A stretch of 54,147 nucleotides of DNA from a virus. Shown in pieces: positions 1-54,147 of the stretch. Below the pieces are notes generated by a model. The model was given only the letters and a program-made list of their open reading frames with translations, made no database searches and was not told the DNA's origin. The position numbers and the translations under genes are program-made. Each line of letters opens with the position of its first letter. Within the stretch, counting starts at the first letter, position 1. The DNA lies in IMG/VR virus record IMGVR_UViG_3300018080_000221, positions 1 to 54,147 of that record; one strand, written 5' to 3'.

Positions 1-123
1 AGGAGTGCCAGATGGCTGGACTGTACTTAACGACAATCCTCCAGCTACGGAGGTAACCGAGGTAGGGTCTGGGGCGGGGCATGGTGGGGCAGGTAATGGA
101 GCGGCTAACATATACCGCTCAGA
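1..123. repeat. Terminal direct repeat, left copy (circular contig overlap)
   Basis: Bases 1-123 are identical to 54025-54147. The repeat falls inside one ORF and joining across it restores that gene. It is therefore best read as the assembly overlap of a circular or circularly permuted genome, not a biological terminal repeat. Confidence 0.9.
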
Positions 124-925
124 TGCTAATGCTGTCGAGGCCCGCCAGAATGTATTGACTATAGGAGGCTGGTACAGGGCAGAGTCCGTGGTCAGCTTTG
201 CTGGTGGTGGAGCCGTTCGGATGGTGTTGGGGAATGCCATAGTCGTAGCTATGGGAGCAGTAGCGACTTATATCGGCACTGGTCGGGCCTCCGCCACCAG
301 CTATAGACTGCTCAGTGCAAGCTCTTCAGACGACATCACAGTAGACTCCACATCGGTTAAGGCATTAGCACTCGATGAGCTGTTCTCAAGCGTGCAGGTA
401 TCGACTGCAGACGTAGTGATATCTGCCGAGCTGGACGTTGTTACTGCTTACACCCAGGCTGGGTTGGTACTCAACCTGGACGATAAGGATAGCCCAGCCA
501 ACTTCGTTATAGCCTACCATGATGGCACTATGGTTTACTTGGAAAAGTGCGTAGCAGGTACGTATACTACCGTTCAGAGTACTGTCGTTGCCTACGCCGC
601 AGGGGCTACCCTAGTAGTTATCAAGGACGGTACTAGCTACTCGGTCTACTATAACAACGCCCAAGTAGGTACGACGCGGACGATTGCAGATGCTGGGATC
701 GTGGATAATACGCTACACGGTATGTTCTCTACCTACGAGGGGAACCAACTGGATAACTTCCTGCTGATGCCTAGGGGAACTGGCAACGAGTATAATACAC
801 TGGACCGCTGGAGCTATGACTATACCTGCCCAGCAGTACCTCCAGGGGTGATGCTCCTAGAGACAGGGGTAGACCAATTACTCCTTGAAGACGGCGATGG
901 AATTGAATTGGAGGACTTTACATAA
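1..925 (+). CDS. Tail-fibre-like virion protein, 3' part of the gene cut by the contig ends
   Basis: This is the C-terminal part of the gene that starts at 53174. Joining the contig across the 123-bp terminal repeat keeps the frame and gives about 591 residues. The join lies in a segment (ELLTNPSFTAWTAG, then VPDGWTV) that resembles the start of carbohydrate-binding-module-like jelly-roll domains. The rest is rich in Gly, Ala, Thr and Val with beta-type periodicity. A second lectin-like stretch follows (roughly ELDVVTAYTQAGLVLNLDD to DNFLLMPRGTG). I infer an adhesin or decoration protein exposed on the virion. Its stop overlaps the next start in TAATG at 923-927. Confidence 0.7.
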   Translation, partial: GVPDGWTVLNDNPPATEVTEVGSGAGHGGAGNGAANIYRSDANAVEARQNVLTIGGWYRAESVVSFAGGGAVRMVLGNAIVVAMGAVATYIGTGRASATSYRLLSASSSDDITVDSTSVKALALDELFSSVQVSTADVVISAELDVVTAYTQAGLVLNLDDKDSPANFVIAYHDGTMVYLEKCVAGTYTTVQSTVVAYAAGATLVVIKDGTSYSVYYNNAQVGTTRTIADAGIVDNTLHGMFSTYEGNQLDNFLLMPRGTGNEYNTLDRWSYDYTCPAVPPGVMLLETGVDQLLLEDGDGIELEDFT

Positions 926-1497
926 TGGCTGACCAGAAGATTACAGACCTGACGGCTCTGGCTACTCCAGACCCTGCAGACGTGCTGGCTATCGTTGATG
1001 ACCCTGCAGGCGCTCCAGCCACCAAGAAGATCACGGCAGATGCCCTGATCTACGGGTTGGCGGCTCTGGGAGAGGTATATACCAATGGAGGGGTCGGTAG
1101 CCAAACGCTGACCCTGCAAAATACCTGGTATCAGATCACCCAGATTGATAGCGACTGCGCCTGTGCGGTGAATACGACTCCAGATGCGGCTAACAATAAG
1201 ATTCAGGTAGACGTCACTGGGCTATATACTGTATCCTGGCAAATCTCCTTTAGTGGTACAGGAGGCCGCACTTTCGAGGTGCAGCCTAGGCTAGACGCCG
1301 CTCAACTGGCTAATGCCACTGCCGCCAGGAAGTTGGGGGTTGGCGGGGACGTAGGCTCTTGCGGGGCCATCGGTACGTTCGATGCCGCCGCAGTTACTGC
1401 AGACGTGACCTTGTGGGTCAGGTGCACTAGCCATGCAGGCGCTGACTTCGACGTGCAGGAACTGCAGCTCAGGATTGCCAAGGTAGCGTCGACGTGA
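925..1497 (+). CDS. Small beta-rich virion protein with a C1q/TNF-like jelly-roll appearance
   Basis: A 190-residue protein. The N-terminal 40 residues (DQKITDLTALATPDPADVL) are of a kind common at the start of phage fibre and decoration proteins. They precede a region with alternating hydrophobic strands typical of C1q-like trimer heads (YTNGGVGSQTLTLQNTWYQI, then GLYTVSWQISFSG). It is translationally coupled to the preceding fibre gene through TAATG. Function is inferred from composition and position between the neck protein and the protease. No catalytic motif is visible. Confidence 0.6.
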   Translation: MADQKITDLTALATPDPADVLAIVDDPAGAPATKKITADALIYGLAALGEVYTNGGVGSQTLTLQNTWYQITQIDSDCACAVNTTPDAANNKIQVDVTGLYTVSWQISFSGTGGRTFEVQPRLDAAQLANATAARKLGVGGDVGSCGAIGTFDAAAVTADVTLWVRCTSHAGADFDVQELQLRIAKVAST

Positions 1498-1504
1498 GCA
1501 GTGG

Positions 1505-1789
1505 ATGGTTCTGGAGGGCATTGCCGTGGATATGGAACGCCGTGCAAGACGAATTGAAGCACTTTATATCGTCGGGGTTGGTGGCCTTATTAGCGTGGGG
1601 CTTGATGCGGTGGATCACCCACTTGCCCTCATATTTAAGGGCATACCCATCACGTGGGAGAATCTTGCCCGTAAAGCGGGGAGACCGCTACATCTACCTA
1701 TGGTGCTTATCAGTGGTACCATTTTCATCGTACTTGGTGCATTATGTTGTGGATTTCTACTTGACGAAATGAGTGGCACACACGCCTAG
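1505..1789 (+). CDS. Small two-helix membrane protein
   Basis: A 94-residue ORF with two hydrophobic segments (about residues 21-38 and 67-88) and a basic patch between. The start ATG lies 7 bases after the upstream stop and has no Shine-Dalgarno, suggesting coupled translation. A different frame at 1494-1772 (GTG start overlapping the previous stop) also encodes a hydrophobic peptide. I prefer this frame because about 39% of its codons begin with G against about 24% in the other, as expected for coding DNA. Its last codons run into palindrome copy A. It could be a holin or virion membrane protein; function unknown. Confidence 0.5.
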   Translation: MVLEGIAVDMERRARRIEALYIVGVGGLISVGLDAVDHPLALIFKGIPITWENLARKAGRPLHLPMVLISGTIFIVLGALCCGFLLDEMSGTHA

Positions 1790-1803
1790 TTTCGGGGCTG
1801 TGC
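1776..1803 (+). repeat. Dispersed palindrome copy A
   Basis: GCACAC ... GGGGCTGTGC, 28 bp. It sits between the small membrane gene and the protease gene, directly upstream of the protease Shine-Dalgarno (AGGAGG, 1805-1810). Confidence 0.75.
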
Positions 1804-1817
1804 AAGGAGGTTTGATT

Positions 1818-2558
1818 GTGAATGGGAAGAAAGACTGGTCACTATGGCAGAAGAGGGCTGTAGTCCTCGATGCCTGGTGGAAGTCCTATGGCATGGAGCC
1901 ACCGTACCCATACGTCCACGAGGTATTCGATAAGTATTTGATTGTGGACATCGACTCCAGATATGCCAAGGTGAAGTACGACTTTAACGATGGTGAGGTG
2001 GCCTTCTCTGAGCCTGAGACTTGGAAGCCAGTGCAGGTCGAGTATAAGTCTGGGCTGGCGGTAGTACGTCGCACCGTCCTCCAGCCTATCAAGTTCTCTG
2101 GCGGTAGCGAGTTGGAGTACGAGTGCTATGGCATCTTGTTTGGCGACGAGGACCACCGTGACTTGGAGGGTACATACTTCACCAAGGACACGAACTTCTA
2201 TCTCGACTGGTACAATCAGCGGCCGTGGCTCTACCACCATGGAATGAACAAGCACGTTTCGTTGGATGCCGCTGGAGTATGGAAGACTGCAGAGGCAGAC
2301 GATAAGGGAGTATTCTTTACTGGCGAACTAGACTCCCGCCATAAGTACCTGGAAGAAATTCAGACGCTGCTGGATGAGGGTAATCTATACCCATCAACTG
2401 GTACGTTTAGCTATCTGATGAAAGTAAGTAAAGGTGGATGGATCTCTGACTGGCCTGTCGGAGAACTATCCTCAACAGTGGCCCCGGCGGAGTTCCGTAT
2501 GGACGCCATCAGTCCGAGGGCTGCTAAGGCATTGGAAACCTTAGGAGGTATGCCATGA
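1818..2558 (+). CDS. Prohead maturation protease, HK97 type
   Basis: A 246-residue protein. The C-terminal two thirds match the HK97-like prohead protease pattern: G-ILFGDEDHRDLEGTYFT, a His in LYHHG, and a Ser-bearing segment LYPSTGTFSYL, ending in a SSTVAPAEF strand. These are the expected catalytic His and Ser surroundings. The first ~90 residues are an extra N-terminal domain. The frame is open from 1773, but I choose GTG at 1818 because AGGAGG ends 7 bases upstream. It overlaps the scaffold-like gene by ATGA at 2555. It would cleave scaffold and the capsid N-terminus during head maturation. Confidence 0.75.
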   Translation: MNGKKDWSLWQKRAVVLDAWWKSYGMEPPYPYVHEVFDKYLIVDIDSRYAKVKYDFNDGEVAFSEPETWKPVQVEYKSGLAVVRRTVLQPIKFSGGSELEYECYGILFGDEDHRDLEGTYFTKDTNFYLDWYNQRPWLYHHGMNKHVSLDAAGVWKTAEADDKGVFFTGELDSRHKYLEEIQTLLDEGNLYPSTGTFSYLMKVSKGGWISDWPVGELSSTVAPAEFRMDAISPRAAKALETLGGMP

Positions 2559-3034
2559 GCAAGTTGTTGGACCGCATCCCCTGGCTTCGTGCCAATGCTG
2601 CCAAGAGTGACGCTGAGGTTGAGTCGGAGGAGGGGGGGACTCAAGAACAGCCAGAGGCTCAGGAAGCAGCCACGGACACCGAGCAGGAGGAACAGGAGCA
2701 AGAGCAGACTGTGACCCTGGAAGAGATTGTCGAGCAGGTCAGGACGGCAGTCTTGGAGGAGGTGCAGCAGGCACTCGAACCTATCGTCAAGGCAGTCCAG
2801 GATATGGATCAGGCCATCCAGTCCCAGGACAGGCAGTTGGCGGAGGTTACCAAGAGTACCGCTGAGCAGGTCAAGAGCGCAATGTCGGGGGGTGATTGGC
2901 TCAAGAACCTTTATATCCGCAGTCGGGATGAGGAAGCCGCTGAGCAGCCTGACCCCGATCAGCCCCCAGAGGCAGCCGTACTGGCAGAGGGTGAAACCCC
3001 CAGTGGCCGTATCTTTGGGCAGAACAAGGCTTAG
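2555..3034 (+). CDS. Scaffold-like acidic coiled-coil protein
   Basis: A 159-residue, very acidic protein. A Glu/Gln-rich low-complexity stretch (about residues 22-50) is followed by a heptad-rich helix (about 51-110, LEEIVEQVRTAVLEEVQQAL and onward) and a Pro/Glu-rich tail. Composition, size and position between protease and major capsid gene are those of a phage capsid scaffold. It has no enzymatic motif. The ATGA overlap with the protease gene implies coupled translation. Confidence 0.65.
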   Translation: MSKLLDRIPWLRANAAKSDAEVESEEGGTQEQPEAQEAATDTEQEEQEQEQTVTLEEIVEQVRTAVLEEVQQALEPIVKAVQDMDQAIQSQDRQLAEVTKSTAEQVKSAMSGGDWLKNLYIRSRDEEAAEQPDPDQPPEAAVLAEGETPSGRIFGQNKA

Positions 3035-3045
3035 GAGGTATAGCC

Positions 3046-4488
3046 ATGAATATCGTTGTTAGACCAGATGGCACCTTGGCGCTGGCTCAGCCCCAGGATA
3101 GTGCCATCCGAGCATCAGGCAATCCAGTGACGACTCCACCCATCTATGGGCATGGCGGATTGTTTGGTATGGCAGGGATCGACCCTGTAGTCGTCAATGC
3201 TATGGTCGGGGCGCACGGCATCGAGAGGGAGTTGTCCTTCTTTGGTTCTGATGTCCAGACGCCGTACTACGACACGCTGATGTATATCGGCTCTAGTGGC
3301 TATGCCCAGTCCTCGTTGTGTGGGGATTGTGGTAAGCCGTCCTTCAAGGAAGCGGTCCAGAGTGCCTGCTTTGGCCGTCTGTGCCAGATGACCAACGAGC
3401 ACGCAGTGGATATGCTGGGCATGAAGGGTACGTTCGCCCACAAGCGAGTCGCGCTCTTTAACCCCGTCACCGACGCTGCAGGTAACACGGTCATCGCCCA
3501 GGGCCAGGAGATTCAGGATAAGTTCCTCCTGGAAGTCGCTGGTATGGGCCTGGGCCTGCGTAACCGCCTGGCTACTGAGCTTTGGACGGGCAACCCTGCC
3601 AATAACCTGGGCGGGCATTGGGAGTTCCCTGGCTTGCAGTTGCTGGTGAATACGGGCAAGACCTGCGCTGCCAGTGGTATCGCTACTCCTGGCCTGGATA
3701 GTTACGTGGCCAGCTATGGCAGCAACGTCATCGGTGCTTTGGGCAGCCCCAGCATCGTCTCGACAGTGGCGGCAATGATTCGCTCCCTGCGCTTCCGTGC
3801 CCAGGCAGCTAACCTGAACCCCGACACCTTTGACGAGTTCATCGCCGTGCATCCTAGACTGAAGGAGTGTATCCTGGATGCTTGGGCCTGCGAGTATGGC
3901 TTGAAGTGTCAGAACACGACTGTATCAGCTGAGACCCGCAACGATAGCTTGGCGCTGGCCAATATCCGCGACGACATGATGAAGGGTAGCTACATCGTCG
4001 TCGATGGCCGTCGCATCCGAGTAGTCTCTGATAGCCAGATGCCAGTGACGGCAGTTCCATATGGCAACTATACAGCGTGGCGTGGTAGTATCTTCTACCT
4101 GGTGAAGAGTGTCGAGGGCGAACTGATCTTGTGGGGTGAGTACCAGGACTTCAACAAGACGTTCGGGGCCAGCTTGTCCTGGATCAAGAGCATGGTCGGT
4201 GGTGCGCCATTGACCATCACCGATGGCGGTCGGTTCATTGTGGCAGGCGACTTCCACGATGGCCTCTGCTTCGATGCCAAGCTCCTAACCAAGACACGCC
4301 TGATCGCTCGCATGCCGTGGTTGCTGGGTCGTATCGACAACGTCGTGTGCTTGCCGCTGGGCACGTACCCCGATGTTACCGGCAGTGGTGGCCTGTACGA
4401 TAACCAAGGCGGCACGCAGTACAAGCCGTACCTGGGTATCTATGGCGAGTGTGGCCAGCTGGACGAGGCCCAGGCGCCAATCCAGTAG
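3046..4488 (+). CDS. Major capsid protein
   Basis: A 480-residue protein with a strong ribosome site (AGGAGGT, 8 bases before ATG) and regular codon use expected of a highly expressed gene. It follows protease and scaffold and is followed at once by an intrinsic terminator, the classic setting of an HK97-fold capsid gene. Cysteines are unusually frequent for a capsid protein (for example CGDCGKPSF and ACFGRLC around residues 92-115). They may form disulfides or bind metal. Assignment rests on context, length and lack of enzyme motifs. Confidence 0.75.
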   Translation: MNIVVRPDGTLALAQPQDSAIRASGNPVTTPPIYGHGGLFGMAGIDPVVVNAMVGAHGIERELSFFGSDVQTPYYDTLMYIGSSGYAQSSLCGDCGKPSFKEAVQSACFGRLCQMTNEHAVDMLGMKGTFAHKRVALFNPVTDAAGNTVIAQGQEIQDKFLLEVAGMGLGLRNRLATELWTGNPANNLGGHWEFPGLQLLVNTGKTCAASGIATPGLDSYVASYGSNVIGALGSPSIVSTVAAMIRSLRFRAQAANLNPDTFDEFIAVHPRLKECILDAWACEYGLKCQNTTVSAETRNDSLALANIRDDMMKGSYIVVDGRRIRVVSDSQMPVTAVPYGNYTAWRGSIFYLVKSVEGELILWGEYQDFNKTFGASLSWIKSMVGGAPLTITDGGRFIVAGDFHDGLCFDAKLLTKTRLIARMPWLLGRIDNVVCLPLGTYPDVTGSGGLYDNQGGTQYKPYLGIYGECGQLDEAQAPIQ

Positions 4489-4504
4489 TCTTTAGCTTTT
4501 AGTG

Positions 4505-4554
4505 GGCTACCAGCCGAGGCGCAATCCCCCCACCGCCAAGGCTGGTAGCCTTTT
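4505..4554 (+). terminator. Rho-independent terminator after the capsid gene
   Basis: A perfect 11-bp stem, GGCTACCAGCC (4505-4515) with GGCTGGTAGCC (4540-4550), encloses a 24-base loop and is followed by TTTTAT. It separates the head genes from the sulfotransferase/glycosyltransferase cassette. Readthrough could lower cassette expression. Confidence 0.85.
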
Positions 4555-4576
4555 ATCACGAGAGGGGGATGGGGGA

Positions 4577-5377
4577 ATGAGTACCGTCATCTACATACAT
4601 ATACCGAAGTGCGCAGGGTCTACAGCCTTGGGCATCTTGCATCCACTGTTTAAGGATGAAGAGATATTCCGGCAACGGGGCAGCGTCATCCAGGAGTATG
4701 GATGGTTGAGAGATAAGTCCGATGAGGAGAAGATGCGCCTCCGGTTGGTGTGTGGGCATATGTGCTACGGTTGGCACGAGGCTTTGGCTGAAGGCCAGCC
4801 GTACACGTATATAACCTTATTGAGAGACCCAGTCAATCGAGTGCTTAGCTTTTGCAGGTACGTGGAGAGGTTTAGCTGGCATACCATGAACGAGGTGATG
4901 CTAGATTTCGATAGCGATTGGGCCAAGTTCGTATCTTCAGGAAGGTGCAGGGCTGTAGACAATGGTATGGTCCGCATCCTATGCGGGGCAGACCAGATGT
5001 GGCAGGCCGACAAGAGAGGCGACATGAAGTTGCCTTATGGCTCCATTACTGAAGAGCATCTGGAGATGGCCAAAGAGAACCTAAAGAGATTTGCAGTAAT
5101 AGGTATTACTGAGCAATTCGACTTATTTATGCACCAGTTGAGGGCGCAGTTTGGTTGGGAGGTGCCACTCGCGTATAAGAGCGTCAACAGCCAAGGCAGA
5201 CTCAGAAAAGAGGACTATCCCTGGCATGTCTATGAGGCTATAAGAGAGGCCACTAGATTGGACCAAAAGCTCTACAGCTGGGCGATACAAGAAAGGATGG
5301 GGGGTACAATATATGAAGCGCCTTTATCTTGGTTCGGGCCGCAAGAGGCTGCCGGGATACATACATATAGATGCTGA
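4577..5377 (+). CDS. Sulfotransferase (heparan sulfate/Sulfotransfer_2-like)
   Basis: A 266-residue protein. The 5'-phosphosulfate loop HIPKCAGSTAL (residues 8-18) and the 3'-phosphate motif LLRDPVNRVLSF (Arg83 and Ser91, spaced R-x7-S) are both intact, as in PAPS-dependent carbohydrate sulfotransferases. It should move sulfate from host-made PAPS to a hydroxyl, probably on a glycan. The start ATG at 4577 follows a G-rich ribosome site. An upstream in-frame extension to 4502 falls inside the terminator and is rejected. The 3' end overlaps the methyltransferase gene by 65 bases. The acceptor is unknown. Confidence 0.8.
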   Translation: MSTVIYIHIPKCAGSTALGILHPLFKDEEIFRQRGSVIQEYGWLRDKSDEEKMRLRLVCGHMCYGWHEALAEGQPYTYITLLRDPVNRVLSFCRYVERFSWHTMNEVMLDFDSDWAKFVSSGRCRAVDNGMVRILCGADQMWQADKRGDMKLPYGSITEEHLEMAKENLKRFAVIGITEQFDLFMHQLRAQFGWEVPLAYKSVNSQGRLRKEDYPWHVYEAIREATRLDQKLYSWAIQERMGGTIYEAPLSWFGPQEAAGIHTYRC

Positions 5378-5849
5378 TCCAGACGTATGTCCCGACCTAG
5401 TGACCACAATAGACGACCTATCGGAGATTGAGAGCAGGTCGGTAGAGGCAGTCTATGCCTGCCATGTACTGGAGCACGTAGACAGATACGACGTTTTGCG
5501 TACTCTGCAAGAATGGCATAGGGTACTCATACCTGGAGGGGAGCTCAGGGTAGCAGTGCCAGACTTCGAGACCATGGTGGAGTTGTATGCCGGAGGAGTA
5601 CACCTGGAACGTATCTGGGGATTGTTTTATGGGGGCCAGAGGACGGAGTGGGACAGCCATAGGGTAGTGTTCGACTACGAAACCTTGGCCACCTACCTCC
5701 AAAAGGCTGGCTTCTATGGGATGGAGAAGTATAATGCCTATAAGTGGCTGGACAGGATTAACCTGGACGCTGGCTCTTATATCGACTTTAGCACAGCCAC
5801 GATCAACGGCATCTTGATATCCCTGAATGTAGTGGGGTTTGCCAAATGA
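5313..5849 (+). CDS. SAM-dependent methyltransferase, class I (Methyltransf_11-like)
   Basis: A 178-residue protein with motif I at the very N-terminus (LYLGSGRKRLPGYIHID), an acidic strand end, AVYACHVLEHV (motif IV region, about 47-57) and the motif VI-like LIPGGELRVAVPDF (about 74-87). This short form with the HVLEH motif is common in glycan-biosynthesis clusters, where it methylates sugars. It has a Shine-Dalgarno-like AAAGGATGGGGGG upstream and overlaps the next gene by ATGA (5846). It probably acts on the same glycan as the flanking sulfo- and glycosyltransferases. Confidence 0.75.
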   Translation: MKRLYLGSGRKRLPGYIHIDADPDVCPDLVTTIDDLSEIESRSVEAVYACHVLEHVDRYDVLRTLQEWHRVLIPGGELRVAVPDFETMVELYAGGVHLERIWGLFYGGQRTEWDSHRVVFDYETLATYLQKAGFYGMEKYNAYKWLDRINLDAGSYIDFSTATINGILISLNVVGFAK

Positions 5850-7600
5850 GCGATAACTACCAGGTAGAGTTAGTAAGTGGTACATACAACCGACTGCAGC
5901 TACTACAAAGGATGATAGCTTCTGCCAGGAAGTCTGTGGGCAGGCTGCGGTATAGGTTTATCCTGGTAGACGGCGGCTCGACTGACGGGACCATCGACTG
6001 GTGCAAGGAGCAAGACGACATCCTGCTTATCGAGCAGGGGGAGTTGCTAGGAGCTATCAAAGCCTACAATGCTGGATGCGAGGCGGCGACTGGTGAGTAC
6101 GTCGTCATCCTTAACGACGACATTACAGTTAATGGCAACTCTATCGTCCAAGGCTATAACTTCATGGAGAGTCATCCTGAGTGCGGTCAAGGAGCGTTTG
6201 GGCATGTCTACCAACGTAGGGGAGATAAGGCCAAGAGCGAAGTCCGTTGGCAAGGGGCCTATGGCTATCTCTATGGCCAGTGCAGCATTATCCGTAGGGA
6301 GCTTGGAGAGCTGGTCGGATGGTGGGGTACTGGTTACCGTACCTACGCCGGAGATACCCAGCTCAGCTTGAGGCTATGGGAATGCGGCTGGTCCGTACTG
6401 AGGGTAGTAGAGGCCAGCGTTACCGACTATGAGTTTGAGGATGAGCTCAGAGTCGTTAACGGTAAGGGGGCCAGTAACGTTCATCCAGACACCATTGCAT
6501 TCCAGCAGAGGTGGAAGGGCAGACTGCCTGCCGTGCGCGACTGGATACCTGCTGGCTATAACCGCATCTGGGGCAAGGCTGCTAGGGGAACTCTGAAGAC
6601 TGTACGGTTCAAGATTACCCCTCCTAACTGGCCTGAGAGGACTGCCTTGATTAACGTCTTCAAGAAGTACGGAGAGGCTACCCAGATCAACCAGTCAGAT
6701 TATAGCAGGAAGAACGGGCACGCAGCACTGCAGAAGTACGCCATAGATTGGGTACATAGGAACAAGCCAGACCTTATCTTGCTTCAGTCCCATGTCCCCA
6801 AGAACGCCGTGCTTCCAGAGACCGCACGCACAATGAAGCGCCTGTGCCCTGACGCGGTGATCGTGAATTGGAATGGGGACTGCCACTTCCCACTGAGCGA
6901 CTTTGACATCTCTATAGCCAGGTCGGTGGACTTGCACCTTCATATCTCGCCTACCCTGTATCCAGAGTACTTGGAGCGCGGGGTAGGTAACGTAGGATAC
7001 TGGCCCATTGGAGTGGAGACTGAGTTCTTTGAGGCTGAGAGGGCTACCAATTGGACTTCTCAAGGCCCTGGGCCAGACGTGATCTTCCTTGGCGCCCTCT
7101 ACGGTATTGGAGTCTTTCCAGAGGCCAAGACCAGACGAGAGGCAGTACATCGGTTATGGACGGATGACGAGGTGAGTCTGAAGGTCTATGGCCCAGGCTG
7201 GCACCAGATAGGGATAAACACGCATCCTACCTGGGATCGCTTCTTGGAGAATGCTGAGGCATATGCTAACTCCGCTATGGCCTTGAGCATCAGTCAGGCA
7301 TCCCATCTCTGGGGATATACTTCCGACAGGCTCTACAACATTTGCGCAAGTGGCTGTCCCGCCCTGGTCCAGAAGTTCGAGGGTATGGAGGAGCATGGAT
7401 TCGTGGATGGCGAGACCTGCATAGCCTGGGATGGCCTAAACAATATGATGGATCAGGTTAGGTACTACCTGAAGCCAGAGAACGTAGATCATCGAGAAAG
7501 AATAGCCATAGCAGGACGTCAGTTGATCAAGGATAAGCATACCTGGGACCATCGAGTGCCTGTATTGTTTGATATGATAGGGGGATTGCAATGCCGTTAG
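5846..7600 (+). CDS. Two-domain glycosyltransferase (GT2 plus GT-B C-terminal domain)
   Basis: A 584-residue fusion. Residues ~1-230 form a GT-A family 2 domain: VDGGSTDG nucleotide-binding segment and a DxD-type LNDDI around residue 90. Residues ~250-584 look like a GT-B enzyme of the Glyco_trans_1_2/CgeB kind, with a C-terminal ASGCPALVQKFEGMEEHGF segment that is typical of the sugar-nucleotide site. It could add two sugars in sequence. The start overlaps the methyltransferase stop (ATGA) and the end overlaps the next glycosyltransferase gene by 10 bases, so the cassette is a tight operon. Confidence 0.8.
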   Translation: MSDNYQVELVSGTYNRLQLLQRMIASARKSVGRLRYRFILVDGGSTDGTIDWCKEQDDILLIEQGELLGAIKAYNAGCEAATGEYVVILNDDITVNGNSIVQGYNFMESHPECGQGAFGHVYQRRGDKAKSEVRWQGAYGYLYGQCSIIRRELGELVGWWGTGYRTYAGDTQLSLRLWECGWSVLRVVEASVTDYEFEDELRVVNGKGASNVHPDTIAFQQRWKGRLPAVRDWIPAGYNRIWGKAARGTLKTVRFKITPPNWPERTALINVFKKYGEATQINQSDYSRKNGHAALQKYAIDWVHRNKPDLILLQSHVPKNAVLPETARTMKRLCPDAVIVNWNGDCHFPLSDFDISIARSVDLHLHISPTLYPEYLERGVGNVGYWPIGVETEFFEAERATNWTSQGPGPDVIFLGALYGIGVFPEAKTRREAVHRLWTDDEVSLKVYGPGWHQIGINTHPTWDRFLENAEAYANSAMALSISQASHLWGYTSDRLYNICASGCPALVQKFEGMEEHGFVDGETCIAWDGLNNMMDQVRYYLKPENVDHRERIAIAGRQLIKDKHTWDHRVPVLFDMIGGLQCR

Positions 7601-8601
7601 TTAGTTTGATTATGCCTGCCAAGCTGGAGTCCGATGAGGACGTGGGCTGGATGAAGGAGCAACTAGAGACCATCCTGACTCAGGACCAAGAGAGCTGGGA
7701 GCTGCTTGTGGTTAACGACCACTCAGGCCAGTCCTTCAAGCCTCTGGCAGACTTCTTCAGGGACGACCGGATCAGTGGGATGAAGGCTAGTGGGTATGGC
7801 CCTGCAGCTGCTAGGAATCAAGCAGCAGAGGCCAGCACCAGTGGACTCCTGCTTCCGGTAGACCACGACGACAAGGTAGCACCAGGGGCACTCAAGCTCT
7901 TGCTTGGTGGGTGGGGCGAGTGCGGTAATGGAGTAATCTATGGGGATACGGTGATCTTTGGAGAGAACGGTAGCCGTGTATTCCAGTCTCCTCCATTCGA
8001 CCCAGACCTGATGCTGAAGCAGCTATTGATGCCAGTCTTTGGCCTGCATAGTAAGGCTGCATGGCAAGATGCTGGTGGATGGAAGTCCCAGCTTGAGCAT
8101 GGCCTAGAGGACTGGGAATACTACCTATCCTTGATGGAAAAGGGCCATTGCGGACACCACGTCAAGGGAGTCACCTATTACTACCGCAAGCATACCGGTA
8201 GCCGACTTTCAAACCTATTAGCCACGGATACAGGCTACCAGGTAGCCTATTCCAGAATGAGAGATATGCATAGCGACCTGTTCGCTGGGAGGATAAAAGT
8301 GCCTTGTGGACCTTGCTCAGGACAAATCGTAGGAAATAACAAGCCCATTCAGCCGCAGTCGTCTGTCATGACGGCAGTTCAGATGTCTCAAGTACCAGCT
8401 GACCAGTTGGTGCGGGTAGAGTACACTGGTAGACGTGCTGGCTCCTTTACCATTACTGGCCGTCCTAGTATGGCTCAATACGACGTGTCTGGGCCTGGGA
8501 GCGAGCTGGTTGGAGTAGACGGGCGACCAGGCGTGCTTGGCCAGGACATCAGGTTCATTACCTCCTTGGACGGTGGTAATACCTTTAGGGTAGTCCAATG
8601 A
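7591..8601 (+). CDS. Glycosyltransferase family 2 with a C-terminal beta domain
   Basis: A 336-residue protein. The N-terminal GT-A fold is clear: LIMPAKLESDEDV, VVNDHSGQ, GPAAARNQA and the metal-binding LPVDHDDKV. EDWEYYLSLMEKGH (about residue 171) carries the ED catalytic-base motif of family 2. The last ~80 residues (after about 250) form a separate small strand-rich domain with YTGRRAGSFTI and SGPGSELVGVD, perhaps for substrate or virion binding. It overlaps neighbours at both ends. Donor and acceptor sugars are unknown. Confidence 0.8.
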   Translation: MPLVSLIMPAKLESDEDVGWMKEQLETILTQDQESWELLVVNDHSGQSFKPLADFFRDDRISGMKASGYGPAAARNQAAEASTSGLLLPVDHDDKVAPGALKLLLGGWGECGNGVIYGDTVIFGENGSRVFQSPPFDPDLMLKQLLMPVFGLHSKAAWQDAGGWKSQLEHGLEDWEYYLSLMEKGHCGHHVKGVTYYYRKHTGSRLSNLLATDTGYQVAYSRMRDMHSDLFAGRIKVPCGPCSGQIVGNNKPIQPQSSVMTAVQMSQVPADQLVRVEYTGRRAGSFTITGRPSMAQYDVSGPGSELVGVDGRPGVLGQDIRFITSLDGGNTFRVVQ

Positions 8602-9350
8602 TTATATGGCTGGCATCGTATCCAAGGTCGGGGAATACCTTGACTAGGATAGCAGTAAACGCTTTGTATGGAATTAAGACCCACTCCATGCATGCCGATG
8701 CCCCCTTGAATAGGCAGGACTACAGAGTAGCCTACGGATTTGTCATCAACGACAAGCTCAAGAATAAGTTGTATAGGCTGCGTGATAGGCCGCAGAGGTA
8801 CTTCATCAAGACTCATGCTGTCCTGGATAAGCCTAACTATATACAAGACGAGGACAAGGCCATCTATATAGTCAGGGATGGCCGGGATGCATTGGTATCT
8901 CGTGCCCACTTCTTTGCTGACAAGTATGCTGAGTATAAGGGCCATTTCATTGGTACCCTGAAGAGGTTGGTGATAGAGGATATCAAGTACAGACCTTGGA
9001 GCGAGTCGGTAATGACCTGGGCGGCTAGGCCAAATACTGCCTACGTCAGGTATGAGGAGATGGTGGTAGACCCATTTGGAGCCTTGGGAGCTGCCATGGC
9101 CAAGCTTGGGGTCAGTATCCCAAAAAAGAGTAGGGAAATGCCCAAGTTCACCACACTACACGACTCGGACAGTACCTTCTTCCGCAGGGGGGCAGCGAGG
9201 GCCTGGGTAGACGAGATGCCGGAGGAGCTGATCCAGGAGTTCTGGACTAGGAATTGGAGGGGGATGGTCTACTATGGATATGGAGATGGTGGTCAAGTTT
9301 CTGCTAGCGACATTAGCGATCTACAAGCTGAGTATGGTGCTTGTCCATGA
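8598..9350 (+). CDS. Sulfotransferase (cytosolic Sulfotransfer_1-like)
   Basis: A 250-residue protein with an exact PAPS-binding set: 5'-phosphosulfate loop SYPRSGNTLTR (residues 7-17) and 3'-phosphate motif IVRDGRDALVS (Arg93-x7-Ser101). KTHAVL around residue 61 resembles the conserved catalytic-region KTH segment. It belongs to a different sulfotransferase subfamily from the one at 4577, so the cassette encodes two distinct sulfation steps. It starts in an ATGA overlap with the glycosyltransferase gene, and its 3' end overlaps the DUF1360-like gene by 77 bases. Confidence 0.88.
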   Translation: MIIWLASYPRSGNTLTRIAVNALYGIKTHSMHADAPLNRQDYRVAYGFVINDKLKNKLYRLRDRPQRYFIKTHAVLDKPNYIQDEDKAIYIVRDGRDALVSRAHFFADKYAEYKGHFIGTLKRLVIEDIKYRPWSESVMTWAARPNTAYVRYEEMVVDPFGALGAAMAKLGVSIPKKSREMPKFTTLHDSDSTFFRRGAARAWVDEMPEELIQEFWTRNWRGMVYYGYGDGGQVSASDISDLQAEYGACP

Positions 9351-9606
9351 GAAATGGGGCGACCCGATCAGGGATAGGCTGGGCAAGGTCTGGATGACTA
9401 ACAAAGTCGGGATTCCAGTGACCTGGCTAGGCCGAACCCTCAGCTGCTTCTTCTGTACATCGTTCTTGGCGGCAGTCGTGGTCTTTACCGTACTCTTTTA
9501 CAAGACACCTGCACACGCGCTTTTAGGGGCGTGTGCTGCTTCTGGCGGAGTCGAACTACTATACATCTGGTCAGGCTCTCATAGGCTGTTCAGGGTCAAA
9601 GACTAG
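9274..9606 (+). CDS. DUF1360-like membrane protein
   Basis: A 110-residue protein with an N-terminal hydrophobic helix (LLATLAIYKLSMVLV), a middle segment TLSCFFCTSFLAAVVVF with the paired-Cys membrane pattern of DUF1360 phage and sporulation proteins, and a third hydrophobic stretch near residue 85. The start ATG is inside the upstream sulfotransferase gene; other Met codons at 9280 and 9286 are possible. Palindrome copy E lies inside the gene and encodes part of PAHALLGACAAS. Function is unknown. Confidence 0.65.
   Translation: MDMEMVVKFLLATLAIYKLSMVLVHEKWGDPIRDRLGKVWMTNKVGIPVTWLGRTLSCFFCTSFLAAVVVFTVLFYKTPAHALLGACAASGGVELLYIWSGSHRLFRVKD
9511..9536 (+). repeat. Dispersed palindrome copy E
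   Basis: GCACACGC ... GCGTGTGC, 26 bp, with the best symmetry in the family (8-bp perfect arms). It is inside the DUF1360-like gene. Confidence 0.8.
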
Positions 9607-9614
9607 GAGTCCTT

Positions 9615-10793
9615 ATGGCTATAGCAAGTACGCCTACAATATTAAGCCTAGACAGGTATGCCGAGATTATGGCTATCCCTGGCTGGATGCTGGCTCAGGG
9701 AATCCACCCAGACCGACCTATGGGGGGAGACTGCCCTAACGTTTGGTACCAGTCTGGGTATGCTAGTACCCCCAACCGGATAGTCCAGAGGGAGGAGCTT
9801 GCCAAGGCTATCGAGACTGCCGAGGTAGCCATAGCTGAGTACCTGGGCTTTTGGCCTAGACCTGTATGGATAGCCGCCGAGGAGAAGGAGTGGCCTGGAA
9901 ACTCCAAGAGGCATAAGATCAGTAACCCTACCTTCTTTACTGAGTGGGGGCAGCTGATCGAGTTTGGGGTCGAGACCTGGGAGCTTCAGGAGTCTTTGTA
10001 TCCGGTAAACGTGGTCTATAGCGATAAGGATAGTGATGGTTATAACGAGTGGGCTACCATCACGTTTGCCACTACGCTGACCGACCCATGCGAGATTGAG
10101 GTAGTACCGTATGGTAAAGACCCCACAGATAGGGAGTGGCGCATCCGGCCCCTAGACATAGAGATCAGTGGCGGCACTTGCACTATCCAAGGATGGTCCT
10201 GGCTCTTTTTCAATCCGGATAGGTGGCTCACTCTGGATGAACTAGCAGTTGGTAACGCCAGCGACCTCCTATCGGTAGTAGACATCTACAGGCACTACAA
10301 CGACCCATCGACTCAAGGGCAGCTAGTCTGGAAGTCCGACCTGGAGGAATGTACTGGTACCACGGCTATCTGTACTGAGACTTGCCAGTCGGCCTGTGGA
10401 GTGGTGGACTCGGTCAGGGTAGGTAAGTTCCATCTAAGGGCAGCTAGCTACAGTGGTGGGACTTGGACCGGAACTGACCTCAGCTACGGGGACTACCCAG
10501 ATGCTGCCAGGGTATGGTATAGAGCGGGCTACAGGAGTCACCGAGGTTATAACTGCCATAGATGGCCTCCACGACTAGACGTAGCCATAGCAAGACTGGC
10601 CAACGTATATCTTCCAGAAGCTCCTTGCGGGTGCGGGTATACCAGGGAGCGGTGGGAGGAGGACAGGACAGAAGAGGATGTAGTTACAGCGGACATTGCA
10701 GTTGCTAAGGCAGTATTTGGTACTACTGCCAAGGGAGCTGTCTTTGCCCGTTCGGTGGCGGCTAGTTTGTCGCCTATAGGACAGGGGGGATAG
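9615..10793 (+). CDS. Head-tail connector-like structural protein
   Basis: A 392-residue protein with a good ribosome site (TAGGAGT, 4 bases before ATG). The N-terminus (LSLDRYAEIMAIPGWMLAQG) and an early helix pair resemble head-tail connector or completion proteins, which usually sit between the capsid gene and the tail tube gene as here. It is much longer than typical connectors (100-200 residues) and has Cys-rich segments (ECTGTTAICTETCQSACG, about residues 237-254, and APCGCGY). These suggest an inserted disulfide- or metal-stabilised domain. Function is inferred from position. Confidence 0.5.
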   Translation: MAIASTPTILSLDRYAEIMAIPGWMLAQGIHPDRPMGGDCPNVWYQSGYASTPNRIVQREELAKAIETAEVAIAEYLGFWPRPVWIAAEEKEWPGNSKRHKISNPTFFTEWGQLIEFGVETWELQESLYPVNVVYSDKDSDGYNEWATITFATTLTDPCEIEVVPYGKDPTDREWRIRPLDIEISGGTCTIQGWSWLFFNPDRWLTLDELAVGNASDLLSVVDIYRHYNDPSTQGQLVWKSDLEECTGTTAICTETCQSACGVVDSVRVGKFHLRAASYSGGTWTGTDLSYGDYPDAARVWYRAGYRSHRGYNCHRWPPRLDVAIARLANVYLPEAPCGCGYTRERWEEDRTEEDVVTADIAVAKAVFGTTAKGAVFARSVAASLSPIGQGG

Positions 10794-10801
10794 GAGAAAC
10801 C

Positions 10802-12268
10802 ATGTCTTTCATTACTAATGCTGAAGGCAATGCCTTCTACCAGACCGAGAGACGAAACTCCTTCAAGTGGCTGACCTGCACAGGTATTGGCGACATCAAT
10901 AAGCCAGAAGGAGATTCGACTCCTCAGTACTGCCCCGACCCCATGAACAGTGGTAAGTTCAAGATCGACGGCTCCATCAAGGGTGAGCCTGGGTTCGGCA
11001 CGTACACCATCACTAAGCCTCTGGCAACAGTGGCTAACTTTATCTTGGACCTGAATTGCGACTTCGTACTCAGAATCAACTGGGTATGTCGGGGCAATCG
11101 TCAGGATCCAGACAATTTCGAGATTGCTACCTTGCTACTGGATAGCGAGGCCAATGCCAAGGGTATCGGCAATCCGGTCAGAGGGCCAGAGGATACAGAG
11201 GCCAGGGTAAACACGACTATGAACGTCAACTTTACCGACTGGATTACTTTGTACCACTTGACGGTAGAGGCGCAGACCTTGACCAATACCGCCAATGGCA
11301 ATGCAGTCTGGTTCTTCCCGCAGCGGTGCGAGGATAGGTGCGGGGATGCTCGTGGCCTATGCGAGCATGGCATCATGGGCCTCGACAACTCTGCAGGCTA
11401 CCTGTACGACTCTGAGGTCAAAAAGACTACAGATGGCGATAACTGGGCAGCTACAGCAGCCGACCCCTTTACCTTTGGCGGTAATATCCAAGCCATCACT
11501 GGACTGGAGACCGTCAGTGGCGAACGTTACCTGACCTTTAGAGGGGAGTCCGTACCGGCAGCTCCAGCAGAGGCCTCCTACAGTGATGATCACGGGGTTA
11601 GCTGGACCAATACCTTCATCGGCGCGGTCAATGGCCAGACGGTCAACGCAGTTACCATCACTGGCGCCAAGATCATGGTGGCTTGTAGTGGTGGCTATAT
11701 CTACAAGTCCGAGAACTCTGGAGAGAGTTGGACAGCTGTAGAGTCTGCAGTCGAGACCACGCAAGACTTGACCGACATCGTCTTTTACGACGACAAGAAT
11801 GGTTACTGTGTGGGTAATGCCAATGTCTTCCTCTTCACGCAGGATGGTGGCGAGACTTGGTCATCTGGTACTGGCCCTGCTGCAGGTAAGAACCTCTTGT
11901 CGGTAGCAGTCAACGACAAGGACCACGTGTTCGTTGGCACCAATGATGCCAGGCTCTTCAGGACAGAGGATGGTACTGCCACAGTCCCGACCTGGGAGGA
12001 ATGGCTGAACCTGAGCTCTGGCTCCGTAGACTGGATTGAGTTCGACGAGCACCAGTACGTTGGCTATATGATCTACAACACTGCAGCACCGCGTGGGTAT
12101 GTCTACCGTTCAGACGATGGCGGGGCGACCTGGAACCGCATCAGTGGGCAGCCGACTAACTCTGGCCTGAACGACGGCCACGTTTGCGACGCTAACAATG
12201 CAGTTGTAGTTGGTGAGGCCCATGGCGGCAATACGTTCGCAGCCAAGGTCCAGCCATCATCCACCTAG
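10802..12268 (+). CDS. Major tail tube protein fused to an Asp-box beta-propeller
   Basis: A 488-residue protein. The first ~170 residues look like a tail tube subunit and lie directly before the tail chaperone genes. After a Cys-rich joint (CEDRCGDARGLC, about 179-190) come at least four Asp-box/BNR motifs of the form S-x-D-x-G-x-x-W: SDDHGVSW, SENSGESW, TQDGGETW and SDDGGATW. Regular spacing implies a sialidase-like propeller without visible catalytic residues, probably displayed on the tube for glycan binding. The ribosome site is TAGGAGA. The fusion is unusual in length and design. Confidence 0.65.
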   Translation: MSFITNAEGNAFYQTERRNSFKWLTCTGIGDINKPEGDSTPQYCPDPMNSGKFKIDGSIKGEPGFGTYTITKPLATVANFILDLNCDFVLRINWVCRGNRQDPDNFEIATLLLDSEANAKGIGNPVRGPEDTEARVNTTMNVNFTDWITLYHLTVEAQTLTNTANGNAVWFFPQRCEDRCGDARGLCEHGIMGLDNSAGYLYDSEVKKTTDGDNWAATAADPFTFGGNIQAITGLETVSGERYLTFRGESVPAAPAEASYSDDHGVSWTNTFIGAVNGQTVNAVTITGAKIMVACSGGYIYKSENSGESWTAVESAVETTQDLTDIVFYDDKNGYCVGNANVFLFTQDGGETWSSGTGPAAGKNLLSVAVNDKDHVFVGTNDARLFRTEDGTATVPTWEEWLNLSSGSVDWIEFDEHQYVGYMIYNTAAPRGYVYRSDDGGATWNRISGQPTNSGLNDGHVCDANNAVVVGEAHGGNTFAAKVQPSST

Positions 12269-12283
12269 TAGAAGGAGGGGGGC

Positions 12284-12853
12284 ATGACTAGCTTTGAAGA
12301 TCATTTCCTCAAAGAAGTGGTCACCGATAATGGCACGGTCGTATGGTGTAGGGGAGTTCCCCCCTACACCGTTAACGACGTGTACGCCAAGTATCCCAAG
12401 CCGAAGATACCAATGCAGGTACTGGAGTCTGAGGCTGGGGGTACTGAGCGCAAGATGTACCTGCCAGGAACTCCGGAGCATGACGCCTGGAGGGATGAAG
12501 TCGAGGAGTGGCAGAGGATTACCCACTTGGCAGTCTTGGACCATTACATAGACTATGGAGTAGTGAAGTGGGCATTCCCATGGGAGGCCGGGGAGACATG
12601 CAGTGAGCCCCCAAAGGGCTGGGAGCCTCCAGGGACGATCCTCAGGAATGGCCCCAACCTCGACGACCCAGTTGCCAGGAGGATACTCTTCATCAAGTTA
12701 TGTATCCTGCTTTCTAGTGAAGACATAGATAGGGTAGATGCCGTTACCTATTCCGTCAAGCCAGTGGAGAAGAAGGATACAGAGGCAGCCATGGTCCCTA
12801 CGACATCCAGGTCTGGGGACGGCCCCCAGAGCCTGGAGAGCAAAGCGCAGTAA
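12284..12853 (+). CDS. Tail assembly chaperone, short form (gpG-like)
   Basis: A 189-residue protein with a strong ribosome site (AAGGAGG). It lies between the tail tube gene and the tape measure, the universal position of the siphovirus tail assembly chaperone pair. The C-terminal ~30 residues (after SVKPVEKK) are low-complexity, and a second reading frame is open beneath them, as expected where a programmed frameshift occurs. Confidence 0.65.
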   Translation: MTSFEDHFLKEVVTDNGTVVWCRGVPPYTVNDVYAKYPKPKIPMQVLESEAGGTERKMYLPGTPEHDAWRDEVEEWQRITHLAVLDHYIDYGVVKWAFPWEAGETCSEPPKGWEPPGTILRNGPNLDDPVARRILFIKLCILLSSEDIDRVDAVTYSVKPVEKKDTEAAMVPTTSRSGDGPQSLESKAQ

Positions 12854-13014
12854 CCTATAGACCTCAGCTAGCAGAAGACATGGCAGCTATGGAATGGGGT
12901 ATACCGCTAGATGAGTGGTATACCCATTCCTACGAGGTCAGGTGCCAGATGATGGCTACGGTTATTGCTAAGGGCCGTGTAGAGACTCTAATGATAAGGA
13001 GTCGTAATGACTGA
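12284..13014 (+). CDS. Tail assembly chaperone, long form made by -1 frameshift (gpGT-like)
   Basis: The -1 frame is open from 12733 to the stop at 13012-13014. Its translation reads like real protein (YDIQVWGRPPEPGEQ, then EDMAAMEWGIPLDEWYT and MMATVIAKGRVETLM), with the WGIP/W pattern of gpT-type extensions. No ATG or ribosome site starts it, so it is best made by slippage from the short chaperone between 12733 and 12850. There is no textbook XXXYYYZ heptamer. The run GGCCCCC at 12821-12827 is the best slippery candidate (Pro codon CCC sliding back one base). The stop overlaps the tape measure start. Confidence 0.6.
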
Positions 13015-15265
13015 GCAAACCCCCCAGCTTGGGGTTGAAGCAGTACTCCTAGATCAGCAGTTCCAGCAAAGCTATAAGAGGGTAGAGCAGTCCCTCAAGA
13101 ACATGGAGAAGCATACCAAGCAGCTTGCCGACGCTAGTGTGAAGTCTAGTGAACGGAAGGCTACTGCTGTCAAGAGTTCGTCTAACCGTCAGATTGCCTC
13201 CCTTATCCGCCTACGCCGTCAAATGATCACGGTAATGTTCTATACTCAGCTGCTGTCCCAAGCTGTCGTCGGGGCATACAACGAGATGGCAGAGGGGGCA
13301 GAGAATGCTGCAGAGAGGGCAGGCGGTCGTGCCTTGGCTAGGGAGGCAGAGGTAAACCTTGGTCCTATAGTCAGGCAGCTGGTAGACGTTAGTAATGGGG
13401 CTATCTCTGCTCAGGAAGCCTTCAAGGTAGCTAATGCTGGTATTCTGGAAGATCAGGGCAGGTTCAGCGAGCAATACTCCGAGCTGTGGGAGGCTGCCAG
13501 GGTAGCTGCAGTCACTGGGGGCGGCGATGCCATAGATATCTTTTCGTCTCTACTGCAGTCTATGCGAGAAGGGACTGGCGAGGCCGCAGACTCCACAACT
13601 AAGATATTCAACCTCAAAGCCTCGTTACAAGAGTATGCCGCTGCTATGGGTACGACTGCCGATCAGCTGACCCACGGAGAGGCTGCCCAGGCCCAGTTTG
13701 CCGCCATAGTCGAGCGTACCAACGAACTACTCGCTGCCGGAGCTGACGAGGCATTGGCTGCAGTTGAGCCCTACAAGCAGCTAGAGTCTACCTGGGAGGA
13801 CTTCAAGAACGTCTTGACCGTCACTGCCCAAGATACAGGCGTGCTTGGCTTGGTCTCTAAAGCCATACGAACGCTTACAGAAGAAGTGGTGGTATTTGGC
13901 TCAGCATTTACCACTATAGTTGGCGGGCTGGTGGAGGCGGGTAGTCCTGGCAAGGGAGTCCAGAGCCTGTTCTCTGATCTCTTGATGGGGGGCGCCCAGT
14001 TTGAGGAGAGGCTAGCAGAGAATCAAAAGAGGGCACTAGAGGCCCTGGGATATTTTGAGGATGATGTAGACCCAACTCAGAGGGAGTACAAGGAATCCTA
14101 CGAGATAGAGCCTCCCAACATCGAACCCATTACCAAGCAGCTGATCAAGCGTGAGGAGCTATTTGAGAAGCACGCTGAGAACCTGGAGAAGATACAACGC
14201 AAGTACGAGCAGAGGCTGGCCGACATCGAGCTTAACTACACCAATGAGGTAGCCCGTATCCAGCGTAGTGCCATGAGGTCGAGAGAATCTGCCCTGCGTA
14301 GTCATACCATGCGGGTAGAGGATGCCACCATTAAGCACCTCAGCAAGATAGCCGACCTGCAGGAGAAGTATGAGCTCAAGGTATTCCAGAAGACAAGGAA
14401 GTTCCAGATTGAGCAGCTCCAGAACGAGAGGATGTACCAGTATGAGCGTTCCCTGCTAGTAGCTGAGGGTGACGTCTTGGGCATCGAGGACTTGGATGCC
14501 AGGTATGCCCTGGAGAAGCAGAAGGATGAGGAGAACTTCCAGGATACTATGACGGCAGACGACGAGACTCACCAGCAAAGGATGGCTCGCGAGGAGGAGA
14601 TGTTTGGGGAGAGGATAGCCCAACTCATCAGGCACTACGAGGCCCAGCTGGAGGAGATCAGGATCAGGGAGCAGGACCAACTGGATGAGGCTGAACGTAA
14701 GCGGCAGGAGAACCGAGACAAGGCCCAGCAGGATATGGAGCAGCAGCTGGAAGATGAGCAGGCCAGGCACGAGAAGTCCCTAGAGCAATGGAACCAGTAC
14801 TGGAACCAGGTGGCCAAGCAAGCCAAGATAGGCTTCGAGCAAGTCAGCGCCATCATCGAGGAGTTCTTTGGCCCCACTGGGGAGGCTCAGGGTATCCTGG
14901 ACGACTTTATCGAGAGGTTCAACCTGAGGTCTGATATCGAAGCTAGGGTACTGCCCATCGTCGGTACTGGCTCCTCTGGATACGATACTATGCCCTGGGA
15001 GGATATACCAGTGGGCCATCAGTTCGGAGGTAGTGGTATGGTATCTTCCCCTACCCTCTTCAGGGCTGGAGAAGGAAACCTACCAGAGAGATACTCCTTT
15101 GAGCCTATGACCACCATAGGGTCCTCGATGCAGGTTAGTTGGGGTGGTGGGGCTATTCCCATAGAGGGATCAGGTAGCCTATCTGGAGCTGACCTCTCTG
15201 GAGTAGGAGATGCTATCGCTCAGGGTATCCTGATACAATTGACGGGAGCTATGCAAAGTGGCTAG
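13007..15265 (+). CDS. Tape measure protein
   Basis: A 752-residue protein. It has an N-terminal helical region, a hydrophobic centre (about 100-330, with FGSAFTTIVGGLVEAG), then a very long charged coiled coil (about 370-600, rich in EEIRIRE/ERKRQENR heptads) and a Gly-rich C-terminus. Size and place directly after the chaperone pair are typical of a siphovirus tape measure, which sets tail length and is threaded through the tube. The ATG at 13007 follows AAGGAGT. Confidence 0.85.
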   Translation: MTEQTPQLGVEAVLLDQQFQQSYKRVEQSLKNMEKHTKQLADASVKSSERKATAVKSSSNRQIASLIRLRRQMITVMFYTQLLSQAVVGAYNEMAEGAENAAERAGGRALAREAEVNLGPIVRQLVDVSNGAISAQEAFKVANAGILEDQGRFSEQYSELWEAARVAAVTGGGDAIDIFSSLLQSMREGTGEAADSTTKIFNLKASLQEYAAAMGTTADQLTHGEAAQAQFAAIVERTNELLAAGADEALAAVEPYKQLESTWEDFKNVLTVTAQDTGVLGLVSKAIRTLTEEVVVFGSAFTTIVGGLVEAGSPGKGVQSLFSDLLMGGAQFEERLAENQKRALEALGYFEDDVDPTQREYKESYEIEPPNIEPITKQLIKREELFEKHAENLEKIQRKYEQRLADIELNYTNEVARIQRSAMRSRESALRSHTMRVEDATIKHLSKIADLQEKYELKVFQKTRKFQIEQLQNERMYQYERSLLVAEGDVLGIEDLDARYALEKQKDEENFQDTMTADDETHQQRMAREEEMFGERIAQLIRHYEAQLEEIRIREQDQLDEAERKRQENRDKAQQDMEQQLEDEQARHEKSLEQWNQYWNQVAKQAKIGFEQVSAIIEEFFGPTGEAQGILDDFIERFNLRSDIEARVLPIVGTGSSGYDTMPWEDIPVGHQFGGSGMVSSPTLFRAGEGNLPERYSFEPMTTIGSSMQVSWGGGAIPIEGSGSLSGADLSGVGDAIAQGILIQLTGAMQSG

Positions 15266-15608
15266 ACTAGGCGTGGTGTTCGCTATCAATGGTAAAGGAG
15301 TCACCTCACCCGATGAGGAGGTCTGGGCCCATAATGTACTAGGAGAGGACTTGGATGGGCTGCAGAAGAGGAGTGCCTATGCAAAGCTCGAATGGCGTCG
15401 GGTGGTAGGTGAATCTTGCGATTTGGATTGGTTCGATTACGATAATACTACTCTGACCTCGCTGACCACTAGACTCCCTGGAGAAATAGACCAGTACGAG
15501 ATATATAACGATGCCATCTGCCAATCAGTGGTAAAGCGTAACCGGAGGGGAGTAGCCAGCGAGATAGTGGCTGTCTTCCTAGTCAACTTGGGGGATACAG
15601 GGACATGA
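15258..15608 (+). CDS. Small tail protein after the tape measure
   Basis: A 116-residue protein beginning at GTG and overlapping the tape measure gene by 8 bases and the next gene by ATGA (15605). It has mixed alpha/beta character with an acidic centre (CDLDWFDYDNTT). It occupies the position of a distal tail or minor tail protein, but no family motif is recognised. Confidence 0.6.
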   Translation: MARLGVVFAINGKGVTSPDEEVWAHNVLGEDLDGLQKRSAYAKLEWRRVVGESCDLDWFDYDNTTLTSLTTRLPGEIDQYEIYNDAICQSVVKRNRRGVASEIVAVFLVNLGDTGT

Positions 15609-17191
15609 CTTCACCTTTTCCTGCAGGGCTAGTAGCCGCATTGAAAGGCTATGCACACGCCGGTAAACTTCGGGGTGTGCAGGGGCCTGCGATTACCCCT
15701 GCCTTTTATTGCTGTATATCTGGTAATACTGTAGGGGTAGCTAAAGACCCAGTACCAGTACCCATCCTAGACGTTCAGGTAGTCTGCCCCAACGAGGCAG
15801 TTACCATGGACTACTCCAACAGCTGGTCTCCTACAGATACCATAGCTAGTTGGGAAGTTACTTGGGGTGACGGTCAGACCTCTAATGGACTTTGGCCTGG
15901 AGCAGGGTCAGTGGCCCATCCACTAGGTGGTTATGTGGCTGCAGGCAAGTACGACGTGGTTCTGACCGTCACTGATACTCTGGGAGCTGAGGGCACTGGC
16001 AGGCTTCAGGTAATAGTCCTCAGCTGCGCCGATGAAGATGCCATGGACGAAGGCGACCCTGCCGGCTACCCAGCCTACAGGTGGGCTAACTGGGAGGAGG
16101 TCAAGGGAATAGCTACTAGCCAGCAGTACGTATGGAGTAACGACGACGTACTTGGGGCTGGAAGTTGGGCCAAGGTAGAGAGTAGCCAGCTGAGCACCTC
16201 TACCCTTACGGACGCCAAGATCACCAGGGAGCCCAGTGGACTAGAGAGGCTATTCGTTTCCAGGTACGACGGTATCTATACCTATGAAGTGCCTCCAAGT
16301 GGCGGTACTTGGGTAAAGCGGCAAGACATCACCGACCTCATTACCGCTGCGGGGTATAACCCTGCTAACTATAACGACGTACAGATCGTAGACTCCCTGG
16401 CCTTTGTTGAGAATAGACCTGGCTGGGGGTATGCATTCTTCCATGCCTACAAGAATGGCCCACTCTTCAAAGGAGCAGACGCTATCTGGGGAGTGGCTAC
16501 TACCTTCAGTGGATGGAGGAGTATAGCCTATTCAGTAGTGATAGACGACATGGGAGTGGTAGCCAATAAGCTGCAGAGGTTTACCTCCGGCCAGTTAGCA
16601 GTGGTCCAAGAGAGCAATGGAGCTACTGTATATGCCGCGTCTGGTAGGTTAGATGAAGATGCAGGAGTAGATGAGAGTACCTTACACGTGTCTGGTAACT
16701 ATGGCGGCAGCTGGAGTAGGGCCTCGACTATGCCCAACTATGGGGCCAGCGCATTTTGCTCTGTAGGGAGGAAGTGGGCAGGGATAGTCTACTGGTCTAA
16801 CGTTAATGGTACCTATCGGTCTGGGGTCAAGATACATGCCGAGAATGGCCCTATGAGCGTGAGCCCAGAAGATGCCAGGTACATGCTATTGATGACTGGC
16901 CAGAAGGTAATCGAGTTCACGCCCTCCACCATCCGGCAGTTTGGAGGGGCTGGAGCCGACTGGCCCCATTGGCCTGGTAATGATGGCGAGCATTTTATAG
17001 TTACTCATAGGAACGACGACCATACTGCATATAGGATACTTTGGGTGGGAGATGACGGGGTGAACGGGCAAATCTATGCATTGAAAGAGGATGGTACTAT
17101 GACCGATGTAGGAGGAGGGTATACTCCTACCACCTTAGGCGACGCCTTCATGGCTAGGCCAGAGACGGAGGAGTACCTTGCCTACCCTTAA
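15605..17191 (+). CDS. Tail protein with a PKD domain and a propeller-like region
   Basis: A 528-residue protein. Residues ~55-145 form a PKD domain (VTWGDGQTSNG followed by GKYDVVLTVTDTLGAEGT), an Ig-like fold common on phage tails and surface adhesins. The rest has repeated Trp/Gly strand patterns, including an Asp-box-like SGNYGGSW near residue 367, suggesting a beta-propeller. Palindrome copy D lies near the start and encodes YAHAGKLRGVQGP. It is likely part of the tail tip or a side fibre. Confidence 0.6.
   Translation: MTSPFPAGLVAALKGYAHAGKLRGVQGPAITPAFYCCISGNTVGVAKDPVPVPILDVQVVCPNEAVTMDYSNSWSPTDTIASWEVTWGDGQTSNGLWPGAGSVAHPLGGYVAAGKYDVVLTVTDTLGAEGTGRLQVIVLSCADEDAMDEGDPAGYPAYRWANWEEVKGIATSQQYVWSNDDVLGAGSWAKVESSQLSTSTLTDAKITREPSGLERLFVSRYDGIYTYEVPPSGGTWVKRQDITDLITAAGYNPANYNDVQIVDSLAFVENRPGWGYAFFHAYKNGPLFKGADAIWGVATTFSGWRSIAYSVVIDDMGVVANKLQRFTSGQLAVVQESNGATVYAASGRLDEDAGVDESTLHVSGNYGGSWSRASTMPNYGASAFCSVGRKWAGIVYWSNVNGTYRSGVKIHAENGPMSVSPEDARYMLLMTGQKVIEFTPSTIRQFGGAGADWPHWPGNDGEHFIVTHRNDDHTAYRILWVGDDGVNGQIYALKEDGTMTDVGGGYTPTTLGDAFMARPETEEYLAYP
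15653..15680 (+). repeat. Dispersed palindrome copy D
   Basis: GCACACGCC ... TTCGGGGTGTGC, 28 bp, inside codons ~17-26 of the PKD tail protein gene. Confidence 0.8.
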
Positions 17192-18356
17192 TGTCTCCGA
17201 TAGCCTGGCTATATCCTCAATAAGCGGCAGTGCTAACCGTGGAGGATGGGAGGTCAGGTTCAATGTAATGGCAGATACCGACCTCCTGGACCTCTACCAG
17301 GAGCTACTACTCACCTGGGACCCATTGATTGGGGACTATGGGATGCCTACTCAGGAAGCCTTTCACGGCCACGTAGTCCCTGCCCAGTTCGTCTTTGACG
17401 TGAAGGGTAGCTCTACGCAATGCGTGGCCAGGACTAGCGACTCCATCTTAGAGAGAGGCTGGCTGCAGGGAGTACACTTTGTCGATGTGGATGCCGATGG
17501 CCGTGCTAACTACCACCAGTTCGACTCGGTGACTGGAGTAAGCCCAGAGAGGCTGACCCTGGGTAGGCTGGTCAGGCATATCTTGGGCTACTATGATGCC
17601 CTGGGCAATCCTCCAGCCACTAACCCAGATTGGGTAGCCCATACCAATATGGTATATCATGCTACCCTGAACCCGCATGGATGGATAGACCTGAGTGGGG
17701 TAGAGACTACTCCATTTGCCGACCCTGGCAACCTGGACGGCACTGCTAGGGCCGAGAGGTACATGATCAGGGAATCCAATAACATGTGGGGCGTCATCAG
17801 GAACATAGCCAAGAACGACCACTTTGTGGCCTACTTTGATAAGGGTAACGGGTTTCACTATGAACGTAACCCAATGTTCCAGGCTGCCCTGCCGTCTTCA
17901 GTGATGACCTTCACTAAGGAGTTCTGCGCTGGCAGGCCGCAGGTAGTCTTTAGGGATGCCCAGCAGATCAGGCAAGTCAGGTATCATGCAGTTACAGACG
18001 ACGCCGATACCTTGCATGCCGAGTATCCTATATCGTCTACCCATGTCTACGGTAATGTCGTCAACCAGAGCAGACTACGATGCAGCGACCAGGACGCACT
18101 CGACTACTGGGCCAAAGTGAGGTACTTCTGGGAGAACCGTCCCTATACTGTCAAGTGGCCTGCCCCTGGGCTATCTGGATTGCTGTTCGAGCTTTATGAC
18201 CGGGTAGCTATTACCTATGCAGGGACCACGGCCAACGGAGTGCATATCGACTGGACTAGCGAATACTTTTATATTACCGATATATCCGTAAGTCCTAACG
18301 GGTTCAGGAGTGGTACTACCATGCTTACCCTAGAAGCGGAGAACCAGATACCATGA
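17178..18356 (+). CDS. Minor tail protein (baseplate/hub-like)
   Basis: A 392-residue protein starting at TTG, with GGAGGAG four bases upstream. It is rich in beta strands and aromatic residues and ends with a hydrophobic strand pattern (GTTMLTLEAENQIP) seen in hub and minor tail proteins. It sits between the PKD tail protein and the putative receptor-binding fibre, and ends in an ATGA overlap with the latter. No catalytic motif is visible. Confidence 0.5.
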   Translation: MPTLNVSDSLAISSISGSANRGGWEVRFNVMADTDLLDLYQELLLTWDPLIGDYGMPTQEAFHGHVVPAQFVFDVKGSSTQCVARTSDSILERGWLQGVHFVDVDADGRANYHQFDSVTGVSPERLTLGRLVRHILGYYDALGNPPATNPDWVAHTNMVYHATLNPHGWIDLSGVETTPFADPGNLDGTARAERYMIRESNNMWGVIRNIAKNDHFVAYFDKGNGFHYERNPMFQAALPSSVMTFTKEFCAGRPQVVFRDAQQIRQVRYHAVTDDADTLHAEYPISSTHVYGNVVNQSRLRCSDQDALDYWAKVRYFWENRPYTVKWPAPGLSGLLFELYDRVAITYAGTTANGVHIDWTSEYFYITDISVSPNGFRSGTTMLTLEAENQIP

Positions 18357-19660
18357 GCTGGGAACCAAATGAGGATACCCTGATCCTAATCCATAGGTAC
18401 ATGGAGGTAATGAAGGAGAGACTTCCATGGTTGTTAGATGTTGCCGAGTTCATCCAGGGCTGTACCGTGGAGGACTTGGACCCATACTCGGCTGGCCTTA
18501 CCACCTGGCCCAGACTTATCCAAGTGAAGCTACGTGGTGAGTATAATACCGACGTATGGTACAGGCAAAGCATGGGCCTGGCAGTAACTGACGAGGTTAC
18601 TGTAGTCAGGATCAGGGATGGGGATCAGTACGAGATATTCTCTGCAGGGGGCTCTTCTGGAGCAGGGCTGCCTGGGGTGTCCTTTGCTAATCCCACTGCC
18701 CAGGTTGGTACCTCTGCAGTCAATGGTACTGCTACTACGGCTATGCGGTCTGACGCTGCTCCTCCTATAAATCAGGGCATCACTCCTACCTGGACCAATA
18801 AGCATACCTTTGATGGCGACCTAGATATGAACGGCAATGACCACATCTGGGATGCCGATGCCGATACTAAGGAGTACGCGGCAGTAGACGACGAGATCGC
18901 CTGGGACATAGGAGGAGTGGTCTCAGGACGCAGGTACTCCGATGGTATCCAGGTGATTGCCGACCAGGACTTCTTCCCCAACATGGATGGCAGGGGGCTG
19001 GCTAGTAGGTTTATCAACTCTCCAGGACTTACGCTCTGGGATGCCCACTTCAGGCCAAGCGAGACTACTGGCCCAGGCAATGGTACCCTAACTGGTTATG
19101 CCTGGGCAGGCGCGCCATTGGGAGGCACTCCTGCTGCCGTATACTACAGCTACAATGATGACTACCTGTACATGGCCGACGCTGCCAAGTGCTTCCTGTA
19201 TACAAATATCGCCAATGCAGCGGCTAGTTGGCAAGGTAAGTACATAGAGGCAAGGGTATCTGGAGGGATAACCGTGGAGTGTGGAGTCCGCATAGACGAC
19301 GGTACTGATAACAACTGGGTGGAGATGTTCTTAGATGGCTCCTTGGTTGTGGGAGAATCTACTCTGAGGTACAGGTACAGAGATAATGCTGGAGCCATAA
19401 CCACCGTATCGGCAGCTACTACAGTGCCATTTGGAACCTTCCTGACCTTCCAGTTGCTATGCTACTACTCGGCCCCCAACTATTTTGCCTATGGCTACCT
19501 GAAGGGCGAGCATGGAGGAAGATGTAACCTTGTCTCCTTCTCCCACCAGCTGAATGGCAACTGGACGGCAGGGCCGCCTGCAGCAGGACGCGTGGGCGTA
19601 TTCGTAGACAACGCAGGCAACTCAGCCAATTGCGACTGGTTCTATAAAACCTTTACCTAG
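18353..19660 (+). CDS. Putative tail fibre/receptor-binding protein
   Basis: A 435-residue protein. The N-terminal ~90 residues probably attach to the tail. The middle segment (GTSAVNGTATTAMRSDAAPPINQGITPTW, given here only as a guide to residues ~122-145) is the Ala/Thr-rich linker with an RSDAAP motif that is widespread in phage fibres. Next comes THKxTFDGDLDMNG-like fibre repeat sequence (about 145-160), then a lectin-like C-terminal domain. It is the last large tail gene of the arm, a usual place for the host-recognition protein. Confidence 0.65.
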   Translation: MSWEPNEDTLILIHRYMEVMKERLPWLLDVAEFIQGCTVEDLDPYSAGLTTWPRLIQVKLRGEYNTDVWYRQSMGLAVTDEVTVVRIRDGDQYEIFSAGGSSGAGLPGVSFANPTAQVGTSAVNGTATTAMRSDAAPPINQGITPTWTNKHTFDGDLDMNGNDHIWDADADTKEYAAVDDEIAWDIGGVVSGRRYSDGIQVIADQDFFPNMDGRGLASRFINSPGLTLWDAHFRPSETTGPGNGTLTGYAWAGAPLGGTPAAVYYSYNDDYLYMADAAKCFLYTNIANAAASWQGKYIEARVSGGITVECGVRIDDGTDNNWVEMFLDGSLVVGESTLRYRYRDNAGAITTVSAATTVPFGTFLTFQLLCYYSAPNYFAYGYLKGEHGGRCNLVSFSHQLNGNWTAGPPAAGRVGVFVDNAGNSANCDWFYKTFT

Positions 19661-19669
19661 GAGGCACAC

Positions 19670-20182
19670 TTGTTCTCAACAGTCAATATACTCATACTGG
19701 GGCAGCGAGACCTGGAGCTTAGAAGGGTAGAAGAACTGGCCCAAGGACTGAACTTCTCGGTTAGGATCACCGATGGAGTCCACGACGCATTGGAGCAGAC
19801 GGAGGCTACAGACGTACTGATAGCAGTGGAAAGCGTACCTACTGGACCTACTACTCCGGTCATCAGAAGATTCCTGGTAGAGAGTAACGGCCCTCTGTGC
19901 GTCATTATAGATGCCTTTGCCGACGATAAGAAGGCATACGACTGGATGGCTGCAGGAGCCTGGCATGTCTGGAGGAGGCCGATAGACCCGCAGGCAGTGC
20001 AAGCCACATTGATCAAGTACGGTAGGATGGTACTGGACGACAGGGAAAGAATAGCACTAAAGGCTGAGGTAGCTAAGCTCAAGAGGTGGGTGGCTGGCCT
20101 GGTAATAGCCGTAGCAGGGCTGAATGTCCTGGAACCTATATTTGGAGATCAGTTAGTAGCATGGCTGATGTCGTTATTGTAA
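19670..20182 (+). CDS. Receiver-like (pseudo-REC) protein with a C-terminal membrane helix
   Basis: A 170-residue protein starting at TTG after AGGAGG. Residues ~4-120 follow the CheY-like fold plan: strand NILILGQ, a middle strand DVLIAVES, then PLCVIIDAFADDKKAYDWMAAGAWHVWRRPIDPQA, whose AGAWHVWRRPID matches the GADDYLxKP pattern of receivers. The acidic pocket and the phospho-acceptor Asp seem replaced (LGQRD, AVES) and the Lys is Arg, so it is probably not phosphorylated. After a short coiled coil there is a membrane helix (about 141-168). In a lysis-gene position, it may act in holin control. Confidence 0.5.
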   Translation: MFSTVNILILGQRDLELRRVEELAQGLNFSVRITDGVHDALEQTEATDVLIAVESVPTGPTTPVIRRFLVESNGPLCVIIDAFADDKKAYDWMAAGAWHVWRRPIDPQAVQATLIKYGRMVLDDRERIALKAEVAKLKRWVAGLVIAVAGLNVLEPIFGDQLVAWLMSLL

Positions 20183-20207
20183 GGCTAGAAATAGAGAGGA
20201 TGCAGAT

Positions 20208-20411
20208 ATGACTTGGAGGGAACTGCTCGTGGATGGGATGCTGGTACAAGCGGTCACTACGCTGGCCTTGGTGGTTACTTGGTGCGTTATGACGGCTCTG
20301 CAGATTCCAGTACCCCCGTTTATGGAGACTCTGCTGACGATGGTTATTGGTCACTGGTTCGGTGTGGTACTGACCAAAGCCTCTTATAGGGCCTCCTGCC
20401 ATTGTAAGTAA
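20208..20411 (+). CDS. Small two-helix membrane protein, holin candidate
   Basis: A 67-residue protein with two hydrophobic segments (about residues 14-31 and 41-58) and a short basic/Cys tail (RASCHCK). It has a GAGAGGATG ribosome site. It is the last gene of the rightward arm, where holins often lie, and its size and two-helix form suit a class II holin. No endolysin was recognised next to it, so the role is inferred. Confidence 0.45.
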   Translation: MTWRELLVDGMLVQAVTTLALVVTWCVMTALQIPVPPFMETLLTMVIGHWFGVVLTKASYRASCHCK

Positions 20412-20413
20412 AG

Positions 20414-20466
20414 AATCAAAGGCCCTGCACACCCCCGAAATTAGCGCGTGTGCAGGGCTTCTTGAT
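20414..20466. terminator. Bidirectional terminator-like dyad at the convergence of the two arms
   Basis: A perfect 11-bp stem GCCCTGCACAC (20422-20432) with GTGTGCAGGGC (20448-20458), extended by ATCAA/TTGAT outside, lies exactly between the converging arms. T-rich flanks are short, so termination strength is uncertain. The core is palindrome copy F. Confidence 0.55.
20427..20453 (-). repeat. Dispersed palindrome copy F
   Basis: GCACACCCCC ... GCGTGTGC, 27 bp. It is the only copy extended into a long perfect stem, and the only one in the gap between converging arms. Confidence 0.8.
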
Positions 20467-20657
20467 CACCCCTTCTCCTGAAAGGCTGATGGATACTTAG
20501 CCCTCAGCATAGCAGGAGTAATCCTCTGGTATCTACCACTCTTACCGAACACCTTACCACACTTGGAGCAGCGGGTGAGCGACTTGTACTCACTGGGCCC
20601 AACCTTGATGGTCGATGATCTGATATCGTGGCGTCCTCCCTCAGGACACTTACTCAC
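20466..20657 (-). CDS. Small zinc-ribbon-like protein
   Basis: A 63-residue protein starting at GTG with AGGAGG ten bases upstream. It has C4...H10 and CSKCGKVF, a CxxC knuckle of the zinc-ribbon type, and a basic C-terminus. It is one of six small Cys/His proteins in two clusters of this phage (see 20650, 20882, 37744, 37977, 38180). Function unknown. Confidence 0.6.
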   Translation of the reverse strand: MSKCPEGGRHDIRSSTIKVGPSEYKSLTRCSKCGKVFGKSGRYQRITPAMLRAKYPSAFQEKG

Positions 20658-20892
20658 TTCTTATCACCTCCTTACAATAGGCGCATCTGGTCTCGCAGGC
20701 GATAGCTCGGCCTTTGGAGTCTCTCTTAATAAGTTGAGTAGGCACGTGACGACAGAACGTCTTGCCTCTCTGGATAATCACCCCACACTTCTTGCATACC
20801 CAGACCTCCTGGAATTTGCAGCCTCCTTGGGCATGCTCGTGGGCCTCAGGTTCATGGTTACCTCCCCTGGGGCAGCCAGTTCTACTCTTCAT
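20650..20892 (-). CDS. Small zinc-ribbon-like protein with two CxxC knuckles
   Basis: An 80-residue protein with CKKCG and CAYCK knuckles and additional Cys/His residues (CPRGGNHEPEAHEHAQGGC). The start ATG at 20892 follows GGAGAAG; the longer frame from 20910 lacks a ribosome site. It overlaps both neighbours, so the three genes at 20466-21109 form one unit. Confidence 0.6.
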   Translation of the reverse strand: MKSRTGCPRGGNHEPEAHEHAQGGCKFQEVWVCKKCGVIIQRGKTFCRHVPTQLIKRDSKGRAIACETRCAYCKEVIRSE

Positions 20893-21109
20893 AAGGCTTC
20901 TCCTTACCACAGGATGAGCACTTCCAATAACGGCCTCGGATGGCCCCTGCCGAGTCGTAGGTGAACTTACAGACCCAGACGTGGCTCTCGATGGTACGTT
21001 GCTTTAGTACCTTCTGGCATCTTAGGCACTGGCTGATCCTCTTGAACTGGCAGCCCCCCAATGGTATAGAACGATGCATCACTTGATTATGCTCGCACTT
21101 CTTACTCAT
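20882..21109 (-). CDS. Small zinc-ribbon-like protein
   Basis: A 75-residue protein with CLRCQK and CSSCGK knuckles plus an N-terminal CEHN and a central VWVC. The pattern of two metal sites is shared with the neighbouring small genes, suggesting gene duplication. It overlaps the LAGLIDADG-like gene upstream by 8 bases. Confidence 0.6.
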   Translation of the reverse strand: MSKKCEHNQVMHRSIPLGGCQFKRISQCLRCQKVLKQRTIESHVWVCKFTYDSAGAIRGRYWKCSSCGKEKPYEE

Positions 21110-21503
21110 CAGGAGCCTCCTCCAGGGCTGAATCGGTGAACTTGGAGATTTTTATCGACTTCGTGTTGTATTTCTGCTTCAAGCCCTGTACATACAGGTA
21201 GCGGCGTTCTCCCGATGCCTGGCAGTACCGATGCATCTCTGTAGCCAGGGCCTTGGCAACTGGCAGTAGGCTCAGGGCAATCTGGGCTATATCTGCTGCC
21301 TTGCCTGCCCACCACCGCCAGATACTGTCTTGAGGCTTGATAGTACCTCCAAAGTTTTGCTGGATATTGACTAGGGCCTGGCGGTCAGCGGTACATAGCT
21401 CCACCTTGGTAGTTCCCTGGCGCTTATTAGGCCCCATATCTATTATACGCCAGTACCCCTTCTCGACGATGAAGTCTATAGCTTCATCCTTAGTGCTTGT
21501 CAT
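21102..21503 (-). CDS. Possible LAGLIDADG-type single-domain protein
   Basis: A 133-residue protein overlapping the polymerase gene end by 14 bases. The segment ELCTADRQALVNIQQNFGGTI followed by WRWWAGK and IALSLLPVAKALATE fits the pattern of LAGLIDADG homing-enzyme half-domains (aspartate helix, FGG turn, W-strand, LxPxL helix). The signature acidic DG at the helix end is not clear, so it may be an inactive or regulatory derivative. It is encoded with the polymerase operon. Confidence 0.4.
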   Translation of the reverse strand: MTSTKDEAIDFIVEKGYWRIIDMGPNKRQGTTKVELCTADRQALVNIQQNFGGTIKPQDSIWRWWAGKAADIAQIALSLLPVAKALATEMHRYCQASGERRYLYVQGLKQKYNTKSIKISKFTDSALEEAPDE

Positions 21504-24039
21504 CGTATGCCTCCAGGTGGCCCCAATCTGGGCCTAGGTCTATGTCCACCTTCCATGGGACTTGGGGAAACCACTTCTCCCCAGTAGCCTTCATGATAGA
21601 CTGGACTTTTCTACCTACCTCCTCGACCTTGTCGTTCCTGACCTCCAAGAGGACGCTGTCGTGGATAGTAGCTACCATCTTGGCGTAGTCGATACCCTCA
21701 GCCTTTAGCCAGTCGCATACCGAGATAAAGGTCATCAAGGTAACGTCTGAGGCAGCCCCTTGGACCGGCATGTTCCCTGCGGCCTTACGGGCATCGTCTA
21801 GGTTATCGTTGGTGATGAGAGGGTAGCGACGCCTACGCTTGGTTACAGTCTCCACGTAGCCTCGCGTCCTCAGGGTCTTGAGCTGGCCCTGCTTCCACTC
21901 CTCCAAGGTAGTCATGAGCTTCTTATACCTGCGGACGAACTGCCTGGCTAGGGTCATCGACATCCCAGTCTCCATAGCGAAGGAATGCTCAGTACCTCCA
22001 TACAGGTAGGCAAAGTTGAACTTCTTGCAGTTGTTGCGCTCGTCCTTGGTATACTCCTCTCCGTACATAGCTACTGCTACTTCAGAGTGGAGGTCGCGAC
22101 CCTCCTGGTATACTTGCAAGAGGAATGGCTCTCCAGATAGGGCAGCGGCTACTCTCATCTCTGCCTGGGAGATGTCTACCTCCATAATCGACCATCCTTC
22201 AGGAGCTTTGCAGTAGGCCGCCCTGATATACTGCCCCCAGGTATCCCCCAGAGCCGAGCCTGTACCTGGCCTGGGGATAGTCTGGATGGCAGGGTCACGG
22301 AAGGATACCCGGCCAGTCTCTGTACCATACAAGAGGCAGTCGGGATGTATCTTCCCCTCAGGGTCGATCATACTAGCATTGGTCCTCTTACGGTAGAATA
22401 GGTTGTCGATGTAGGAGCTTTTCAGCTTCAGTAAGGACTTCAGCTGGTCGAACCCCTCCAACCACTTATAGGCTACAGAATCCTGGCGACCCCAGCCGGC
22501 CAGCTTCTGCCTGATCAGTAGCCTCGCCTCTGCGCAGGTCGTCTTTGGCTTTGCGTTCCTAACCCTGACCGTAGGCAGTGCGAAGTGGTCATACATGATC
22601 TTCTGAACCTGCATCCAGGAGTTGGGGTTGAATTCGTACCCGCACATCTCTTCAAGTTCCTCTTGCAGCTTGACTGCCCCATCGCCCATCTCCTCAGACA
22701 AGCGGTGAAGCTCGTCTACGTCGCAGTACAGGCCATAGAGTTCCATATCCACCATATGAGGCAAAGCCGCCATCAGTGGGTAGCGGTACGGCATCTCGAA
22801 CATATCATCTGCCTCTAGCTGCTCCTTGAGGATGAACCAGAGTCTCAAGTTATAGCAAACGTCCAGGACGTTATACTCCATCAGCTGGTCGGCTGGGACA
22901 CTGGAGTACATATCGTTCTTGCTCTTGAGGTACTTCTTGACCAGTTCTCCCTCATAGTCTCCGATGTCGAGATAGTTAGTCAGCAACGGCTTGAGCCCGT
23001 GGTACATGGTCTCGTCGATCAGGTAGTGAGCTACCAAGCTGTCGTCATCTGCTCTAGCCTGGACCCCCAACTGGTGCCTGAGATACCTGATGTCGAACTT
23101 GGCGTTATGCCCGACAAAGGTGATACCATTATCTGGAGCAAAGAGGCGGTTGAGTGCCTCGGCTGTCTCTGGTAGGTAGACCATCTCTGCAGGAATGACC
23201 CAGGCTCGGTTGACGTCGTAGGCAAAGGCCATACATAGTATCCTATGCTCCCAATAGACCAGCTGATCAGTCTCAAGGTCGAAGCAGATGGTGAGTCCCT
23301 CCCTCCCCTGCTTGAGCATCGCATTTACCCAGTAGTTGAGGTCGTCTATATCCTCGACTACGTGGTAATGAGGATACGGCAGGTCTAGTGGTCCTCCATT
23401 GGCCAGCTTCTGAACGTCGTGGACTAGCTCAGAGAAGTGGCCTCCTGTACGTAGGATATAGGCTGGGTGCCAGGTACATATGACCCCGTCGTGCCACTGC
23501 CCTCTGAGCGACCCCTGCAGGATACCTGTAAGGGCCTTACCTGCTACTGCTCCAGCTGCTAGGATTGGGATGCCCTCGGCCTGGTAAGGTGCCAGCTCTG
23601 CAAGGAGTCTTGGACGGCAGCACTGGGCAGCCCTCCAAGGTATCTTGTTGGCTGGTGGATGGCAGAGGGCTGTATTGGTAAAGTATAGGTCGTCACGGGT
23701 GAGGTCAGTTGCTCCTTCTAGGATAGCCGTCAGCAACTTACCGGAGTCCCCAATGAAGGGGACTCCTTGCTTGGCTTCATTCCTGCCTGGGGCCTCCCCG
23801 CAAACAACGCCTCTGCACACGCCCTTATTCGGGGGTGTGCCAGAGCCTTGAACCATCGGACGGTGGAGCAGTGGGCAATGTATGCACTGGGGCTTAGGCA
23901 ATTCAGTATCCTTCACGCCCAGGGCTATATGCTTGCGCTCTGCTGCTATCAAGTCCTCATATGATACCTTCAGTAGGTCTTTATGATGAATCTTTGGCAG
24001 GTCCACTGGCTCTACTAACTGCTTGGCCCTCTTAGCCAT
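21490..24039 (-). CDS. Family A DNA polymerase with an N-terminal uracil-DNA glycosylase domain
   Basis: 849 residues, three parts. Residues ~50-230 are a family 4 UDG-like domain: GEAPGRNEAKQGVPFIG, then TWHPAYILR. The iron-sulfur Cys pattern CIHC ... LC-x14-C is also present. Residues ~260-430 are a 3'-5' exonuclease (FDLETD, GHNAKFDIRYL, YNVLDVCYNL). Residues ~430-849 are the polymerase: motif A DISQAEMRVAA, motif B RNNCKKFNFAYLYGG, motif C TIHDSVLLE. The start at 24039 (MAKRAK) has a GAGAGGA ribosome site; the ORF extends 7 codons further. UDG fusions are known for SPO1-type polymerases; here all motifs look intact. It follows the DpdA-like gene with an 8-base overlap. Confidence 0.92.
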   Translation of the reverse strand: MAKRAKQLVEPVDLPKIHHKDLLKVSYEDLIAAERKHIALGVKDTELPKPQCIHCPLLHRPMVQGSGTPPNKGVCRGVVCGEAPGRNEAKQGVPFIGDSGKLLTAILEGATDLTRDDLYFTNTALCHPPANKIPWRAAQCCRPRLLAELAPYQAEGIPILAAGAVAGKALTGILQGSLRGQWHDGVICTWHPAYILRTGGHFSELVHDVQKLANGGPLDLPYPHYHVVEDIDDLNYWVNAMLKQGREGLTICFDLETDQLVYWEHRILCMAFAYDVNRAWVIPAEMVYLPETAEALNRLFAPDNGITFVGHNAKFDIRYLRHQLGVQARADDDSLVAHYLIDETMYHGLKPLLTNYLDIGDYEGELVKKYLKSKNDMYSSVPADQLMEYNVLDVCYNLRLWFILKEQLEADDMFEMPYRYPLMAALPHMVDMELYGLYCDVDELHRLSEEMGDGAVKLQEELEEMCGYEFNPNSWMQVQKIMYDHFALPTVRVRNAKPKTTCAEARLLIRQKLAGWGRQDSVAYKWLEGFDQLKSLLKLKSSYIDNLFYRKRTNASMIDPEGKIHPDCLLYGTETGRVSFRDPAIQTIPRPGTGSALGDTWGQYIRAAYCKAPEGWSIMEVDISQAEMRVAAALSGEPFLLQVYQEGRDLHSEVAVAMYGEEYTKDERNNCKKFNFAYLYGGTEHSFAMETGMSMTLARQFVRRYKKLMTTLEEWKQGQLKTLRTRGYVETVTKRRRRYPLITNDNLDDARKAAGNMPVQGAASDVTLMTFISVCDWLKAEGIDYAKMVATIHDSVLLEVRNDKVEEVGRKVQSIMKATGEKWFPQVPWKVDIDLGPDWGHLEAYDDKH
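23815..23840 (+). repeat. Dispersed palindrome copy G
   Basis: GCACACGCCC ... CGGGGGTGTGC, 26 bp, within the polymerase gene but oriented against its transcription. It encodes part of GSGTPPNKGVCRG in the UDG domain, just before the GEAPG motif. Confidence 0.75.
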
Positions 24040-24835
24040 GACCCATCCTCTCTCCCTCATTAGAGGCCATCTTGGTAGCTTTATGGTAAATGGCGAGATT
24101 GATCTCTGCCAGGGTCAAGGTCTCTTTGAGTAGGTAGCCCTCTGGACGCCAGGCATCCTCAGTCATATTGCACTTGCCTATCATCTCGGTATAGACCTGA
24201 CCCTGCAAGGCGGCCGCGTAGGGGCAGGTGGTATCCCAACTGCGGATATGTGGGAAGTAGCTGATCGCTTGGATAGGTTGGGACATAACCGACCATTGCC
24301 CTAGTAAGTGCAGCCTGGATGGATGCCCCATATAAGGAGTCAATCTGATGCAGTGCGTCCTGACCCATGAGAGGGCAGCGATGCGGCCTCCAGGGAACTT
24401 GTCTAGCACTTTAGGTATCCCAATGGTGAGCTGAGGGATACGCTCCCATAGGTCAGTACCCATCATCTGCCTCAGGCACTCCACCCACTCCTGTACAGAG
24501 CCTCCTTGCGGTACGACCATAACGCTATTGGCATAGGCAGACAGTTCCAGGGCATGGGCATGGAACAGCTTGAGGGTCTTGTCCTTATCCATAAAGGCGT
24601 CGGGGCAGACTACCTCAAATGGCTCGATAGCCTTGGCAACCTTGTAGAGGGTCTTGACCCTTGGCTCTCCAGTCTCTATGACCCCATTATCTAGGATGAC
24701 TCCGCTATGATCCCTGAACTGCTCCCATTCGTCCTCTGGCAGGTCGTTGAATAGGTGGGCTTGGAGCATAACGTATACCCCAGTGGCTAGATGCTTCACC
24801 ATCTTCAGTGGTAGTACGGGCGCAAATTCAGTCAC
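24032..24835 (-). CDS. dpdA: DpdA-like DNA 7-deazaguanine transglycosylase
   Basis: A 267-residue protein of the tRNA-guanine transglycosylase superfamily in its short DNA-acting form. Visible motifs: GVILDNGVIE (Asp49, TDSGG position), VCPDAFMDKD (Asp79), VVPQGGSVQEW (Gln110-Gly-Gly, VQGG position), and RLHLLGQ followed by HIRSWDTT, where Asp201 fits the catalytic nucleophile. The zinc cluster of tRNA enzymes is absent, as in DpdA proteins. It should exchange guanine in DNA for preQ0 or a derivative. GTG 24835 has AAAGGAGG upstream; the longer frame to 25249 is a shadow. Subtype not assigned. Confidence 0.75.
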   Translation of the reverse strand: MTEFAPVLPLKMVKHLATGVYVMLQAHLFNDLPEDEWEQFRDHSGVILDNGVIETGEPRVKTLYKVAKAIEPFEVVCPDAFMDKDKTLKLFHAHALELSAYANSVMVVPQGGSVQEWVECLRQMMGTDLWERIPQLTIGIPKVLDKFPGGRIAALSWVRTHCIRLTPYMGHPSRLHLLGQWSVMSQPIQAISYFPHIRSWDTTCPYAAALQGQVYTEMIGKCNMTEDAWRPEGYLLKETLTLAEINLAIYHKATKMASNEGERMGHG

Positions 24836-25262
24836 GGCTCCCCCTCCTTTTCCTGGGCGACACGCCCCTGCCTGCTTGGGCCTTGACGATGGGGTCGGCC
24901 TCCACCTGGATGCCCTTCTTCTCTGCTTCCCTGGCCAGTAGCATGCGGATAAGGCCCCCGAACATGGCTGAGTAGATATGGACATCCCCAGTTTCCTCCT
25001 CGACCTCCGACCATTGTACAGAGAAGAAGTCGTTGGGATCATAGCCATCCAGCAATTGACTGAGCCTGTCGATCTTCTTCTTGAGCTCCTGCACAAAGCC
25101 ATGGGGGAAGTTGATGCGTTCCCAGACTGGAGAGGAACGGTCATACATCTTGCCCTTCTCAGAAAAGACGCCATTGGCATCCTCTTGGAACCCCTTGACT
25201 TCCTCATACCACTCGGCAAGTAGCAAGTCAAGTACCTTTTGCTCCTCAATAAACAGTTTCAT
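24828..25262 (-). CDS. Unknown helical protein between queC and dpdA
   Basis: A 144-residue, mainly helical, charged protein with ATG at 25262 and AGGAGG ten bases upstream. The C-terminus is strongly basic (SPRKRRGSR) and could touch nucleic acid. It overlaps the DpdA-like gene by 8 bases, so the pair is probably translated together. A role as partner or tailoring factor in base modification is possible, but no motif supports it. Confidence 0.6.
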   Translation of the reverse strand: MKLFIEEQKVLDLLLAEWYEEVKGFQEDANGVFSEKGKMYDRSSPVWERINFPHGFVQELKKKIDRLSQLLDGYDPNDFFSVQWSEVEEETGDVHIYSAMFGGLIRMLLAREAEKKGIQVEADPIVKAQAGRGVSPRKRRGSRD

Positions 25263-25689
25263 CTTGCAGTAACCTCCTGTATATACTAACTGACGGTAGT
25301 TGAAATGGTCGGTATACCTTATGAGTCCTCCTCTCTACCCTTACCCAGCTGCCTATAGTATCCCACCTCTTGGCAGTTGGGTAGTTTACTTCTGCCAAGA
25401 TATTGTTCTGGATCATCCACTGGTCGTCTGGCAAGCCTCCGGTGGTGAGGGTATGGTCTGCGCAATCGGCTACCAGGAAGTATTCCCACCTGCTATAGCC
25501 ATACGGGCGCAGTGCCCATATCTGGCCTATGTCTCGGCAATCGGCAGAGGCTATATAGCCATCGACCATAGGAGTTATTAGTGGGAGGTGGCCTGTCCTC
25601 ATACGGTTCAAGACCACCTCCTCCATCAGCCCTTCTCGGTAGTGACTAGCCCAGCCGTAGATGATCACCAGGGCAGCTAGGGCATTCAT
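25246..25689 (-). CDS. Secreted or membrane-anchored double-psi-barrel-like protein
   Basis: A 147-residue protein. The N-terminal ~12 residues are hydrophobic (ALAALVIIYGWA), followed by a small domain with GYIASADCRDIGQIW and FLVADCADH. The spaced Cys pair and the VADC-D strand resemble double-psi beta-barrel domains of the RlpA/3D group, which bind or cut peptidoglycan. It starts in ATGA overlap with queC and is otherwise out of place among DNA-modification genes. It might be the missing lysis enzyme, but the catalytic Asp is not certain. Confidence 0.4.
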   Translation of the reverse strand: MNALAALVIIYGWASHYREGLMEEVVLNRMRTGHLPLITPMVDGYIASADCRDIGQIWALRPYGYSRWEYFLVADCADHTLTTGGLPDDQWMIQNNILAEVNYPTAKRWDTIGSWVRVERRTHKVYRPFQLPSVSIYRRLLQDETVY

Positions 25690-26417
25690 TCTGCTTCGAT
25701 GTAGCCAGCATCTATGCAACGACTGACCACGCGCCTCATGCCATCGAGGTCATAGGCAGGGTCGTGCATGTCGTTGGCCCAGAATGCTGCGGCACGTAGG
25801 AGGCAACTATCGCACGTACCGCAAGCCTGCTCGTCGTTCCGGTAGCAACTACGCGTATGCTCCCAAGGAACACCCAGGTCTCTTCCAAGCTCGACAATCT
25901 CTGCCTTGGTCAAGGTTATGAGTGGATGAGCAATGGTAACCTCGAACCCTCCCAGTGCCAGGACTGCAGTATCGGCAAACGCCTCCAAGAAGTCCTGCCG
26001 GCAATCTGGGTATTCCACGTCTTGCTCAACCCACCCCCCGACCAGCATATGTGCGTCGTACTTGTAGAGTAGGGGGAGAGTCCTGGCCAGCTGGAAGAGG
26101 TTGCGTCCTGGTACGAAAGATGATGGGTTACCATACTTGTCAGTAACGCCAGGTCTCAAGTCCGTAACGTCGCTGGTGATAGCCTCTAGTCCATAGCCGT
26201 CAATCTTGATGGCCTGGAATGGGATGACGTGGCCTAGCTCGGATGCCAGAGAGCCCATCACCATTAACGCTGCGTTGGCCTCGTAGTCGGCTCCAAGCTG
26301 CCCATAGTCGAAGTGGGCAATCGCTACTACCTCTGTATTCGGACGTGCTGCTGCCCAGTATAGGGCCGTGGAGGAGTCCATTCCTCCACTAAGTAGAACC
26401 ACTGCTCTGTCCTTCAT
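25686..26417 (-). CDS. queC: 7-cyano-7-deazaguanine (preQ0) synthase QueC
   Basis: A 243-residue protein with the PP-loop SGGMDSS (residues 10-16) for ATP pyrophosphatase chemistry and the C-terminal zinc-binding CYRNDEQACGTCDSC. Both ends match QueC, which converts 7-carboxy-7-deazaguanine to preQ0 with ammonia and ATP. Together with FolE, QueD and QueE at 32.9-34.7 kb it completes the GTP-to-preQ0 route. It overlaps the HNH gene upstream by 29 bases. Confidence 0.93.
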   Translation of the reverse strand: MKDRAVVLLSGGMDSSTALYWAAARPNTEVVAIAHFDYGQLGADYEANAALMVMGSLASELGHVIPFQAIKIDGYGLEAITSDVTDLRPGVTDKYGNPSSFVPGRNLFQLARTLPLLYKYDAHMLVGGWVEQDVEYPDCRQDFLEAFADTAVLALGGFEVTIAHPLITLTKAEIVELGRDLGVPWEHTRSCYRNDEQACGTCDSCLLRAAAFWANDMHDPAYDLDGMRRVVSRCIDAGYIEAE

Positions 26418-27024
26418 CTTCAGTTACCTCCATTCCTAGAGTATTATAGAGCCTACCTTCAAACTGCATGCGCCAACCTGGCTCTAGTAGGTCTACGGCG
26501 TGCAGTACCGACGGCGTGTTAGCTTTGATCTTGTTCTTGGTTATATACTTCTGGGCCTGCCCTCCTAGACGGCTGGCTATATAGATAACCTTCTGATCTG
26601 GCTTGAGTCCTTGCCCATATAAGAGGACCAGCCCATGCATCAAGATAAACTGTATCTTGTCCTTGGCTACCTTCCTATCCAGGTACAGGTTATAGAGCCT
26701 GCCGCTATGGATAAAGTTATGGCAAGTATAGCACAGGGCAACGGTCTCTCTATAGCGGAGCACCAACTTATCCCACAAGTAGTCGTAGCACTCGTGGGCC
26801 TCTAACCATTGGTGATACTTGGCGTTAGAGGAGGAAACCCCGCAGGCAAAGCAATGGTAGTTGTTAACCTCGTAAACCTGCTTACGATGCCTATCCCACC
26901 ATTCCTTACCCATCAACGTCCTTGGGTTAACCCCTGACAGGTACTTGGGTATGTTAGGATGCTGCAGAATATCTGGCCTGGTAAACTTGAGGCCAGTAGC
27001 CGATAGGTCCAGGCTAATCTTCAC
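26389..27024 (-). CDS. HNH-type endonuclease-like protein
   Basis: A 211-residue protein starting at GTG. CFACG (about residue 58) and LCYTCHNFIH (about 97-106) form the paired zinc knuckles around an HNH-like core, with EAHECYDY between. It lies between mazG and queC and overlaps both. Freestanding HNH proteins in phages may be homing nucleases or act in DNA processing; which applies here is unclear. Confidence 0.6.
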   Translation of the reverse strand: MKISLDLSATGLKFTRPDILQHPNIPKYLSGVNPRTLMGKEWWDRHRKQVYEVNNYHCFACGVSSSNAKYHQWLEAHECYDYLWDKLVLRYRETVALCYTCHNFIHSGRLYNLYLDRKVAKDKIQFILMHGLVLLYGQGLKPDQKVIYIASRLGGQAQKYITKNKIKANTPSVLHAVDLLEPGWRMQFEGRLYNTLGMEVTEDEGQSSGST

Positions 27025-27340
27025 GATTGACTGACCTGTCTACATTGAACCCTTCTGGATACCTACCTGCTAGCTTATCCAAGTTCAAAGTGGCTACCTC
27101 TTCTAGCGTCAGCCCTATGGCATCGGCAGTGACTGCCACGTACCATAGGACGTCCCCCAGCTCCTTAGCTACTGCCGCTGCCCTGATTGGGTGGCCGTGC
27201 CAGACGTACTTCTTGACTAGGTCCAGTACCTCACCAGCTTCCCCTCCCAATCCTATAGAAGCATAGACCAGCTTCTGGACTCCACTATCGAAGCCCATAC
27301 AGGTCTTGAGTGCCCCCTTCTGGTATTCATTTAGTTCCAT
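27014..27340 (-). CDS. mazG: MazG-like nucleotide pyrophosphohydrolase
   Basis: A 108-residue protein with the metal-binding MazG pattern GGEAGEVLDLVKKY ... ELGDVLWYVAVTAD (E-x-x-E and E-x-x-D, about residues 33-70). It is all-helical and of the right length for a single-domain MazG. Phage MazG proteins hydrolyse (d)NTPs or alarmones. In this operon it might remove unwanted nucleotides or tune the GTP pool that feeds preQ0 synthesis, which is inference. Confidence 0.85.
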   Translation of the reverse strand: MELNEYQKGALKTCMGFDSGVQKLVYASIGLGGEAGEVLDLVKKYVWHGHPIRAAAVAKELGDVLWYVAVTADAIGLTLEEVATLNLDKLAGRYPEGFNVDRSVNRED

Positions 27341-27341
27341 A

Positions 27342-29801
27342 CTACCCCCTTATCGTTAGCGTGAACTCTTTGGTGGTTATCTCTGATGGTATATCTAGCT
27401 CAGCATCGTAGGCAGCTTGTAAATCTATCCCATGGGCCCTGACCATCTTACCCTCTAGCTTCATTACCTGGGCTGGTAGGACAAACCTGGTCATCTCCTC
27501 TAGCATACTGACCATAGCTGCCTTACTGAGCGATGGTTGGCCCATCCTATGAGAGTGCGAGGCATAAGCATGGTAGGCTGGAGTGACGTGAAACCATAGG
27601 ACTCCATCCTTGAGCTTATAGGAAAAGTTAGCACTGCCCCTAGCAGCTATGTTAACTACGAACTCTACAAAGTCATCGGCTGCTACTGGCGCCCTACCTC
27701 TAGCCACGACGTATACATTCTCAAGGGCCTGCCTCATTACCTGTATAGGTGGTCTTGGCGTTCCTAAGAAATCGGCAAGGATATCAATCCCATACCAGGC
27801 TACTGCCAGGTTACGCCTGACCCTGTCTGGCATAGGATAGACGAATGCCTTATCTACCTCCTTCTGGGCGTCGATCAAACCCTCCCGCACACCCCCGATT
27901 TGGAGCGTGTGCAGTGCATATGGTAGAGATAGGCTATGGAGGTCTACCGCCGACAGCCGCTGGAACGCACGCCAGGCAGGTGAGTCCTTCATAACGGTAT
28001 CCTTCTTGAGGTGGACGGCTACAATACGCTCCTTTACTGCTGGGTCTTGGAGCTGATCCTCACCGTCTATGGAGAAGGGCGCAGTCAGTGGGTATTGGGT
28101 TATAGTCTGGTCTGGCCGTCCTCTGGCATCGACTCCACTATCGTAGCTGAGGAGGATGTACCTCAAGAACTCCTTAGTCATATTGGCCCTGAACTCGCTG
28201 AACGAGATGGGAGGGGCATTAGACGATCCCAGGAGGGACAGCAGTACGAACCTAGTCGTATTAGCGTCGTACCCCTTGGGGTCGGTATAGCCCGCCATCC
28301 TCAGGAAGATTCTCTGGATGAGCGTCGTCTTGCCGCTGCCCTTGGTACCAGAGACAGAGAGTATGGGAAAGCGGTAGCCTGCCTCCTCGATTGCCGGCTT
28401 CAGTGGAGTAGCAGCATACCATCCTATCATAGGCCAGATAGCATCTGGGTCGTGGAGATTGGGCAGGTTCTCCGCTATGACCTCCTTGACCTCTTGGGAT
28501 AGGTGACTATCTGTGATAGAGATGGATGGTAGGTTCTTGGTAGCTGGTACATACACTATCGGGGCACGACTGTCTCCCTTCCAGATAGACCCGTCAGAAC
28601 CTATGACCGCTTCCCTGGTTACATAGTAGGTACGGTCATCGTCTACTATCGAGTGCCGTCCCATGGTCCTGGTCGAGCGGGCCAGAGGTACTCCCTTGGC
28701 CTGTAGTTGCTGGATAAGGTAGGCTGACATCTGCCTGACATGAAGGTCTCGTCCAAGCCAGTTCCACGCAGCCTTATTCAGCCTGGGGGTGAGCTTACCA
28801 AGGGAGCTGAGCTCAGTCTTGGTAAAGACTTCCCCTTTCCAGACGTGCTTAGTACCGTTAGCCCTAACGTCTGCAACGATGGCATCTTCATCCCCTTCAA
28901 GGAGGAGGAGGGGGTCGAGCACGAACGTAGACACCTGGGCTGCTCCTCTACCGGAGGCCATGTAGTAGCAGTTATCCTTCTCAACGACTGGCCCTGGTCC
29001 TGCTTGGTCCTCTGAACCTCCATCGCCAGCCTTGGTCCTTATAGTAATGACCTCTGCTGAGGATTCCCTGGCAGAGGCTATAGTCTTATCTAGGTAGTGC
29101 CCCCGTTCTGATTGGTGCTTATCCCCGCACTTATGGCAGTCAAAGATGCGGGTAATGGACTCATCACTCATTCCTGCAGAGACCAAGGCAGTCACTATCG
29201 CCCAGTCTCTCTCCGACCTGGACGTATACCCCCTACGGTCACCGTTCCTCACTTTCCTGGCCATCTTGTCTGTTATGGCGAGGGAAGCATCCACGTCACC
29301 AAGGGAGTATACGTACTCAGGTCGTATAATATCAACAGACACCACTATAGGGGCATCTGATTCTTTCATATTCATTGAGCCTGGCAATCTCATCAGTCGG
29401 TCTATATTATGACAACTATCGCCCTTGACCGACTGGGCCAGGCTGGCATTACGTGTCTCTATCTCCTTACGTTCCGGTATGAAGGTATCTATCCTCCAGT
29501 ATAAGTGGTATCCGTGGCCAGATCGGACTATGGCCGACGGAGGTAATACAGCAGGTATCAAGTCTGGACGGTCCAAGTCTACCCAGAGAACCTGACTACC
29601 TAGGCAATTGGCCTTACCTATGGCATCTGCCTTAGCCCGTACTGCTGGACCAAAGTAGACGTCTAGCTGTTCAGGTATCTTTAGAGCATCTATGGCCCTG
29701 ATGGGTATCCACCTACGATGCTCCCTATCCGTGCCTCCAATACTCAGTTCTATGAGGTTGTCGTTGTTCAGTCCACTGAAGCATAAATTTAGGAGGTCCA
29801 T
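27342..29801 (-). CDS. AEP primase-helicase fusion
   Basis: 819 residues. The N-terminal ~250 residues carry archaeo-eukaryotic primase (prim-pol) motifs: VLWVDLDRPD (catalytic Asp pair), SGHGYHLYWR (His motif) and IDRLMRLPGSMNMK. A CHKCGDKH knuckle lies near residue 225. Around residue 480 the Walker A SGTKGSGKTTL begins a helicase domain like the SF3/D5 or RepA type, with a SFSEF Walker-B-like strand. It should prime and unwind at the replication fork together with the polymerase at 21.5-24 kb. The Walker spacing and domain order are typical of phage primase-helicases. Confidence 0.82.
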   Translation of the reverse strand: MDLLNLCFSGLNNDNLIELSIGGTDREHRRWIPIRAIDALKIPEQLDVYFGPAVRAKADAIGKANCLGSQVLWVDLDRPDLIPAVLPPSAIVRSGHGYHLYWRIDTFIPERKEIETRNASLAQSVKGDSCHNIDRLMRLPGSMNMKESDAPIVVSVDIIRPEYVYSLGDVDASLAITDKMARKVRNGDRRGYTSRSERDWAIVTALVSAGMSDESITRIFDCHKCGDKHQSERGHYLDKTIASARESSAEVITIRTKAGDGGSEDQAGPGPVVEKDNCYYMASGRGAAQVSTFVLDPLLLLEGDEDAIVADVRANGTKHVWKGEVFTKTELSSLGKLTPRLNKAAWNWLGRDLHVRQMSAYLIQQLQAKGVPLARSTRTMGRHSIVDDDRTYYVTREAVIGSDGSIWKGDSRAPIVYVPATKNLPSISITDSHLSQEVKEVIAENLPNLHDPDAIWPMIGWYAATPLKPAIEEAGYRFPILSVSGTKGSGKTTLIQRIFLRMAGYTDPKGYDANTTRFVLLSLLGSSNAPPISFSEFRANMTKEFLRYILLSYDSGVDARGRPDQTITQYPLTAPFSIDGEDQLQDPAVKERIVAVHLKKDTVMKDSPAWRAFQRLSAVDLHSLSLPYALHTLQIGGVREGLIDAQKEVDKAFVYPMPDRVRRNLAVAWYGIDILADFLGTPRPPIQVMRQALENVYVVARGRAPVAADDFVEFVVNIAARGSANFSYKLKDGVLWFHVTPAYHAYASHSHRMGQPSLSKAAMVSMLEEMTRFVLPAQVMKLEGKMVRAHGIDLQAAYDAELDIPSEITTKEFTLTIRG
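27887..27912 (-). repeat. Dispersed palindrome copy H
   Basis: On the minus strand GCACACGC ... TCGGGGGTGTGC, 26 bp, inside the primase-helicase gene, encoding LHTLQIGGVREG. Confidence 0.8.
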
Positions 29802-29835
29802 GGTTGCCTTTCAACTAGGGCAGGAGGGATGAGGT

Positions 29836-29863
29836 GGGAGGGTAGCGTGCGGTCTACCCTCCC
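29836..29863 (-). terminator. Strong hairpin between the SSB-like gene and the primase gene
   Basis: Perfect 10-bp arms GGGAGGGTAG (29836-29845) and CTACCCTCCC (29854-29863) with an 8-base loop. There is no clear U-tract on the minus strand, so it may limit rather than end transcription, or protect the upstream mRNA. Confidence 0.5.
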
Positions 29864-29913
29864 CAACTCTACTTTGGTACATAGCTACAGGCAATCACCT
29901 GAATGCCAGTGGC

Positions 29914-30303
29914 CTACTCCTCATCTTCCTCGGTGATCCAGGTGCTGATCTTGTTACGGACACGACCATCCCCACCATCCTCAACGGTGCGAAGCTGCTG
30001 GGTGATGTACACCTGGGCCTGAGCGCCAATCAAGTCCTCAAGGTCCAAGTCTGTGGGCAGGTTCATGGCCTTCAGTGCCTGACCAGTAATGCCTGCGCCT
30101 CGGCCTTCGAGCATCAGGTTGGGCCAGAGCTTGCGCCCTTCGTACTCCTCATGGTCGATGACCTCGACAACGAGCTTGACCATCTGCTCGCCCTTGGTGC
30201 TGGACTTGTCGAGCTTGGCCTCTTTGACCTCAATCCAGTAAGCCCCCACGGGCATCGGGGAAAAGTCTGCTGCGTTGGAAAAATCTACAGAAATCTGCGG
30301 CAT
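29914..30303 (-). CDS. Single-strand-binding-like protein (DUF669 type)
   Basis: A 129-residue protein of the short phage DUF669 pattern (GAYWIEVKEAKLDKSSTKGEQMV, given here only as positions ~20-40; then KLVVEVIDHEEYEGRKLW) ending in the acidic tail TEEDEE. Such proteins bind single-stranded DNA beside Sak4 recombinases, and a Sak4-like gene lies just upstream. ATG 30303 has AGGAGG seven bases before it; the frame further upstream is not preceded by a ribosome site. Confidence 0.7.
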   Translation of the reverse strand: MPQISVDFSNAADFSPMPVGAYWIEVKEAKLDKSSTKGEQMVKLVVEVIDHEEYEGRKLWPNLMLEGRGAGITGQALKAMNLPTDLDLEDLIGAQAQVYITQQLRTVEDGGDGRVRNKISTWITEEDEE

Positions 30304-30374
30304 TGTTAACCTCCTAGGGTTTGCCATGTAAATAGATAGATAAACAAAACAACTACTCACTAGGGTAAAGCCAA

Positions 30375-31223
30375 TTACTTCATAAGCACCTCCATTAGTT
30401 TGCCAATGGTTGGCGACGGGACGCTATGAGGGGCATCAATGACCCCTTGCCACTTGGCCATAAAGTCCCTGCCTCCACGGGTTAGTAGGACATTGAAGTG
30501 GCCAGGGCCTGCTTGCGCCCGGTTCCTCTTTGGCTCTGGCAACCCCAAGTCCTCCCTCTGCCTACGAGAGAGTTGCTCTGCTATGACCAAGCGACCGACC
30601 AGCTCGGCGTTGGCAGGGACAGCCATATCCGACCTACCCTGGAGCATAGGGCTGTACCACGTATAGCCCAAGTCCTCAAACTCGCGTCTGGTTTGCAGAG
30701 CCGTCATCAGTACATTGACGTCTAAGCCGTAGTACTTATCGGTCAAGTTCACCATCATAGATAAGACGTCCCCCCAATGCTGAATCTCCGTACGCTTGGG
30801 CTTGTTCCCAGGTTTGAGGTCGGTCTGCCCTGTCGCGGCCTGGATACATCTACCCTGGGCATGGGTGATCGAGTCCACTACCACCGTATTGAAGTGGTCG
30901 AATCCCCAACGGTCCAGGTAGGCAGCGACGACCTCTGTAAAGTCCTTATGGGCTTGGCTTGGCTGCTTCCACCCCCTGGACTGCCCATTGGCGAACCATT
31001 CGTAGGGTACATTGAAGTCTGCAAACTTCTCGATACCTACGACCAATGGCGGAGGGTCATACCTCCGTAGGCTGATTGGCTGGCCCCTGGAGTTCAGGAC
31101 CAAGACTGGGCGCGTGGCTGGATGCTCCATGGCCGACCCCACTAACGTAGTCTTGCCCGTGCCGCTGTCCCCATAGATCAGGGCCTTGAGCAGGGCTGGC
31201 TGTTCTAGGCTGACTGATTTCAT
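30375..31223 (-). CDS. Sak4-like RecA-family ATPase
   Basis: A 282-residue protein with Walker A IYGDSGTGKTTL (residues 16-27) and a Walker-B-like VVVDSITHAQG near residue 122. It has the compact RecA-core layout of phage Sak4/AAA single-strand annealing proteins. It is paired with an SSB-like gene and a Cas4-like nuclease, so it likely supports recombination-dependent replication. ATG at 31223 starts four bases after the upstream stop. Confidence 0.75.
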   Translation of the reverse strand: MKSVSLEQPALLKALIYGDSGTGKTTLVGSAMEHPATRPVLVLNSRGQPISLRRYDPPPLVVGIEKFADFNVPYEWFANGQSRGWKQPSQAHKDFTEVVAAYLDRWGFDHFNTVVVDSITHAQGRCIQAATGQTDLKPGNKPKRTEIQHWGDVLSMMVNLTDKYYGLDVNVLMTALQTRREFEDLGYTWYSPMLQGRSDMAVPANAELVGRLVIAEQLSRRQREDLGLPEPKRNRAQAGPGHFNVLLTRGGRDFMAKWQGVIDAPHSVPSPTIGKLMEVLMK

Positions 31224-31224
31224 A

Positions 31225-31524
31225 TTACCAGTCCGGGTCCCAGTCGTGACCACGTCCGAGCGAACTACGACGCCTGCCTTCCCTCTTGACTTGACGAACC
31301 TGCTGGATGACGCTCAAGTCCCCGGAGGCAAGACCGCTAAGGGCGGCTATCTGGTTGTAGCCAGCAAATGGCTCTACAGGCTGGTCATTGTGCCAGCTAC
31401 CATCGTCAAATGGCGTGCCGTCGTTGCCGTCCCAAGTATCCACAGCAACCCACCGATCCCCAACCCATAGCTTCTTGCCATTCTTACTGAGCGTGCCTAT
31501 CTTGCGCTTCTTTTTCTTAGGCAT
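31225..31524 (-). CDS. Unknown small basic protein
   Basis: A 99-residue protein with a Lys-rich N-terminus (PKKKKRKIG), an acidic aromatic centre (VAVDTWDGNDGTPFDD) and a Ser/Arg-rich C-terminal region (KREGRRRSSLGRGHDWD). It lies between the Cas4-like and Sak4-like genes with almost no spacing. No family recognised. Confidence 0.55.
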   Translation of the reverse strand: MPKKKKRKIGTLSKNGKKLWVGDRWVAVDTWDGNDGTPFDDGSWHNDQPVEPFAGYNQIAALSGLASGDLSVIQQVRQVKREGRRRSSLGRGHDWDPDW

Positions 31525-32589
31525 TTAATCCTCCCAATAGTTTCTATTGGCAAACTCTATCTCCAGGAGTGCCTGGGCTTCGTCTGCCATATCGTGGTTG
31601 AATAAGTCGCATACCTCCTTGAAGGCGCACCAACTACAGTGGTAGCCCGACAAGGGATATATCGGTACATCTGGGTCTACCATCTGGCGACCCTCGTGCT
31701 GTAGTGCTATGACTGCCTCACTAAGCTGCTTCTTTGTCCTTGGTATCCTCCTCTCCATAAAGAACTGGTTTTCCCTAGAGCCCAGCATACTGACCACCGA
31801 CATGTTAGCTGCCAGGACGTCCTCCGCTGATACCTCATTGGCCTTTGCCCACTTCTGGACGTAGAAGCGGAACCACTCCAGGCTGAGCTGCTGCTTCTTG
31901 GCCGAGCTGAACCTCATAGGGGTACTGAGCCGCTTGGGTACATCGGGTATACGCTTCCTCAGGCAACGGTAGAGTACACCTGAAGGGGTCGGGGGGTATA
32001 GCTGCCCCGCTGCCCACATATAGGCGGTCGGCTGAATACCCCTGAACGTGCCGCTCATATTGCCCAGGCTCTTGGCGGTCTTGAACTCGAATATGTATAT
32101 CTTACCACTTCTGAGGTGACGAACTCTGCCGTCGAACCTCCCTGCATAGACGGCATCCAGCCCTGGGATTGGCACTTTGAAGCTCTCCTCAGTAGAGAGC
32201 AGGGTGTACGGATAGTCTACATTGGGAGACCATAGCTCGTAGTGCTTGAGCATAGTGAGGCCCAGTTGCCTGAGCTTGGCCATGTTGTCTTCCTCTGCAG
32301 GGATTAGTGGGCCTGTCCTGGCGATGATCTTGGCAATGCGTCCAGATAGCCACTTATCGAACCTATCCTTAGCGTCATCAAAGACAAAGCGCATCGGCTT
32401 ACCAGTACCTACAGAGTTACGATAGCCATAGTCCAAGCCCTCGTGCACCCCCAAGCCTAGGATCAATGGCTCTGGAGGGAACGAACGGCCCCTGCCCTGC
32501 CTGAGAGTGGAGCCAAAGTCCCACTTACGGCGGCAGAGTACAAAGGTCTGTAGGTCAGTGACGTGAACTTCCTTGACTAGATCATCCAT
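31525..32589 (-). CDS. Cas4/RecB-like PD-(D/E)XK nuclease
   Basis: A 354-residue protein. A Cys near the N-terminus (FVLCRRKW) and the C-terminal CSWCAFKEVC form the four-Cys iron-sulfur set of Cas4-like enzymes. Between them GRFDGRVRHL ... IYIFEFKTAKS gives the D-x(n)-E-x-K nuclease core. It is likely a 5'-3' exonuclease that makes ends for the Sak4-like protein. ATG 32589 follows GAGGAGG. The longer frame from 32643 overlaps the small membrane gene. Confidence 0.8.
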   Translation of the reverse strand: MDDLVKEVHVTDLQTFVLCRRKWDFGSTLRQGRGRSFPPEPLILGLGVHEGLDYGYRNSVGTGKPMRFVFDDAKDRFDKWLSGRIAKIIARTGPLIPAEEDNMAKLRQLGLTMLKHYELWSPNVDYPYTLLSTEESFKVPIPGLDAVYAGRFDGRVRHLRSGKIYIFEFKTAKSLGNMSGTFRGIQPTAYMWAAGQLYPPTPSGVLYRCLRKRIPDVPKRLSTPMRFSSAKKQQLSLEWFRFYVQKWAKANEVSAEDVLAANMSVVSMLGSRENQFFMERRIPRTKKQLSEAVIALQHEGRQMVDPDVPIYPLSGYHCSWCAFKEVCDLFNHDMADEAQALLEIEFANRNYWED

Positions 32590-32690
32590 AAGCCCTCCTC
32601 TGGCCCTATACCTACCATAACTACCGTCAGGAGTAAGGCCCATATAGCTGCTACTATTAGTAAGATGATTATCTTGGCAATGGTCTTCAT
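32577..32690 (-). CDS. 37-residue single-helix membrane peptide
   Basis: It begins MKTIAKIIILLIVAAIWALL and is almost wholly hydrophobic, with an excellent ribosome site (AAAGGAGG, 4-5 bases before ATG). It overlaps the Cas4-like start by 13 bases. It is below usual ORF cutoffs. Role unknown; similar small membrane peptides occur in the leftward arm at 40391, 40891 and 46582. Confidence 0.55.
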   Translation of the reverse strand: MKTIAKIIILLIVAAIWALLLTVVMVGIGPEEGLWMI

Positions 32691-32745
32691 ACTGCCTCCT
32701 TTCTGGAGCATAGTGGATGGGCCCCCCAACCCATCCACCCCACCG

Positions 32746-32919
32746 CTAGAACTTCAGATTGGCGCTGCGTTCAGCATCCTTCCGTTGGATGGTCTGGACT
32801 TTGACCTTCAGCATAGCTTTGGATACCGACTCTACAGTCCTGGTCCTGCCTCCTGGTAAGGTGATCTTGGCGCGGTGGACGCCGCGTTTCTCATCATACC
32901 AGTATCTTACACTGCCCAT
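32746..32919 (-). CDS. Small basic protein overlapping folE
   Basis: A 57-residue, Lys/Arg-rich protein (MGSVRYWYDEKRGVHRAKIT, then a TVESVSKAMLKVKVQ helix). The start overlaps the folE stop in ATGATG. AAGGAGG sits 6 bases before the second ATG (32919), which I choose; the first is at 32922. Its strand-turn-strand plus helix plan resembles small DNA-binding arms (AP2/integrase N-terminal style), but this is a weak resemblance. Confidence 0.5.
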   Translation of the reverse strand: MGSVRYWYDEKRGVHRAKITLPGGRTRTVESVSKAMLKVKVQTIQRKDAERSANLKF

Positions 32920-33518
32920 CATTTACCTCCTTCCTTAGCCAGGAACATAAATTCCTGGTATAGATAGGGATTACCAAGGAAGTAACCCCGCTTAACTGAC
33001 GTACCTAGGCTGCCCGTATTCTCGATACCACGGCACTGCATACAGGTATGCCGGCCAATGGCATAGGCTGCCACTGAGGACTGGCCCGTTATCTCTGCAA
33101 TCTCGTCTGCCACCTGATTGAGGAACCTCTCCTGTATCTGCAGACGGTGGGCATACTTATAGCAAACTCTGGCTACCTTGGATGCCCCCAGGTATTTATC
33201 CTTTACCTGATAGCCTACCACGACATCCATCGAGAACGGCAGTAGGTGATGCTCGCACATGGACCAGACGTCATTGACTCTGAGGACTACTAACTGACCC
33301 TGCCCCTTGGCCTCGAAGGTAGTACCTATCTTGCCAGGATCGTACTCAATAAAGGACTTCCAGAATCTAGCTACTCTGTCTGGGGTATCAACCAATCCCT
33401 CACGAGTGGGGTTCTCTCCTATGGCCCTGAGCAGGCGAGTCACCGAGATTCGGATCAAGTCCTCCTGCACACCCCCTGACTCGGCGTGTGCGGCTGCTGT
33501 CGTTTCTTCCTTCATCAT
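32919..33518 (-). CDS. folE: GTP cyclohydrolase I (FolE)
   Basis: A 199-residue protein with the full FolE signature: VWSMCEHHLLPF (zinc ligands Cys88 and His91), GASKVARVCYKYA and GRHTCMQCRGIE (third zinc Cys159). It opens the GTP ring to dihydroneopterin triphosphate, the first step to preQ0. It overlaps queE (ATGATG, 33515). Palindrome copy I lies in the 5' part of the gene, encoding AHAESGGVQED in a non-conserved N-terminal extension. Confidence 0.95.
   Translation of the reverse strand: MMKEETTAAAHAESGGVQEDLIRISVTRLLRAIGENPTREGLVDTPDRVARFWKSFIEYDPGKIGTTFEAKGQGQLVVLRVNDVWSMCEHHLLPFSMDVVVGYQVKDKYLGASKVARVCYKYAHRLQIQERFLNQVADEIAEITGQSSVAAYAIGRHTCMQCRGIENTGSLGTSVKRGYFLGNPYLYQEFMFLAKEGGK
33467..33491 (-). 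repeat. Dispersed palindrome copy I
   Basis: Minus strand GCACACGCC ... AGGGGGTGTGC, 25 bp, in the first 20 codons of folE. Confidence 0.8.
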
Positions 33519-34153
33519 TTCACCCCTATATACTTATGGACTTGGACCGACAGCCGGCAACCGAGTTGAAGGCATGCCTTGAAGGCCAGCTTGGTGGAGT
33601 GCTCCTCCTGGGAGATAGGCTGTAGGCAAACGCGCTGAGGGTCTATGTCGTGTAGGTTCATGAACGCCTTCAGCCTGGCTATAGAGGGCATCCCACCCAC
33701 CAGCCACTTGATCTCGTCTGCCCCCTCAACGACGTTCTTCAGGTAGCTACCCTCAGGGAGCATATGCTTGGGGCTTACCACGATATGGTCGATTAGGTGT
33801 GCCCCTGGGATAGGTAGGCTACCATTGGTCTCCAGATGGATGCATGGAATGGGATGGCTCAACTGGATGAGCGCCTCTAGCAGGGCCTCCAGGGGTTGTA
33901 GGCACGGCTCGCCTCCGGTCAGTACCAGGAGGTCGTTGGCATGGGCAGTCTGCTGGATAGCCTTAACCAGTCGATTCAGGGTATAGGTCGTACCCCCTTC
34001 AAGGCCGATGGACCCCTTGGTATCGCAGAAGCCGCAGTCGAGATTGCACCCCTGGAACCTGACGAAGGTAGCAGGCCAGCCAGAGAAGCGTCCTTCTCCC
34101 TGGATAGACCGGAAGATAGAGTGTACTAGGTAGGTTGGCTTAGACTTCGACAC
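33515..34153 (-). CDS. queE: 7-carboxy-7-deazaguanine synthase (QueE), radical SAM
   Basis: A 212-residue protein with FRSIQGEGRFSG at the N-terminus and the radical-SAM cluster motif CNLDCGFC (Cys36, Cys40, Cys43), then VLTGGEP (about residue 79) for SAM binding. These are QueE hallmarks. It makes the 7-deazaguanine ring from carboxytetrahydropterin. It starts at GTG and overlaps queD by 14 bases and folE by 4. Confidence 0.93.
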   Translation of the reverse strand: MSKSKPTYLVHSIFRSIQGEGRFSGWPATFVRFQGCNLDCGFCDTKGSIGLEGGTTYTLNRLVKAIQQTAHANDLLVLTGGEPCLQPLEALLEALIQLSHPIPCIHLETNGSLPIPGAHLIDHIVVSPKHMLPEGSYLKNVVEGADEIKWLVGGMPSIARLKAFMNLHDIDPQRVCLQPISQEEHSTKLAFKACLQLGCRLSVQVHKYIGVK

Positions 34154-34679
34154 TGCATCCTCCTAAGCCCTCCCATAGAGTGACGTTTACTATCTCTACT
34201 CTGGGCAGCTCCTCTATCTTCTGCTGAAGGTACAGAGCAATATTCTCTGCAGTTGGCAGTGGAATGAAGTCATTGAGCCAGGAGTGGTCCAAGTCGTCGA
34301 TGATCTCCTTGATATCGCCAAAGTCCACTACCACGCCGTCGGCCTCGTTGACATGCCCCAACATCTCTACCTTGACTCGGTAAGAATGCCCATGAGGATT
34401 ACTACACTTACCTGGATGGCACGGCAAGTAGTGTCCGGCCTCGAAGGTACGCTCCACCGTCAGCCATGCATGGCGCTTCGGCCCTGAGGGGTTGGTACGG
34501 CAACGGACTCCCCTAACGGCCTCACCCCTGAGGTGAGGCTCTCCTGGGATGTCCACATCTGCCATCGCTTCTCGGCACTCCGCCTCTGCGGCCAGGAGTT
34601 CTTGTAAGTCTGTTATCTGCTTGAGAGCCTCAATCTTGCTCACTTGGTTACCCTTGCCTACATCTGCGTCGTGCATCAT
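34140..34679 (-). CDS. queD: 6-carboxytetrahydropterin synthase (QueD)
   Basis: A 179-residue protein. The QueD core starts near residue 72: FEAGHYLPCHPGKCSNPHGH gives zinc His83, His96 and His98 with catalytic Cys92, followed by VVDFGDIK, LDHSWLND and PTAENIA. The core matches a normal ~120-residue QueD. The first ~65 residues are an additional helical region not usual in the family, which may be real or reflect a later start. It overlaps the helicase gene at the ATGATG start. Confidence 0.93.
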   Translation of the reverse strand: MMHDADVGKGNQVSKIEALKQITDLQELLAAEAECREAMADVDIPGEPHLRGEAVRGVRCRTNPSGPKRHAWLTVERTFEAGHYLPCHPGKCSNPHGHSYRVKVEMLGHVNEADGVVVDFGDIKEIIDDLDHSWLNDFIPLPTAENIALYLQQKIEELPRVEIVNVTLWEGLGGCSVEV

Positions 34680-36076
34680 ACTTCCTTCCTAGAGGAGGAC
34701 AACTCCTCGATCATAGACCTTACCAAGTCCATAGTCTGCCAGGCCTGCTTGAATGCCTTGAGGACCAGGTCGTTGGTGGTCTTTTCGATATGTAGGTAAA
34801 TCGCCTCCACTGGATGATCAGTCGTGAGGCGGTGAATCCTCTGCTTAACTTGGTCCATCAGGATAGCTGAGTGGACTTGGTCGTATAGGATAATCTTGTG
34901 GGCCTTTGCCAGGTTCAGCCCAGTACCGATAGTATGGATGGTGCCTACTAGATATTGATGCTGGCCTGCCTCCCACTCTTTCTGGATACGGGCACGCTTC
35001 TTCTCGCTGATATCCCCACTGATTGCCGTGGTCTTGAGGAGGCCAGCGATATGGTTAGCAGTAGGCTTGAACCTGGTGGCTATGACCGCTGGCTCTGTAT
35101 AGCTAGAAGTCCATTCCTTGGTCCATTGGAGCTTAGCCCCTGGGATACCAGAGTCTACCGTCCAAGGATGGCTGAGGAACTGCTCTAGCCTGGTGAGCTT
35201 GGCAAGGACGTTCACCATAATGACCTTGGTAATCTTGCCGTCTTCACCCAGGATGCGCGCCTCTGCCTCTGCCTTCTTGAGCTTACGGTACACCTCCCTC
35301 TGCTTACCCTCCAGGGGCAAGGGCAGGTAGGTCTCCTGGAGCTGAGGAAGCTGGGGAGCTACATGAGTTTTCTTCCTACGCAGGCCATAGTAGGCCATGA
35401 CACGGGAGAGGAGGTCCAGGTTCTTTGCCCCCTGGAACTTGGGGTAACGACCATAGTCACCCTCCTCCATAGTAAACTCTGCAAACGTCCCCCTGAACCT
35501 CCAGAAGGATTGCCAGTCCTGACGATTGGGGGCCATCCAGTCTAGCTGGGACCACCAATCTGCTGGGTTCTTATTGAAGGGAGTAGCTGTAAGGCCGATA
35601 CGGGCGGCATCGGGTGGCGTCACATCCTTGACGGCCTTGGACCTGGCAGCCTTCCTGTTCTTGATGTAGTGGGCCTCGTCTACTATGACCACGTCCCAAG
35701 GTACAGAGGCAAACTCCTCAGTCTGGAGTCTAGCTCCTGCGTAGTGAACGACCGTCCACTTAGGGATGAGGTGACGCTTGGCCAGTGATGGCAGCTTCAT
35801 CTCAAATTCGAGTCGGTTGCCGTGAGCGTCGTACTTGAACCTGCCTCCTACAGTGGCCAGTAGCACGTCTGTGCCTGGGTCGCACTCGTGGATTTCCTGT
35901 CTCCACCAGCGCTTCAAGGTATTAGGGCAGATGACTAGGATACGCTTGCCCATATCCTTTGCCGCCATTACGGCTTGGCAGGTCTTTCCTAGTCCTGGAT
36001 CATCCCATAGATAACCCCGACCGTGGGCCTGTAGGTAGGCTACTCCTTCTTGCTGGTATGGATAGAGAGTCCTCAT
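34676..36076 (-). CDS. SNF2-type DNA helicase/translocase
   Basis: A 466-residue superfamily 2 enzyme: DDPGLGKTCQAV (motif I), VVIVDEAHYIKN (motif II), IGLTATPFNKN (motif III), and in the second lobe FKPTANHIAGLLK and GTIHTIGTGLNLA followed by KQRIHRLT (motif VI). The GLGKT and DEAH forms and the GLNL motif are those of SNF2-family phage helicases. It overlaps the small gene upstream (ATGA, 36073) and queD downstream. Confidence 0.9.
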   Translation of the reverse strand: MRTLYPYQQEGVAYLQAHGRGYLWDDPGLGKTCQAVMAAKDMGKRILVICPNTLKRWWRQEIHECDPGTDVLLATVGGRFKYDAHGNRLEFEMKLPSLAKRHLIPKWTVVHYAGARLQTEEFASVPWDVVIVDEAHYIKNRKAARSKAVKDVTPPDAARIGLTATPFNKNPADWWSQLDWMAPNRQDWQSFWRFRGTFAEFTMEEGDYGRYPKFQGAKNLDLLSRVMAYYGLRRKKTHVAPQLPQLQETYLPLPLEGKQREVYRKLKKAEAEARILGEDGKITKVIMVNVLAKLTRLEQFLSHPWTVDSGIPGAKLQWTKEWTSSYTEPAVIATRFKPTANHIAGLLKTTAISGDISEKKRARIQKEWEAGQHQYLVGTIHTIGTGLNLAKAHKIILYDQVHSAILMDQVKQRIHRLTTDHPVEAIYLHIEKTTNDLVLKAFKQAWQTMDLVRSMIEELSSSRKEV

Positions 36077-36273
36077 ATCGACGACCTCCAGATTGGCTTA
36101 TGTACCCACTCCAGAAGCGACTCCCATATACCAGGGAAGGCAGCCTTCAACTTCTTTAGATTGTCGGTATCTGCCTGGCGCATTGCCGCTGCCACTATAG
36201 CATAGAACGGAAACTCCCCTATGGCTAGTCGCAGGCTTTCTTTGTACTCATGTTCGTTGAGTTCTCTTGGCAT
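36073..36273 (-). CDS. Small helical protein, paralogue of the next gene
   Basis: A 66-residue protein. Its EYKESLRLAIGEFPFYAIVAAAMRQADTDNLKKLKAAFP segment (positions ~9-46) aligns throughout with EYEEAKRLADQASGIRSLITAAIIKDGEGVDLRKLCALYP of the gene at 36225, so the two are a tandem duplication. It overlaps that gene by 49 bases and the helicase by 4. Function unknown. Confidence 0.6.
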   Translation of the reverse strand: MPRELNEHEYKESLRLAIGEFPFYAIVAAAMRQADTDNLKKLKAAFPGIWESLLEWVHKPIWRSSI

Positions 36274-36434
36274 CGTCTACGTGTGACCTCCTTCTGTATA
36301 TTGGGGTAGAGAGCGCATAACTTCCTCAAGTCCACGCCCTCACCGTCCTTGATTATGGCTGCTGTTATCAGGGATCGGATACCAGATGCCTGATCAGCCA
36401 GCCGTTTGGCCTCTTCATACTCTTTATCTTTCAT
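36225..36434 (-). CDS. Small helical protein, paralogue of the gene at 36073
   Basis: A 69-residue protein starting at ATG 36434, overlapping the RuvC-like gene by 11 bases. The helix-turn-helix-sized helical core (residues 5-45) is shared with the gene downstream. The C-terminal tail (RRRCQENSTNMSTKKACD) is different and basic. Confidence 0.55.
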   Translation of the reverse strand: MKDKEYEEAKRLADQASGIRSLITAAIIKDGEGVDLRKLCALYPNIQKEVTRRRCQENSTNMSTKKACD

Positions 36435-36918
36435 TCTCAGTCTCCAGGACACTCAACCCAAGTCCTAGCTTCTCAGAACGCTCGATAAAGGTGAGGAGGT
36501 GGCGGTAGGCATCAAGGATATGCTTACGTTGGGGATGGCCCTTGAGCTTGGTAACAAACTCTCGGACCATTGGGTACATCTTCATACGGGAGTTAGGCCA
36601 TGCCTGCTTAGCTTGGCTGGCCATCTGGTAGGTGATAGGAGTCCCTGCGTGATAGGCAAGCCACTCTATGCGACCGATCTCTCTAGCCGTATAGACCTGG
36701 CTGCCGATGTGCTGCTTGGCCTTATGGGAATAGACACGGTAGTCCTCGACTACGAGCTGGTCAGCGTAGAACAAGGAATGGTCTGCTACGACCTTGAGTT
36801 GCCCTATGCCTTGCCAGGCTCCATGGTTAACTACTGCCATGCCTGGTACCTGAGACGTGGCGACGACGGCGGTCAAGAATGCTGACGTTTCGCCTGGGTC
36901 TATTGCTAAGATTTGCAT
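36424..36918 (-). CDS. RuvC-like Holliday junction resolvase
   Basis: A 164-residue protein with the RNase-H-fold acidic residues in order: ILAIDPGETS (first Asp), LVVEDYRVY (Glu) and HILDAYRHLL (C-terminal Asp). This is the phage RuvC-like pattern. It would resolve branched DNA before packaging. The ribosome site is AAAGGAG five bases before ATG. Confidence 0.75.
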   Translation of the reverse strand: MQILAIDPGETSAFLTAVVATSQVPGMAVVNHGAWQGIGQLKVVADHSLFYADQLVVEDYRVYSHKAKQHIGSQVYTAREIGRIEWLAYHAGTPITYQMASQAKQAWPNSRMKMYPMVREFVTKLKGHPQRKHILDAYRHLLTFIERSEKLGLGLSVLETENER

Positions 36919-36997
36919 AGCTGACTCCTTTGGTGAAAAGGAAAAGAGGAGGAGTGGGGATGGCCACTACTACCACCCCCAGAGTGCTCCTATACAC

Positions 36998-37333
36998 TCA
37001 CTCCTCCACTGAAGCATAGTCTAGCGGTACACTGAAGTCTGCCTTAGGATCGCTCCTAGTCCAGGAGGTAGGCTCTGCCTTGATCTTGGCCTGCATAGCC
37101 TTATGTAGCCTACGCTGACCGTCCATGTACCTCAGGAGGTCGGCATGCTTGACGTGGGCCACGTCCTCTATCTTATAGGCAGCGAGCTTACCACGATGGA
37201 TGTGGTTATAGACCTTCTGGACAGGTACTCCCAAGATACGAGCCACTACTTGTATGGGGTATATGTCGGCTGCTGGTATAGCCAGTAGCCAACGTTTCTT
37301 GTCCTTAGACAACCCTGCCATCCTGCTGGGCAT
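36998..37333 (-). CDS. Helix-turn-helix DNA-binding protein (excisionase/MerR-like)
   Basis: A 111-residue protein. IYPIQVVARILGVPVQKVYNHIHRGKL followed by AYKIEDVAHVKHADLLRYM (listed as positions ~25-73) is the winged helix-turn-helix layout of the HTH_17 group: helix, turn VPVQK, recognition helix and a beta wing. It is the first gene after promoter P2, a usual place for an autoregulator. It could bind the palindrome family or the CAGCCTG promoter motif, which is untested inference. Confidence 0.7.
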   Translation of the reverse strand: MPSRMAGLSKDKKRWLLAIPAADIYPIQVVARILGVPVQKVYNHIHRGKLAAYKIEDVAHVKHADLLRYMDGQRRLHKAMQAKIKAEPTSWTRSDPKADFSVPLDYASVEE

Positions 37334-37380
37334 AAGACTGTTCTCCTTTAACGCGAGATTAGAACGCCTCCGAGACTTCT

Positions 37381-37410
37381 AGTATACTCTAACAGGCTGG
37401 GTTTAGTCAA
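37381..37410 (-). promoter_or_regulatory. Promoter P2 (leftward)
   Basis: TTGACT (37405-37410) and TATACT (37381-37386) with an 18-base spacer that contains CAGCCTG. It is upstream of the helix-turn-helix gene, so it may drive the resolvase, helicase and preQ0 genes. Confidence 0.75.
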
Positions 37411-37739
37411 GCCTTGGCAGACGACCTAAGAAAGGTATCCACCTCACTTATGACGTAGAACCTGTCCAGCTCGCCACTGTCGTCTAGGAAGTAGTCTGCA
37501 GCTGGCTGTCCGGCCTTCTGGATGTCGGCTAGGAAAGCCTCTGCTACCTCCTCACCATACTTGAGGACTAGGAATGCCTTGAGCTCTCGGTGGTATGGGT
37601 CCATATCCTTGGACGACTGGACTGGTAGGAAGTACGTCTCGTCGGCTGACTGGATATAGAAGAAAACGGAATCACCCACCCTGCACAGCCCCGATCCTTG
37701 CGTGTGCAGTCTCTTTACTCCATCGGGTAACTTGGGCAT
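37407..37739 (-). CDS. Unknown acidic protein
   Basis: A 110-residue protein with a GAAGGAG ribosome site. The N-terminal residues RLHTQGSGLCRV are encoded by palindrome copy J. The rest is alpha/beta and acidic (DDSGELDRFYVISEVD). No family recognised. The 3' end overlaps promoter P2. Confidence 0.6.
   Translation of the reverse strand: MPKLPDGVKRLHTQGSGLCRVGDSVFFYIQSADETYFLPVQSSKDMDPYHRELKAFLVLKYGEEVAEAFLADIQKAGQPAADYFLDDSGELDRFYVISEVDTFLRSSAKA
37683..37707 (-). repeat. Dispersed palindrome copy J
   Basis: Minus strand GCACACGC ... TCGGGGCTGTGC, 25 bp, at codons ~11-19 of the gene at 37407. Confidence 0.8.
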
Positions 37740-37743
37740 GGGT

Positions 37744-37977
37744 CTATTGCTCCTTCGTGGCCCCGCATACGACGCACTTATGGACCTTGGTCATGCTCGT
37801 CGGATGCAGGTAGGTCTGCCACTTATGCTCGTACCAAGTACGGAGGGTCACCCCCTCCATCTTGCAGAGCGTACAGACCTTGACCTGCTTGCGCTTACAG
37901 GGGCCAGCCCTGACCTCTTTGATGGTCCACCTGTGGCGGCATTTGCCTATATCTAGTAATGGATCATATCTTGGCAT
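37744..37977 (-). CDS. Small zinc-ribbon-like protein
   Basis: A 77-residue protein with two knuckles, CTLCK and CVVCG, plus CRHRW and EHKW His residues. The CxxC-W-H-C order is shared with the genes at 37977 and 38180. Start ATG 37977 abuts the upstream stop. Function unknown. Confidence 0.6.
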   Translation of the reverse strand: MPRYDPLLDIGKCRHRWTIKEVRAGPCKRKQVKVCTLCKMEGVTLRTWYEHKWQTYLHPTSMTKVHKCVVCGATKEQ

Positions 37978-38183
37978 TACTTCACCGCCCCGCATACCTT
38001 GCAGGTATACTGACGTGCCCCTGGCTTGAGCTCCCACTCGTGGCGGGGGAACGTACCACCAATGGCCTTCTTATGCCCGCAGTCCAGGCAGATCAGGAAC
38101 ATACTGAAGGCGCACTTGCCCTCCTCGACCCTACCTATCTTGCTGGTTGTATGGAGATGCTTGCAATCGGTCTTTGAGCTCAT
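37977..38183 (-). CDS. Small zinc-ribbon-like protein
   Basis: A 68-residue protein: CKHLH, CLDCGHK, HEWEL and CKVCG form the Cys/His set of the tandem family. It overlaps its upstream neighbour by ATGA. Confidence 0.6.
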   Translation of the reverse strand: MSSKTDCKHLHTTSKIGRVEEGKCAFSMFLICLDCGHKKAIGGTFPRHEWELKPGARQYTCKVCGAVK

Positions 38184-38377
38184 GACTTGGCCCCCACGGC
38201 CTGCCTGGAAACGCCGCATACCTTGCAGCGTCCCAAGAGGTTCCAGTTATGGGGCTGAGGAGCAGCAACTGGCATCTCGTAGTCGCACCTCGTACACCTT
38301 ACCCAGGCTTGGTGGCTGTGCGGCGTTGCCCTGTAAAAGACCGCGCTCCACTTATGAGTACATCTCTTTTGCTTCAC
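38180..38377 (-). CDS. Small zinc-ribbon-like protein
   Basis: A 65-residue protein starting at GTG with GGAGGG four bases upstream. CTHKW, CTRCD, HNWNL and CKVCG show the same metal-site order as the two genes after it, indicating three tandem duplicates. Confidence 0.6.
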   Translation of the reverse strand: MKQKRCTHKWSAVFYRATPHSHQAWVRCTRCDYEMPVAAPQPHNWNLLGRCKVCGVSRQAVGAKS

Positions 38378-38990
38378 TTTCCCTCCATTCTATGGCACAA
38401 TAGCGCCTCTGTAACCACTCCACGTCGGGGTGGTCATAACGATCTGCGTCTAGGTCTGCCCTGAAGACCGGAGCCAGGTTGGGCATCTGGTCATTGGCGA
38501 GCTGTATTGCCTTGCCCAGGGTCGTGCTTGGGTCCAGGGCGCAGTAGGCCCACTTCTGCCTAAAGACCTTAGGGCTGCGCCTGGCGATGATCACCTCCCC
38601 AGCATCCCACTCTATGAAGAACTTTGCCTCAGGAGGATGGTTCTTCTTAGTACCTGGGGTCAGGTCTGCCAGGCTATAGTTACCAAACCGGAAGGCATGG
38701 TACATATCCGAGATAGTCTGGACATCCTGGAAGTGCCTGGCGAGTTGGGTCTGCGTCCACGGGGCCTTGGGGTTGCGGTACCAAGTCTCCCCGTAGTAGA
38801 GAGTAGCAAAGTCCCGCAGGCCCACGTATCCAGGAACCCGGCAGCAGAGTGGTGGGGCTGGGGGAGTCTCCTCCCCCTTGGCGATCCTGGCAGCCAAGAC
38901 ATTGAGCGTCTGCCTATATGAGGCCAGCTCCTTGGGGGTAAAGATATACCCGCAGATGACGCACTGGTGGTTATGCAGATAAGTTCTCAT
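38352..38990 (-). CDS. Unknown protein with an N-terminal Cys knuckle
   Basis: A 212-residue protein. HNHQCVICGYIF at the N-terminus and CC near residue 49 suggest a metal-binding site. The remainder is a mixed fold rich in aromatic residues. It overlaps the preceding gene by ATGA (38987). No recognised family. Confidence 0.6.
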   Translation of the reverse strand: MRTYLHNHQCVICGYIFTPKELASYRQTLNVLAARIAKGEETPPAPPLCCRVPGYVGLRDFATLYYGETWYRNPKAPWTQTQLARHFQDVQTISDMYHAFRFGNYSLADLTPGTKKNHPPEAKFFIEWDAGEVIIARRSPKVFRQKWAYCALDPSTTLGKAIQLANDQMPNLAPVFRADLDADRYDHPDVEWLQRRYCAIEWRESEAKEMYS

Positions 38991-39289
38991 AGTTCTATCT
39001 CCCTGATATCCATAAACTTGACCTGCAGAAGCTGTAGTGGGCTTTCGTAGTTGAATAGGCGGCAGTAATAGACCACCCCCGATGGGAGGGCTGGACTCGT
39101 GAGTACCAAGCGGTACATCTCGTTCTCCACCATGTACTCCTTCAGGGCAGTCTTCAGCCAGTCGCCGTAACGCTGGGCATCTGCTGAGGCCTCGTCCAGT
39201 GCTTGGGTAATCTCCTGCTCTGCAATGAGTGCCCGTTGCCTGGCGCCATCTAACTGGCCCAGGTTCTTGAAGCTGCCTTCGTCAGGCAT
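38987..39289 (-). CDS. Unknown coiled-coil protein, possible paralogue of the gene at 39282
   Basis: A 100-residue protein with an N-terminal helix (residues ~10-55) and a C-terminal strand part SGVVYYCRLFNYESP that resembles DGVAYYCTRRPSEG of the gene before it. Start ATG 39289 has GGAGG about 8 bases upstream and overlaps the previous gene by 8 bases. Confidence 0.55.
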   Translation of the reverse strand: MPDEGSFKNLGQLDGARQRALIAEQEITQALDEASADAQRYGDWLKTALKEYMVENEMYRLVLTSPALPSGVVYYCRLFNYESPLQLLQVKFMDIREIEL

Positions 39290-39560
39290 CCATGGCCTCC
39301 TCATCCTCATCCTTGATGACTGGTACTTCCTGGACGGTAACGCCCTCACTGGGCCTGCGGGTGCAGTAATAGGCTACACCGTCTACCAAGAATACTGCCT
39401 CCTTCAAGTGCCTGATACCCATGAGGACTCGGACTACTCCCGTAAACTCGCACCTGGCATGGCTGAAAGCCTGACGACGATCCTCAAGTTCAGCCTCCGC
39501 CACTGTATAGTCTGCCTTGGCCTCCTGGAGGTTCTTGGCTGCCTCTACTAACTTATCCAT
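39282..39560 (-). CDS. Unknown coiled-coil protein
   Basis: A 92-residue protein: helical residues 1-40 (EAAKNLQEAKADYTVAEAEL), then a strand-rich part with GVAYYC and an acidic end. ATG 39560 has AAGGAGG six bases upstream; the ORF is open further up, but without a ribosome site. Confidence 0.55.
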   Translation of the reverse strand: MDKLVEAAKNLQEAKADYTVAEAELEDRRQAFSHARCEFTGVVRVLMGIRHLKEAVFLVDGVAYYCTRRPSEGVTVQEVPVIKDEDEEAMDA

Positions 39561-40056
39561 GGGCATCCTCCTTACGGAGCACAACGTCGCCATCCTGGAG
39601 GGGAGCAGGGCCATCCCCGCACCACTCTACCTCAACGGTACGTTGGACTACCACCTTATGGCAAGGCGGGTCCTCCGTACTCCAGACGAGGCATACACGC
39701 GTGCCGTCCTCAGAGATGCCAAAGTCCTGGCGCACGCTCCTGGGGTCCATGGTACTGCGCGTGGCGATGACCTTATCCTTGTCGAGGATGCGTAGGATAG
39801 TCGTCGCTACTGGCCTGAAAAGCCGCTCATGCTTATACCTATCCAGGTTAGGATAGTAACTGAGCTGGGGCACTACTTGGCCCTCTAGGGGCCTGCTGAG
39901 GTAGTAGCCTGCATACTTCACAGGCACGTTGAGCAGCTCCTGGTTCCCATGGGCAAGGTAGAGACTGAGACGCTCCGCCTGCTCCTGAGCATTCTTGAGG
40001 TCATGCTCCATCTTCTCTCTGAGGGTGGTAAAGGTCGTGGTCGGCTCTTCAGTCAT
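39553..40056 (-). CDS. Unknown protein with an N-terminal coiled coil
   Basis: A 167-residue protein, ATG 40056 preceded by GGGAGGA. Residues ~8-40 form a helix, followed by a strand-rich part with YAGYYLSRPLEG and CLVWSTEDPPC. The YY-RP pattern recalls the two genes that follow, so these three may share an ancestor. Confidence 0.55.
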   Translation of the reverse strand: MTEEPTTTFTTLREKMEHDLKNAQEQAERLSLYLAHGNQELLNVPVKYAGYYLSRPLEGQVVPQLSYYPNLDRYKHERLFRPVATTILRILDKDKVIATRSTMDPRSVRQDFGISEDGTRVCLVWSTEDPPCHKVVVQRTVEVEWCGDGPAPLQDGDVVLRKEDAHG

Positions 40057-40234
40057 TGGAGTCCTCCCCTGCTGCCTGCCCGATCTCGGCTGGCCTGAAG
40101 ATTTCAGGACGCTCGCCACTACGATGGATCTTCAAGTTACCAAAGCACGTAACCCGCACCGAGGTGGCTCCCTCTTCTTGGGCAACCTTAGCAAGTACCT
40201 GGGCTGCCTTGGCGATTTCTTTAGTGAGTTCCAT
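40049..40234 (-). CDS. Unknown small protein
   Basis: A 61-residue protein with AAAGGA upstream of ATG 40234. Helix then strands (TSVRVTCFGNLKIHRSG). No family recognised. Confidence 0.5.
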   Translation of the reverse strand: MELTKEIAKAAQVLAKVAQEEGATSVRVTCFGNLKIHRSGERPEIFRPAEIGQAAGEDSND

Positions 40235-40268
40235 GGTTCGTTTCCTTTCTGCCCTACAGGGCACTGTA

Positions 40269-40317
40269 TCGAGTCTGTAAGTAGACTCGACGGGCTAGAG
40301 GTAAAGTTAACCTCTAC
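40269..40317. other. Paired small hairpins in a 156-base gene gap
   Basis: Between the genes at 40049 and 40391 there are two small dyads: TCGAGTCT (40269-40276) with AGACTCGA (40283-40290), and GAGGT with ACCTC near 40299-40315. They could form an attenuator or mRNA end, but there is no U-tract. Confidence 0.35.
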
Positions 40318-40390
40318 AGACCACTGACTGAGTGATGAAGGGTAAAGGAGAAATCAAAACCCCTACCACCCAGCCAGTAGTTTATAGCTG

Positions 40391-40576
40391 TTAATGGTTC
40401 TTGGCAGACCTAGCTGCTGGTATAATGCTGAGCACGAATCCTATAGACCACCATAGGGCATGCCATTGGGGACCATAGCTTTTGGCTCCAGCAGTACCTA
40501 GCAGCCAAAAGGCTCCAGACGCCAGTATGAGGACGATGTCTACCAGGACGGACTCCTTCTCGGTCAGATGCCTCAT
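40391..40576 (-). CDS. Small membrane protein
   Basis: A 61-residue protein with two hydrophobic helices (about 11-28 and 40-54) and a basic tail, starting in ATGA overlap with the gene at 40573. Unknown function. Confidence 0.5.
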   Translation of the reverse strand: MRHLTEKESVLVDIVLILASGAFWLLGTAGAKSYGPQWHALWWSIGFVLSIIPAARSAKNH

Positions 40577-40887
40577 ACTACCAATACCTCTGGGTTAATG
40601 CCTAGTTGGTCTAGGAACGTCAGGCACTCGGTCAGGAATGGGGAGGTAAACTCTTTATCCTCCCAGTTATCCCAGCCACGCTCAGCAGGCTGCATACGGG
40701 TCGCTGGGTAGAAGTAGGGACTGGACCAGCAACGACAAGTAGCAATGAAGCCTTGGCCCTGCGCGTACTGTAGGGCAGCCTCCCATGGCGGGTCCCCTGG
40801 GTCCCAGGCGAACGGTTCGTACTCTTCTGAGAGGCAATCTCCTTCACGTAGGACGGCCTCAAGTTCGATTAGCTCTTGCTTAGTCAT
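40573..40887 (-). CDS. Unknown acidic protein
   Basis: A 104-residue protein, Trp- and Glu-rich (WDPGDPPWEAALQYAQ, GWDNWEDKEF). The ribosome site is GAAAGGAA. No family recognised. Confidence 0.55.
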   Translation of the reverse strand: MTKQELIELEAVLREGDCLSEEYEPFAWDPGDPPWEAALQYAQGQGFIATCRCWSSPYFYPATRMQPAERGWDNWEDKEFTSPFLTECLTFLDQLGINPEVLVV

Positions 40888-40890
40888 GGT

Positions 40891-41034
40891 CTAGTTTCCT
40901 TTCCTTTCTAGCCGATTAGCCAGGGAGTCTGCTACTATACTTCCCAACTCCATGGCAATGGGGGCCAGGAATACGAACAGGACAAATACCAGAGTCAATG
41001 TAAGTACCATCACTGCAAAGGTTATGGCATTCAT
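40891..41034 (-). CDS. Small single-helix membrane protein
   Basis: A 47-residue protein with one strong hydrophobic helix (residues 5-27) and a basic tail (NRLERKGN). ATG 41034 overlaps the upstream stop (ATGA). The longer frame from 41088 is a shadow. Confidence 0.5.
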   Translation of the reverse strand: MNAITFAVMVLTLTLVFVLFVFLAPIAMELGSIVADSLANRLERKGN

Positions 41035-41564
41035 TCTCTGCCCTCCTCTTGGAGGTGCAGCCAGCAAACCAAATCGCCGTCCTCGCACAGCCGCCAGCCT
41101 AGGGGTGTGTGGGTATCGAAGGTAAATATAGACCGTCCACAGACGGAGCAGGTATGCTGTACTGGGTTCCTGTCCTCTTTATGCAGGGCAAAGAGTAATG
41201 CGCTATTGGTAACTAGCCCCTCTGGCTGTACTGCGGTAGGTCCATGGTTGATAGCCTCAGAAGGGGCCATCGTTAGGGAGGTAGACTGCCTCAGGGACCA
41301 GAGCACTGGTGACGGGGCAGGCGTATGGGTAGCAACGAATGTCCGGCCCTGGTAGGAGATGACGATATGCCTATAGTTCTCCTCGTGGATGGCATGGCTG
41401 GTCAGGTACGGTTCGAGTCGGTTGACTGCCTCTATAATCTGGCGGGTAGTCCCGTTATCATATGCATGGACGAACCGCCTGAAGGCACGGTTAAAGTCAG
41501 AGCGATATGGAACCTGCTGCCCATCTCTGGTTTGGTCAGCGGGTCTAGGTGCGTCTGAGTTCAT
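41031..41564 (-). CDS. Unknown protein with a C-terminal zinc knuckle
   Basis: A 177-residue protein. CSVCGRSIF (about 137-145) with a later LCEDGDLVCW supplies four Cys for a zinc site; the segment between, THTPLGWRLCE, is encoded by palindrome copy M. The first ~60 residues are helical. Function unknown. Confidence 0.55.
   Translation of the reverse strand: MNSDAPRPADQTRDGQQVPYRSDFNRAFRRFVHAYDNGTTRQIIEAVNRLEPYLTSHAIHEENYRHIVISYQGRTFVATHTPAPSPVLWSLRQSTSLTMAPSEAINHGPTAVQPEGLVTNSALLFALHKEDRNPVQHTCSVCGRSIFTFDTHTPLGWRLCEDGDLVCWLHLQEEGRE
41085..41110 (-). repeat. Dispersed palindrome copy M (divergent)
   Basis: Minus strand CACACACCCC ... GCGGCTGTGC, 26 bp. Less conserved, but in the same reading-frame phase and with the same right arm as copies B, J and K. 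Confidence 0.55.
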
Positions 41565-41911
41565 AGCCTTTCCTCCATAATCCTCTCGATAAGGTCCACT
41601 GGCTGGCCTAGCTGCTCAGCGACTGCCTGGGGCTTCAGCAGCCTGTCGCTAACCAGGTAGTCCACCAGCGGGACCAGTTTATTGATAAGCTCCTCTTGGG
41701 GCATAGAGGCGTACTTGGCGCTACCCCTGGGTTGCCGACGTGGTATCTCGTTGCGGTCTATGATGGCGTAGAGAGTGTTAGGGCAGACGCCCGTTAGCTC
41801 CATGATCTGGCTAACGGGCATCTCCTGCTGGTAGTAATCGCAGACCATCTGCTCCCTCACCTCGTCGATGCGATTGGGGCGGCCTGAGTTGGTGGAGCCA
41901 GTATTAGTCAT
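41561..41911 (-). CDS. Helix-turn-helix DNA-binding protein
   Basis: A 116-residue protein. DEVREQMVCDYYQQEMPVSQ followed by IMELTGVCPNTLYAIIDRNE (positions ~15-55) is a homeodomain-like (Hin/resolvase-type) helix-turn-helix: PVSQIMELTGVCPNTLYAII is the helix-turn-recognition helix. There is no catalytic domain, so it is a regulator candidate. ATG 41911 overlaps the upstream gene by 8 bases. Confidence 0.65.
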   Translation of the reverse strand: MTNTGSTNSGRPNRIDEVREQMVCDYYQQEMPVSQIMELTGVCPNTLYAIIDRNEIPRRQPRGSAKYASMPQEELINKLVPLVDYLVSDRLLKPQAVAEQLGQPVDLIERIMEERL

Positions 41912-43112
41912 TCGGGTACTCCCATACGTGGCGGATAGCACGCTCGCCAGAGGGGGCATCCTGCCAGGCTTCGAAGTCCTCTGATAACCAATTGGTGAAG
42001 GTACCACGCTCTGGGTGGACGATGGTGACCTGGTCATGCAGGTACAGCCATGCACTGACGCCGTTGTACTCAGCCTCGATAGCCGCGATATACTCCTCAA
42101 CCTTAGAGGGCATCTTCTCGTAGGTAGTGCGCAGGTGGAGCAGTGCCTCGCAGCGGACGTCGATATATTCCTTGATGTACCACTGGAGGTCCTCTAGTAC
42201 CTGCGCTTCGTAGGCAGCGATCTGCTCGGCAGAGAGTGGGCGGAGGTCGTTAGGCCAGGCGGTAAAGTTCTCTGCCCAGCAAGACGCCCCGTCCAGGTGC
42301 TCAGCCTCCTCGATGTACTCGTCTACTAGGTCAGGGTTATCTAGGAACGCGTCTGACGAGTAGATAGTACGGTAAGCCAGGTCTCTGGCACGGAGCTGGT
42401 CGTGGGTGAGTTCTACATGGATACGCCCAAAGATGATGGCCTCGATAAGGTCGGGTAAGGACTCTATACAGATACCCAGGTCGTCGTTATGGAAGCAGGC
42501 GCATGCCCCTCGGTGCTGGATATGCAATCGGCTACCATCGAGGTCGTATACCATAGCGCAGGGCATCTCTACCTCGTCAGGCGACTGCTCAGGGTAGTGG
42601 GTGGTAATCGGTGCCCACACCGGCTGGTAGTTAGGATCGAAGTCGACAGGGTTAAGGGTCAGGCTGTCCAAGATCGTTGGCGGGATACCATACTCGGACG
42701 TATAGTCAGGAGCAGTCGGGTCGTTAGGGCCAGGACTAAAGCCTGTGGCAGGGTCGAACCCCCAGGGAACCCCTTCACGAAGGGAGGCACAGCCCCAAGA
42801 ATCAGGGGTGTGCAGGGGAGGGGGTAAGTCCTCGTTGCCTGCCCCCAGTGTAGAGGAGGATGGCTGGACACGGTCCTCTTCAGGGACGCTGGGCAGCTCG
42901 CCTGGTAGATAGGCCAGGAGGGAGTCGATAAGTTGGGTAGCGATACGGTTCCTGGCTGCGCAGAGGCGCAAGTCGTCTTTGTCGGTCAGGTCGGGGTCGC
43001 CGTATGATAGGTTGGTGGCCTCCTCTGCCTGCTTAACAACGTCCGGGGAGGCTGCTAGGGCGGATACGGCGGCTTCCTTGCTAGTGGTTAGGAGATACGT
43101 TAGGAGGTGCAT
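41904..43112 (-). CDS. Unknown acidic protein
   Basis: A 402-residue protein with a good ribosome site (AAAGGAAC). The N-terminal part is helical; residues ~85-170 are Pro/Asp-rich and disordered-looking; the C-terminal part is helical and acidic. HRGACACFHNDDLGIC (about 200) holds clustered Cys/His. Palindrome copy K encodes LHTPDSWGCASL. It is the first gene after promoter P1 and the AT-rich region. No family recognised. Confidence 0.6.
   Translation of the reverse strand: MHLLTYLLTTSKEAAVSALAASPDVVKQAEEATNLSYGDPDLTDKDDLRLCAARNRIATQLIDSLLAYLPGELPSVPEEDRVQPSSSTLGAGNEDLPPPLHTPDSWGCASLREGVPWGFDPATGFSPGPNDPTAPDYTSEYGIPPTILDSLTLNPVDFDPNYQPVWAPITTHYPEQSPDEVEMPCAMVYDLDGSRLHIQHRGACACFHNDDLGICIESLPDLIEAIIFGRIHVELTHDQLRARDLAYRTIYSSDAFLDNPDLVDEYIEEAEHLDGASCWAENFTAWPNDLRPLSAEQIAAYEAQVLEDLQWYIKEYIDVRCEALLHLRTTYEKMPSKVEEYIAAIEAEYNGVSAWLYLHDQVTIVHPERGTFTNWLSEDFEAWQDAPSGERAIRHVWEYPND
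42787..42813 (-). repeat. Dispersed palindrome copy K
   Basis: Minus strand GCACACCCC ... TTGGGGCTGTGC, 27 bp, inside the gene at 41904. Confidence 0.75.
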
Positions 43113-43218
43113 AGCAGTTCCTTTCTAGTAGTCTGGTGCCTAAGCTGGATTAGGCGTTTATGGGTAGTCAGCTAGGGAGCTAGCCTGTTAAGGTCTCGCT
43201 CCGGTTTTTCTCCCTTCT

Positions 43219-43248
43219 AGTTTACTATAACAGGCTGGCTTTAGTAAA
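43219..43248 (-). promoter_or_regulatory. Promoter P1 (leftward)
   Basis: TTTACT (43243-43248), 18-base spacer with CAGCCTG, then TAAACT (43219-43224); TATAGT at 43224-43229 is an alternative -10. It lies 107 bases upstream of the gene at 41904, with two small hairpins in the leader. Confidence 0.65.
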
Positions 43249-43917
43249 GTCCCCCCAGTAGGGCCAAACGCCCTGGCAAGTAGGAAAGGGGGAGAGGACG
43301 GCTGTTATGGTAGACGGCTGATAAGGTAGTAGATGGTCATACTTTTAGTTTTTAGAAACTAAAACAGGTCGTTACTTTTTAGTTACTAAAAACTAAGTCA
43401 TGGCCTGAAATGGGGTATAATCCATAAAGATAATGCTATAAAAGCGGTCTGCGAGTAGTTTATTTTTATAGTTTACTTTATAGTTTATTTGAATGTAGAT
43501 TGATTTGTTTAGGGTTAGTTTAGGTAGTATTGCCCTCCTTATCTATATAAATAATAAATAATTATAAAATAATTATTATTATATTTTTTATAGCTACTAT
43601 TAGATGAACCAAAAGGAGAAGAAATTAAAATTCAATTAAATTAAAATATATATAGAGCTATACCGACCCCCCTTGGAGCGTTATTTTGCTATGGTTTATA
43701 GTTTATAGCGATAAGTACGATGGTTTAGATAGGTCGTTTGATATAGGTCGGTGCGTAAGGTAGAGTATAAACTATAAACTATATAAATAAAAGAACCCCC
43801 TACCCTATAGATAGGGCAGGGGGAGCAGTAGAGCTGATATAGCCATCGGTGATCGCCAGCCTGACTGGTTAGGCAACGACCCCTAGCTGGTCGGGCCAGC
43901 GGTCGGGCGGGCGGTGG
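43249..43917. other. AT-rich non-coding region, replication-origin candidate
   Basis: No gene is seen for about 670 bases. Features: palindrome TTTTAGTTT/AAACTAAAA (43343-43364), palindrome TTTTTAGT-T-ACTAAAAA (43376-43392), and repeated TATAGTTTAT-type units in both directions (43464-43482, 43690-43706, 43766-43783). An almost pure A/T tract runs through 43541-43600. It is by far the most AT-rich part of the genome, suiting easy melting and initiator binding. Confidence 0.5.
43784..43823 (-). terminator. Rho-independent terminator (leftward)
   Basis: On the minus strand CCCCCT-G-CCCTA, TCTA loop, TAGGG-T-AGGGGG, then TTCTTTTATTT. It follows the gene at 43918 and shields the AT-rich region from its transcription. 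Confidence 0.8.
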
Positions 43918-44502
43918 TTAGAAATCCAAATCCAGGTCGATGTCCTCTTCAGCCACCTCGGTCAGGTCTTTGGCCTTAGCTGGGGTGGAGGCTTTCTTCT
44001 TCTTGTATGCAGGCTCGAAGGAGAACTCATTCTCCGTCAGGTCTGTCGGGGCCTTGTCTGGGTAGAACCCAGCGACTGCGGCCTGGATAGCGACAGAGAG
44101 GGCGTCGGCATCGACAACGGCAGAGTCGAATCTGACCAGGTATCGGCGCAGGCCCAAGCGTGTGGTGGTGCGCGTCTGGTACCCCTCCACGAACACGGGG
44201 TTGATCAGCCAGACCTCGTAGGACTTCATCTGGACCTTATTGCAGATAGGCTCTTGCTGGTTGGTTGCCGGGTTCAGGATGGTCTTGTCCCTGTTCTTGC
44301 GCACGAGCTGCCGAACATACTGGCTGTGCTTCAGGCCCATCGCAGGCGTGGCGTCGTTAATCTTGTACCAGTCGCAATACGGCTTCTGGAGTTCAGGGTA
44401 ACGTGCCCCTGGGTTAGGCGGGGCTGGCTTGGCCTGCTTGGCCTGCTTGGTCTGCTTGGCTGGTTTAGCTGCCTTGGTGGGTGTTGCCTGTTTCTTTGCC
44501 AT
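43918..44502 (-). CDS. Basic/acidic two-part protein with an SSB-like acidic tail
   Basis: A 194-residue protein. The N-terminal ~35 residues are Lys/Ala/Pro-rich repeats (KPAKQTKQAKQAKP); the core (about 40-155) is mixed; the C-terminus is EEDIDLDLDF, an acidic tail ending in Phe as in phage single-strand-binding proteins. The core and tail align with the protein at 47074, which also ends in Phe. The ribosome site is AGGAGG, and a long structured leader and promoter P4 lie upstream. DNA binding is inferred. Confidence 0.6.
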   Translation of the reverse strand: MAKKQATPTKAAKPAKQTKQAKQAKPAPPNPGARYPELQKPYCDWYKINDATPAMGLKHSQYVRQLVRKNRDKTILNPATNQQEPICNKVQMKSYEVWLINPVFVEGYQTRTTTRLGLRRYLVRFDSAVVDADALSVAIQAAVAGFYPDKAPTDLTENEFSFEPAYKKKKASTPAKAKDLTEVAEEDIDLDLDF

Positions 44503-44551
44503 GGTATTACCTCCTATAGGTGTGTATGGCTTATGGTAGGCTAATTCCTAC

Positions 44552-44745
44552 CTAGCTGGTCCCTAAGTCATAGGCTTATCACTGCGGGCTGCCGGACTGG
44601 GTAGCAGGCAGAGAGCGGCGTGGCCTAGGGACCAGCTAGCTATTAACTAGCCTGGTATGGTAACAGGTGGTGCACGTTCTTGTTAAGGTCGTCTTTAGGA
44701 CTAGGCGATAGGAAGAAACTAAGTTGCGGTTATTCCCTATCGCCT
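44552..44745 (-). ncRNA. Structured 5' leader of the SSB-like gene
   Basis: The ~240-base leader after promoter P4 contains a 10-bp perfect hairpin at its 5' end (AGGCGATAGG 44703-44712 with CCTATCGCCT 44736-44745). It also contains a 14-bp perfect long-range stem (CTAGCTGGTCCCTA 44552-44565 with TAGGGACCAGCTAG 44626-44639) around a smaller inner hairpin. A 6-bp hairpin (GGTAGG/CCTACC) follows near the start codon. It may be an attenuator, riboswitch-like control or stable small RNA. Confidence 0.5.
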
Positions 44746-44747
44746 TT

Positions 44748-44777
44748 ATTATACTATAACAGTAGGGGGTAAGTAAA
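44748..44777 (-). promoter_or_regulatory. Promoter P4 (leftward)
   Basis: TTTACT (44772-44777), 18-base spacer, consensus TATAAT (44748-44753). The spacer has CTACTGTTATAG rather than CAGCCTG. It is followed at once by a 10-bp hairpin at the predicted transcript start. Confidence 0.75.
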
Positions 44778-44796
44778 GTCTAGATAGTAGTACCAA

Positions 44797-45021
44797 TTAA
44801 AACTTAGGGCAGGGCATGTTGTACCCCTTGGCTGTGATCGTGGCGTAGCGATGGGTGAGGGGCAGCTCCTTCTGGAGTTCCTTGAGGGTGGCTATCTCTC
44901 GGCGATACTGCTCTTGGTTTACCTCTGGGATGTCTGGGTGGGTTGCTCTGGTAGATAGGTTATCTATACGAGCTTGTAATGCGTTATGGATGGCATACAT
45001 CTGGGTCTTTGTTAAGTTCAT
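44797..45021 (-). CDS. Unknown small helical protein
   Basis: A 74-residue helical protein with AAAGGAGG eight bases upstream of ATG. No family recognised. Confidence 0.55.
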   Translation of the reverse strand: MNLTKTQMYAIHNALQARIDNLSTRATHPDIPEVNQEQYRREIATLKELQKELPLTHRYATITAKGYNMPCPKF

Positions 45022-45039
45022 TAGTTGTCCCTCCTTTAA

Positions 45040-45067
45040 GGGTGGGTGGGTGGGTGGGTGGGTGGGT
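45040..45067 (+). repeat. Tandem GGGT repeat (7 units), G-quadruplex-prone
   Basis: Seven consecutive GGGT units on the plus strand lie in the short gap between two leftward genes. The mRNA strand is ACCC-rich, so any quadruplex would form in the non-transcript DNA strand. Confidence 0.85.
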
Positions 45068-45069
45068 GG

Positions 45070-45387
45070 TTAGTCGTGCTCTTGGTTGGTAACTAGTTCG
45101 TATGCGGCTTTGATGGTGTTCTGCTTGATGGCCTCCTTGAGTGCCAGGCGAGTCGCGCGGTGGCGATGCCTAGCCAGGTTACGCTCCAGTTTGTAGGTCA
45201 GGGTGGCTAGGTAATGGCGTCGGATAGGGGCAAGCCAGGGTAGGGGGTTACGCGAGTTCAGTGCTGCCTGGACACGGCTGTAGCGTTTGAGTAGGCGTTG
45301 CCTGCGGCGGTCAGCTGCTGCTGCCTTCCTTGCTAGGTTCTTGACTGGGCGGCTATGGTATACGTATCTCAGGACATGGTTGCTCAT
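45070..45387 (-). CDS. Very basic small protein
   Basis: A 105-residue, Arg/Lys/His-rich protein (AAADRRRQRLLKRYSR, NLARHRHRATRLALKEA) likely to bind nucleic acid. AAGGAG lies 11 bases before ATG. No family recognised. Confidence 0.55.
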   Translation of the reverse strand: MSNHVLRYVYHSRPVKNLARKAAAADRRRQRLLKRYSRVQAALNSRNPLPWLAPIRRHYLATLTYKLERNLARHRHRATRLALKEAIKQNTIKAAYELVTNQEHD

Positions 45388-45464
45388 CTCGTTTGTGCTC
45401 CTTAACGATGGTTATAGAGGAGGGGCCATACTGGTATCATCAGTATACCCCCTCCCTGGTCAGG

Positions 45465-45818
45465 TCAGTCTGTAGTAGGGGGCTGGGGGTTCAGAGCAAT
45501 CCAGCGCAATGCATCCTGTATAAGGCTATACGTCTCTGGGAAGGCAGAGCGCTCTATCTGGTACCGTAACCAGTACTGTACCCCTCGGTTGTCGGATGCC
45601 TCCATGGCGGCTATGTATGCCCCAGCACGCTTGCGGCCCAGCTCCTGTACCAGCCTGGCCTTAGCACTGCTGATGACCTTTACCTGGTTACCAGTTACGT
45701 TCTTAACCACGTACATCTTACCCTTAGGGGTAGGGGGCACGGGGTCAGGGTCAGCCAGGACTCTGTCGGTCAGGTCTCTTACCTCGTCTATGGTAAACTC
45801 TAGGGTAAACTCTTCCAT
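45465..45818 (-). CDS. Unknown small protein
   Basis: A 117-residue protein. The start ATG 45818 uses an AGGAG ribosome site that lies within palindrome copy L. It shares the PTPKG linker with the next gene upstream (45846) and has a helical C-terminal half. Possible distant paralogues; function unknown. Confidence 0.55.
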   Translation of the reverse strand: MEEFTLEFTIDEVRDLTDRVLADPDPVPPTPKGKMYVVKNVTGNQVKVISSAKARLVQELGRKRAGAYIAAMEASDNRGVQYWLRYQIERSAFPETYSLIQDALRWIALNPQPPTTD

Positions 45819-45820
45819 CT

Positions 45821-45846
45821 GCACACTCCTGTAATCGGGGCTGTGC
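45821..45846 (+). repeat. Dispersed palindrome copy L
   Basis: GCACACTCC ... TCGGGGCTGTGC, 26 bp, filling the whole gap between two leftward genes; its left arm carries the Shine-Dalgarno of the gene at 45465. Confidence 0.8.
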
Positions 45847-46244
45847 TAGCCCTCTAATGCCGTATGCTCCCCAAGGGTACGGCTAATGAAGTCGGCAACG
45901 AGGTTAAGCTCTGACCTGGTATACTGCCCCTCGTTAATCATGTCTATGAAGGTATTGACGACTGCCTGATTACGTAGGTAATATCCATACTGGACTACCT
46001 CCATTCGTAACCTGGCCCATACCTGAAGGTCAGACGGCCTATGGTATATATGCGCACCCTTAGGGGTAGGGGAGGGGGTAGCAGGCAGGTCGTGGAGTAG
46101 GGTTACGGATACCTCCTCGTAGTACGAGACCTGCTTCTCCAGGGCGTTATAGACCTTGTCCATGGCTTCCGACGGCCAGGCTGCTTCTACGCAGTAGTGC
46201 TTAGTGCCCTGGTCGGTTAAGACTGTTACTTTATACCTCTTCAT
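45846..46244 (-). CDS. Unknown protein
   Basis: A 132-residue protein with AAAGGAG upstream, first gene after promoter P3. N-terminal strands (YKVTVLTDQGTKHYCVEA), a PTPKG linker, then helices. No family recognised. Confidence 0.55.
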   Translation of the reverse strand: MKRYKVTVLTDQGTKHYCVEAAWPSEAMDKVYNALEKQVSYYEEVSVTLLHDLPATPSPTPKGAHIYHRPSDLQVWARLRMEVVQYGYYLRNQAVVNTFIDMINEGQYTRSELNLVADFISRTLGEHTALEG

Positions 46245-46301
46245 ATTACTCTCCTTTACTGGTAGGGGCAGGGTGCCCCGCGGCCTTATAGCTCTACCTT
46301 A

Positions 46302-46331
46302 ATTATACTACGACAGGCTGCTCTTAGTAAA
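46302..46331 (-). promoter_or_regulatory. Promoter P3 (leftward)
   Basis: TTTACT (46326-46331), 18-base spacer with CAGCCTG, consensus TATAAT (46302-46307). It drives the genes at 45846 and beyond. Confidence 0.8.
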
Positions 46332-46581
46332 GTCTCCGCAGGCTGCCCAATTGCGGTGGTAGGCAGGGGAGGGAGCGAGTCGCCTATATAGCAGGGTAGG
46401 GGGCAGGGTAGGGGGATACCCCTGGGGCAGAGTAGGGGGGTCAGGGTAGGGGGGTGAGCCTGATGGGGTCACGGCGTTGAGGCAGGGTGAGTGGCAGCTC
46501 GTGAGCTGAAAAAAAATCATACAGCTCGCTCCGGTAAAGTATTCTGTTATAGAGTAGGGGAGGGACTATGCCCTCCCCAGA
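46332..46581. other. Non-coding stretch with G-rich repeats and a hairpin
   Basis: Four imperfect CAGGGTAGGGGG units occur at 46392-46403, 46404-46415, 46428-46440 and 46442-46454. An A8 tract lies near 46509-46516. A perfect 8-bp hairpin GGGGAGGG/CCCTCCCC (46557-46578) directly follows the gene at 46582 in its direction of transcription and may end that transcript. Confidence 0.6.
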
Positions 46582-46791
46582 CTACCGACGTCGCCTGGTT
46601 CGCCAGCGACGGCGGAGATGGTCCCATCCCTCGTCGGCTAGCTTATAGATAACCAGGGCAAGTACTACTGCTACCCATAGGGGGATAGTTACGTTACCAG
46701 ACCAGCTCCCCAGGCGCACGCCCAGGGTAAAGCTCCCCAGGCTATTAAGGAAGGATACTACTTCCTTAACTATACCGATAAACTTATCCAT
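46582..46791 (-). CDS. Small membrane protein with a very basic tail
   Basis: A 69-residue protein with one clear hydrophobic helix (about 35-50) and an Arg-rich C-terminus (RRRWRTRRRR). Start ATG 46791 overlaps the previous stop (TAATG) and has AGGAGG upstream. The layout fits a small inner-membrane or holin-like protein. Confidence 0.55.
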   Translation of the reverse strand: MDKFIGIVKEVVSFLNSLGSFTLGVRLGSWSGNVTIPLWVAVVLALVIYKLADEGWDHLRRRWRTRRRR

Positions 46792-46931
46792 TACCTATAC
46801 CTCCTAGCAGCCTGCTTAAGCATTCTCGCTCGCATATTCGCTCGACCAGCAGCCGCGAGTAGGGCAGCAGCCTTAGCCTTACGTGCTTCCTTAGTTAACC
46901 TTACGACCTTAGCCTTCCTTAGCATTATCAT
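46791..46931 (-). CDS. 46-residue very basic peptide
   Basis: MIMLRKAKVVRLTKEARKAK, then an Ala/Arg-rich helix. AAAGGAG lies 6 bases upstream of ATG 46931, and translation continues to the next gene through TAATG. Below usual ORF cutoffs, but well supported by ribosome sites on both sides. Likely nucleic-acid binding by charge. Confidence 0.55.
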   Translation of the reverse strand: MIMLRKAKVVRLTKEARKAKAAALLAAAGRANMRARMLKQAARRYR

Positions 46932-46976
46932 CTTTTTCTCCTTTACCCCTAGAGTAGGGGAGTATAGTAATTACGT

Positions 46977-47073
46977 TCTCTGCCCCCTAAAGGCGGGCGC
47001 TAGAGTAGGGGTTTACCTACCCCTTAGCGTATCCGCCTATAGGGGGATATTTAGTTTTGGTAGGGGGCAGAGA
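46977..47073 (-). ncRNA. Nested inverted repeat, candidate structured RNA
   Basis: A perfect 13-bp closing stem (46977-46989 with 47061-47073, TCTCTGCCCCCTA type) encloses AGGCGG/CCGCCT (46991-46996, 47033-47038), CGCTA/TAGCG (46998-47002, 47025-47029) and AGGGG/CCCCT (47007-47011, 47020-47024), all coaxial. It starts exactly at the stop of the gene at 47074 and ends before the ribosome site of the next gene. Confidence 0.55.
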
Positions 47074-47547
47074 CTAGAATTCGATGCCCGTAATCTCTAA
47101 CTCCGACGGTTCTTTAGGGGCACGTTTCTTAGCTCCCTTTTTAGCCTTATACGCTTCCTCTAGGGTATACTCGATGTCGAGGGCGTCGAGTGCCTCCTTA
47201 ACCTTCTCGAAGTTTTCGATAGGGGTTCTAAGGAGGAAGCGGCGCATACCCGTACGTACCGATTTATTCTCCTTATAGTAGGTAATCGAGGGCACGTAGA
47301 CGTACCACTTTTCGAGCTTCCCGATAAGGAGTTTAACTCCCTCGATTTTGCCCTCTTTTAGAAGCCTAGAAGCGTACATCGGGTACTTAACTTCTAGAAG
47401 GGGGCAGCTATCCTTAATCGAGACGAATACTTTAGGGTCGCGGATATTCTTAGGGGTAAGTTTACCCTTCCAGTAATCCTTAACCTTAGCATTCTCCTTA
47501 CGAGTAGAGAAGCCGATAACCTTAACCGAAACCTTTTTAGTCGCCAT
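47074..47547 (-). CDS. Paralogue of the SSB-like protein at 43918
   Basis: A 157-residue, Lys-rich protein without any Gln or His. LEKWYVYVPSITYYKENKSV followed by RTGMRRFLLRTPIENFEKVKEAL (positions ~79-120) aligns with YEVWLINPVFVEGYQTRTTT and GLRRYLVRFDS of the 43918 protein. The KK-rich stretch and an acidic end with terminal Phe also match. AAAGGAG precedes ATG. Codon use avoids TG and CA dinucleotides. DNA binding is inferred. Confidence 0.6.
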   Translation of the reverse strand: MATKKVSVKVIGFSTRKENAKVKDYWKGKLTPKNIRDPKVFVSIKDSCPLLEVKYPMYASRLLKEGKIEGVKLLIGKLEKWYVYVPSITYYKENKSVRTGMRRFLLRTPIENFEKVKEALDALDIEYTLEEAYKAKKGAKKRAPKEPSELEITGIEF

Positions 47548-47613
47548 TCTTACTATTCTCCTTTTCCCCTTAAGGGGATATACTAGACTTTAGATTAGGT
47601 TTATAAGTCTAGC

Positions 47614-47642
47614 CTTAGAGCTATACTAGGGTATAGCCCTAA
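47614..47642 (-). other. Intergenic hairpin
   Basis: GCTATAC-TAGG-GTATAGC with flanking TTAG/CTAA, just after the stop of the gene at 47650. A second dyad, CTAGACTT/AAGTCTAG, lies beside it. They may stabilise or end the upstream transcript. Confidence 0.45.
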
Positions 47643-47649
47643 AGTTAGG

Positions 47650-47913
47650 TTATAATACCTCCGTTATATTCTCGATAATATTCCTACTCCTATCGTCTAC
47701 TCTCCTAAGAGATACCGAGTAGGGGAGGGGTAACTTAGCTTCTAGCTCTAGGGCCTTACCGTAAGCGGTATAGGCTTTATAGCTATCGTTGCTCTCTCTA
47801 TAGGGGAAGCCTTCCTTAAGAACTACTAAGGTATACTCTCTCTCCCTCTTAGCCTTATCGCTATCTCTACCGGGAACGAATTCTACTTCTAAGGTAAACT
47901 CGAAGCCTAGCAT
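47650..47913 (-). CDS. Unknown small protein in the TpG/CpA desert
   Basis: An 87-residue protein, first gene after promoter P5, with TAGGAG upstream of ATG. Rich in Glu, Lys, Leu and Tyr; contains no Gln, His, Cys or Trp, all of which need CA or TG in their codons. Strand-rich N-terminus (FEFTLEVEFVPG). Function unknown; likely very early expressed. Confidence 0.6.
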   Translation of the reverse strand: MLGFEFTLEVEFVPGRDSDKAKREREYTLVVLKEGFPYRESNDSYKAYTAYGKALELEAKLPLPYSVSLRRVDDRSRNIIENITEVL

Positions 47914-47997
47914 TCTCTCTCTCCTATTCTAGGGGGAGTAGCTCTCCCTCTTAGTTATTAGTTAGTATCTCGTTTCTTAATCCTTAACTCTAAATCT

Positions 47998-48026
47998 ATT
48001 ATACTCTATTTCTCTCTAAAAGTAAA
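47998..48026 (-). promoter_or_regulatory. Promoter P5 (leftward, probably earliest)
   Basis: TTTACT (48021-48026), 17-base spacer, TATAAT (47998-48003). Unlike P1-P3 it lacks CAGCCTG, so it may be active without phage control. First promoter of the leftward arm. Confidence 0.75.
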
Positions 48027-48174
48027 GACCTAATTAGTCGAGTTTAGGAGTTTAGTATACCCCTCGTGAAGTTTTACGTAACTTGGTGATATAACCCTGA
48101 GGCTCACCTTTCTCATACCAGGAGTACCCGATAGAAGTATGGCCAGTAGCATAACTCACCCATATGAAGGAGGC

Positions 48175-48204
48175 TGGACTAGGGCAGCCTGATTAGTATA
48201 TACT
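48175..48204 (+). promoter_or_regulatory. Promoter P6 (rightward, structural arm)
   Basis: TGGACT (48175-48180), 18-base spacer with CAGCCTG, TATACT (48199-48204). It is 45 bases before the first rightward gene. The remaining divergent region (48066-48174) shows no other clear feature. Confidence 0.65.
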
Positions 48205-48248
48205 AGAAGCTAGGATTAACCTGAAAAGAGGGGGGTTCTCAACTATAG

Positions 48249-48431
48249 ATGCTGAACTTAAACGTACTTGACCAACCAGGGGAGAGGGTAACCCTAATAA
48301 CCAAGACAAAGATAGTCATTGCGACGGTTACGGAGCCAGACACGGCCAACGACCTGGAGTTACACACTCCAGGTTCGGGGCTGTGCATCGGCTTGAGAAT
48401 TGAGCAGGTGAGGGATCGTGAGCTGGAATGA
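48249..48431 (+). CDS. CsrA-like small protein (tentative)
   Basis: A 60-residue protein. The beginning (MLNLNVLDQPGERVTLIT, then KIVIATVTE) and end (GLCIGLRIEQVRDRELE) follow the order of CsrA: ML-L-R-x-GE at the N-terminus and V-R-x-EL near the C-terminus. The middle is altered by palindrome copy B, which encodes ELHTPGSGLC. Only a weak G-rich ribosome site. If real, it could control translation of the structural arm. Confidence 0.4.
   Translation: MLNLNVLDQPGERVTLITKTKIVIATVTEPDTANDLELHTPGSGLCIGLRIEQVRDRELE
48362..48386 (+). repeat. Dispersed palindrome copy B
   Basis: ACACACTCC ... TTCGGGGCTGTGC, 25 bp, in the CsrA-like gene, 32 bases before the small terminase start. Confidence 0.75.
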
Positions 48432-49089
48432 CGAAGACACGGTGGTGCCAGTCGTCGTAGATGGCGAGGTAGTCCCAGCCGTTCCCTTTGGTGGCCCCAT
48501 CACGTTCGTACCTGAGAGGGACATTTGGGAGAGGCATCCAGACGAGAGCGACCAGCAATGGGCCTACTTCCAGCAATACAGGGATATGACCGCCTACGAC
48601 CGGAGCATTGGAGCTGTTGCCGAGCACTTTGAGGGCCACGTCGTTGGTAACCTCCGCGAGATTTTTCACCGCTTCAGGTGGCGTGAGAGGGTAGCAGAGT
48701 ATGATCGCTACCAGGACAGCCACTTCAGAGAGGCGTTATTGGCAGAACGTATACGTACCAGGAAAGGTATGGCTGGCTTGGGATCAGTGATGCGCAAGAA
48801 GGCAGCCAACGCGCTCAAGCATGTGAAGGAGACCCTGGAGACTACTACCGTAGACCCAGAGACTGGAGAGGTTCACAAGGAGGTCAAGACCGTTCTCACT
48901 GTGAAGGAGATACTAGACCTGGCTAAGGTGGGAGCTGACCTGGAGACTACCGCCCTCGACATGAAGGGGGAGCCCATCGTAGCACGGCAGATTAACATGT
49001 ACATAAACGACAGCGACGAGGAGATACTGGAGGCTGCTAGGGAGCTGCTCAGGATCAAGGGAGCGAAAGTGATCGACCATGAGGACTGA
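48418..49089 (+). CDS. Terminase small subunit
   Basis: A 223-residue protein starting at GTG. Residues ~45-105 (SDQQWAYFQQYRDM, RSIGAVAEHF, LREIFHRFRWRERVAEYDRY) match the N-terminal DNA-binding region of small terminases; a coiled coil and an acidic C-terminus follow. It overlaps the CsrA-like gene by 14 bases and the large subunit gene by 11. It selects the packaging site, usually in or near its own gene. Confidence 0.8.
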   Translation: MSWNDEDTVVPVVVDGEVVPAVPFGGPITFVPERDIWERHPDESDQQWAYFQQYRDMTAYDRSIGAVAEHFEGHVVGNLREIFHRFRWRERVAEYDRYQDSHFREALLAERIRTRKGMAGLGSVMRKKAANALKHVKETLETTTVDPETGEVHKEVKTVLTVKEILDLAKVGADLETTALDMKGEPIVARQINMYINDSDEEILEAARELLRIKGAKVIDHED

Positions 49090-50563
49090 GGAGAGAGAAG
49101 CCCTCATCAAGCTGCTGGAGCAGGACCCAGTATGGTGGATGGAGAGGAACTTCTGGATACCAGACAGGCGCGACCCTATGACGGGGGAGGAGCTGGGGCC
49201 AGGGCCGATCATACTCCATCCTATCCAGAAGCGCATCCTGAGAGCTGTACTTATCAAGGGCGATGGGGGCAGATTTCCCTACTCGACCATGCTCTATAGT
49301 ACCATCAAGAAGTCGGGTAAGACCAGGATAGGAGCGGGAGTAGCTGCATGGTTTGCGGCCACCCAGGGCAGGTATAACGAGGTCTATTGCTTGGCTAACG
49401 ATGGTAAGCAGAGTTCTGACCGTATCCTATCAGCCATCAAGCAGTGCGTGACGTTGAATACTAATATGGATTGGAACGTCACCAAGACCAAGATCACGTT
49501 GCCTAATGGCACGTACATAGAGGCCATCCCTTGCGACCCCAAAGGCTCTGCAGGGGCTAACCCAGGATTGACTGTCTGGTCTGAGATGTGGGGATATGCC
49601 CACCAGCATAAGGAGCGTTTGTGGACTGAGATGACTATTCCGCCTACCAGATTTGGTAAGGCGATGCGGTGGGTAGAGTCCTATGCAGGGTACAAGGATG
49701 AGTCGGCAGTACTCTACTCCCTGTACGAGCAGGGCACGGAGCATGGTAGAAGGCATCCAGAGTTTAGCGGTCCAGACGACCCTCCATGCTACACCAACGA
49801 GGCCGCTAACATGTTCTGCTATTGGGACGATGGAGATGCGGCACGAAGGATGCCCTGGCAGACAGACGACTATTATGCCCAGGAACGGAGTCAGCTAGTT
49901 GCTAGCGAGTTTGACCGTATCCATCGCAACTTTTGGATAGACTCTGTGGATAAGGCCATCGACTTGGCTTGGTGGGATGCGTGTAAGGAGGACGTGCCAG
50001 CACTGGACCATCGCACTCCGGTAGTGATGGCAGTAGACGCCTCAGTGAGCCACGACTCAACTGCGGCCTGCTTGGTCAGTAGGCATCCAGACCCGCAGAG
50101 GAGGAACAAGGAGACTATGATCCGTAAGGTCAGGGCATGGTATCCTTCGCCTGGAGAGAAGATAGACCTGACAACAACGTTGGAAGCGTGTATATTGGAC
50201 TGGTCCGAGAGGTATAATATAGTCTGCTTGGTCTATGATAAGTACCAACTCCATAAGATGATGATGGATATCAGGAAGGAAGGTATCGTCAGGGTAAGGG
50301 AGTTTGGGCAGCAGGTAGACCGTTCAGTAGCAGACCGGCAGATATTGGACCAGATACTCACCAGGATGATAGCCCATGACGGTAACCAGGAACTGAGGGA
50401 GCACGTAGATGCCGCAGCTACCAAGATCACTGGAGACAATAAGATGCGTTTTGTGAAGGCGTCTGATCAGAAGGACGCCCAAGGGCGCACGGCCAAGCCT
50501 ATAGACCTATTAGTTTGCGCTTCCATGGGTAACCATGAGTGCCTGAGGTTGAACCTAGCATGA
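49079..50563 (+). CDS. terL: Terminase large subunit
   Basis: A 494-residue protein. ATPase: STIKKSGKTRIG (Walker A, residues 74-85) and LTVWSE (Walker B with catalytic Glu, about 163-168). Nuclease: VVMAVDASVSHDSTAA (first Asp, about 317), LVYDKYQL (second Asp, about 385) and a C-terminal acidic segment. It pumps DNA into the prohead. It ends in ATGA overlap with the portal gene. Confidence 0.93.
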   Translation: MRTEEREALIKLLEQDPVWWMERNFWIPDRRDPMTGEELGPGPIILHPIQKRILRAVLIKGDGGRFPYSTMLYSTIKKSGKTRIGAGVAAWFAATQGRYNEVYCLANDGKQSSDRILSAIKQCVTLNTNMDWNVTKTKITLPNGTYIEAIPCDPKGSAGANPGLTVWSEMWGYAHQHKERLWTEMTIPPTRFGKAMRWVESYAGYKDESAVLYSLYEQGTEHGRRHPEFSGPDDPPCYTNEAANMFCYWDDGDAARRMPWQTDDYYAQERSQLVASEFDRIHRNFWIDSVDKAIDLAWWDACKEDVPALDHRTPVVMAVDASVSHDSTAACLVSRHPDPQRRNKETMIRKVRAWYPSPGEKIDLTTTLEACILDWSERYNIVCLVYDKYQLHKMMMDIRKEGIVRVREFGQQVDRSVADRQILDQILTRMIAHDGNQELREHVDAAATKITGDNKMRFVKASDQKDAQGRTAKPIDLLVCASMGNHECLRLNLA

Positions 50564-52089
50564 AGACTGTACAAACGCCAGAAGCTAGAGGGACTACTCT
50601 CATAGATACAGGAGCCGAGATAGAGCAGGCTTCTGGGGTCTTCAGCTGGAACGTCACCGGTGAGGGCGTGGATCAGGTTCCAGCCTACGGCTCCAAGACC
50701 AGGGATGAGTACCTGGTTAGGCACCTGACCAAGTATGGTAATGACCTCCTGGCCGGAGCGGTATCCAACCTTCAGGCTAAGATAGTTACCACTCACTGGT
50801 TCGTGGAGGGGCCTTTGGCCTTGGCTGAGGCTGCCAGGAATATGCTACTCTACCAGAGCGACTTCGGGGCGGGGTGGGAGTCTATGGCTGCCCCGTGGAT
50901 ACATGGTTACCTCTGCAGGGATGGGGGCGGCATCTTGGAGAATGGCAGGGCCAGTCGTAGTGACCACGATGGGCCGTCCCTGGGATTCGCCCATATAGAC
51001 GAGTCCAAGATGACCCGTACTGGCGACCCAGAGTATCCATTTAAGTATCAGGCCAAGAATGGCCATATTAAGATGCACCGGAGCCAGGTATCCCCGATGG
51101 TAGATATGAGGGATGGTCGGGACTCCATGAAGGGCGTAGGGTTCTGCGCCCTCAGCCGTACCCTTGCAACCTCACATATCCTGATGGATGTGGTTACCTA
51201 TAAGCGTGAGATGCTGAGCGACCTTCCCCCTGCAGGTATCCTCTTTATCAATAACATGACCGAGCCGCAGTGGAAAGACCTCAACCAGAAGTACGATGGC
51301 CGGCAGCAGAACTCTGGCAATACGGTCTGGCGGGATATTATGGTGGCCCTGGGTATTGACCCGGCCTACCCCGTCAGTGCTGAGCTATTCCAGTTGCGGC
51401 GTCTGTGGGAGTCCTTTGACGAGCGTACCCAGATGGAGATGGCTATTTATTCCTTTGCCCTGGGCTTTAGAGTAGACCCCAGAGAGTATTGGCCAGTCTC
51501 GTCAGGTAGCTTGGGCACTGCAACTGAGGCAGAGATACAGCACAGGAAAGCCAGGGCCAAGGGTGAAGGCGCGATCTTTTCGGCTATAGAGCGCATCTTC
51601 AACGGGCCGTTCGGTATCAGTCCTGTCCTCAAGTTCCGCTTCGACTTCAGGGACGACGACGAGGACCAGCAGGCGGCAGAGATTGCCAAGCTGAAGATAG
51701 ACAACATCCGTAAGCTCTGGGAGGCAAGCCCCAACGCCGTATACTTCCAGTTGGAGCAGATGCGGGCAGAGCAAGCCAAGCAGAGGGCCCAGGAGTTCGC
51801 TGACCAGCAAGACCAGGACGACGAGCAAGACCCAGACGAGGATACTAAGCAACTGAACTTCGACGAGAGCCAAGCCAGCGACATAGTTGGTATTGGCGGT
51901 ATGATCTCTACTGAGGAGGCCAGAAACCTGCTAGTGAGCTGGAATATCGTGGAGCCGCACGTCTTGGGGCAGCAGATCGACGATGGCCGTGTCTACGATG
52001 TTAAGGGGCTGATTAAAGCCTATGGGCCTTGGGTGAGGGTGTATGATGATGGTCGTTATCTTCGCCTGAGTTCACGCACACTTGGTTAG
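50560..52089 (+). CDS. Portal protein
   Basis: A 509-residue protein next to the large terminase. GFCALSRTLATSHILMDVVTYKREMLSDLP (positions ~199-228) and the following helical region are of the portal clip/stem type, and QLRRLWESFDERTQMEMAIYS matches portal wing sequence. The acidic DQQDQDDEQDPDED stretch near 430 is a flexible C-terminal part. The C-terminal codons overlap palindrome copy C. Confidence 0.85.
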   Translation: MKTVQTPEARGTTLIDTGAEIEQASGVFSWNVTGEGVDQVPAYGSKTRDEYLVRHLTKYGNDLLAGAVSNLQAKIVTTHWFVEGPLALAEAARNMLLYQSDFGAGWESMAAPWIHGYLCRDGGGILENGRASRSDHDGPSLGFAHIDESKMTRTGDPEYPFKYQAKNGHIKMHRSQVSPMVDMRDGRDSMKGVGFCALSRTLATSHILMDVVTYKREMLSDLPPAGILFINNMTEPQWKDLNQKYDGRQQNSGNTVWRDIMVALGIDPAYPVSAELFQLRRLWESFDERTQMEMAIYSFALGFRVDPREYWPVSSGSLGTATEAEIQHRKARAKGEGAIFSAIERIFNGPFGISPVLKFRFDFRDDDEDQQAAEIAKLKIDNIRKLWEASPNAVYFQLEQMRAEQAKQRAQEFADQQDQDDEQDPDEDTKQLNFDESQASDIVGIGGMISTEEARNLLVSWNIVEPHVLGQQIDDGRVYDVKGLIKAYGPWVRVYDDGRYLRLSSRTLG

Positions 52090-52099
52090 GGGGCTGTGC
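52076..52099 (+). repeat. Dispersed palindrome copy C
   Basis: GCACACTT ... AGGGGGCTGTGC, 24 bp, across the portal stop codon. Its right arm provides the AGGGGG ribosome site of the next gene (TTG 52101). Confidence 0.75.
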
Positions 52100-52100
52100 A

Positions 52101-52661
52101 TTGGCTGGCGAAATTCTTTACCGAGCCTTCAGGACCAGAGGGGTATACGCCAACATGGACGCCTTCCGTAGGGTGGTAGGGGAAGGTATGCAGCAGACCG
52201 TGTTCCCTAAGATCGTGAAGGGACTTGAGGGTCAGATAGAGCATTGGGACGTAGATGACCAGTTCTTGGAGTTCCTGCCTGTGAAGCTGATTAGCGAGGC
52301 GGGTATCTCCATCAAGGTCTTTCCTAGGGGGCCAGGGGTCAAGCTCTGGAAGTTCAAGAGCTTTGGGACCAAGGAGCATAAGGTCAGGGTCAAAAAGACC
52401 CATACGATGCGCCACCATCGCTTCAAGAGGTATAAGCCTGCACTGGCCCTACCTAACCCAGGAGTGAAGCGTGGGTTTGGTCCAGCCCCATTCGCGCCAG
52501 GGACAGTAGGCTTCAGGCACGAGGTAGTGGTGCCAGCCATGGCGGGCCAGTTCTTTGAGAAGAGGGTAGCAGACGACTACAAGGCTAATCGGCAATTTAG
52601 CCGTGACATGGAGAAGATTGTCAGGAAGGCAGTGAGAGCTGCTCAGAAGGAAGGCAACTGA
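52101..52661 (+). CDS. Neck protein (HK97 gp10-like) or minor capsid protein
   Basis: A 186-residue, basic protein starting at TTG. N-terminal helix then strand-rich middle (VFPRGPGVKLWKFKSFG, HKVRVKKTHTM) and a C-terminal helix (DMEKIVRKAVRAAQ). This strand-helix order and the location after the portal gene resemble HK97 gp10-like neck proteins or small minor capsid proteins. No catalytic residues visible. Confidence 0.5.
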   Translation: MAGEILYRAFRTRGVYANMDAFRRVVGEGMQQTVFPKIVKGLEGQIEHWDVDDQFLEFLPVKLISEAGISIKVFPRGPGVKLWKFKSFGTKEHKVRVKKTHTMRHHRFKRYKPALALPNPGVKRGFGPAPFAPGTVGFRHEVVVPAMAGQFFEKRVADDYKANRQFSRDMEKIVRKAVRAAQKEGN

Positions 52662-53164
52662 TGCCAATACCTACATTTAATCAACTATGGCTCCAAGTGA
52701 GAGCAGGTGTATACGGATGGGTGAAGGGCGGCCACCAGGGCCAGCCCAGGCCCATTGCGGTAGATGATCAAGGTCGCCTTATTATCACTACCGGAGCAGC
52801 TGGAGGTGGGGGCGTTAGCGGCGTGGCTGTAGAGATAGCTGGCCAAGATGTAGCAGCCAGTCATCATCACGAGCCAGCGGCTAACACGGCAGCGGTAGTG
52901 ACCCTAGCAGCTCCAGGTGCCGGAGTGAGTAACGTCATCGGGCAAGTGACTTGGTCCTATGATGGAGAGCCGACCAGTGGCACTCTTACCATTGCTCAGG
53001 GAGCCACTACCATCTTCAAGGTAGACATCACCACCAGTGGTCCTGGTCCCATCTCGTGGCCAGTACCTATGAAGTTTGCAGCCAACTCAGTAGTGACTGT
53101 GACGTTGGCTGCTGGCGGTGCTGGTATCAGTGGCATCGTCAACGTACACGCCTGGACGGAGTAG
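52661..53164 (+). CDS. Gly/Ala-rich beta virion protein
   Basis: A 167-residue protein. After a short N-terminus it has repeated Gly/Ala/Thr/Val strands (VVTLAAPGAGVSNVIGQVTW, AANSVVTVTLAAGGAG), typical of Ig-like or jelly-roll capsid decoration domains. It starts in TGATG overlap with the preceding gene. Decoration of the head is inferred. Confidence 0.55.
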   Translation: MPIPTFNQLWLQVRAGVYGWVKGGHQGQPRPIAVDDQGRLIITTGAAGGGGVSGVAVEIAGQDVAASHHHEPAANTAAVVTLAAPGAGVSNVIGQVTWSYDGEPTSGTLTIAQGATTIFKVDITTSGPGPISWPVPMKFAANSVVTVTLAAGGAGISGIVNVHAWTE

Positions 53165-53173
53165 GAGTAGACT

Positions 53174-54147
53174 ATGGGCCTCAGAGGACTCTGGGGAATA
53201 AAAGCCCTGCGGGGTATCATAGGTGGCGATGGATGGCTTCTCAGGGATGAGTTTTGCGATACCAGGGCAGCCGGCAGTGTCGACGGCACTCCAGCAGACC
53301 CTGGCCCTGGAACCAGGGAAGTCCAAGACACGACGCCAAACATGGTGGTTGGTAGCGGCATCGCCAGTATGACTGGGATACTATCATGGACCGACCCGAC
53401 CTTGTCCTACGAGGACTCCCTGGCACGGGCAGTCGGTAGGTTCTTTACTGCCAAGGTCAACATGGGAGCAGTAAATACTTATGCCTTTGTCTGGTCGTCG
53501 GATAATACTCCTGCCAATATCGGGGCGTGGCGGTATGGAGTATATATCTCCGGCGTTGGAAATATACGGGCAGTGGGTACTGGAGCGACTCCAGATGTAG
53601 GCGTCGGAACGATTGCGGCTGCTACCGACTATCGTTTCTTGGTCTTACATGCCAGCCCATTAGGTTGCTACATATTCATAAAGGGTGGTGTCTATACCTA
53701 TTGGACCCTACTCTACAAGATACTTGAGGATAGTACGACTCCTGTATATCCATTGGTCCTGGCCCGTTCTGGCTCGCTAGACGTGGACTTCATTAGGATT
53801 CCAGATACCCTGTGGCTGCCAACGCCGCTGGCCTACGACGCGTTTGGCCGTGGGGATGGGGCCATTGGCTCTACAGAGTTTGCAGGACCAGACAGTCAGC
53901 CTGCTCCAGTTGAGGCATGGTTGTCTGGAGGCTCGACCTGGGCAGTAAGCTCGAATGAGGCAGTGAATACTCCTACCCCTGGCAGCGAACTGCTTACCAA
54001 CCCATCCTTTACTGCTTGGACTGCAGGAGTGCCAGATGGCTGGACTGTACTTAACGACAATCCTCCAGCTACGGAGGTAACCGAGGTAGGGTCTGGGGCG
54101 GGGCATGGTGGGGCAGGTAATGGAGCGGCTAACATATACCGCTCAGA
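53174..54147 (+). CDS. Tail-fibre-like virion protein, 5' part (continues at base 1)
   Basis: The ORF starts at ATG 53174 with TAGGAG upstream and is still open at 54147; it continues in frame at base 2 after removing the 123-bp overlap and ends at 925. The first ~220 residues form a concanavalin/laminin-G-like domain (LRDEFCDTRAAGSVDGTP, RFFTAKVNMG, AFVWSSDNTP, FRIPDTL-like end). A second domain begins near residue 275. Two lectin-like folds in a row suggest carbohydrate binding on the head surface. Confidence 0.7.
   Translation, partial: MGLRGLWGIKALRGIIGGDGWLLRDEFCDTRAAGSVDGTPADPGPGTREVQDTTPNMVVGSGIASMTGILSWTDPTLSYEDSLARAVGRFFTAKVNMGAVNTYAFVWSSDNTPANIGAWRYGVYISGVGNIRAVGTGATPDVGVGTIAAATDYRFLVLHASPLGCYIFIKGGVYTYWTLLYKILEDSTTPVYPLVLARSGSLDVDFIRIPDTLWLPTPLAYDAFGRGDGAIGSTEFAGPDSQPAPVEAWLSGGSTWAVSSNEAVNTPTPGSELLTNPSFTAWTAGVPDGWTVLNDNPPATEVTEVGSGAGHGGAGNGAANIYRS
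54025..54147. repeat. Terminal direct repeat, right copy
   Basis: Identical to bases 1-123; contig overlap of a circular genome. Confidence 0.9.

Follow-up and report, generated by a model that had tools for sequence, protein, structure and literature searches.

The conserved inverted repeats of phiC31 and the c1 operators of P1 are reported to be operators at which a phage repressor binds throughout the genome. The nearest published look-alike of the element described here is the palindromic repeat of the Cluster O mycobacteriophages (Corndog), in which 34 copies of a 17-bp palindrome were described, about one third of them in genes and most of them kept between relatives, with unknown function (PMC4351075). 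The arms of that repeat, TGTTCGG-N3-CCGAACA, are invariant, its spacer is fixed at 3 bp and it has no meaningful orientation (PMC4351075). Cluster A stoperators are short asymmetric sites without inverted arms that are bound by the immunity repressor (PMC4351075). Sites recognised by primases are also known: RepB' of RSF1010 recognises the short stem-loops ssiA and ssiB and primes 3' of them (PMC4434180, PMC4234260), and the PrimPol of phage NrS-1 initiates at a specific template motif, either a linear 8-base sequence or GTG (PMC8718748).

The window analysed here (the whole stretch of 54,147 nucleotides) is the circular genome, 54,024 bp in length, of a previously undescribed phage, bases 1–123 being identical to 54025–54147. 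No near relative was found among isolated phages in the phage collection searched, and as to the host, a capsid-protein relative was not confirmed in 84,980 prokaryote genomes. Its replication genes encode a PolA-type polymerase, a single-strand-binding-like protein, a Sak4-like ATPase, an exonuclease, a SNF2-type helicase and a primase-helicase. The initial annotation had reported thirteen copies of a palindrome of 24–28 bp with a variable centre, recurring every 2–8 kb. All thirteen were found where it had placed them, the length and the variable centre were borne out, and the gaps measured 1.7–7.7 kb (mean 4.16 kb) around the circle. Written in one orientation the consensus is GCACAC-N-CC, 4–10 variable bases and CGGGG-S-TGTGC; the element is asymmetric.

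For comparison, two IMG/VR contigs of a single relative (IMGVR_UViG_3300024265_000157 and IMGVR_UViG_3300028610_002108), 99.97% identical over their overlap, were joined and turned to give a sequence of 38,974 bp (Rr), which is colinear with the window from 21.0 kb onwards, past 54.0 kb and on to 6.0 kb (~70% nucleotide identity). Window and Rr, the one relative species known, were compared by gene-wise alignment. The copies, with their state in Rr, and the candidate origin are as follows:

1776..1803, plus strand: copy A, between genes, flanked by the stop of gene 1494–1772 and the SD/GTG of the next gene; not kept in place in Rr
6824..6847, plus strand: weak candidate copy (14.0 bits), located in the widest gap, A to B; may be due to chance
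9511..9536, plus strand: copy B, inside gene 9274–9606 towards its 3' end; region not covered by Rr
15653..15680, plus strand: copy C, 48 nt into gene 15605–17191; region not covered by Rr
20427..20453, minus strand: copy D, in a convergent intergenic region; kept at the equivalent place, Rr 1763 (minus)
23815..23840, plus strand: copy E, antisense within the PolA-type polymerase gene; kept, Rr 5176 (plus), 16.0 bits
27887..27912, minus strand: copy F, within the primase-helicase gene; kept, Rr 9226 (minus), with a one-codon length difference
33467..33491, minus strand: copy G, at the 5' end of a folE-like gene; absent there in Rr, with Rr 13984 (minus) ~1 kb off
37683..37707, minus strand: copy H, at the 5' end of gene 37407–37739; kept, Rr 19118 (minus), both arms
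41085..41110, minus strand: copy I, the weakest of the thirteen (25.3 bits); no clear counterpart in Rr
42787..42813, minus strand: copy J, left of the AT-rich region; counterpart weak, Rr 23267 (11.5 bits)
43351..43650, no strand: lowest-GC stretch of the genome (23.7%), between J (minus) and K (plus); candidate replication origin
45821..45846, plus strand: copy K, between two minus-strand genes and antisense to transcription; kept, Rr 28064 (plus)
48362..48386, plus strand: copy L, upstream of the small terminase gene; kept, Rr 30458 (plus)
52076..52099, plus strand: copy M, overlapping the stop codon of the gene that follows the large terminase gene (by synteny, the portal gene); kept, Rr 34227 (plus)

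A matrix was built on the arms of the thirteen copies and scanned against order-3 Markov shuffles, a check that the initial annotation had proposed. The real sites stood far above the shuffled background: their two-arm scores were 25.3–33.5 bits, the next best site in the window reached 14.1 bits, and shuffled genomes gave ~0.1 site at 14 bits or more. A search for gapped inverted 5-mers, carried out without a prior motif, returned GCACA...TGTGC as the most over-represented in the window, far ahead of any other (12 seen against 0.21 expected). A chance origin of the copies was rejected on these two results. Conservation continues into the 3' flank as far as +11, where a purine is found in 22/22 sites (1.0 bit; null 99% 0.44), and positions +3 to +5 are G-rich; no GTG was found at a fixed place in this flank.

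The same matrix detected 10 sites of at least 14 bits in Rr, compared with 0.4 in shuffles, and GCACA ranked first among gapped inverted 5-mers there too (5 seen, 0.20 expected). Seven Rr sites lie at an equivalent place and in the same orientation as window copies (D, E, F, H, K, L and M), with the right pentamer TGTGC identical in 7/7 and the left pentamer differing at 5/35 positions. Loss of the arms in a close relative had been named by the initial annotation as evidence against the element; the arms are kept, and the element is supported. Since these sites stay in place while the surrounding DNA differs by ~30%, they are real functional sites. An additional Rr site, at 12060, is without the G run and may be due to chance. 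The more distant relatives L051, G008, G047, G048 and L085–L088 gave 0–2 isolated matches each, none above 19.1 bits and no convincing set; in G047 and G048, whose primase-helicase is 32% identical, no other clear dispersed palindrome was found either. A pattern scan of IMG/VR returned mostly single matches, with more in G002 and G003, an unrelated GCACAC-rich pair.

Alignment of window and Rr also bears on how the sites arise. In the methyltransferase gene of Rr, the copy at 38442 aligns with the window gene without a gap, reading THRGAVQGV in place of VDRYDVLRT; between window and Rr there is no length change at E and a change of one codon at F. Therefore, sites come into being through selected substitutions, not through insertions. 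The initial annotation had also considered a mobile palindromic element. The number of copies, the variable centre and the occurrence of some copies at non-orthologous places would agree with a REP or MITE-like sequence spread by insertion. Given these alignments, the conserved positions of other copies, and an orientation and even spacing that insertion is not expected to produce, we rejected this explanation as extremely improbable.

Around the circle, the thirteen window copies are spaced more evenly than under random placement (CV 0.37, P = 1.7e-4). The nine best-supported sites of Rr gave a CV of 0.40 (P = 0.009), or 0.19 when the weak site at 23267 was included, values that are not independent of those of the window because seven sites are common to both. 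The even spacing held in Rr despite a turnover of places, in which 13984 and 38442 are found only in Rr, no copy is present at A or G, and the counterparts of I and J are weak.

The orientations form two runs: K, L, M, A, B and C lie on the plus strand (from 45.8 kb through zero to 15.7 kb) and J, I, H, G, F and D on the minus strand, with copy E, on the plus strand, as the only exception, so that 12/13 copies fit a two-run rule (P = 0.0017 for one fixed rule, which was formulated post hoc with the data already in view). The flip points, ~44.3 and ~18.0 kb, cut the circle into two parts of 27.7 and 26.3 kb. The first falls in the J–K interval (42.8–45.8 kb), which holds the lowest-GC stretch of the window, and the GC minimum of Rr (33%, Rr 23426–23725) lies in the same interval; the second flip is between 15.7 and 20.4 kb. 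Taken together, it is close to certain that the sites are real, conserved, polar and evenly spaced.

Transcription offers another account of the polarity. The initial annotation's statement that most copies follow transcription holds for 10/12 applicable copies (D, between convergent genes, was excluded), and with that many copies explained, transcription direction is a close competitor. The exceptions it had named do not stand: judged by right-arm asymmetry, G and L are co-directional with their genes, and it is E and K that are opposed. Both of these antisense copies keep their orientation in Rr, and K, which discriminates between a rule based on transcription and one based on the AT-rich stretch, agrees with the latter in window and Rr alike. 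Transcription direction flips at ~48.3 and ~20.5 kb and GC skew turns at ~40.5 and ~20.5 kb, the latter supporting neither rule cleanly. A role in replication, which was absent from the list of functions in the initial annotation, is the best fit to orientation and spacing.

A polar motif that the phage spaces evenly could also be read by a host machine, such as a Chi-like recombination system or a KOPS-like translocase, and this would agree with the even spacing kept through turnover and with a G-rich strand that tracks the presumed leading strand. Chi and KOPS are short and non-palindromic, unlike the element, and a motif scan of 84,980 prokaryote genomes returned 19 single matches and no genome with many copies, so that no host using the motif was seen. 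We consider this explanation rather unlikely.

The position of the copies relative to genes was also analysed. Eight of the thirteen are no more than 80 nt away from a gene boundary, where 3.1 are expected (P = 0.004), and coding constraint is usually weaker near such boundaries; F and J are deep inside genes. The eight in-gene sense copies had been thought to be read in a shared phase. In fact, all three codon positions are used at the start of the element (position 1 in B, C and G; 2 in I and M; 3 in F, H and J). As the site is oriented, evenly spaced and selected inside genes, it probably serves the whole genome and not one gene; a genome-scale role, as opposed to gene control, is likely.

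All thirteen window copies can pair 4–8 outer bases, and pairing is weak in several Rr copies. Hairpins formed by a copy's own arms were no more stable than those formed after arm swapping (P 0.85 in the window, 0.56 for all sites), and selection on hairpin stability was rejected on this basis; arms that do not co-vary are therefore recognised by sequence. Avoidance of half-sites was also tried and rejected: CACA/TGTG is strongly depleted genome-wide (0.30), not specifically on the oriented strand, and this depletion is no argument because it is explained by that of CAC and ACA. The foldability of the window copies and their excess near gene boundaries would suit RNA hairpins controlling processing, stability or translation of phage transcripts, and mRNA processing had been put forward for them. 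This role is disfavoured by the lack of co-variation, by the antisense position of K and E in both genomes with orientation kept, and by the location of F and J. Moreover, Rfam 15 gave no match in the window at gathering score. An RNA function is thus distinctly unlikely. Unlike Rho-independent terminators, in which a G+C-rich stem precedes a T run, the elements are followed by no T run, and none of the full palindromes was among the terminator-like sites in the part of the window scanned.

Three genes of the window encode candidate readers of the element:

27342..29801, minus strand: primase-helicase gene with a RepB'-like primase region; candidate reader
36998..37333, minus strand: small HTH_17 protein (Pfam HTH_17 above cut-off); alternative candidate reader
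41561..42100, minus strand: protein with an HTH at its C terminus; alternative candidate reader

Either HTH protein might bind the copies as duplex sites and loop, condense or silence the genome in the manner of stoperators. The relative that bears the element has kept both proteins, neither of which was found in the element-free ones; both arms are conserved in sequence without co-variation, most copies follow transcription, and dispersed palindromes are known in phage genomes (PMC4351075). The distance between the arms, however, spans 22–29 bp across the window and Rr, a variation of most of a helical turn that a rigid dimer on duplex DNA would not accommodate, and conservation of the 3' flank is unexpected for a simple two-fold site. 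Further points against such a protein are that the copies and the recurrent sigma-70-like promoter repeats do not overlap, that integrase, ParA and ParB were not recognised among the genes read in the window, and that K and E keep their orientation against transcription. We rate an architectural or silencing protein only slightly below recognition by the primase-helicase, considered next.

The primase region of the primase-helicase (28842–29801, residues 1–320) keeps the motifs WVDLD, SGHGYHLYW and R.PG..N. In a Foldseek search its sole significant match was 3h20 (E 6.7e-4), which is supporting only because the model is poor (pLDDT 54). Pfam RepB_primase_C and RepB_primase match below cut-off, tblastn aligned the region at E 9e-9 and 5e-7 with plasmid proteins labelled DNA-primase RepB domain, and its PHROG matches are primase families. 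These four weak, concordant signals, drawn from sequence and a predicted model, suggest that the region resembles RepB' of RSF1010.

Our preferred reading, to which we assign a probability of about 0.35, is that the copies are single-strand initiation (ssi) sites for the phage's own RepB'-like primase-helicase. They would then be polar recognition sites in phage DNA replication: as the fork exposes the strand, the inverted arms would fold into a short hairpin, the primase-helicase (27342–29801) would recognise the hairpin together with its 3' flank, and a primer would be laid 3' of the hairpin. Sites every ~4 kb, running outward from an origin near 43.4–43.7 kb, would seed the lagging strand, those in the right half priming the lagging strand of the right-moving fork. 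J and K, which flank the AT-rich stretch on opposite strands, would start the first continuous strands by priming towards each other across it, as a counterpart of ssiA and ssiB. The origin, the single-stranded-DNA hairpin and the primase as reader are what we infer here. We favour this reading because 12/13 orientations fit it and the flip holds the lowest-GC stretch in both genomes, because K and E keep their orientation against transcription, because even spacing is retained through turnover, because arm sequence is conserved while an arm distance of 22–29 bp is natural for a loop, and because the 3' flank is conserved in a genome that encodes a RepB'-like primase.

Several observations speak against ssi sites. 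Own-arm hairpins are no stabler than arm-swapped ones and several Rr copies fold poorly; TGTG is not depleted on the oriented strand; the primase-helicase also occurs in relatives without the element (G047 and G048), whereas the HTH proteins track it; and if the origin were placed at the GC skew turn, ~40.5 and not 43.5 kb, I and J would become exceptions too.

If the primase does read the element, sequence would dictate the lagging-strand starts, kilobases apart, in contrast to well-studied replisomes, which prime frequently at short motifs. In its full form, the proposal is that a dsDNA phage programmes its lagging-strand starts with hairpin sites specific to its primase, roughly one in every 4 kb and all directed away from one origin, the even spacing being selected even inside genes; we regard this as doubtful, though conceivable.

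Compared with known systems, the element shares with the Cluster O repeat its nature as a palindrome dispersed through a tailed-phage genome, but it is unrelated in sequence, variable in spacer, asymmetric and oriented. Cluster A stoperators are likewise numerous dispersed sites, mostly oriented with transcription; in contrast to them, the element has two conserved inverted arms, and neither a repressor nor an integrase was recognised in this phage. The NrS-1 motif is linear, whereas the element is palindromic. Set beside the element by description, ssiA and ssiB of RSF1010 are likewise short inverted repeats with a loop, and their 3' flank is required, where that of the element is conserved. 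That the sites face opposite ways on the two sides of the origin (as placed here) and that a putative RepB'-like primase is encoded in the same genome are further likenesses. RSF1010, however, has one site per strand beside oriV, against thirteen over 54 kb here, which also counts against the ssi reading. What is new relative to Corndog-type palindromes, which have no known function, is the polarity, the flip at the likely origin and a plausible reader protein, which bring the question within reach of an assay with a single enzyme and short oligonucleotides.

Between copies J (42787..42813, minus strand) and K (45821..45846, plus strand) of the dispersed GCACAC palindrome, two segments with self-complementary sequence were found:
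43345-43800: several inverted repeats set in very AT-rich DNA
44538-44653: large potential hairpin with 33-nt arms, 82% complementary, and a 50-nt loop
The AT-rich region, in which the 20-mers at 43345 and 43377 are 95% complementary and the inverted repeats include AAACTATAAACTATA arms, constitutes a candidate replication origin. Short intergenic tandem repeats were detected in the same region of the window and of its colinear relative (Rr):
Window 45040-45069: GGGT
Rr 24200-24270 and 26440-26470: GGTTAGGT/GGTT

A 36-39-bp repeat containing TTtACT...TATAAT/TATACT was placed upstream of minus-strand genes, and is likely a sigma-70-type promoter common to them:
37376-37411, minus strand
43214-43249, minus strand
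44743-44781, minus strand
46297-46335, minus strand

Genome-wide, the most depleted 5-mer was TGTGT/ACACA (0.07 of expectation). CACA stood at 0.30 and was also low in the relative (0.44); it was not low in the more distant relatives G008 and L051. CG was low (0.61), and CCCGGG did not occur in the window genome.

Judged from their translations, the following genes resemble the gene set of 7-deazaguanine synthesis; the phage DNA may be modified:
25686-26417 and 32919-34679: QueC-, FolE-, QueE- and QueD-like genes

GCACAC...GTGTGC palindromes with variable centres were also observed in G002 (IMGVR_UViG_3300031548_000006, L005/L006; eight copies) and G003 (IMGVR_UViG_3300027711_000002, L008; six), two mutually related phages of 56-58 kb and 64-65% GC whose sole kinship with the window phage is a PolA-type polymerase. 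At least four of these palindromes lie in matching sequence contexts in both, and they possibly represent a case convergent with the window element.

Follow-up and report, generated by a model that had tools for sequence, protein, structure and literature searches.

Known targets of DpdA and similar enzymes are short words of 2-3 bases. The DpdA enzyme of phage CAjan targets GA and GGC, as cited in PMC8306585, and modification of up to 27% of G has been reported for phage 9g (PMC6884629). CmoX of cyanophage S-B43 has a GC target that was found by experiment (PMC12783734), and the thymine-modified phages M6, ViI, and W-14 have TG/TC targets (PMC6449724). Published work (PMC6884629) considers that these bases could interfere with sigma or transcription factors, but argues that promoters of the housekeeping sigma factor, being AT-rich, need not be blocked.

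We analyzed a stretch of viral DNA of 54,147 nucleotides (IMGVR_UViG_3300018080_000221), hereafter called the window. Its contig probably represents a complete circular assembly, as it carries a 123-bp direct terminal repeat. The window, a metagenomic contig, resembles CAjan and 9g (PMC6884629, PMC8306585) in gene content: it encodes FolE, QueD, QueE, and QueC, together with a predicted transglycosylase that has the TGT/DpdA fold. Its DpdA differs from those of CAjan and 9g in being short and diverged, and is related to those of Weizmannia phage Youna2, Cellulophaga phage phiST, and a further viral record, G018. CmoX of S-B43 and the modifications of M6, ViI, and W-14 share with our proposal for the window a target of dinucleotide scale, TG among them, but the chemistry differs. 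Neither CAjan nor 9g yielded a strong early unit devoid of target words, whereas the window contains a stretch beside the terminase genes that is nearly free of TG and CA. Selection against a short word is familiar from restriction-site avoidance in phage genomes. The avoidance described here differs from it in being local and promoter-anchored, and the inferred target is that of the phage's own modification, not the site of a host enzyme. The features discussed below are summarized in Table 1.

Table 1 Positions of the analyzed features in the window.
Feature	Position	Strand	Evidence or remark
DpdA-like DNA-guanine transglycosylase (putative), GTG start, 267 aa	24032..24835	-	profile, fold match, QueC context of relatives
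QueC	25686..26417	-	Pfam match over cut-off
FolE (GTP cyclohydrolase I)	32919..33518	-	Pfam match over cut-off
QueE (radical SAM)	33515..34153	-	radical SAM match over cut-off; best NCBIfam family QueE
QueD (PTPS family)	34140..34679	-	Pfam match over cut-off
Paralogue of the 157-aa ORF, internal control	43918..44502	-	not depleted, z +2.6
Next promoter, TTTACT-N18-TATAAT	46302..46331	-	7 TG/CA in -65 to +1
Small ORF, end of shoulder	46582..46791	-	shuffle z -2.8
Graded shoulder of the desert	46600..47548		obs/exp about 0.2 rising to 0.6; counts, distance profile
Small ORF within shoulder	46791..46931	-	shuffle z -3.0
Second ORF, 157 aa	47074..47547	-	TG/CA 13 vs 45.3 in synonymous shuffles; depleted homologue in relative
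TG/CA desert (1 TG, 1 CA)	47549..48065		recount, word scan, distance profile
First ORF, 87 aa	47650..47913	-	no M/W/C/H/Q after start; TG/CA 2 vs 25.5 in synonymous shuffles
First sigma70-like promoter P5, TTTACT-N17-TATAAT	47998..48026	-	no TG/CA back to about -76; same promoter in relative
Terminase small subunit (TerS)	48418..49089	+	divergent from desert unit
Terminase large subunit (TerL)	49079..50563	+	query that found the relative

A promoter-anchored TG/CA desert

A sequence-only reading of the window had counted one TG and one CA in the desert. Our recount was identical, with the TG at 47790 and the CA at 47911, against about 60 sites expected for the desert and about 59 per 500 bp predicted from local composition. 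The CA, which that reading had assigned to a start codon, is part of the ATG of the minus-strand 87-aa ORF; the nearest flanking sites are at 47545, where the following gene has its start codon, and at 48067. The observed/expected ratio (obs/exp) of TG/CA in 500-bp windows had a genome mean of 1.06 (sd 0.18) and a minimum of 0.03 in the desert. All reverse-complement-collapsed 2- and 3-mers were scanned in 400-bp and 700-bp windows. The log10 Poisson P of the TG/CA deficit was -17.8 at 400 bp, -26.4 at 700 bp, and -32.6 at 1 kb, and the runner-up dinucleotide of the same genome reached -4.0 at 700 bp. The deficit was specific to TG/CA: CG, GA, and the other dinucleotides were approximately normal, and TA was high (81, where base counts predict about 45). 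The earlier reading had allowed for similar deserts arising by chance; the dinucleotide scan revealed no similar one, and a chance origin is excluded.

The desert contains P5, as had been noted, and its predicted transcription start lies near 47991. Relative to this start, obs/exp was 1.18, 0.84, and 0.80 in the intervals upstream of -80, 0.11 from -80 to -1, and 0.06, 0.05, and 0.06 from 0 to +450. Beyond +450 it rose through 0.23, 0.22, 0.40, and 0.57 to 0.88, which bears out the gradual fade described before. Depletion thus sets in sharply at about -80, amounts to approximately 95% across the initial 450 bp, and has faded by about +1.5 kb. The desert is anchored on the promoter and strand-symmetric. 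The region from -80 to -1 is not transcribed from P5, indicating that the constraint acts on DNA.

The promoters downstream of P5 contain TG/CA. They recur on the minus strand at 46331, 44777, 43248, and 37410. Those at 46331, 43248, and 37410 have in common a spacer element, CAGCCTGT. It brings a TG to the position immediately before the -10 and is absent from the first promoter.

The sequence-only reading had also noted that the two desert genes use no Gln or His codons, which is correct, and had argued against a protein-level effect. We examined this by synonymous shuffling, in which the amino acids were fixed and the codons redrawn from genome usage (5000 shuffles). The z-scores were -7.4 for the 157-aa ORF, -6.5 for the 87-aa ORF, and -4.6 for a homologue of the former in the relative G001 (24 vs 44.7 TG/CA); the observed count of each was reached in 0 of 5000 shuffles. 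Paralogues outside the unit were undepleted both in the window (Table 1) and in G001 (14070-14576, z +2.9). A protein-level effect is ruled out by the shuffles together with the undepleted paralogue control, and the avoidance of TG/CA works at the nucleotide level. The residues M, W, C, H, and Q (start excluded), which force one of the two dinucleotides, were also scarce, 5 in 244 codons vs about 31 expected. Searches of Pfam and PHROGs returned no function for either the 87-aa or the 157-aa ORF. The residual TG sites favor TGC in the window (16/23, p 2e-5) and TGA in G001 (22/45, p 3e-5); this bias could reflect a different flanking preference of the enzyme and is a lead only.

Conservation in a relative

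The earlier reading had named normal TG/CA frequencies in the homologous genes of relatives as evidence against it. The relative G001 (IMGVR_UViG_3300024265_000157, partial), whose TerL is 78% identical to that of the window and whose other proteins are mostly 35-75% identical, was depleted as well. The promoter matching P5 is located at 8899 on the plus strand (TTTACT-N17-TATACT). From its start, obs/exp was 1.24, 0.91, and 1.17 upstream of -80, 0.11 from -80 to -1, and then 0.24, 0.80, 0.27, 0.23, 0.65, and 1.1. The homologue of the 157-aa ORF (9025-9432, 48% amino acid identity) lies in the depleted part. In both phages TG/CA drops abruptly at -80 of the homologous promoter, and the depletion then fades over the following 1.0-1.5 kb; the step coincides with the upstream edge of a polymerase footprint, and the fade runs with transcription. 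The -35 of the early promoter is TTTACT in both phages, and that of four later G001 promoters is TTGACT, with a TG within the -35. Thus, the avoidance is conserved at the homologous promoter of a relative, and the desert is a real, highly non-random, and conserved feature.

CpG in the depleted stretch of G001 was raised to an obs/exp of about 1.2-1.4 vs about 0.5 elsewhere, and TpA was raised too. As both words are raised, avoidance is favored over a single mutational route. No further relatives were found in IMG/VR with the 157-aa protein, TerL, capsid, or portal, or among genome contigs with the portal, and G001 is the only relative found with a TG desert.

Modification genes and deserts in other phages

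FolE, QueD, QueE, and QueC, as assigned from family matches, make up a complete preQ0 pathway. The DpdA-like ORF adjoins the DNA polymerase gene. Its relatives sit in the preQ0 clusters of Youna2 and phiST, and among viral contigs 13 of 18 relatives were in records with QueC. With a profile of 14 sequences, the top PDB sequence match was the DNA-guanine transglycosylase DpdA 7ui4 (E 0.0026). An AF2 model (pLDDT 78.6) aligned best with tRNA-guanine transglycosylases (TGT; Z 15.2, 232 residues, rmsd 3.5), and 7ui4 was also among its Foldseek matches. On this profile and model evidence, we take the product to be a short, diverged DpdA with the corresponding predicted activity. The phage therefore probably replaces some guanines by a bulky variant, as judged from its gene content.

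Thymine modification at TG, of the M6 type, was also considered. No match to the thymidylate-synthase family (PF00303; dUMP hydroxymethylase), which is present in M6, ViI, and W-14, was found in the window or in the partial G001. Modification by the known thymine route to TG is therefore unlikely, and this candidate was disfavored. The neighboring gene at 21490-24060 encodes a DNA polymerase A with an N-terminal uracil-DNA-glycosylase (UDG) domain; its homologue in G018 likewise adjoins the DpdA-like gene.

We scanned 34 phage records jointly for deserts, using dinucleotides only and 700-bp windows. TG/CA in the window ranked first (-26.4), followed by TG/CA in G001 (-12.7), GC in G018 (-9.5), and GC in S-B43 (-9.0); the fifth value was -7.5, for TA in a terminal stretch of phiST, and most records gave -2 to -5. 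Both ends of the phiST record (1-720 and 78561-79114) are poor in TA and AT.

G018 (IMGVR_UViG_3300025528_000009) has QueC, QueE, FolE, the UDG-PolA homologue, and DpdA (about 27% identical) in common with the window. The layout is also the same, with terminase genes and early genes pointing away from each other. Its GC desert holds 5 GC dinucleotides in 783 bp (16889 to 17671). It extends from about -104 to +680 of a rightward sigma70-like promoter, TTGATT-N17-TATATT, beside the terminase genes, and spans this promoter and two small ORFs with synonymous-shuffle z-scores of -2.5 and -3.2. Another DpdA/QueC phage thus has a desert in the corresponding position, though of another word that contains G, which supports the explanation preferred below. 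G021, a phage close to G018 (DpdA 60% identical), has no GC desert; as it also lacks that early unit, it offers no conservation test of the G018 desert.

The 1211 bp of S-B43 (MN018232) from 192573 to 193784 lack any GC, its experimentally found motif. Most of this stretch is an HNH endonuclease insert of about 1 kb that is missing from RN05-S and common to RB11-B, S-H68, and S-B05; S-B43 was therefore discounted as independent confirmation. RN05-S and S-CRM01, which carry CmoX homologues and for which a GC motif was assumed from these, had no strong desert. No desert was found in Youna2 and BSP7, which have related DpdA-like genes, and none comparable in M6, ViI, and W-14. For GA and GGC, the genome-wide low of CAjan was no more than a weak dip in non-coding DNA (50001-50400), and the same held for 9g (27801-28200). 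Other weak genome-wide lows were that of GC in MaInes (ON529866, 20350-20850), beside a TTGACA/TATAAT promoter, and that of TG+TC in M6 (3200-3600). We did not rely on any of these lows. The pattern is strong in one lineage and probable in a second, and is no general rule.

Explanations of the desert

The explanation that we prefer, to which we give about an even chance, is that the phage modifies its own DNA bases and keeps its first (immediate-early) transcription unit, the desert, clear of the sites at which it does so. Because TG/CA is the word avoided there, we tentatively infer TG as the target. DpdA would exchange the G of TpG on both strands for a 7-deazaguanine; modification directed to TpG would cover about 24% of G, near the level of up to 27% in 9g. 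Modified G in a promoter or template would slow or block the host RNA polymerase. On freshly injected, fully modified DNA, the target-free unit alone would be read well, and its products would start the infection. Later promoters that bear TG would be read once replication has supplied copies that are still unmodified, or by an altered polymerase. As a block near the promoter would silence everything downstream, selection should peak at the promoter and weaken farther along the unit, and this polarity would produce the fade. The sequence-only reading had offered DNA free of a targeted dinucleotide, as a base-modification or nuclease site. Its first form fits the predicted preQ0 pathway and DpdA-like enzyme, the promoter anchoring, the strand symmetry, and the recurrence in a relative, with TG as the putative modified site.

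The P5 locus may be a case in which the polymerase-blocking problem was solved by sequence. It bears on how the unmodified host polymerase reads the first genes of heavily modified viral DNA; a target-free first unit, if true, would be a simple answer, and modification motifs would be readable from sequence alone. More tentatively, and with rather less confidence, we suggest that genome-wide modification serves as a timing switch, whereby injected DNA would be muted except for the target-free immediate-early unit and the rest would open only on new, unmodified copies; G018, with GC, would be a second case. No earlier description of an early unit lacking its target emerged from a literature search of partial coverage. 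Counting against the preferred explanation are that only one relative is known to have the TG desert, the lack of a GC desert in G021, the weak lows of CAjan and 9g, the lack of comparable deserts in M6, ViI, W-14, Youna2, and BSP7, the different residual contexts tolerated in the window (TGC) and G001 (TGA), and the published argument on housekeeping promoters (PMC6884629).

Host defense could also favor such a stretch, if a nuclease, a CRISPR motif, or a modification-dependent enzyme struck the TG-containing DNA that enters first and the leading end avoided the target. In its favor are the strand symmetry of the desert, its position next to the terminase genes, and the greater steepness of one edge, as would be expected of the end entering first. 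However, TG/CA is normal in the other 53 kb, and a clean stretch of 0.5-1.5 kb would not save the genome, so that the nuclease form of the earlier proposal did not hold up well. The sharp edge lies in both phages at the upstream limit of the RNA polymerase footprint and not at a known genome end, and the terminal repeat of the contig indicates a circular assembly. We consider host defense unlikely.

An element unrelated to transcription, such as a replication origin or packaging site that needs unmodified DNA for protein binding, would suit the position of the desert next to TerS, where early and late genes diverge. In addition, a weaker, AT-rich region with inverted repeats and few TG/CA (43.1-43.9 kb) is matched by one in G001. 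Yet the desert crosses two coding genes and weakens away from the promoter, and no iterated origin-type repeats stand out inside it, making this reading improbable as well.

We regard as quite improbable a mutational process that erased TG/CA, such as RIP-like C-to-T change in CpA where the DNA is often single-stranded or heavily transcribed. The high TA in the window desert is what CA to TA and TG to TA changes would produce, but the raised CpG in G001 is not a C-to-T product, the ORFs have remained open yet avoid amino acids that require TG/CA, and the edge at -80 lies upstream of the transcription start. A recent import of foreign DNA of different composition, the other possibility raised from the sequence, can look alike, as the S-B43 insert illustrates, but is refuted for this phage by the depletion of G001 at the homologous promoter and gene, there with CpG raised, and is a very remote prospect given also the graded fade and intact promoter, unlike an insert edge, and donor searches that found none.

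The stretch at 43100-43900 is AT-rich, non-coding, and TG/CA-poor (about 0.4-0.6), with long inverted repeats, and its G001 counterpart at about 15200-15700 is also TG/CA-poor; it is possibly an origin or control region. The structural module includes, at 4502-9350, genes for two sulfotransferases, one methyltransferase, and two glycosyltransferases.
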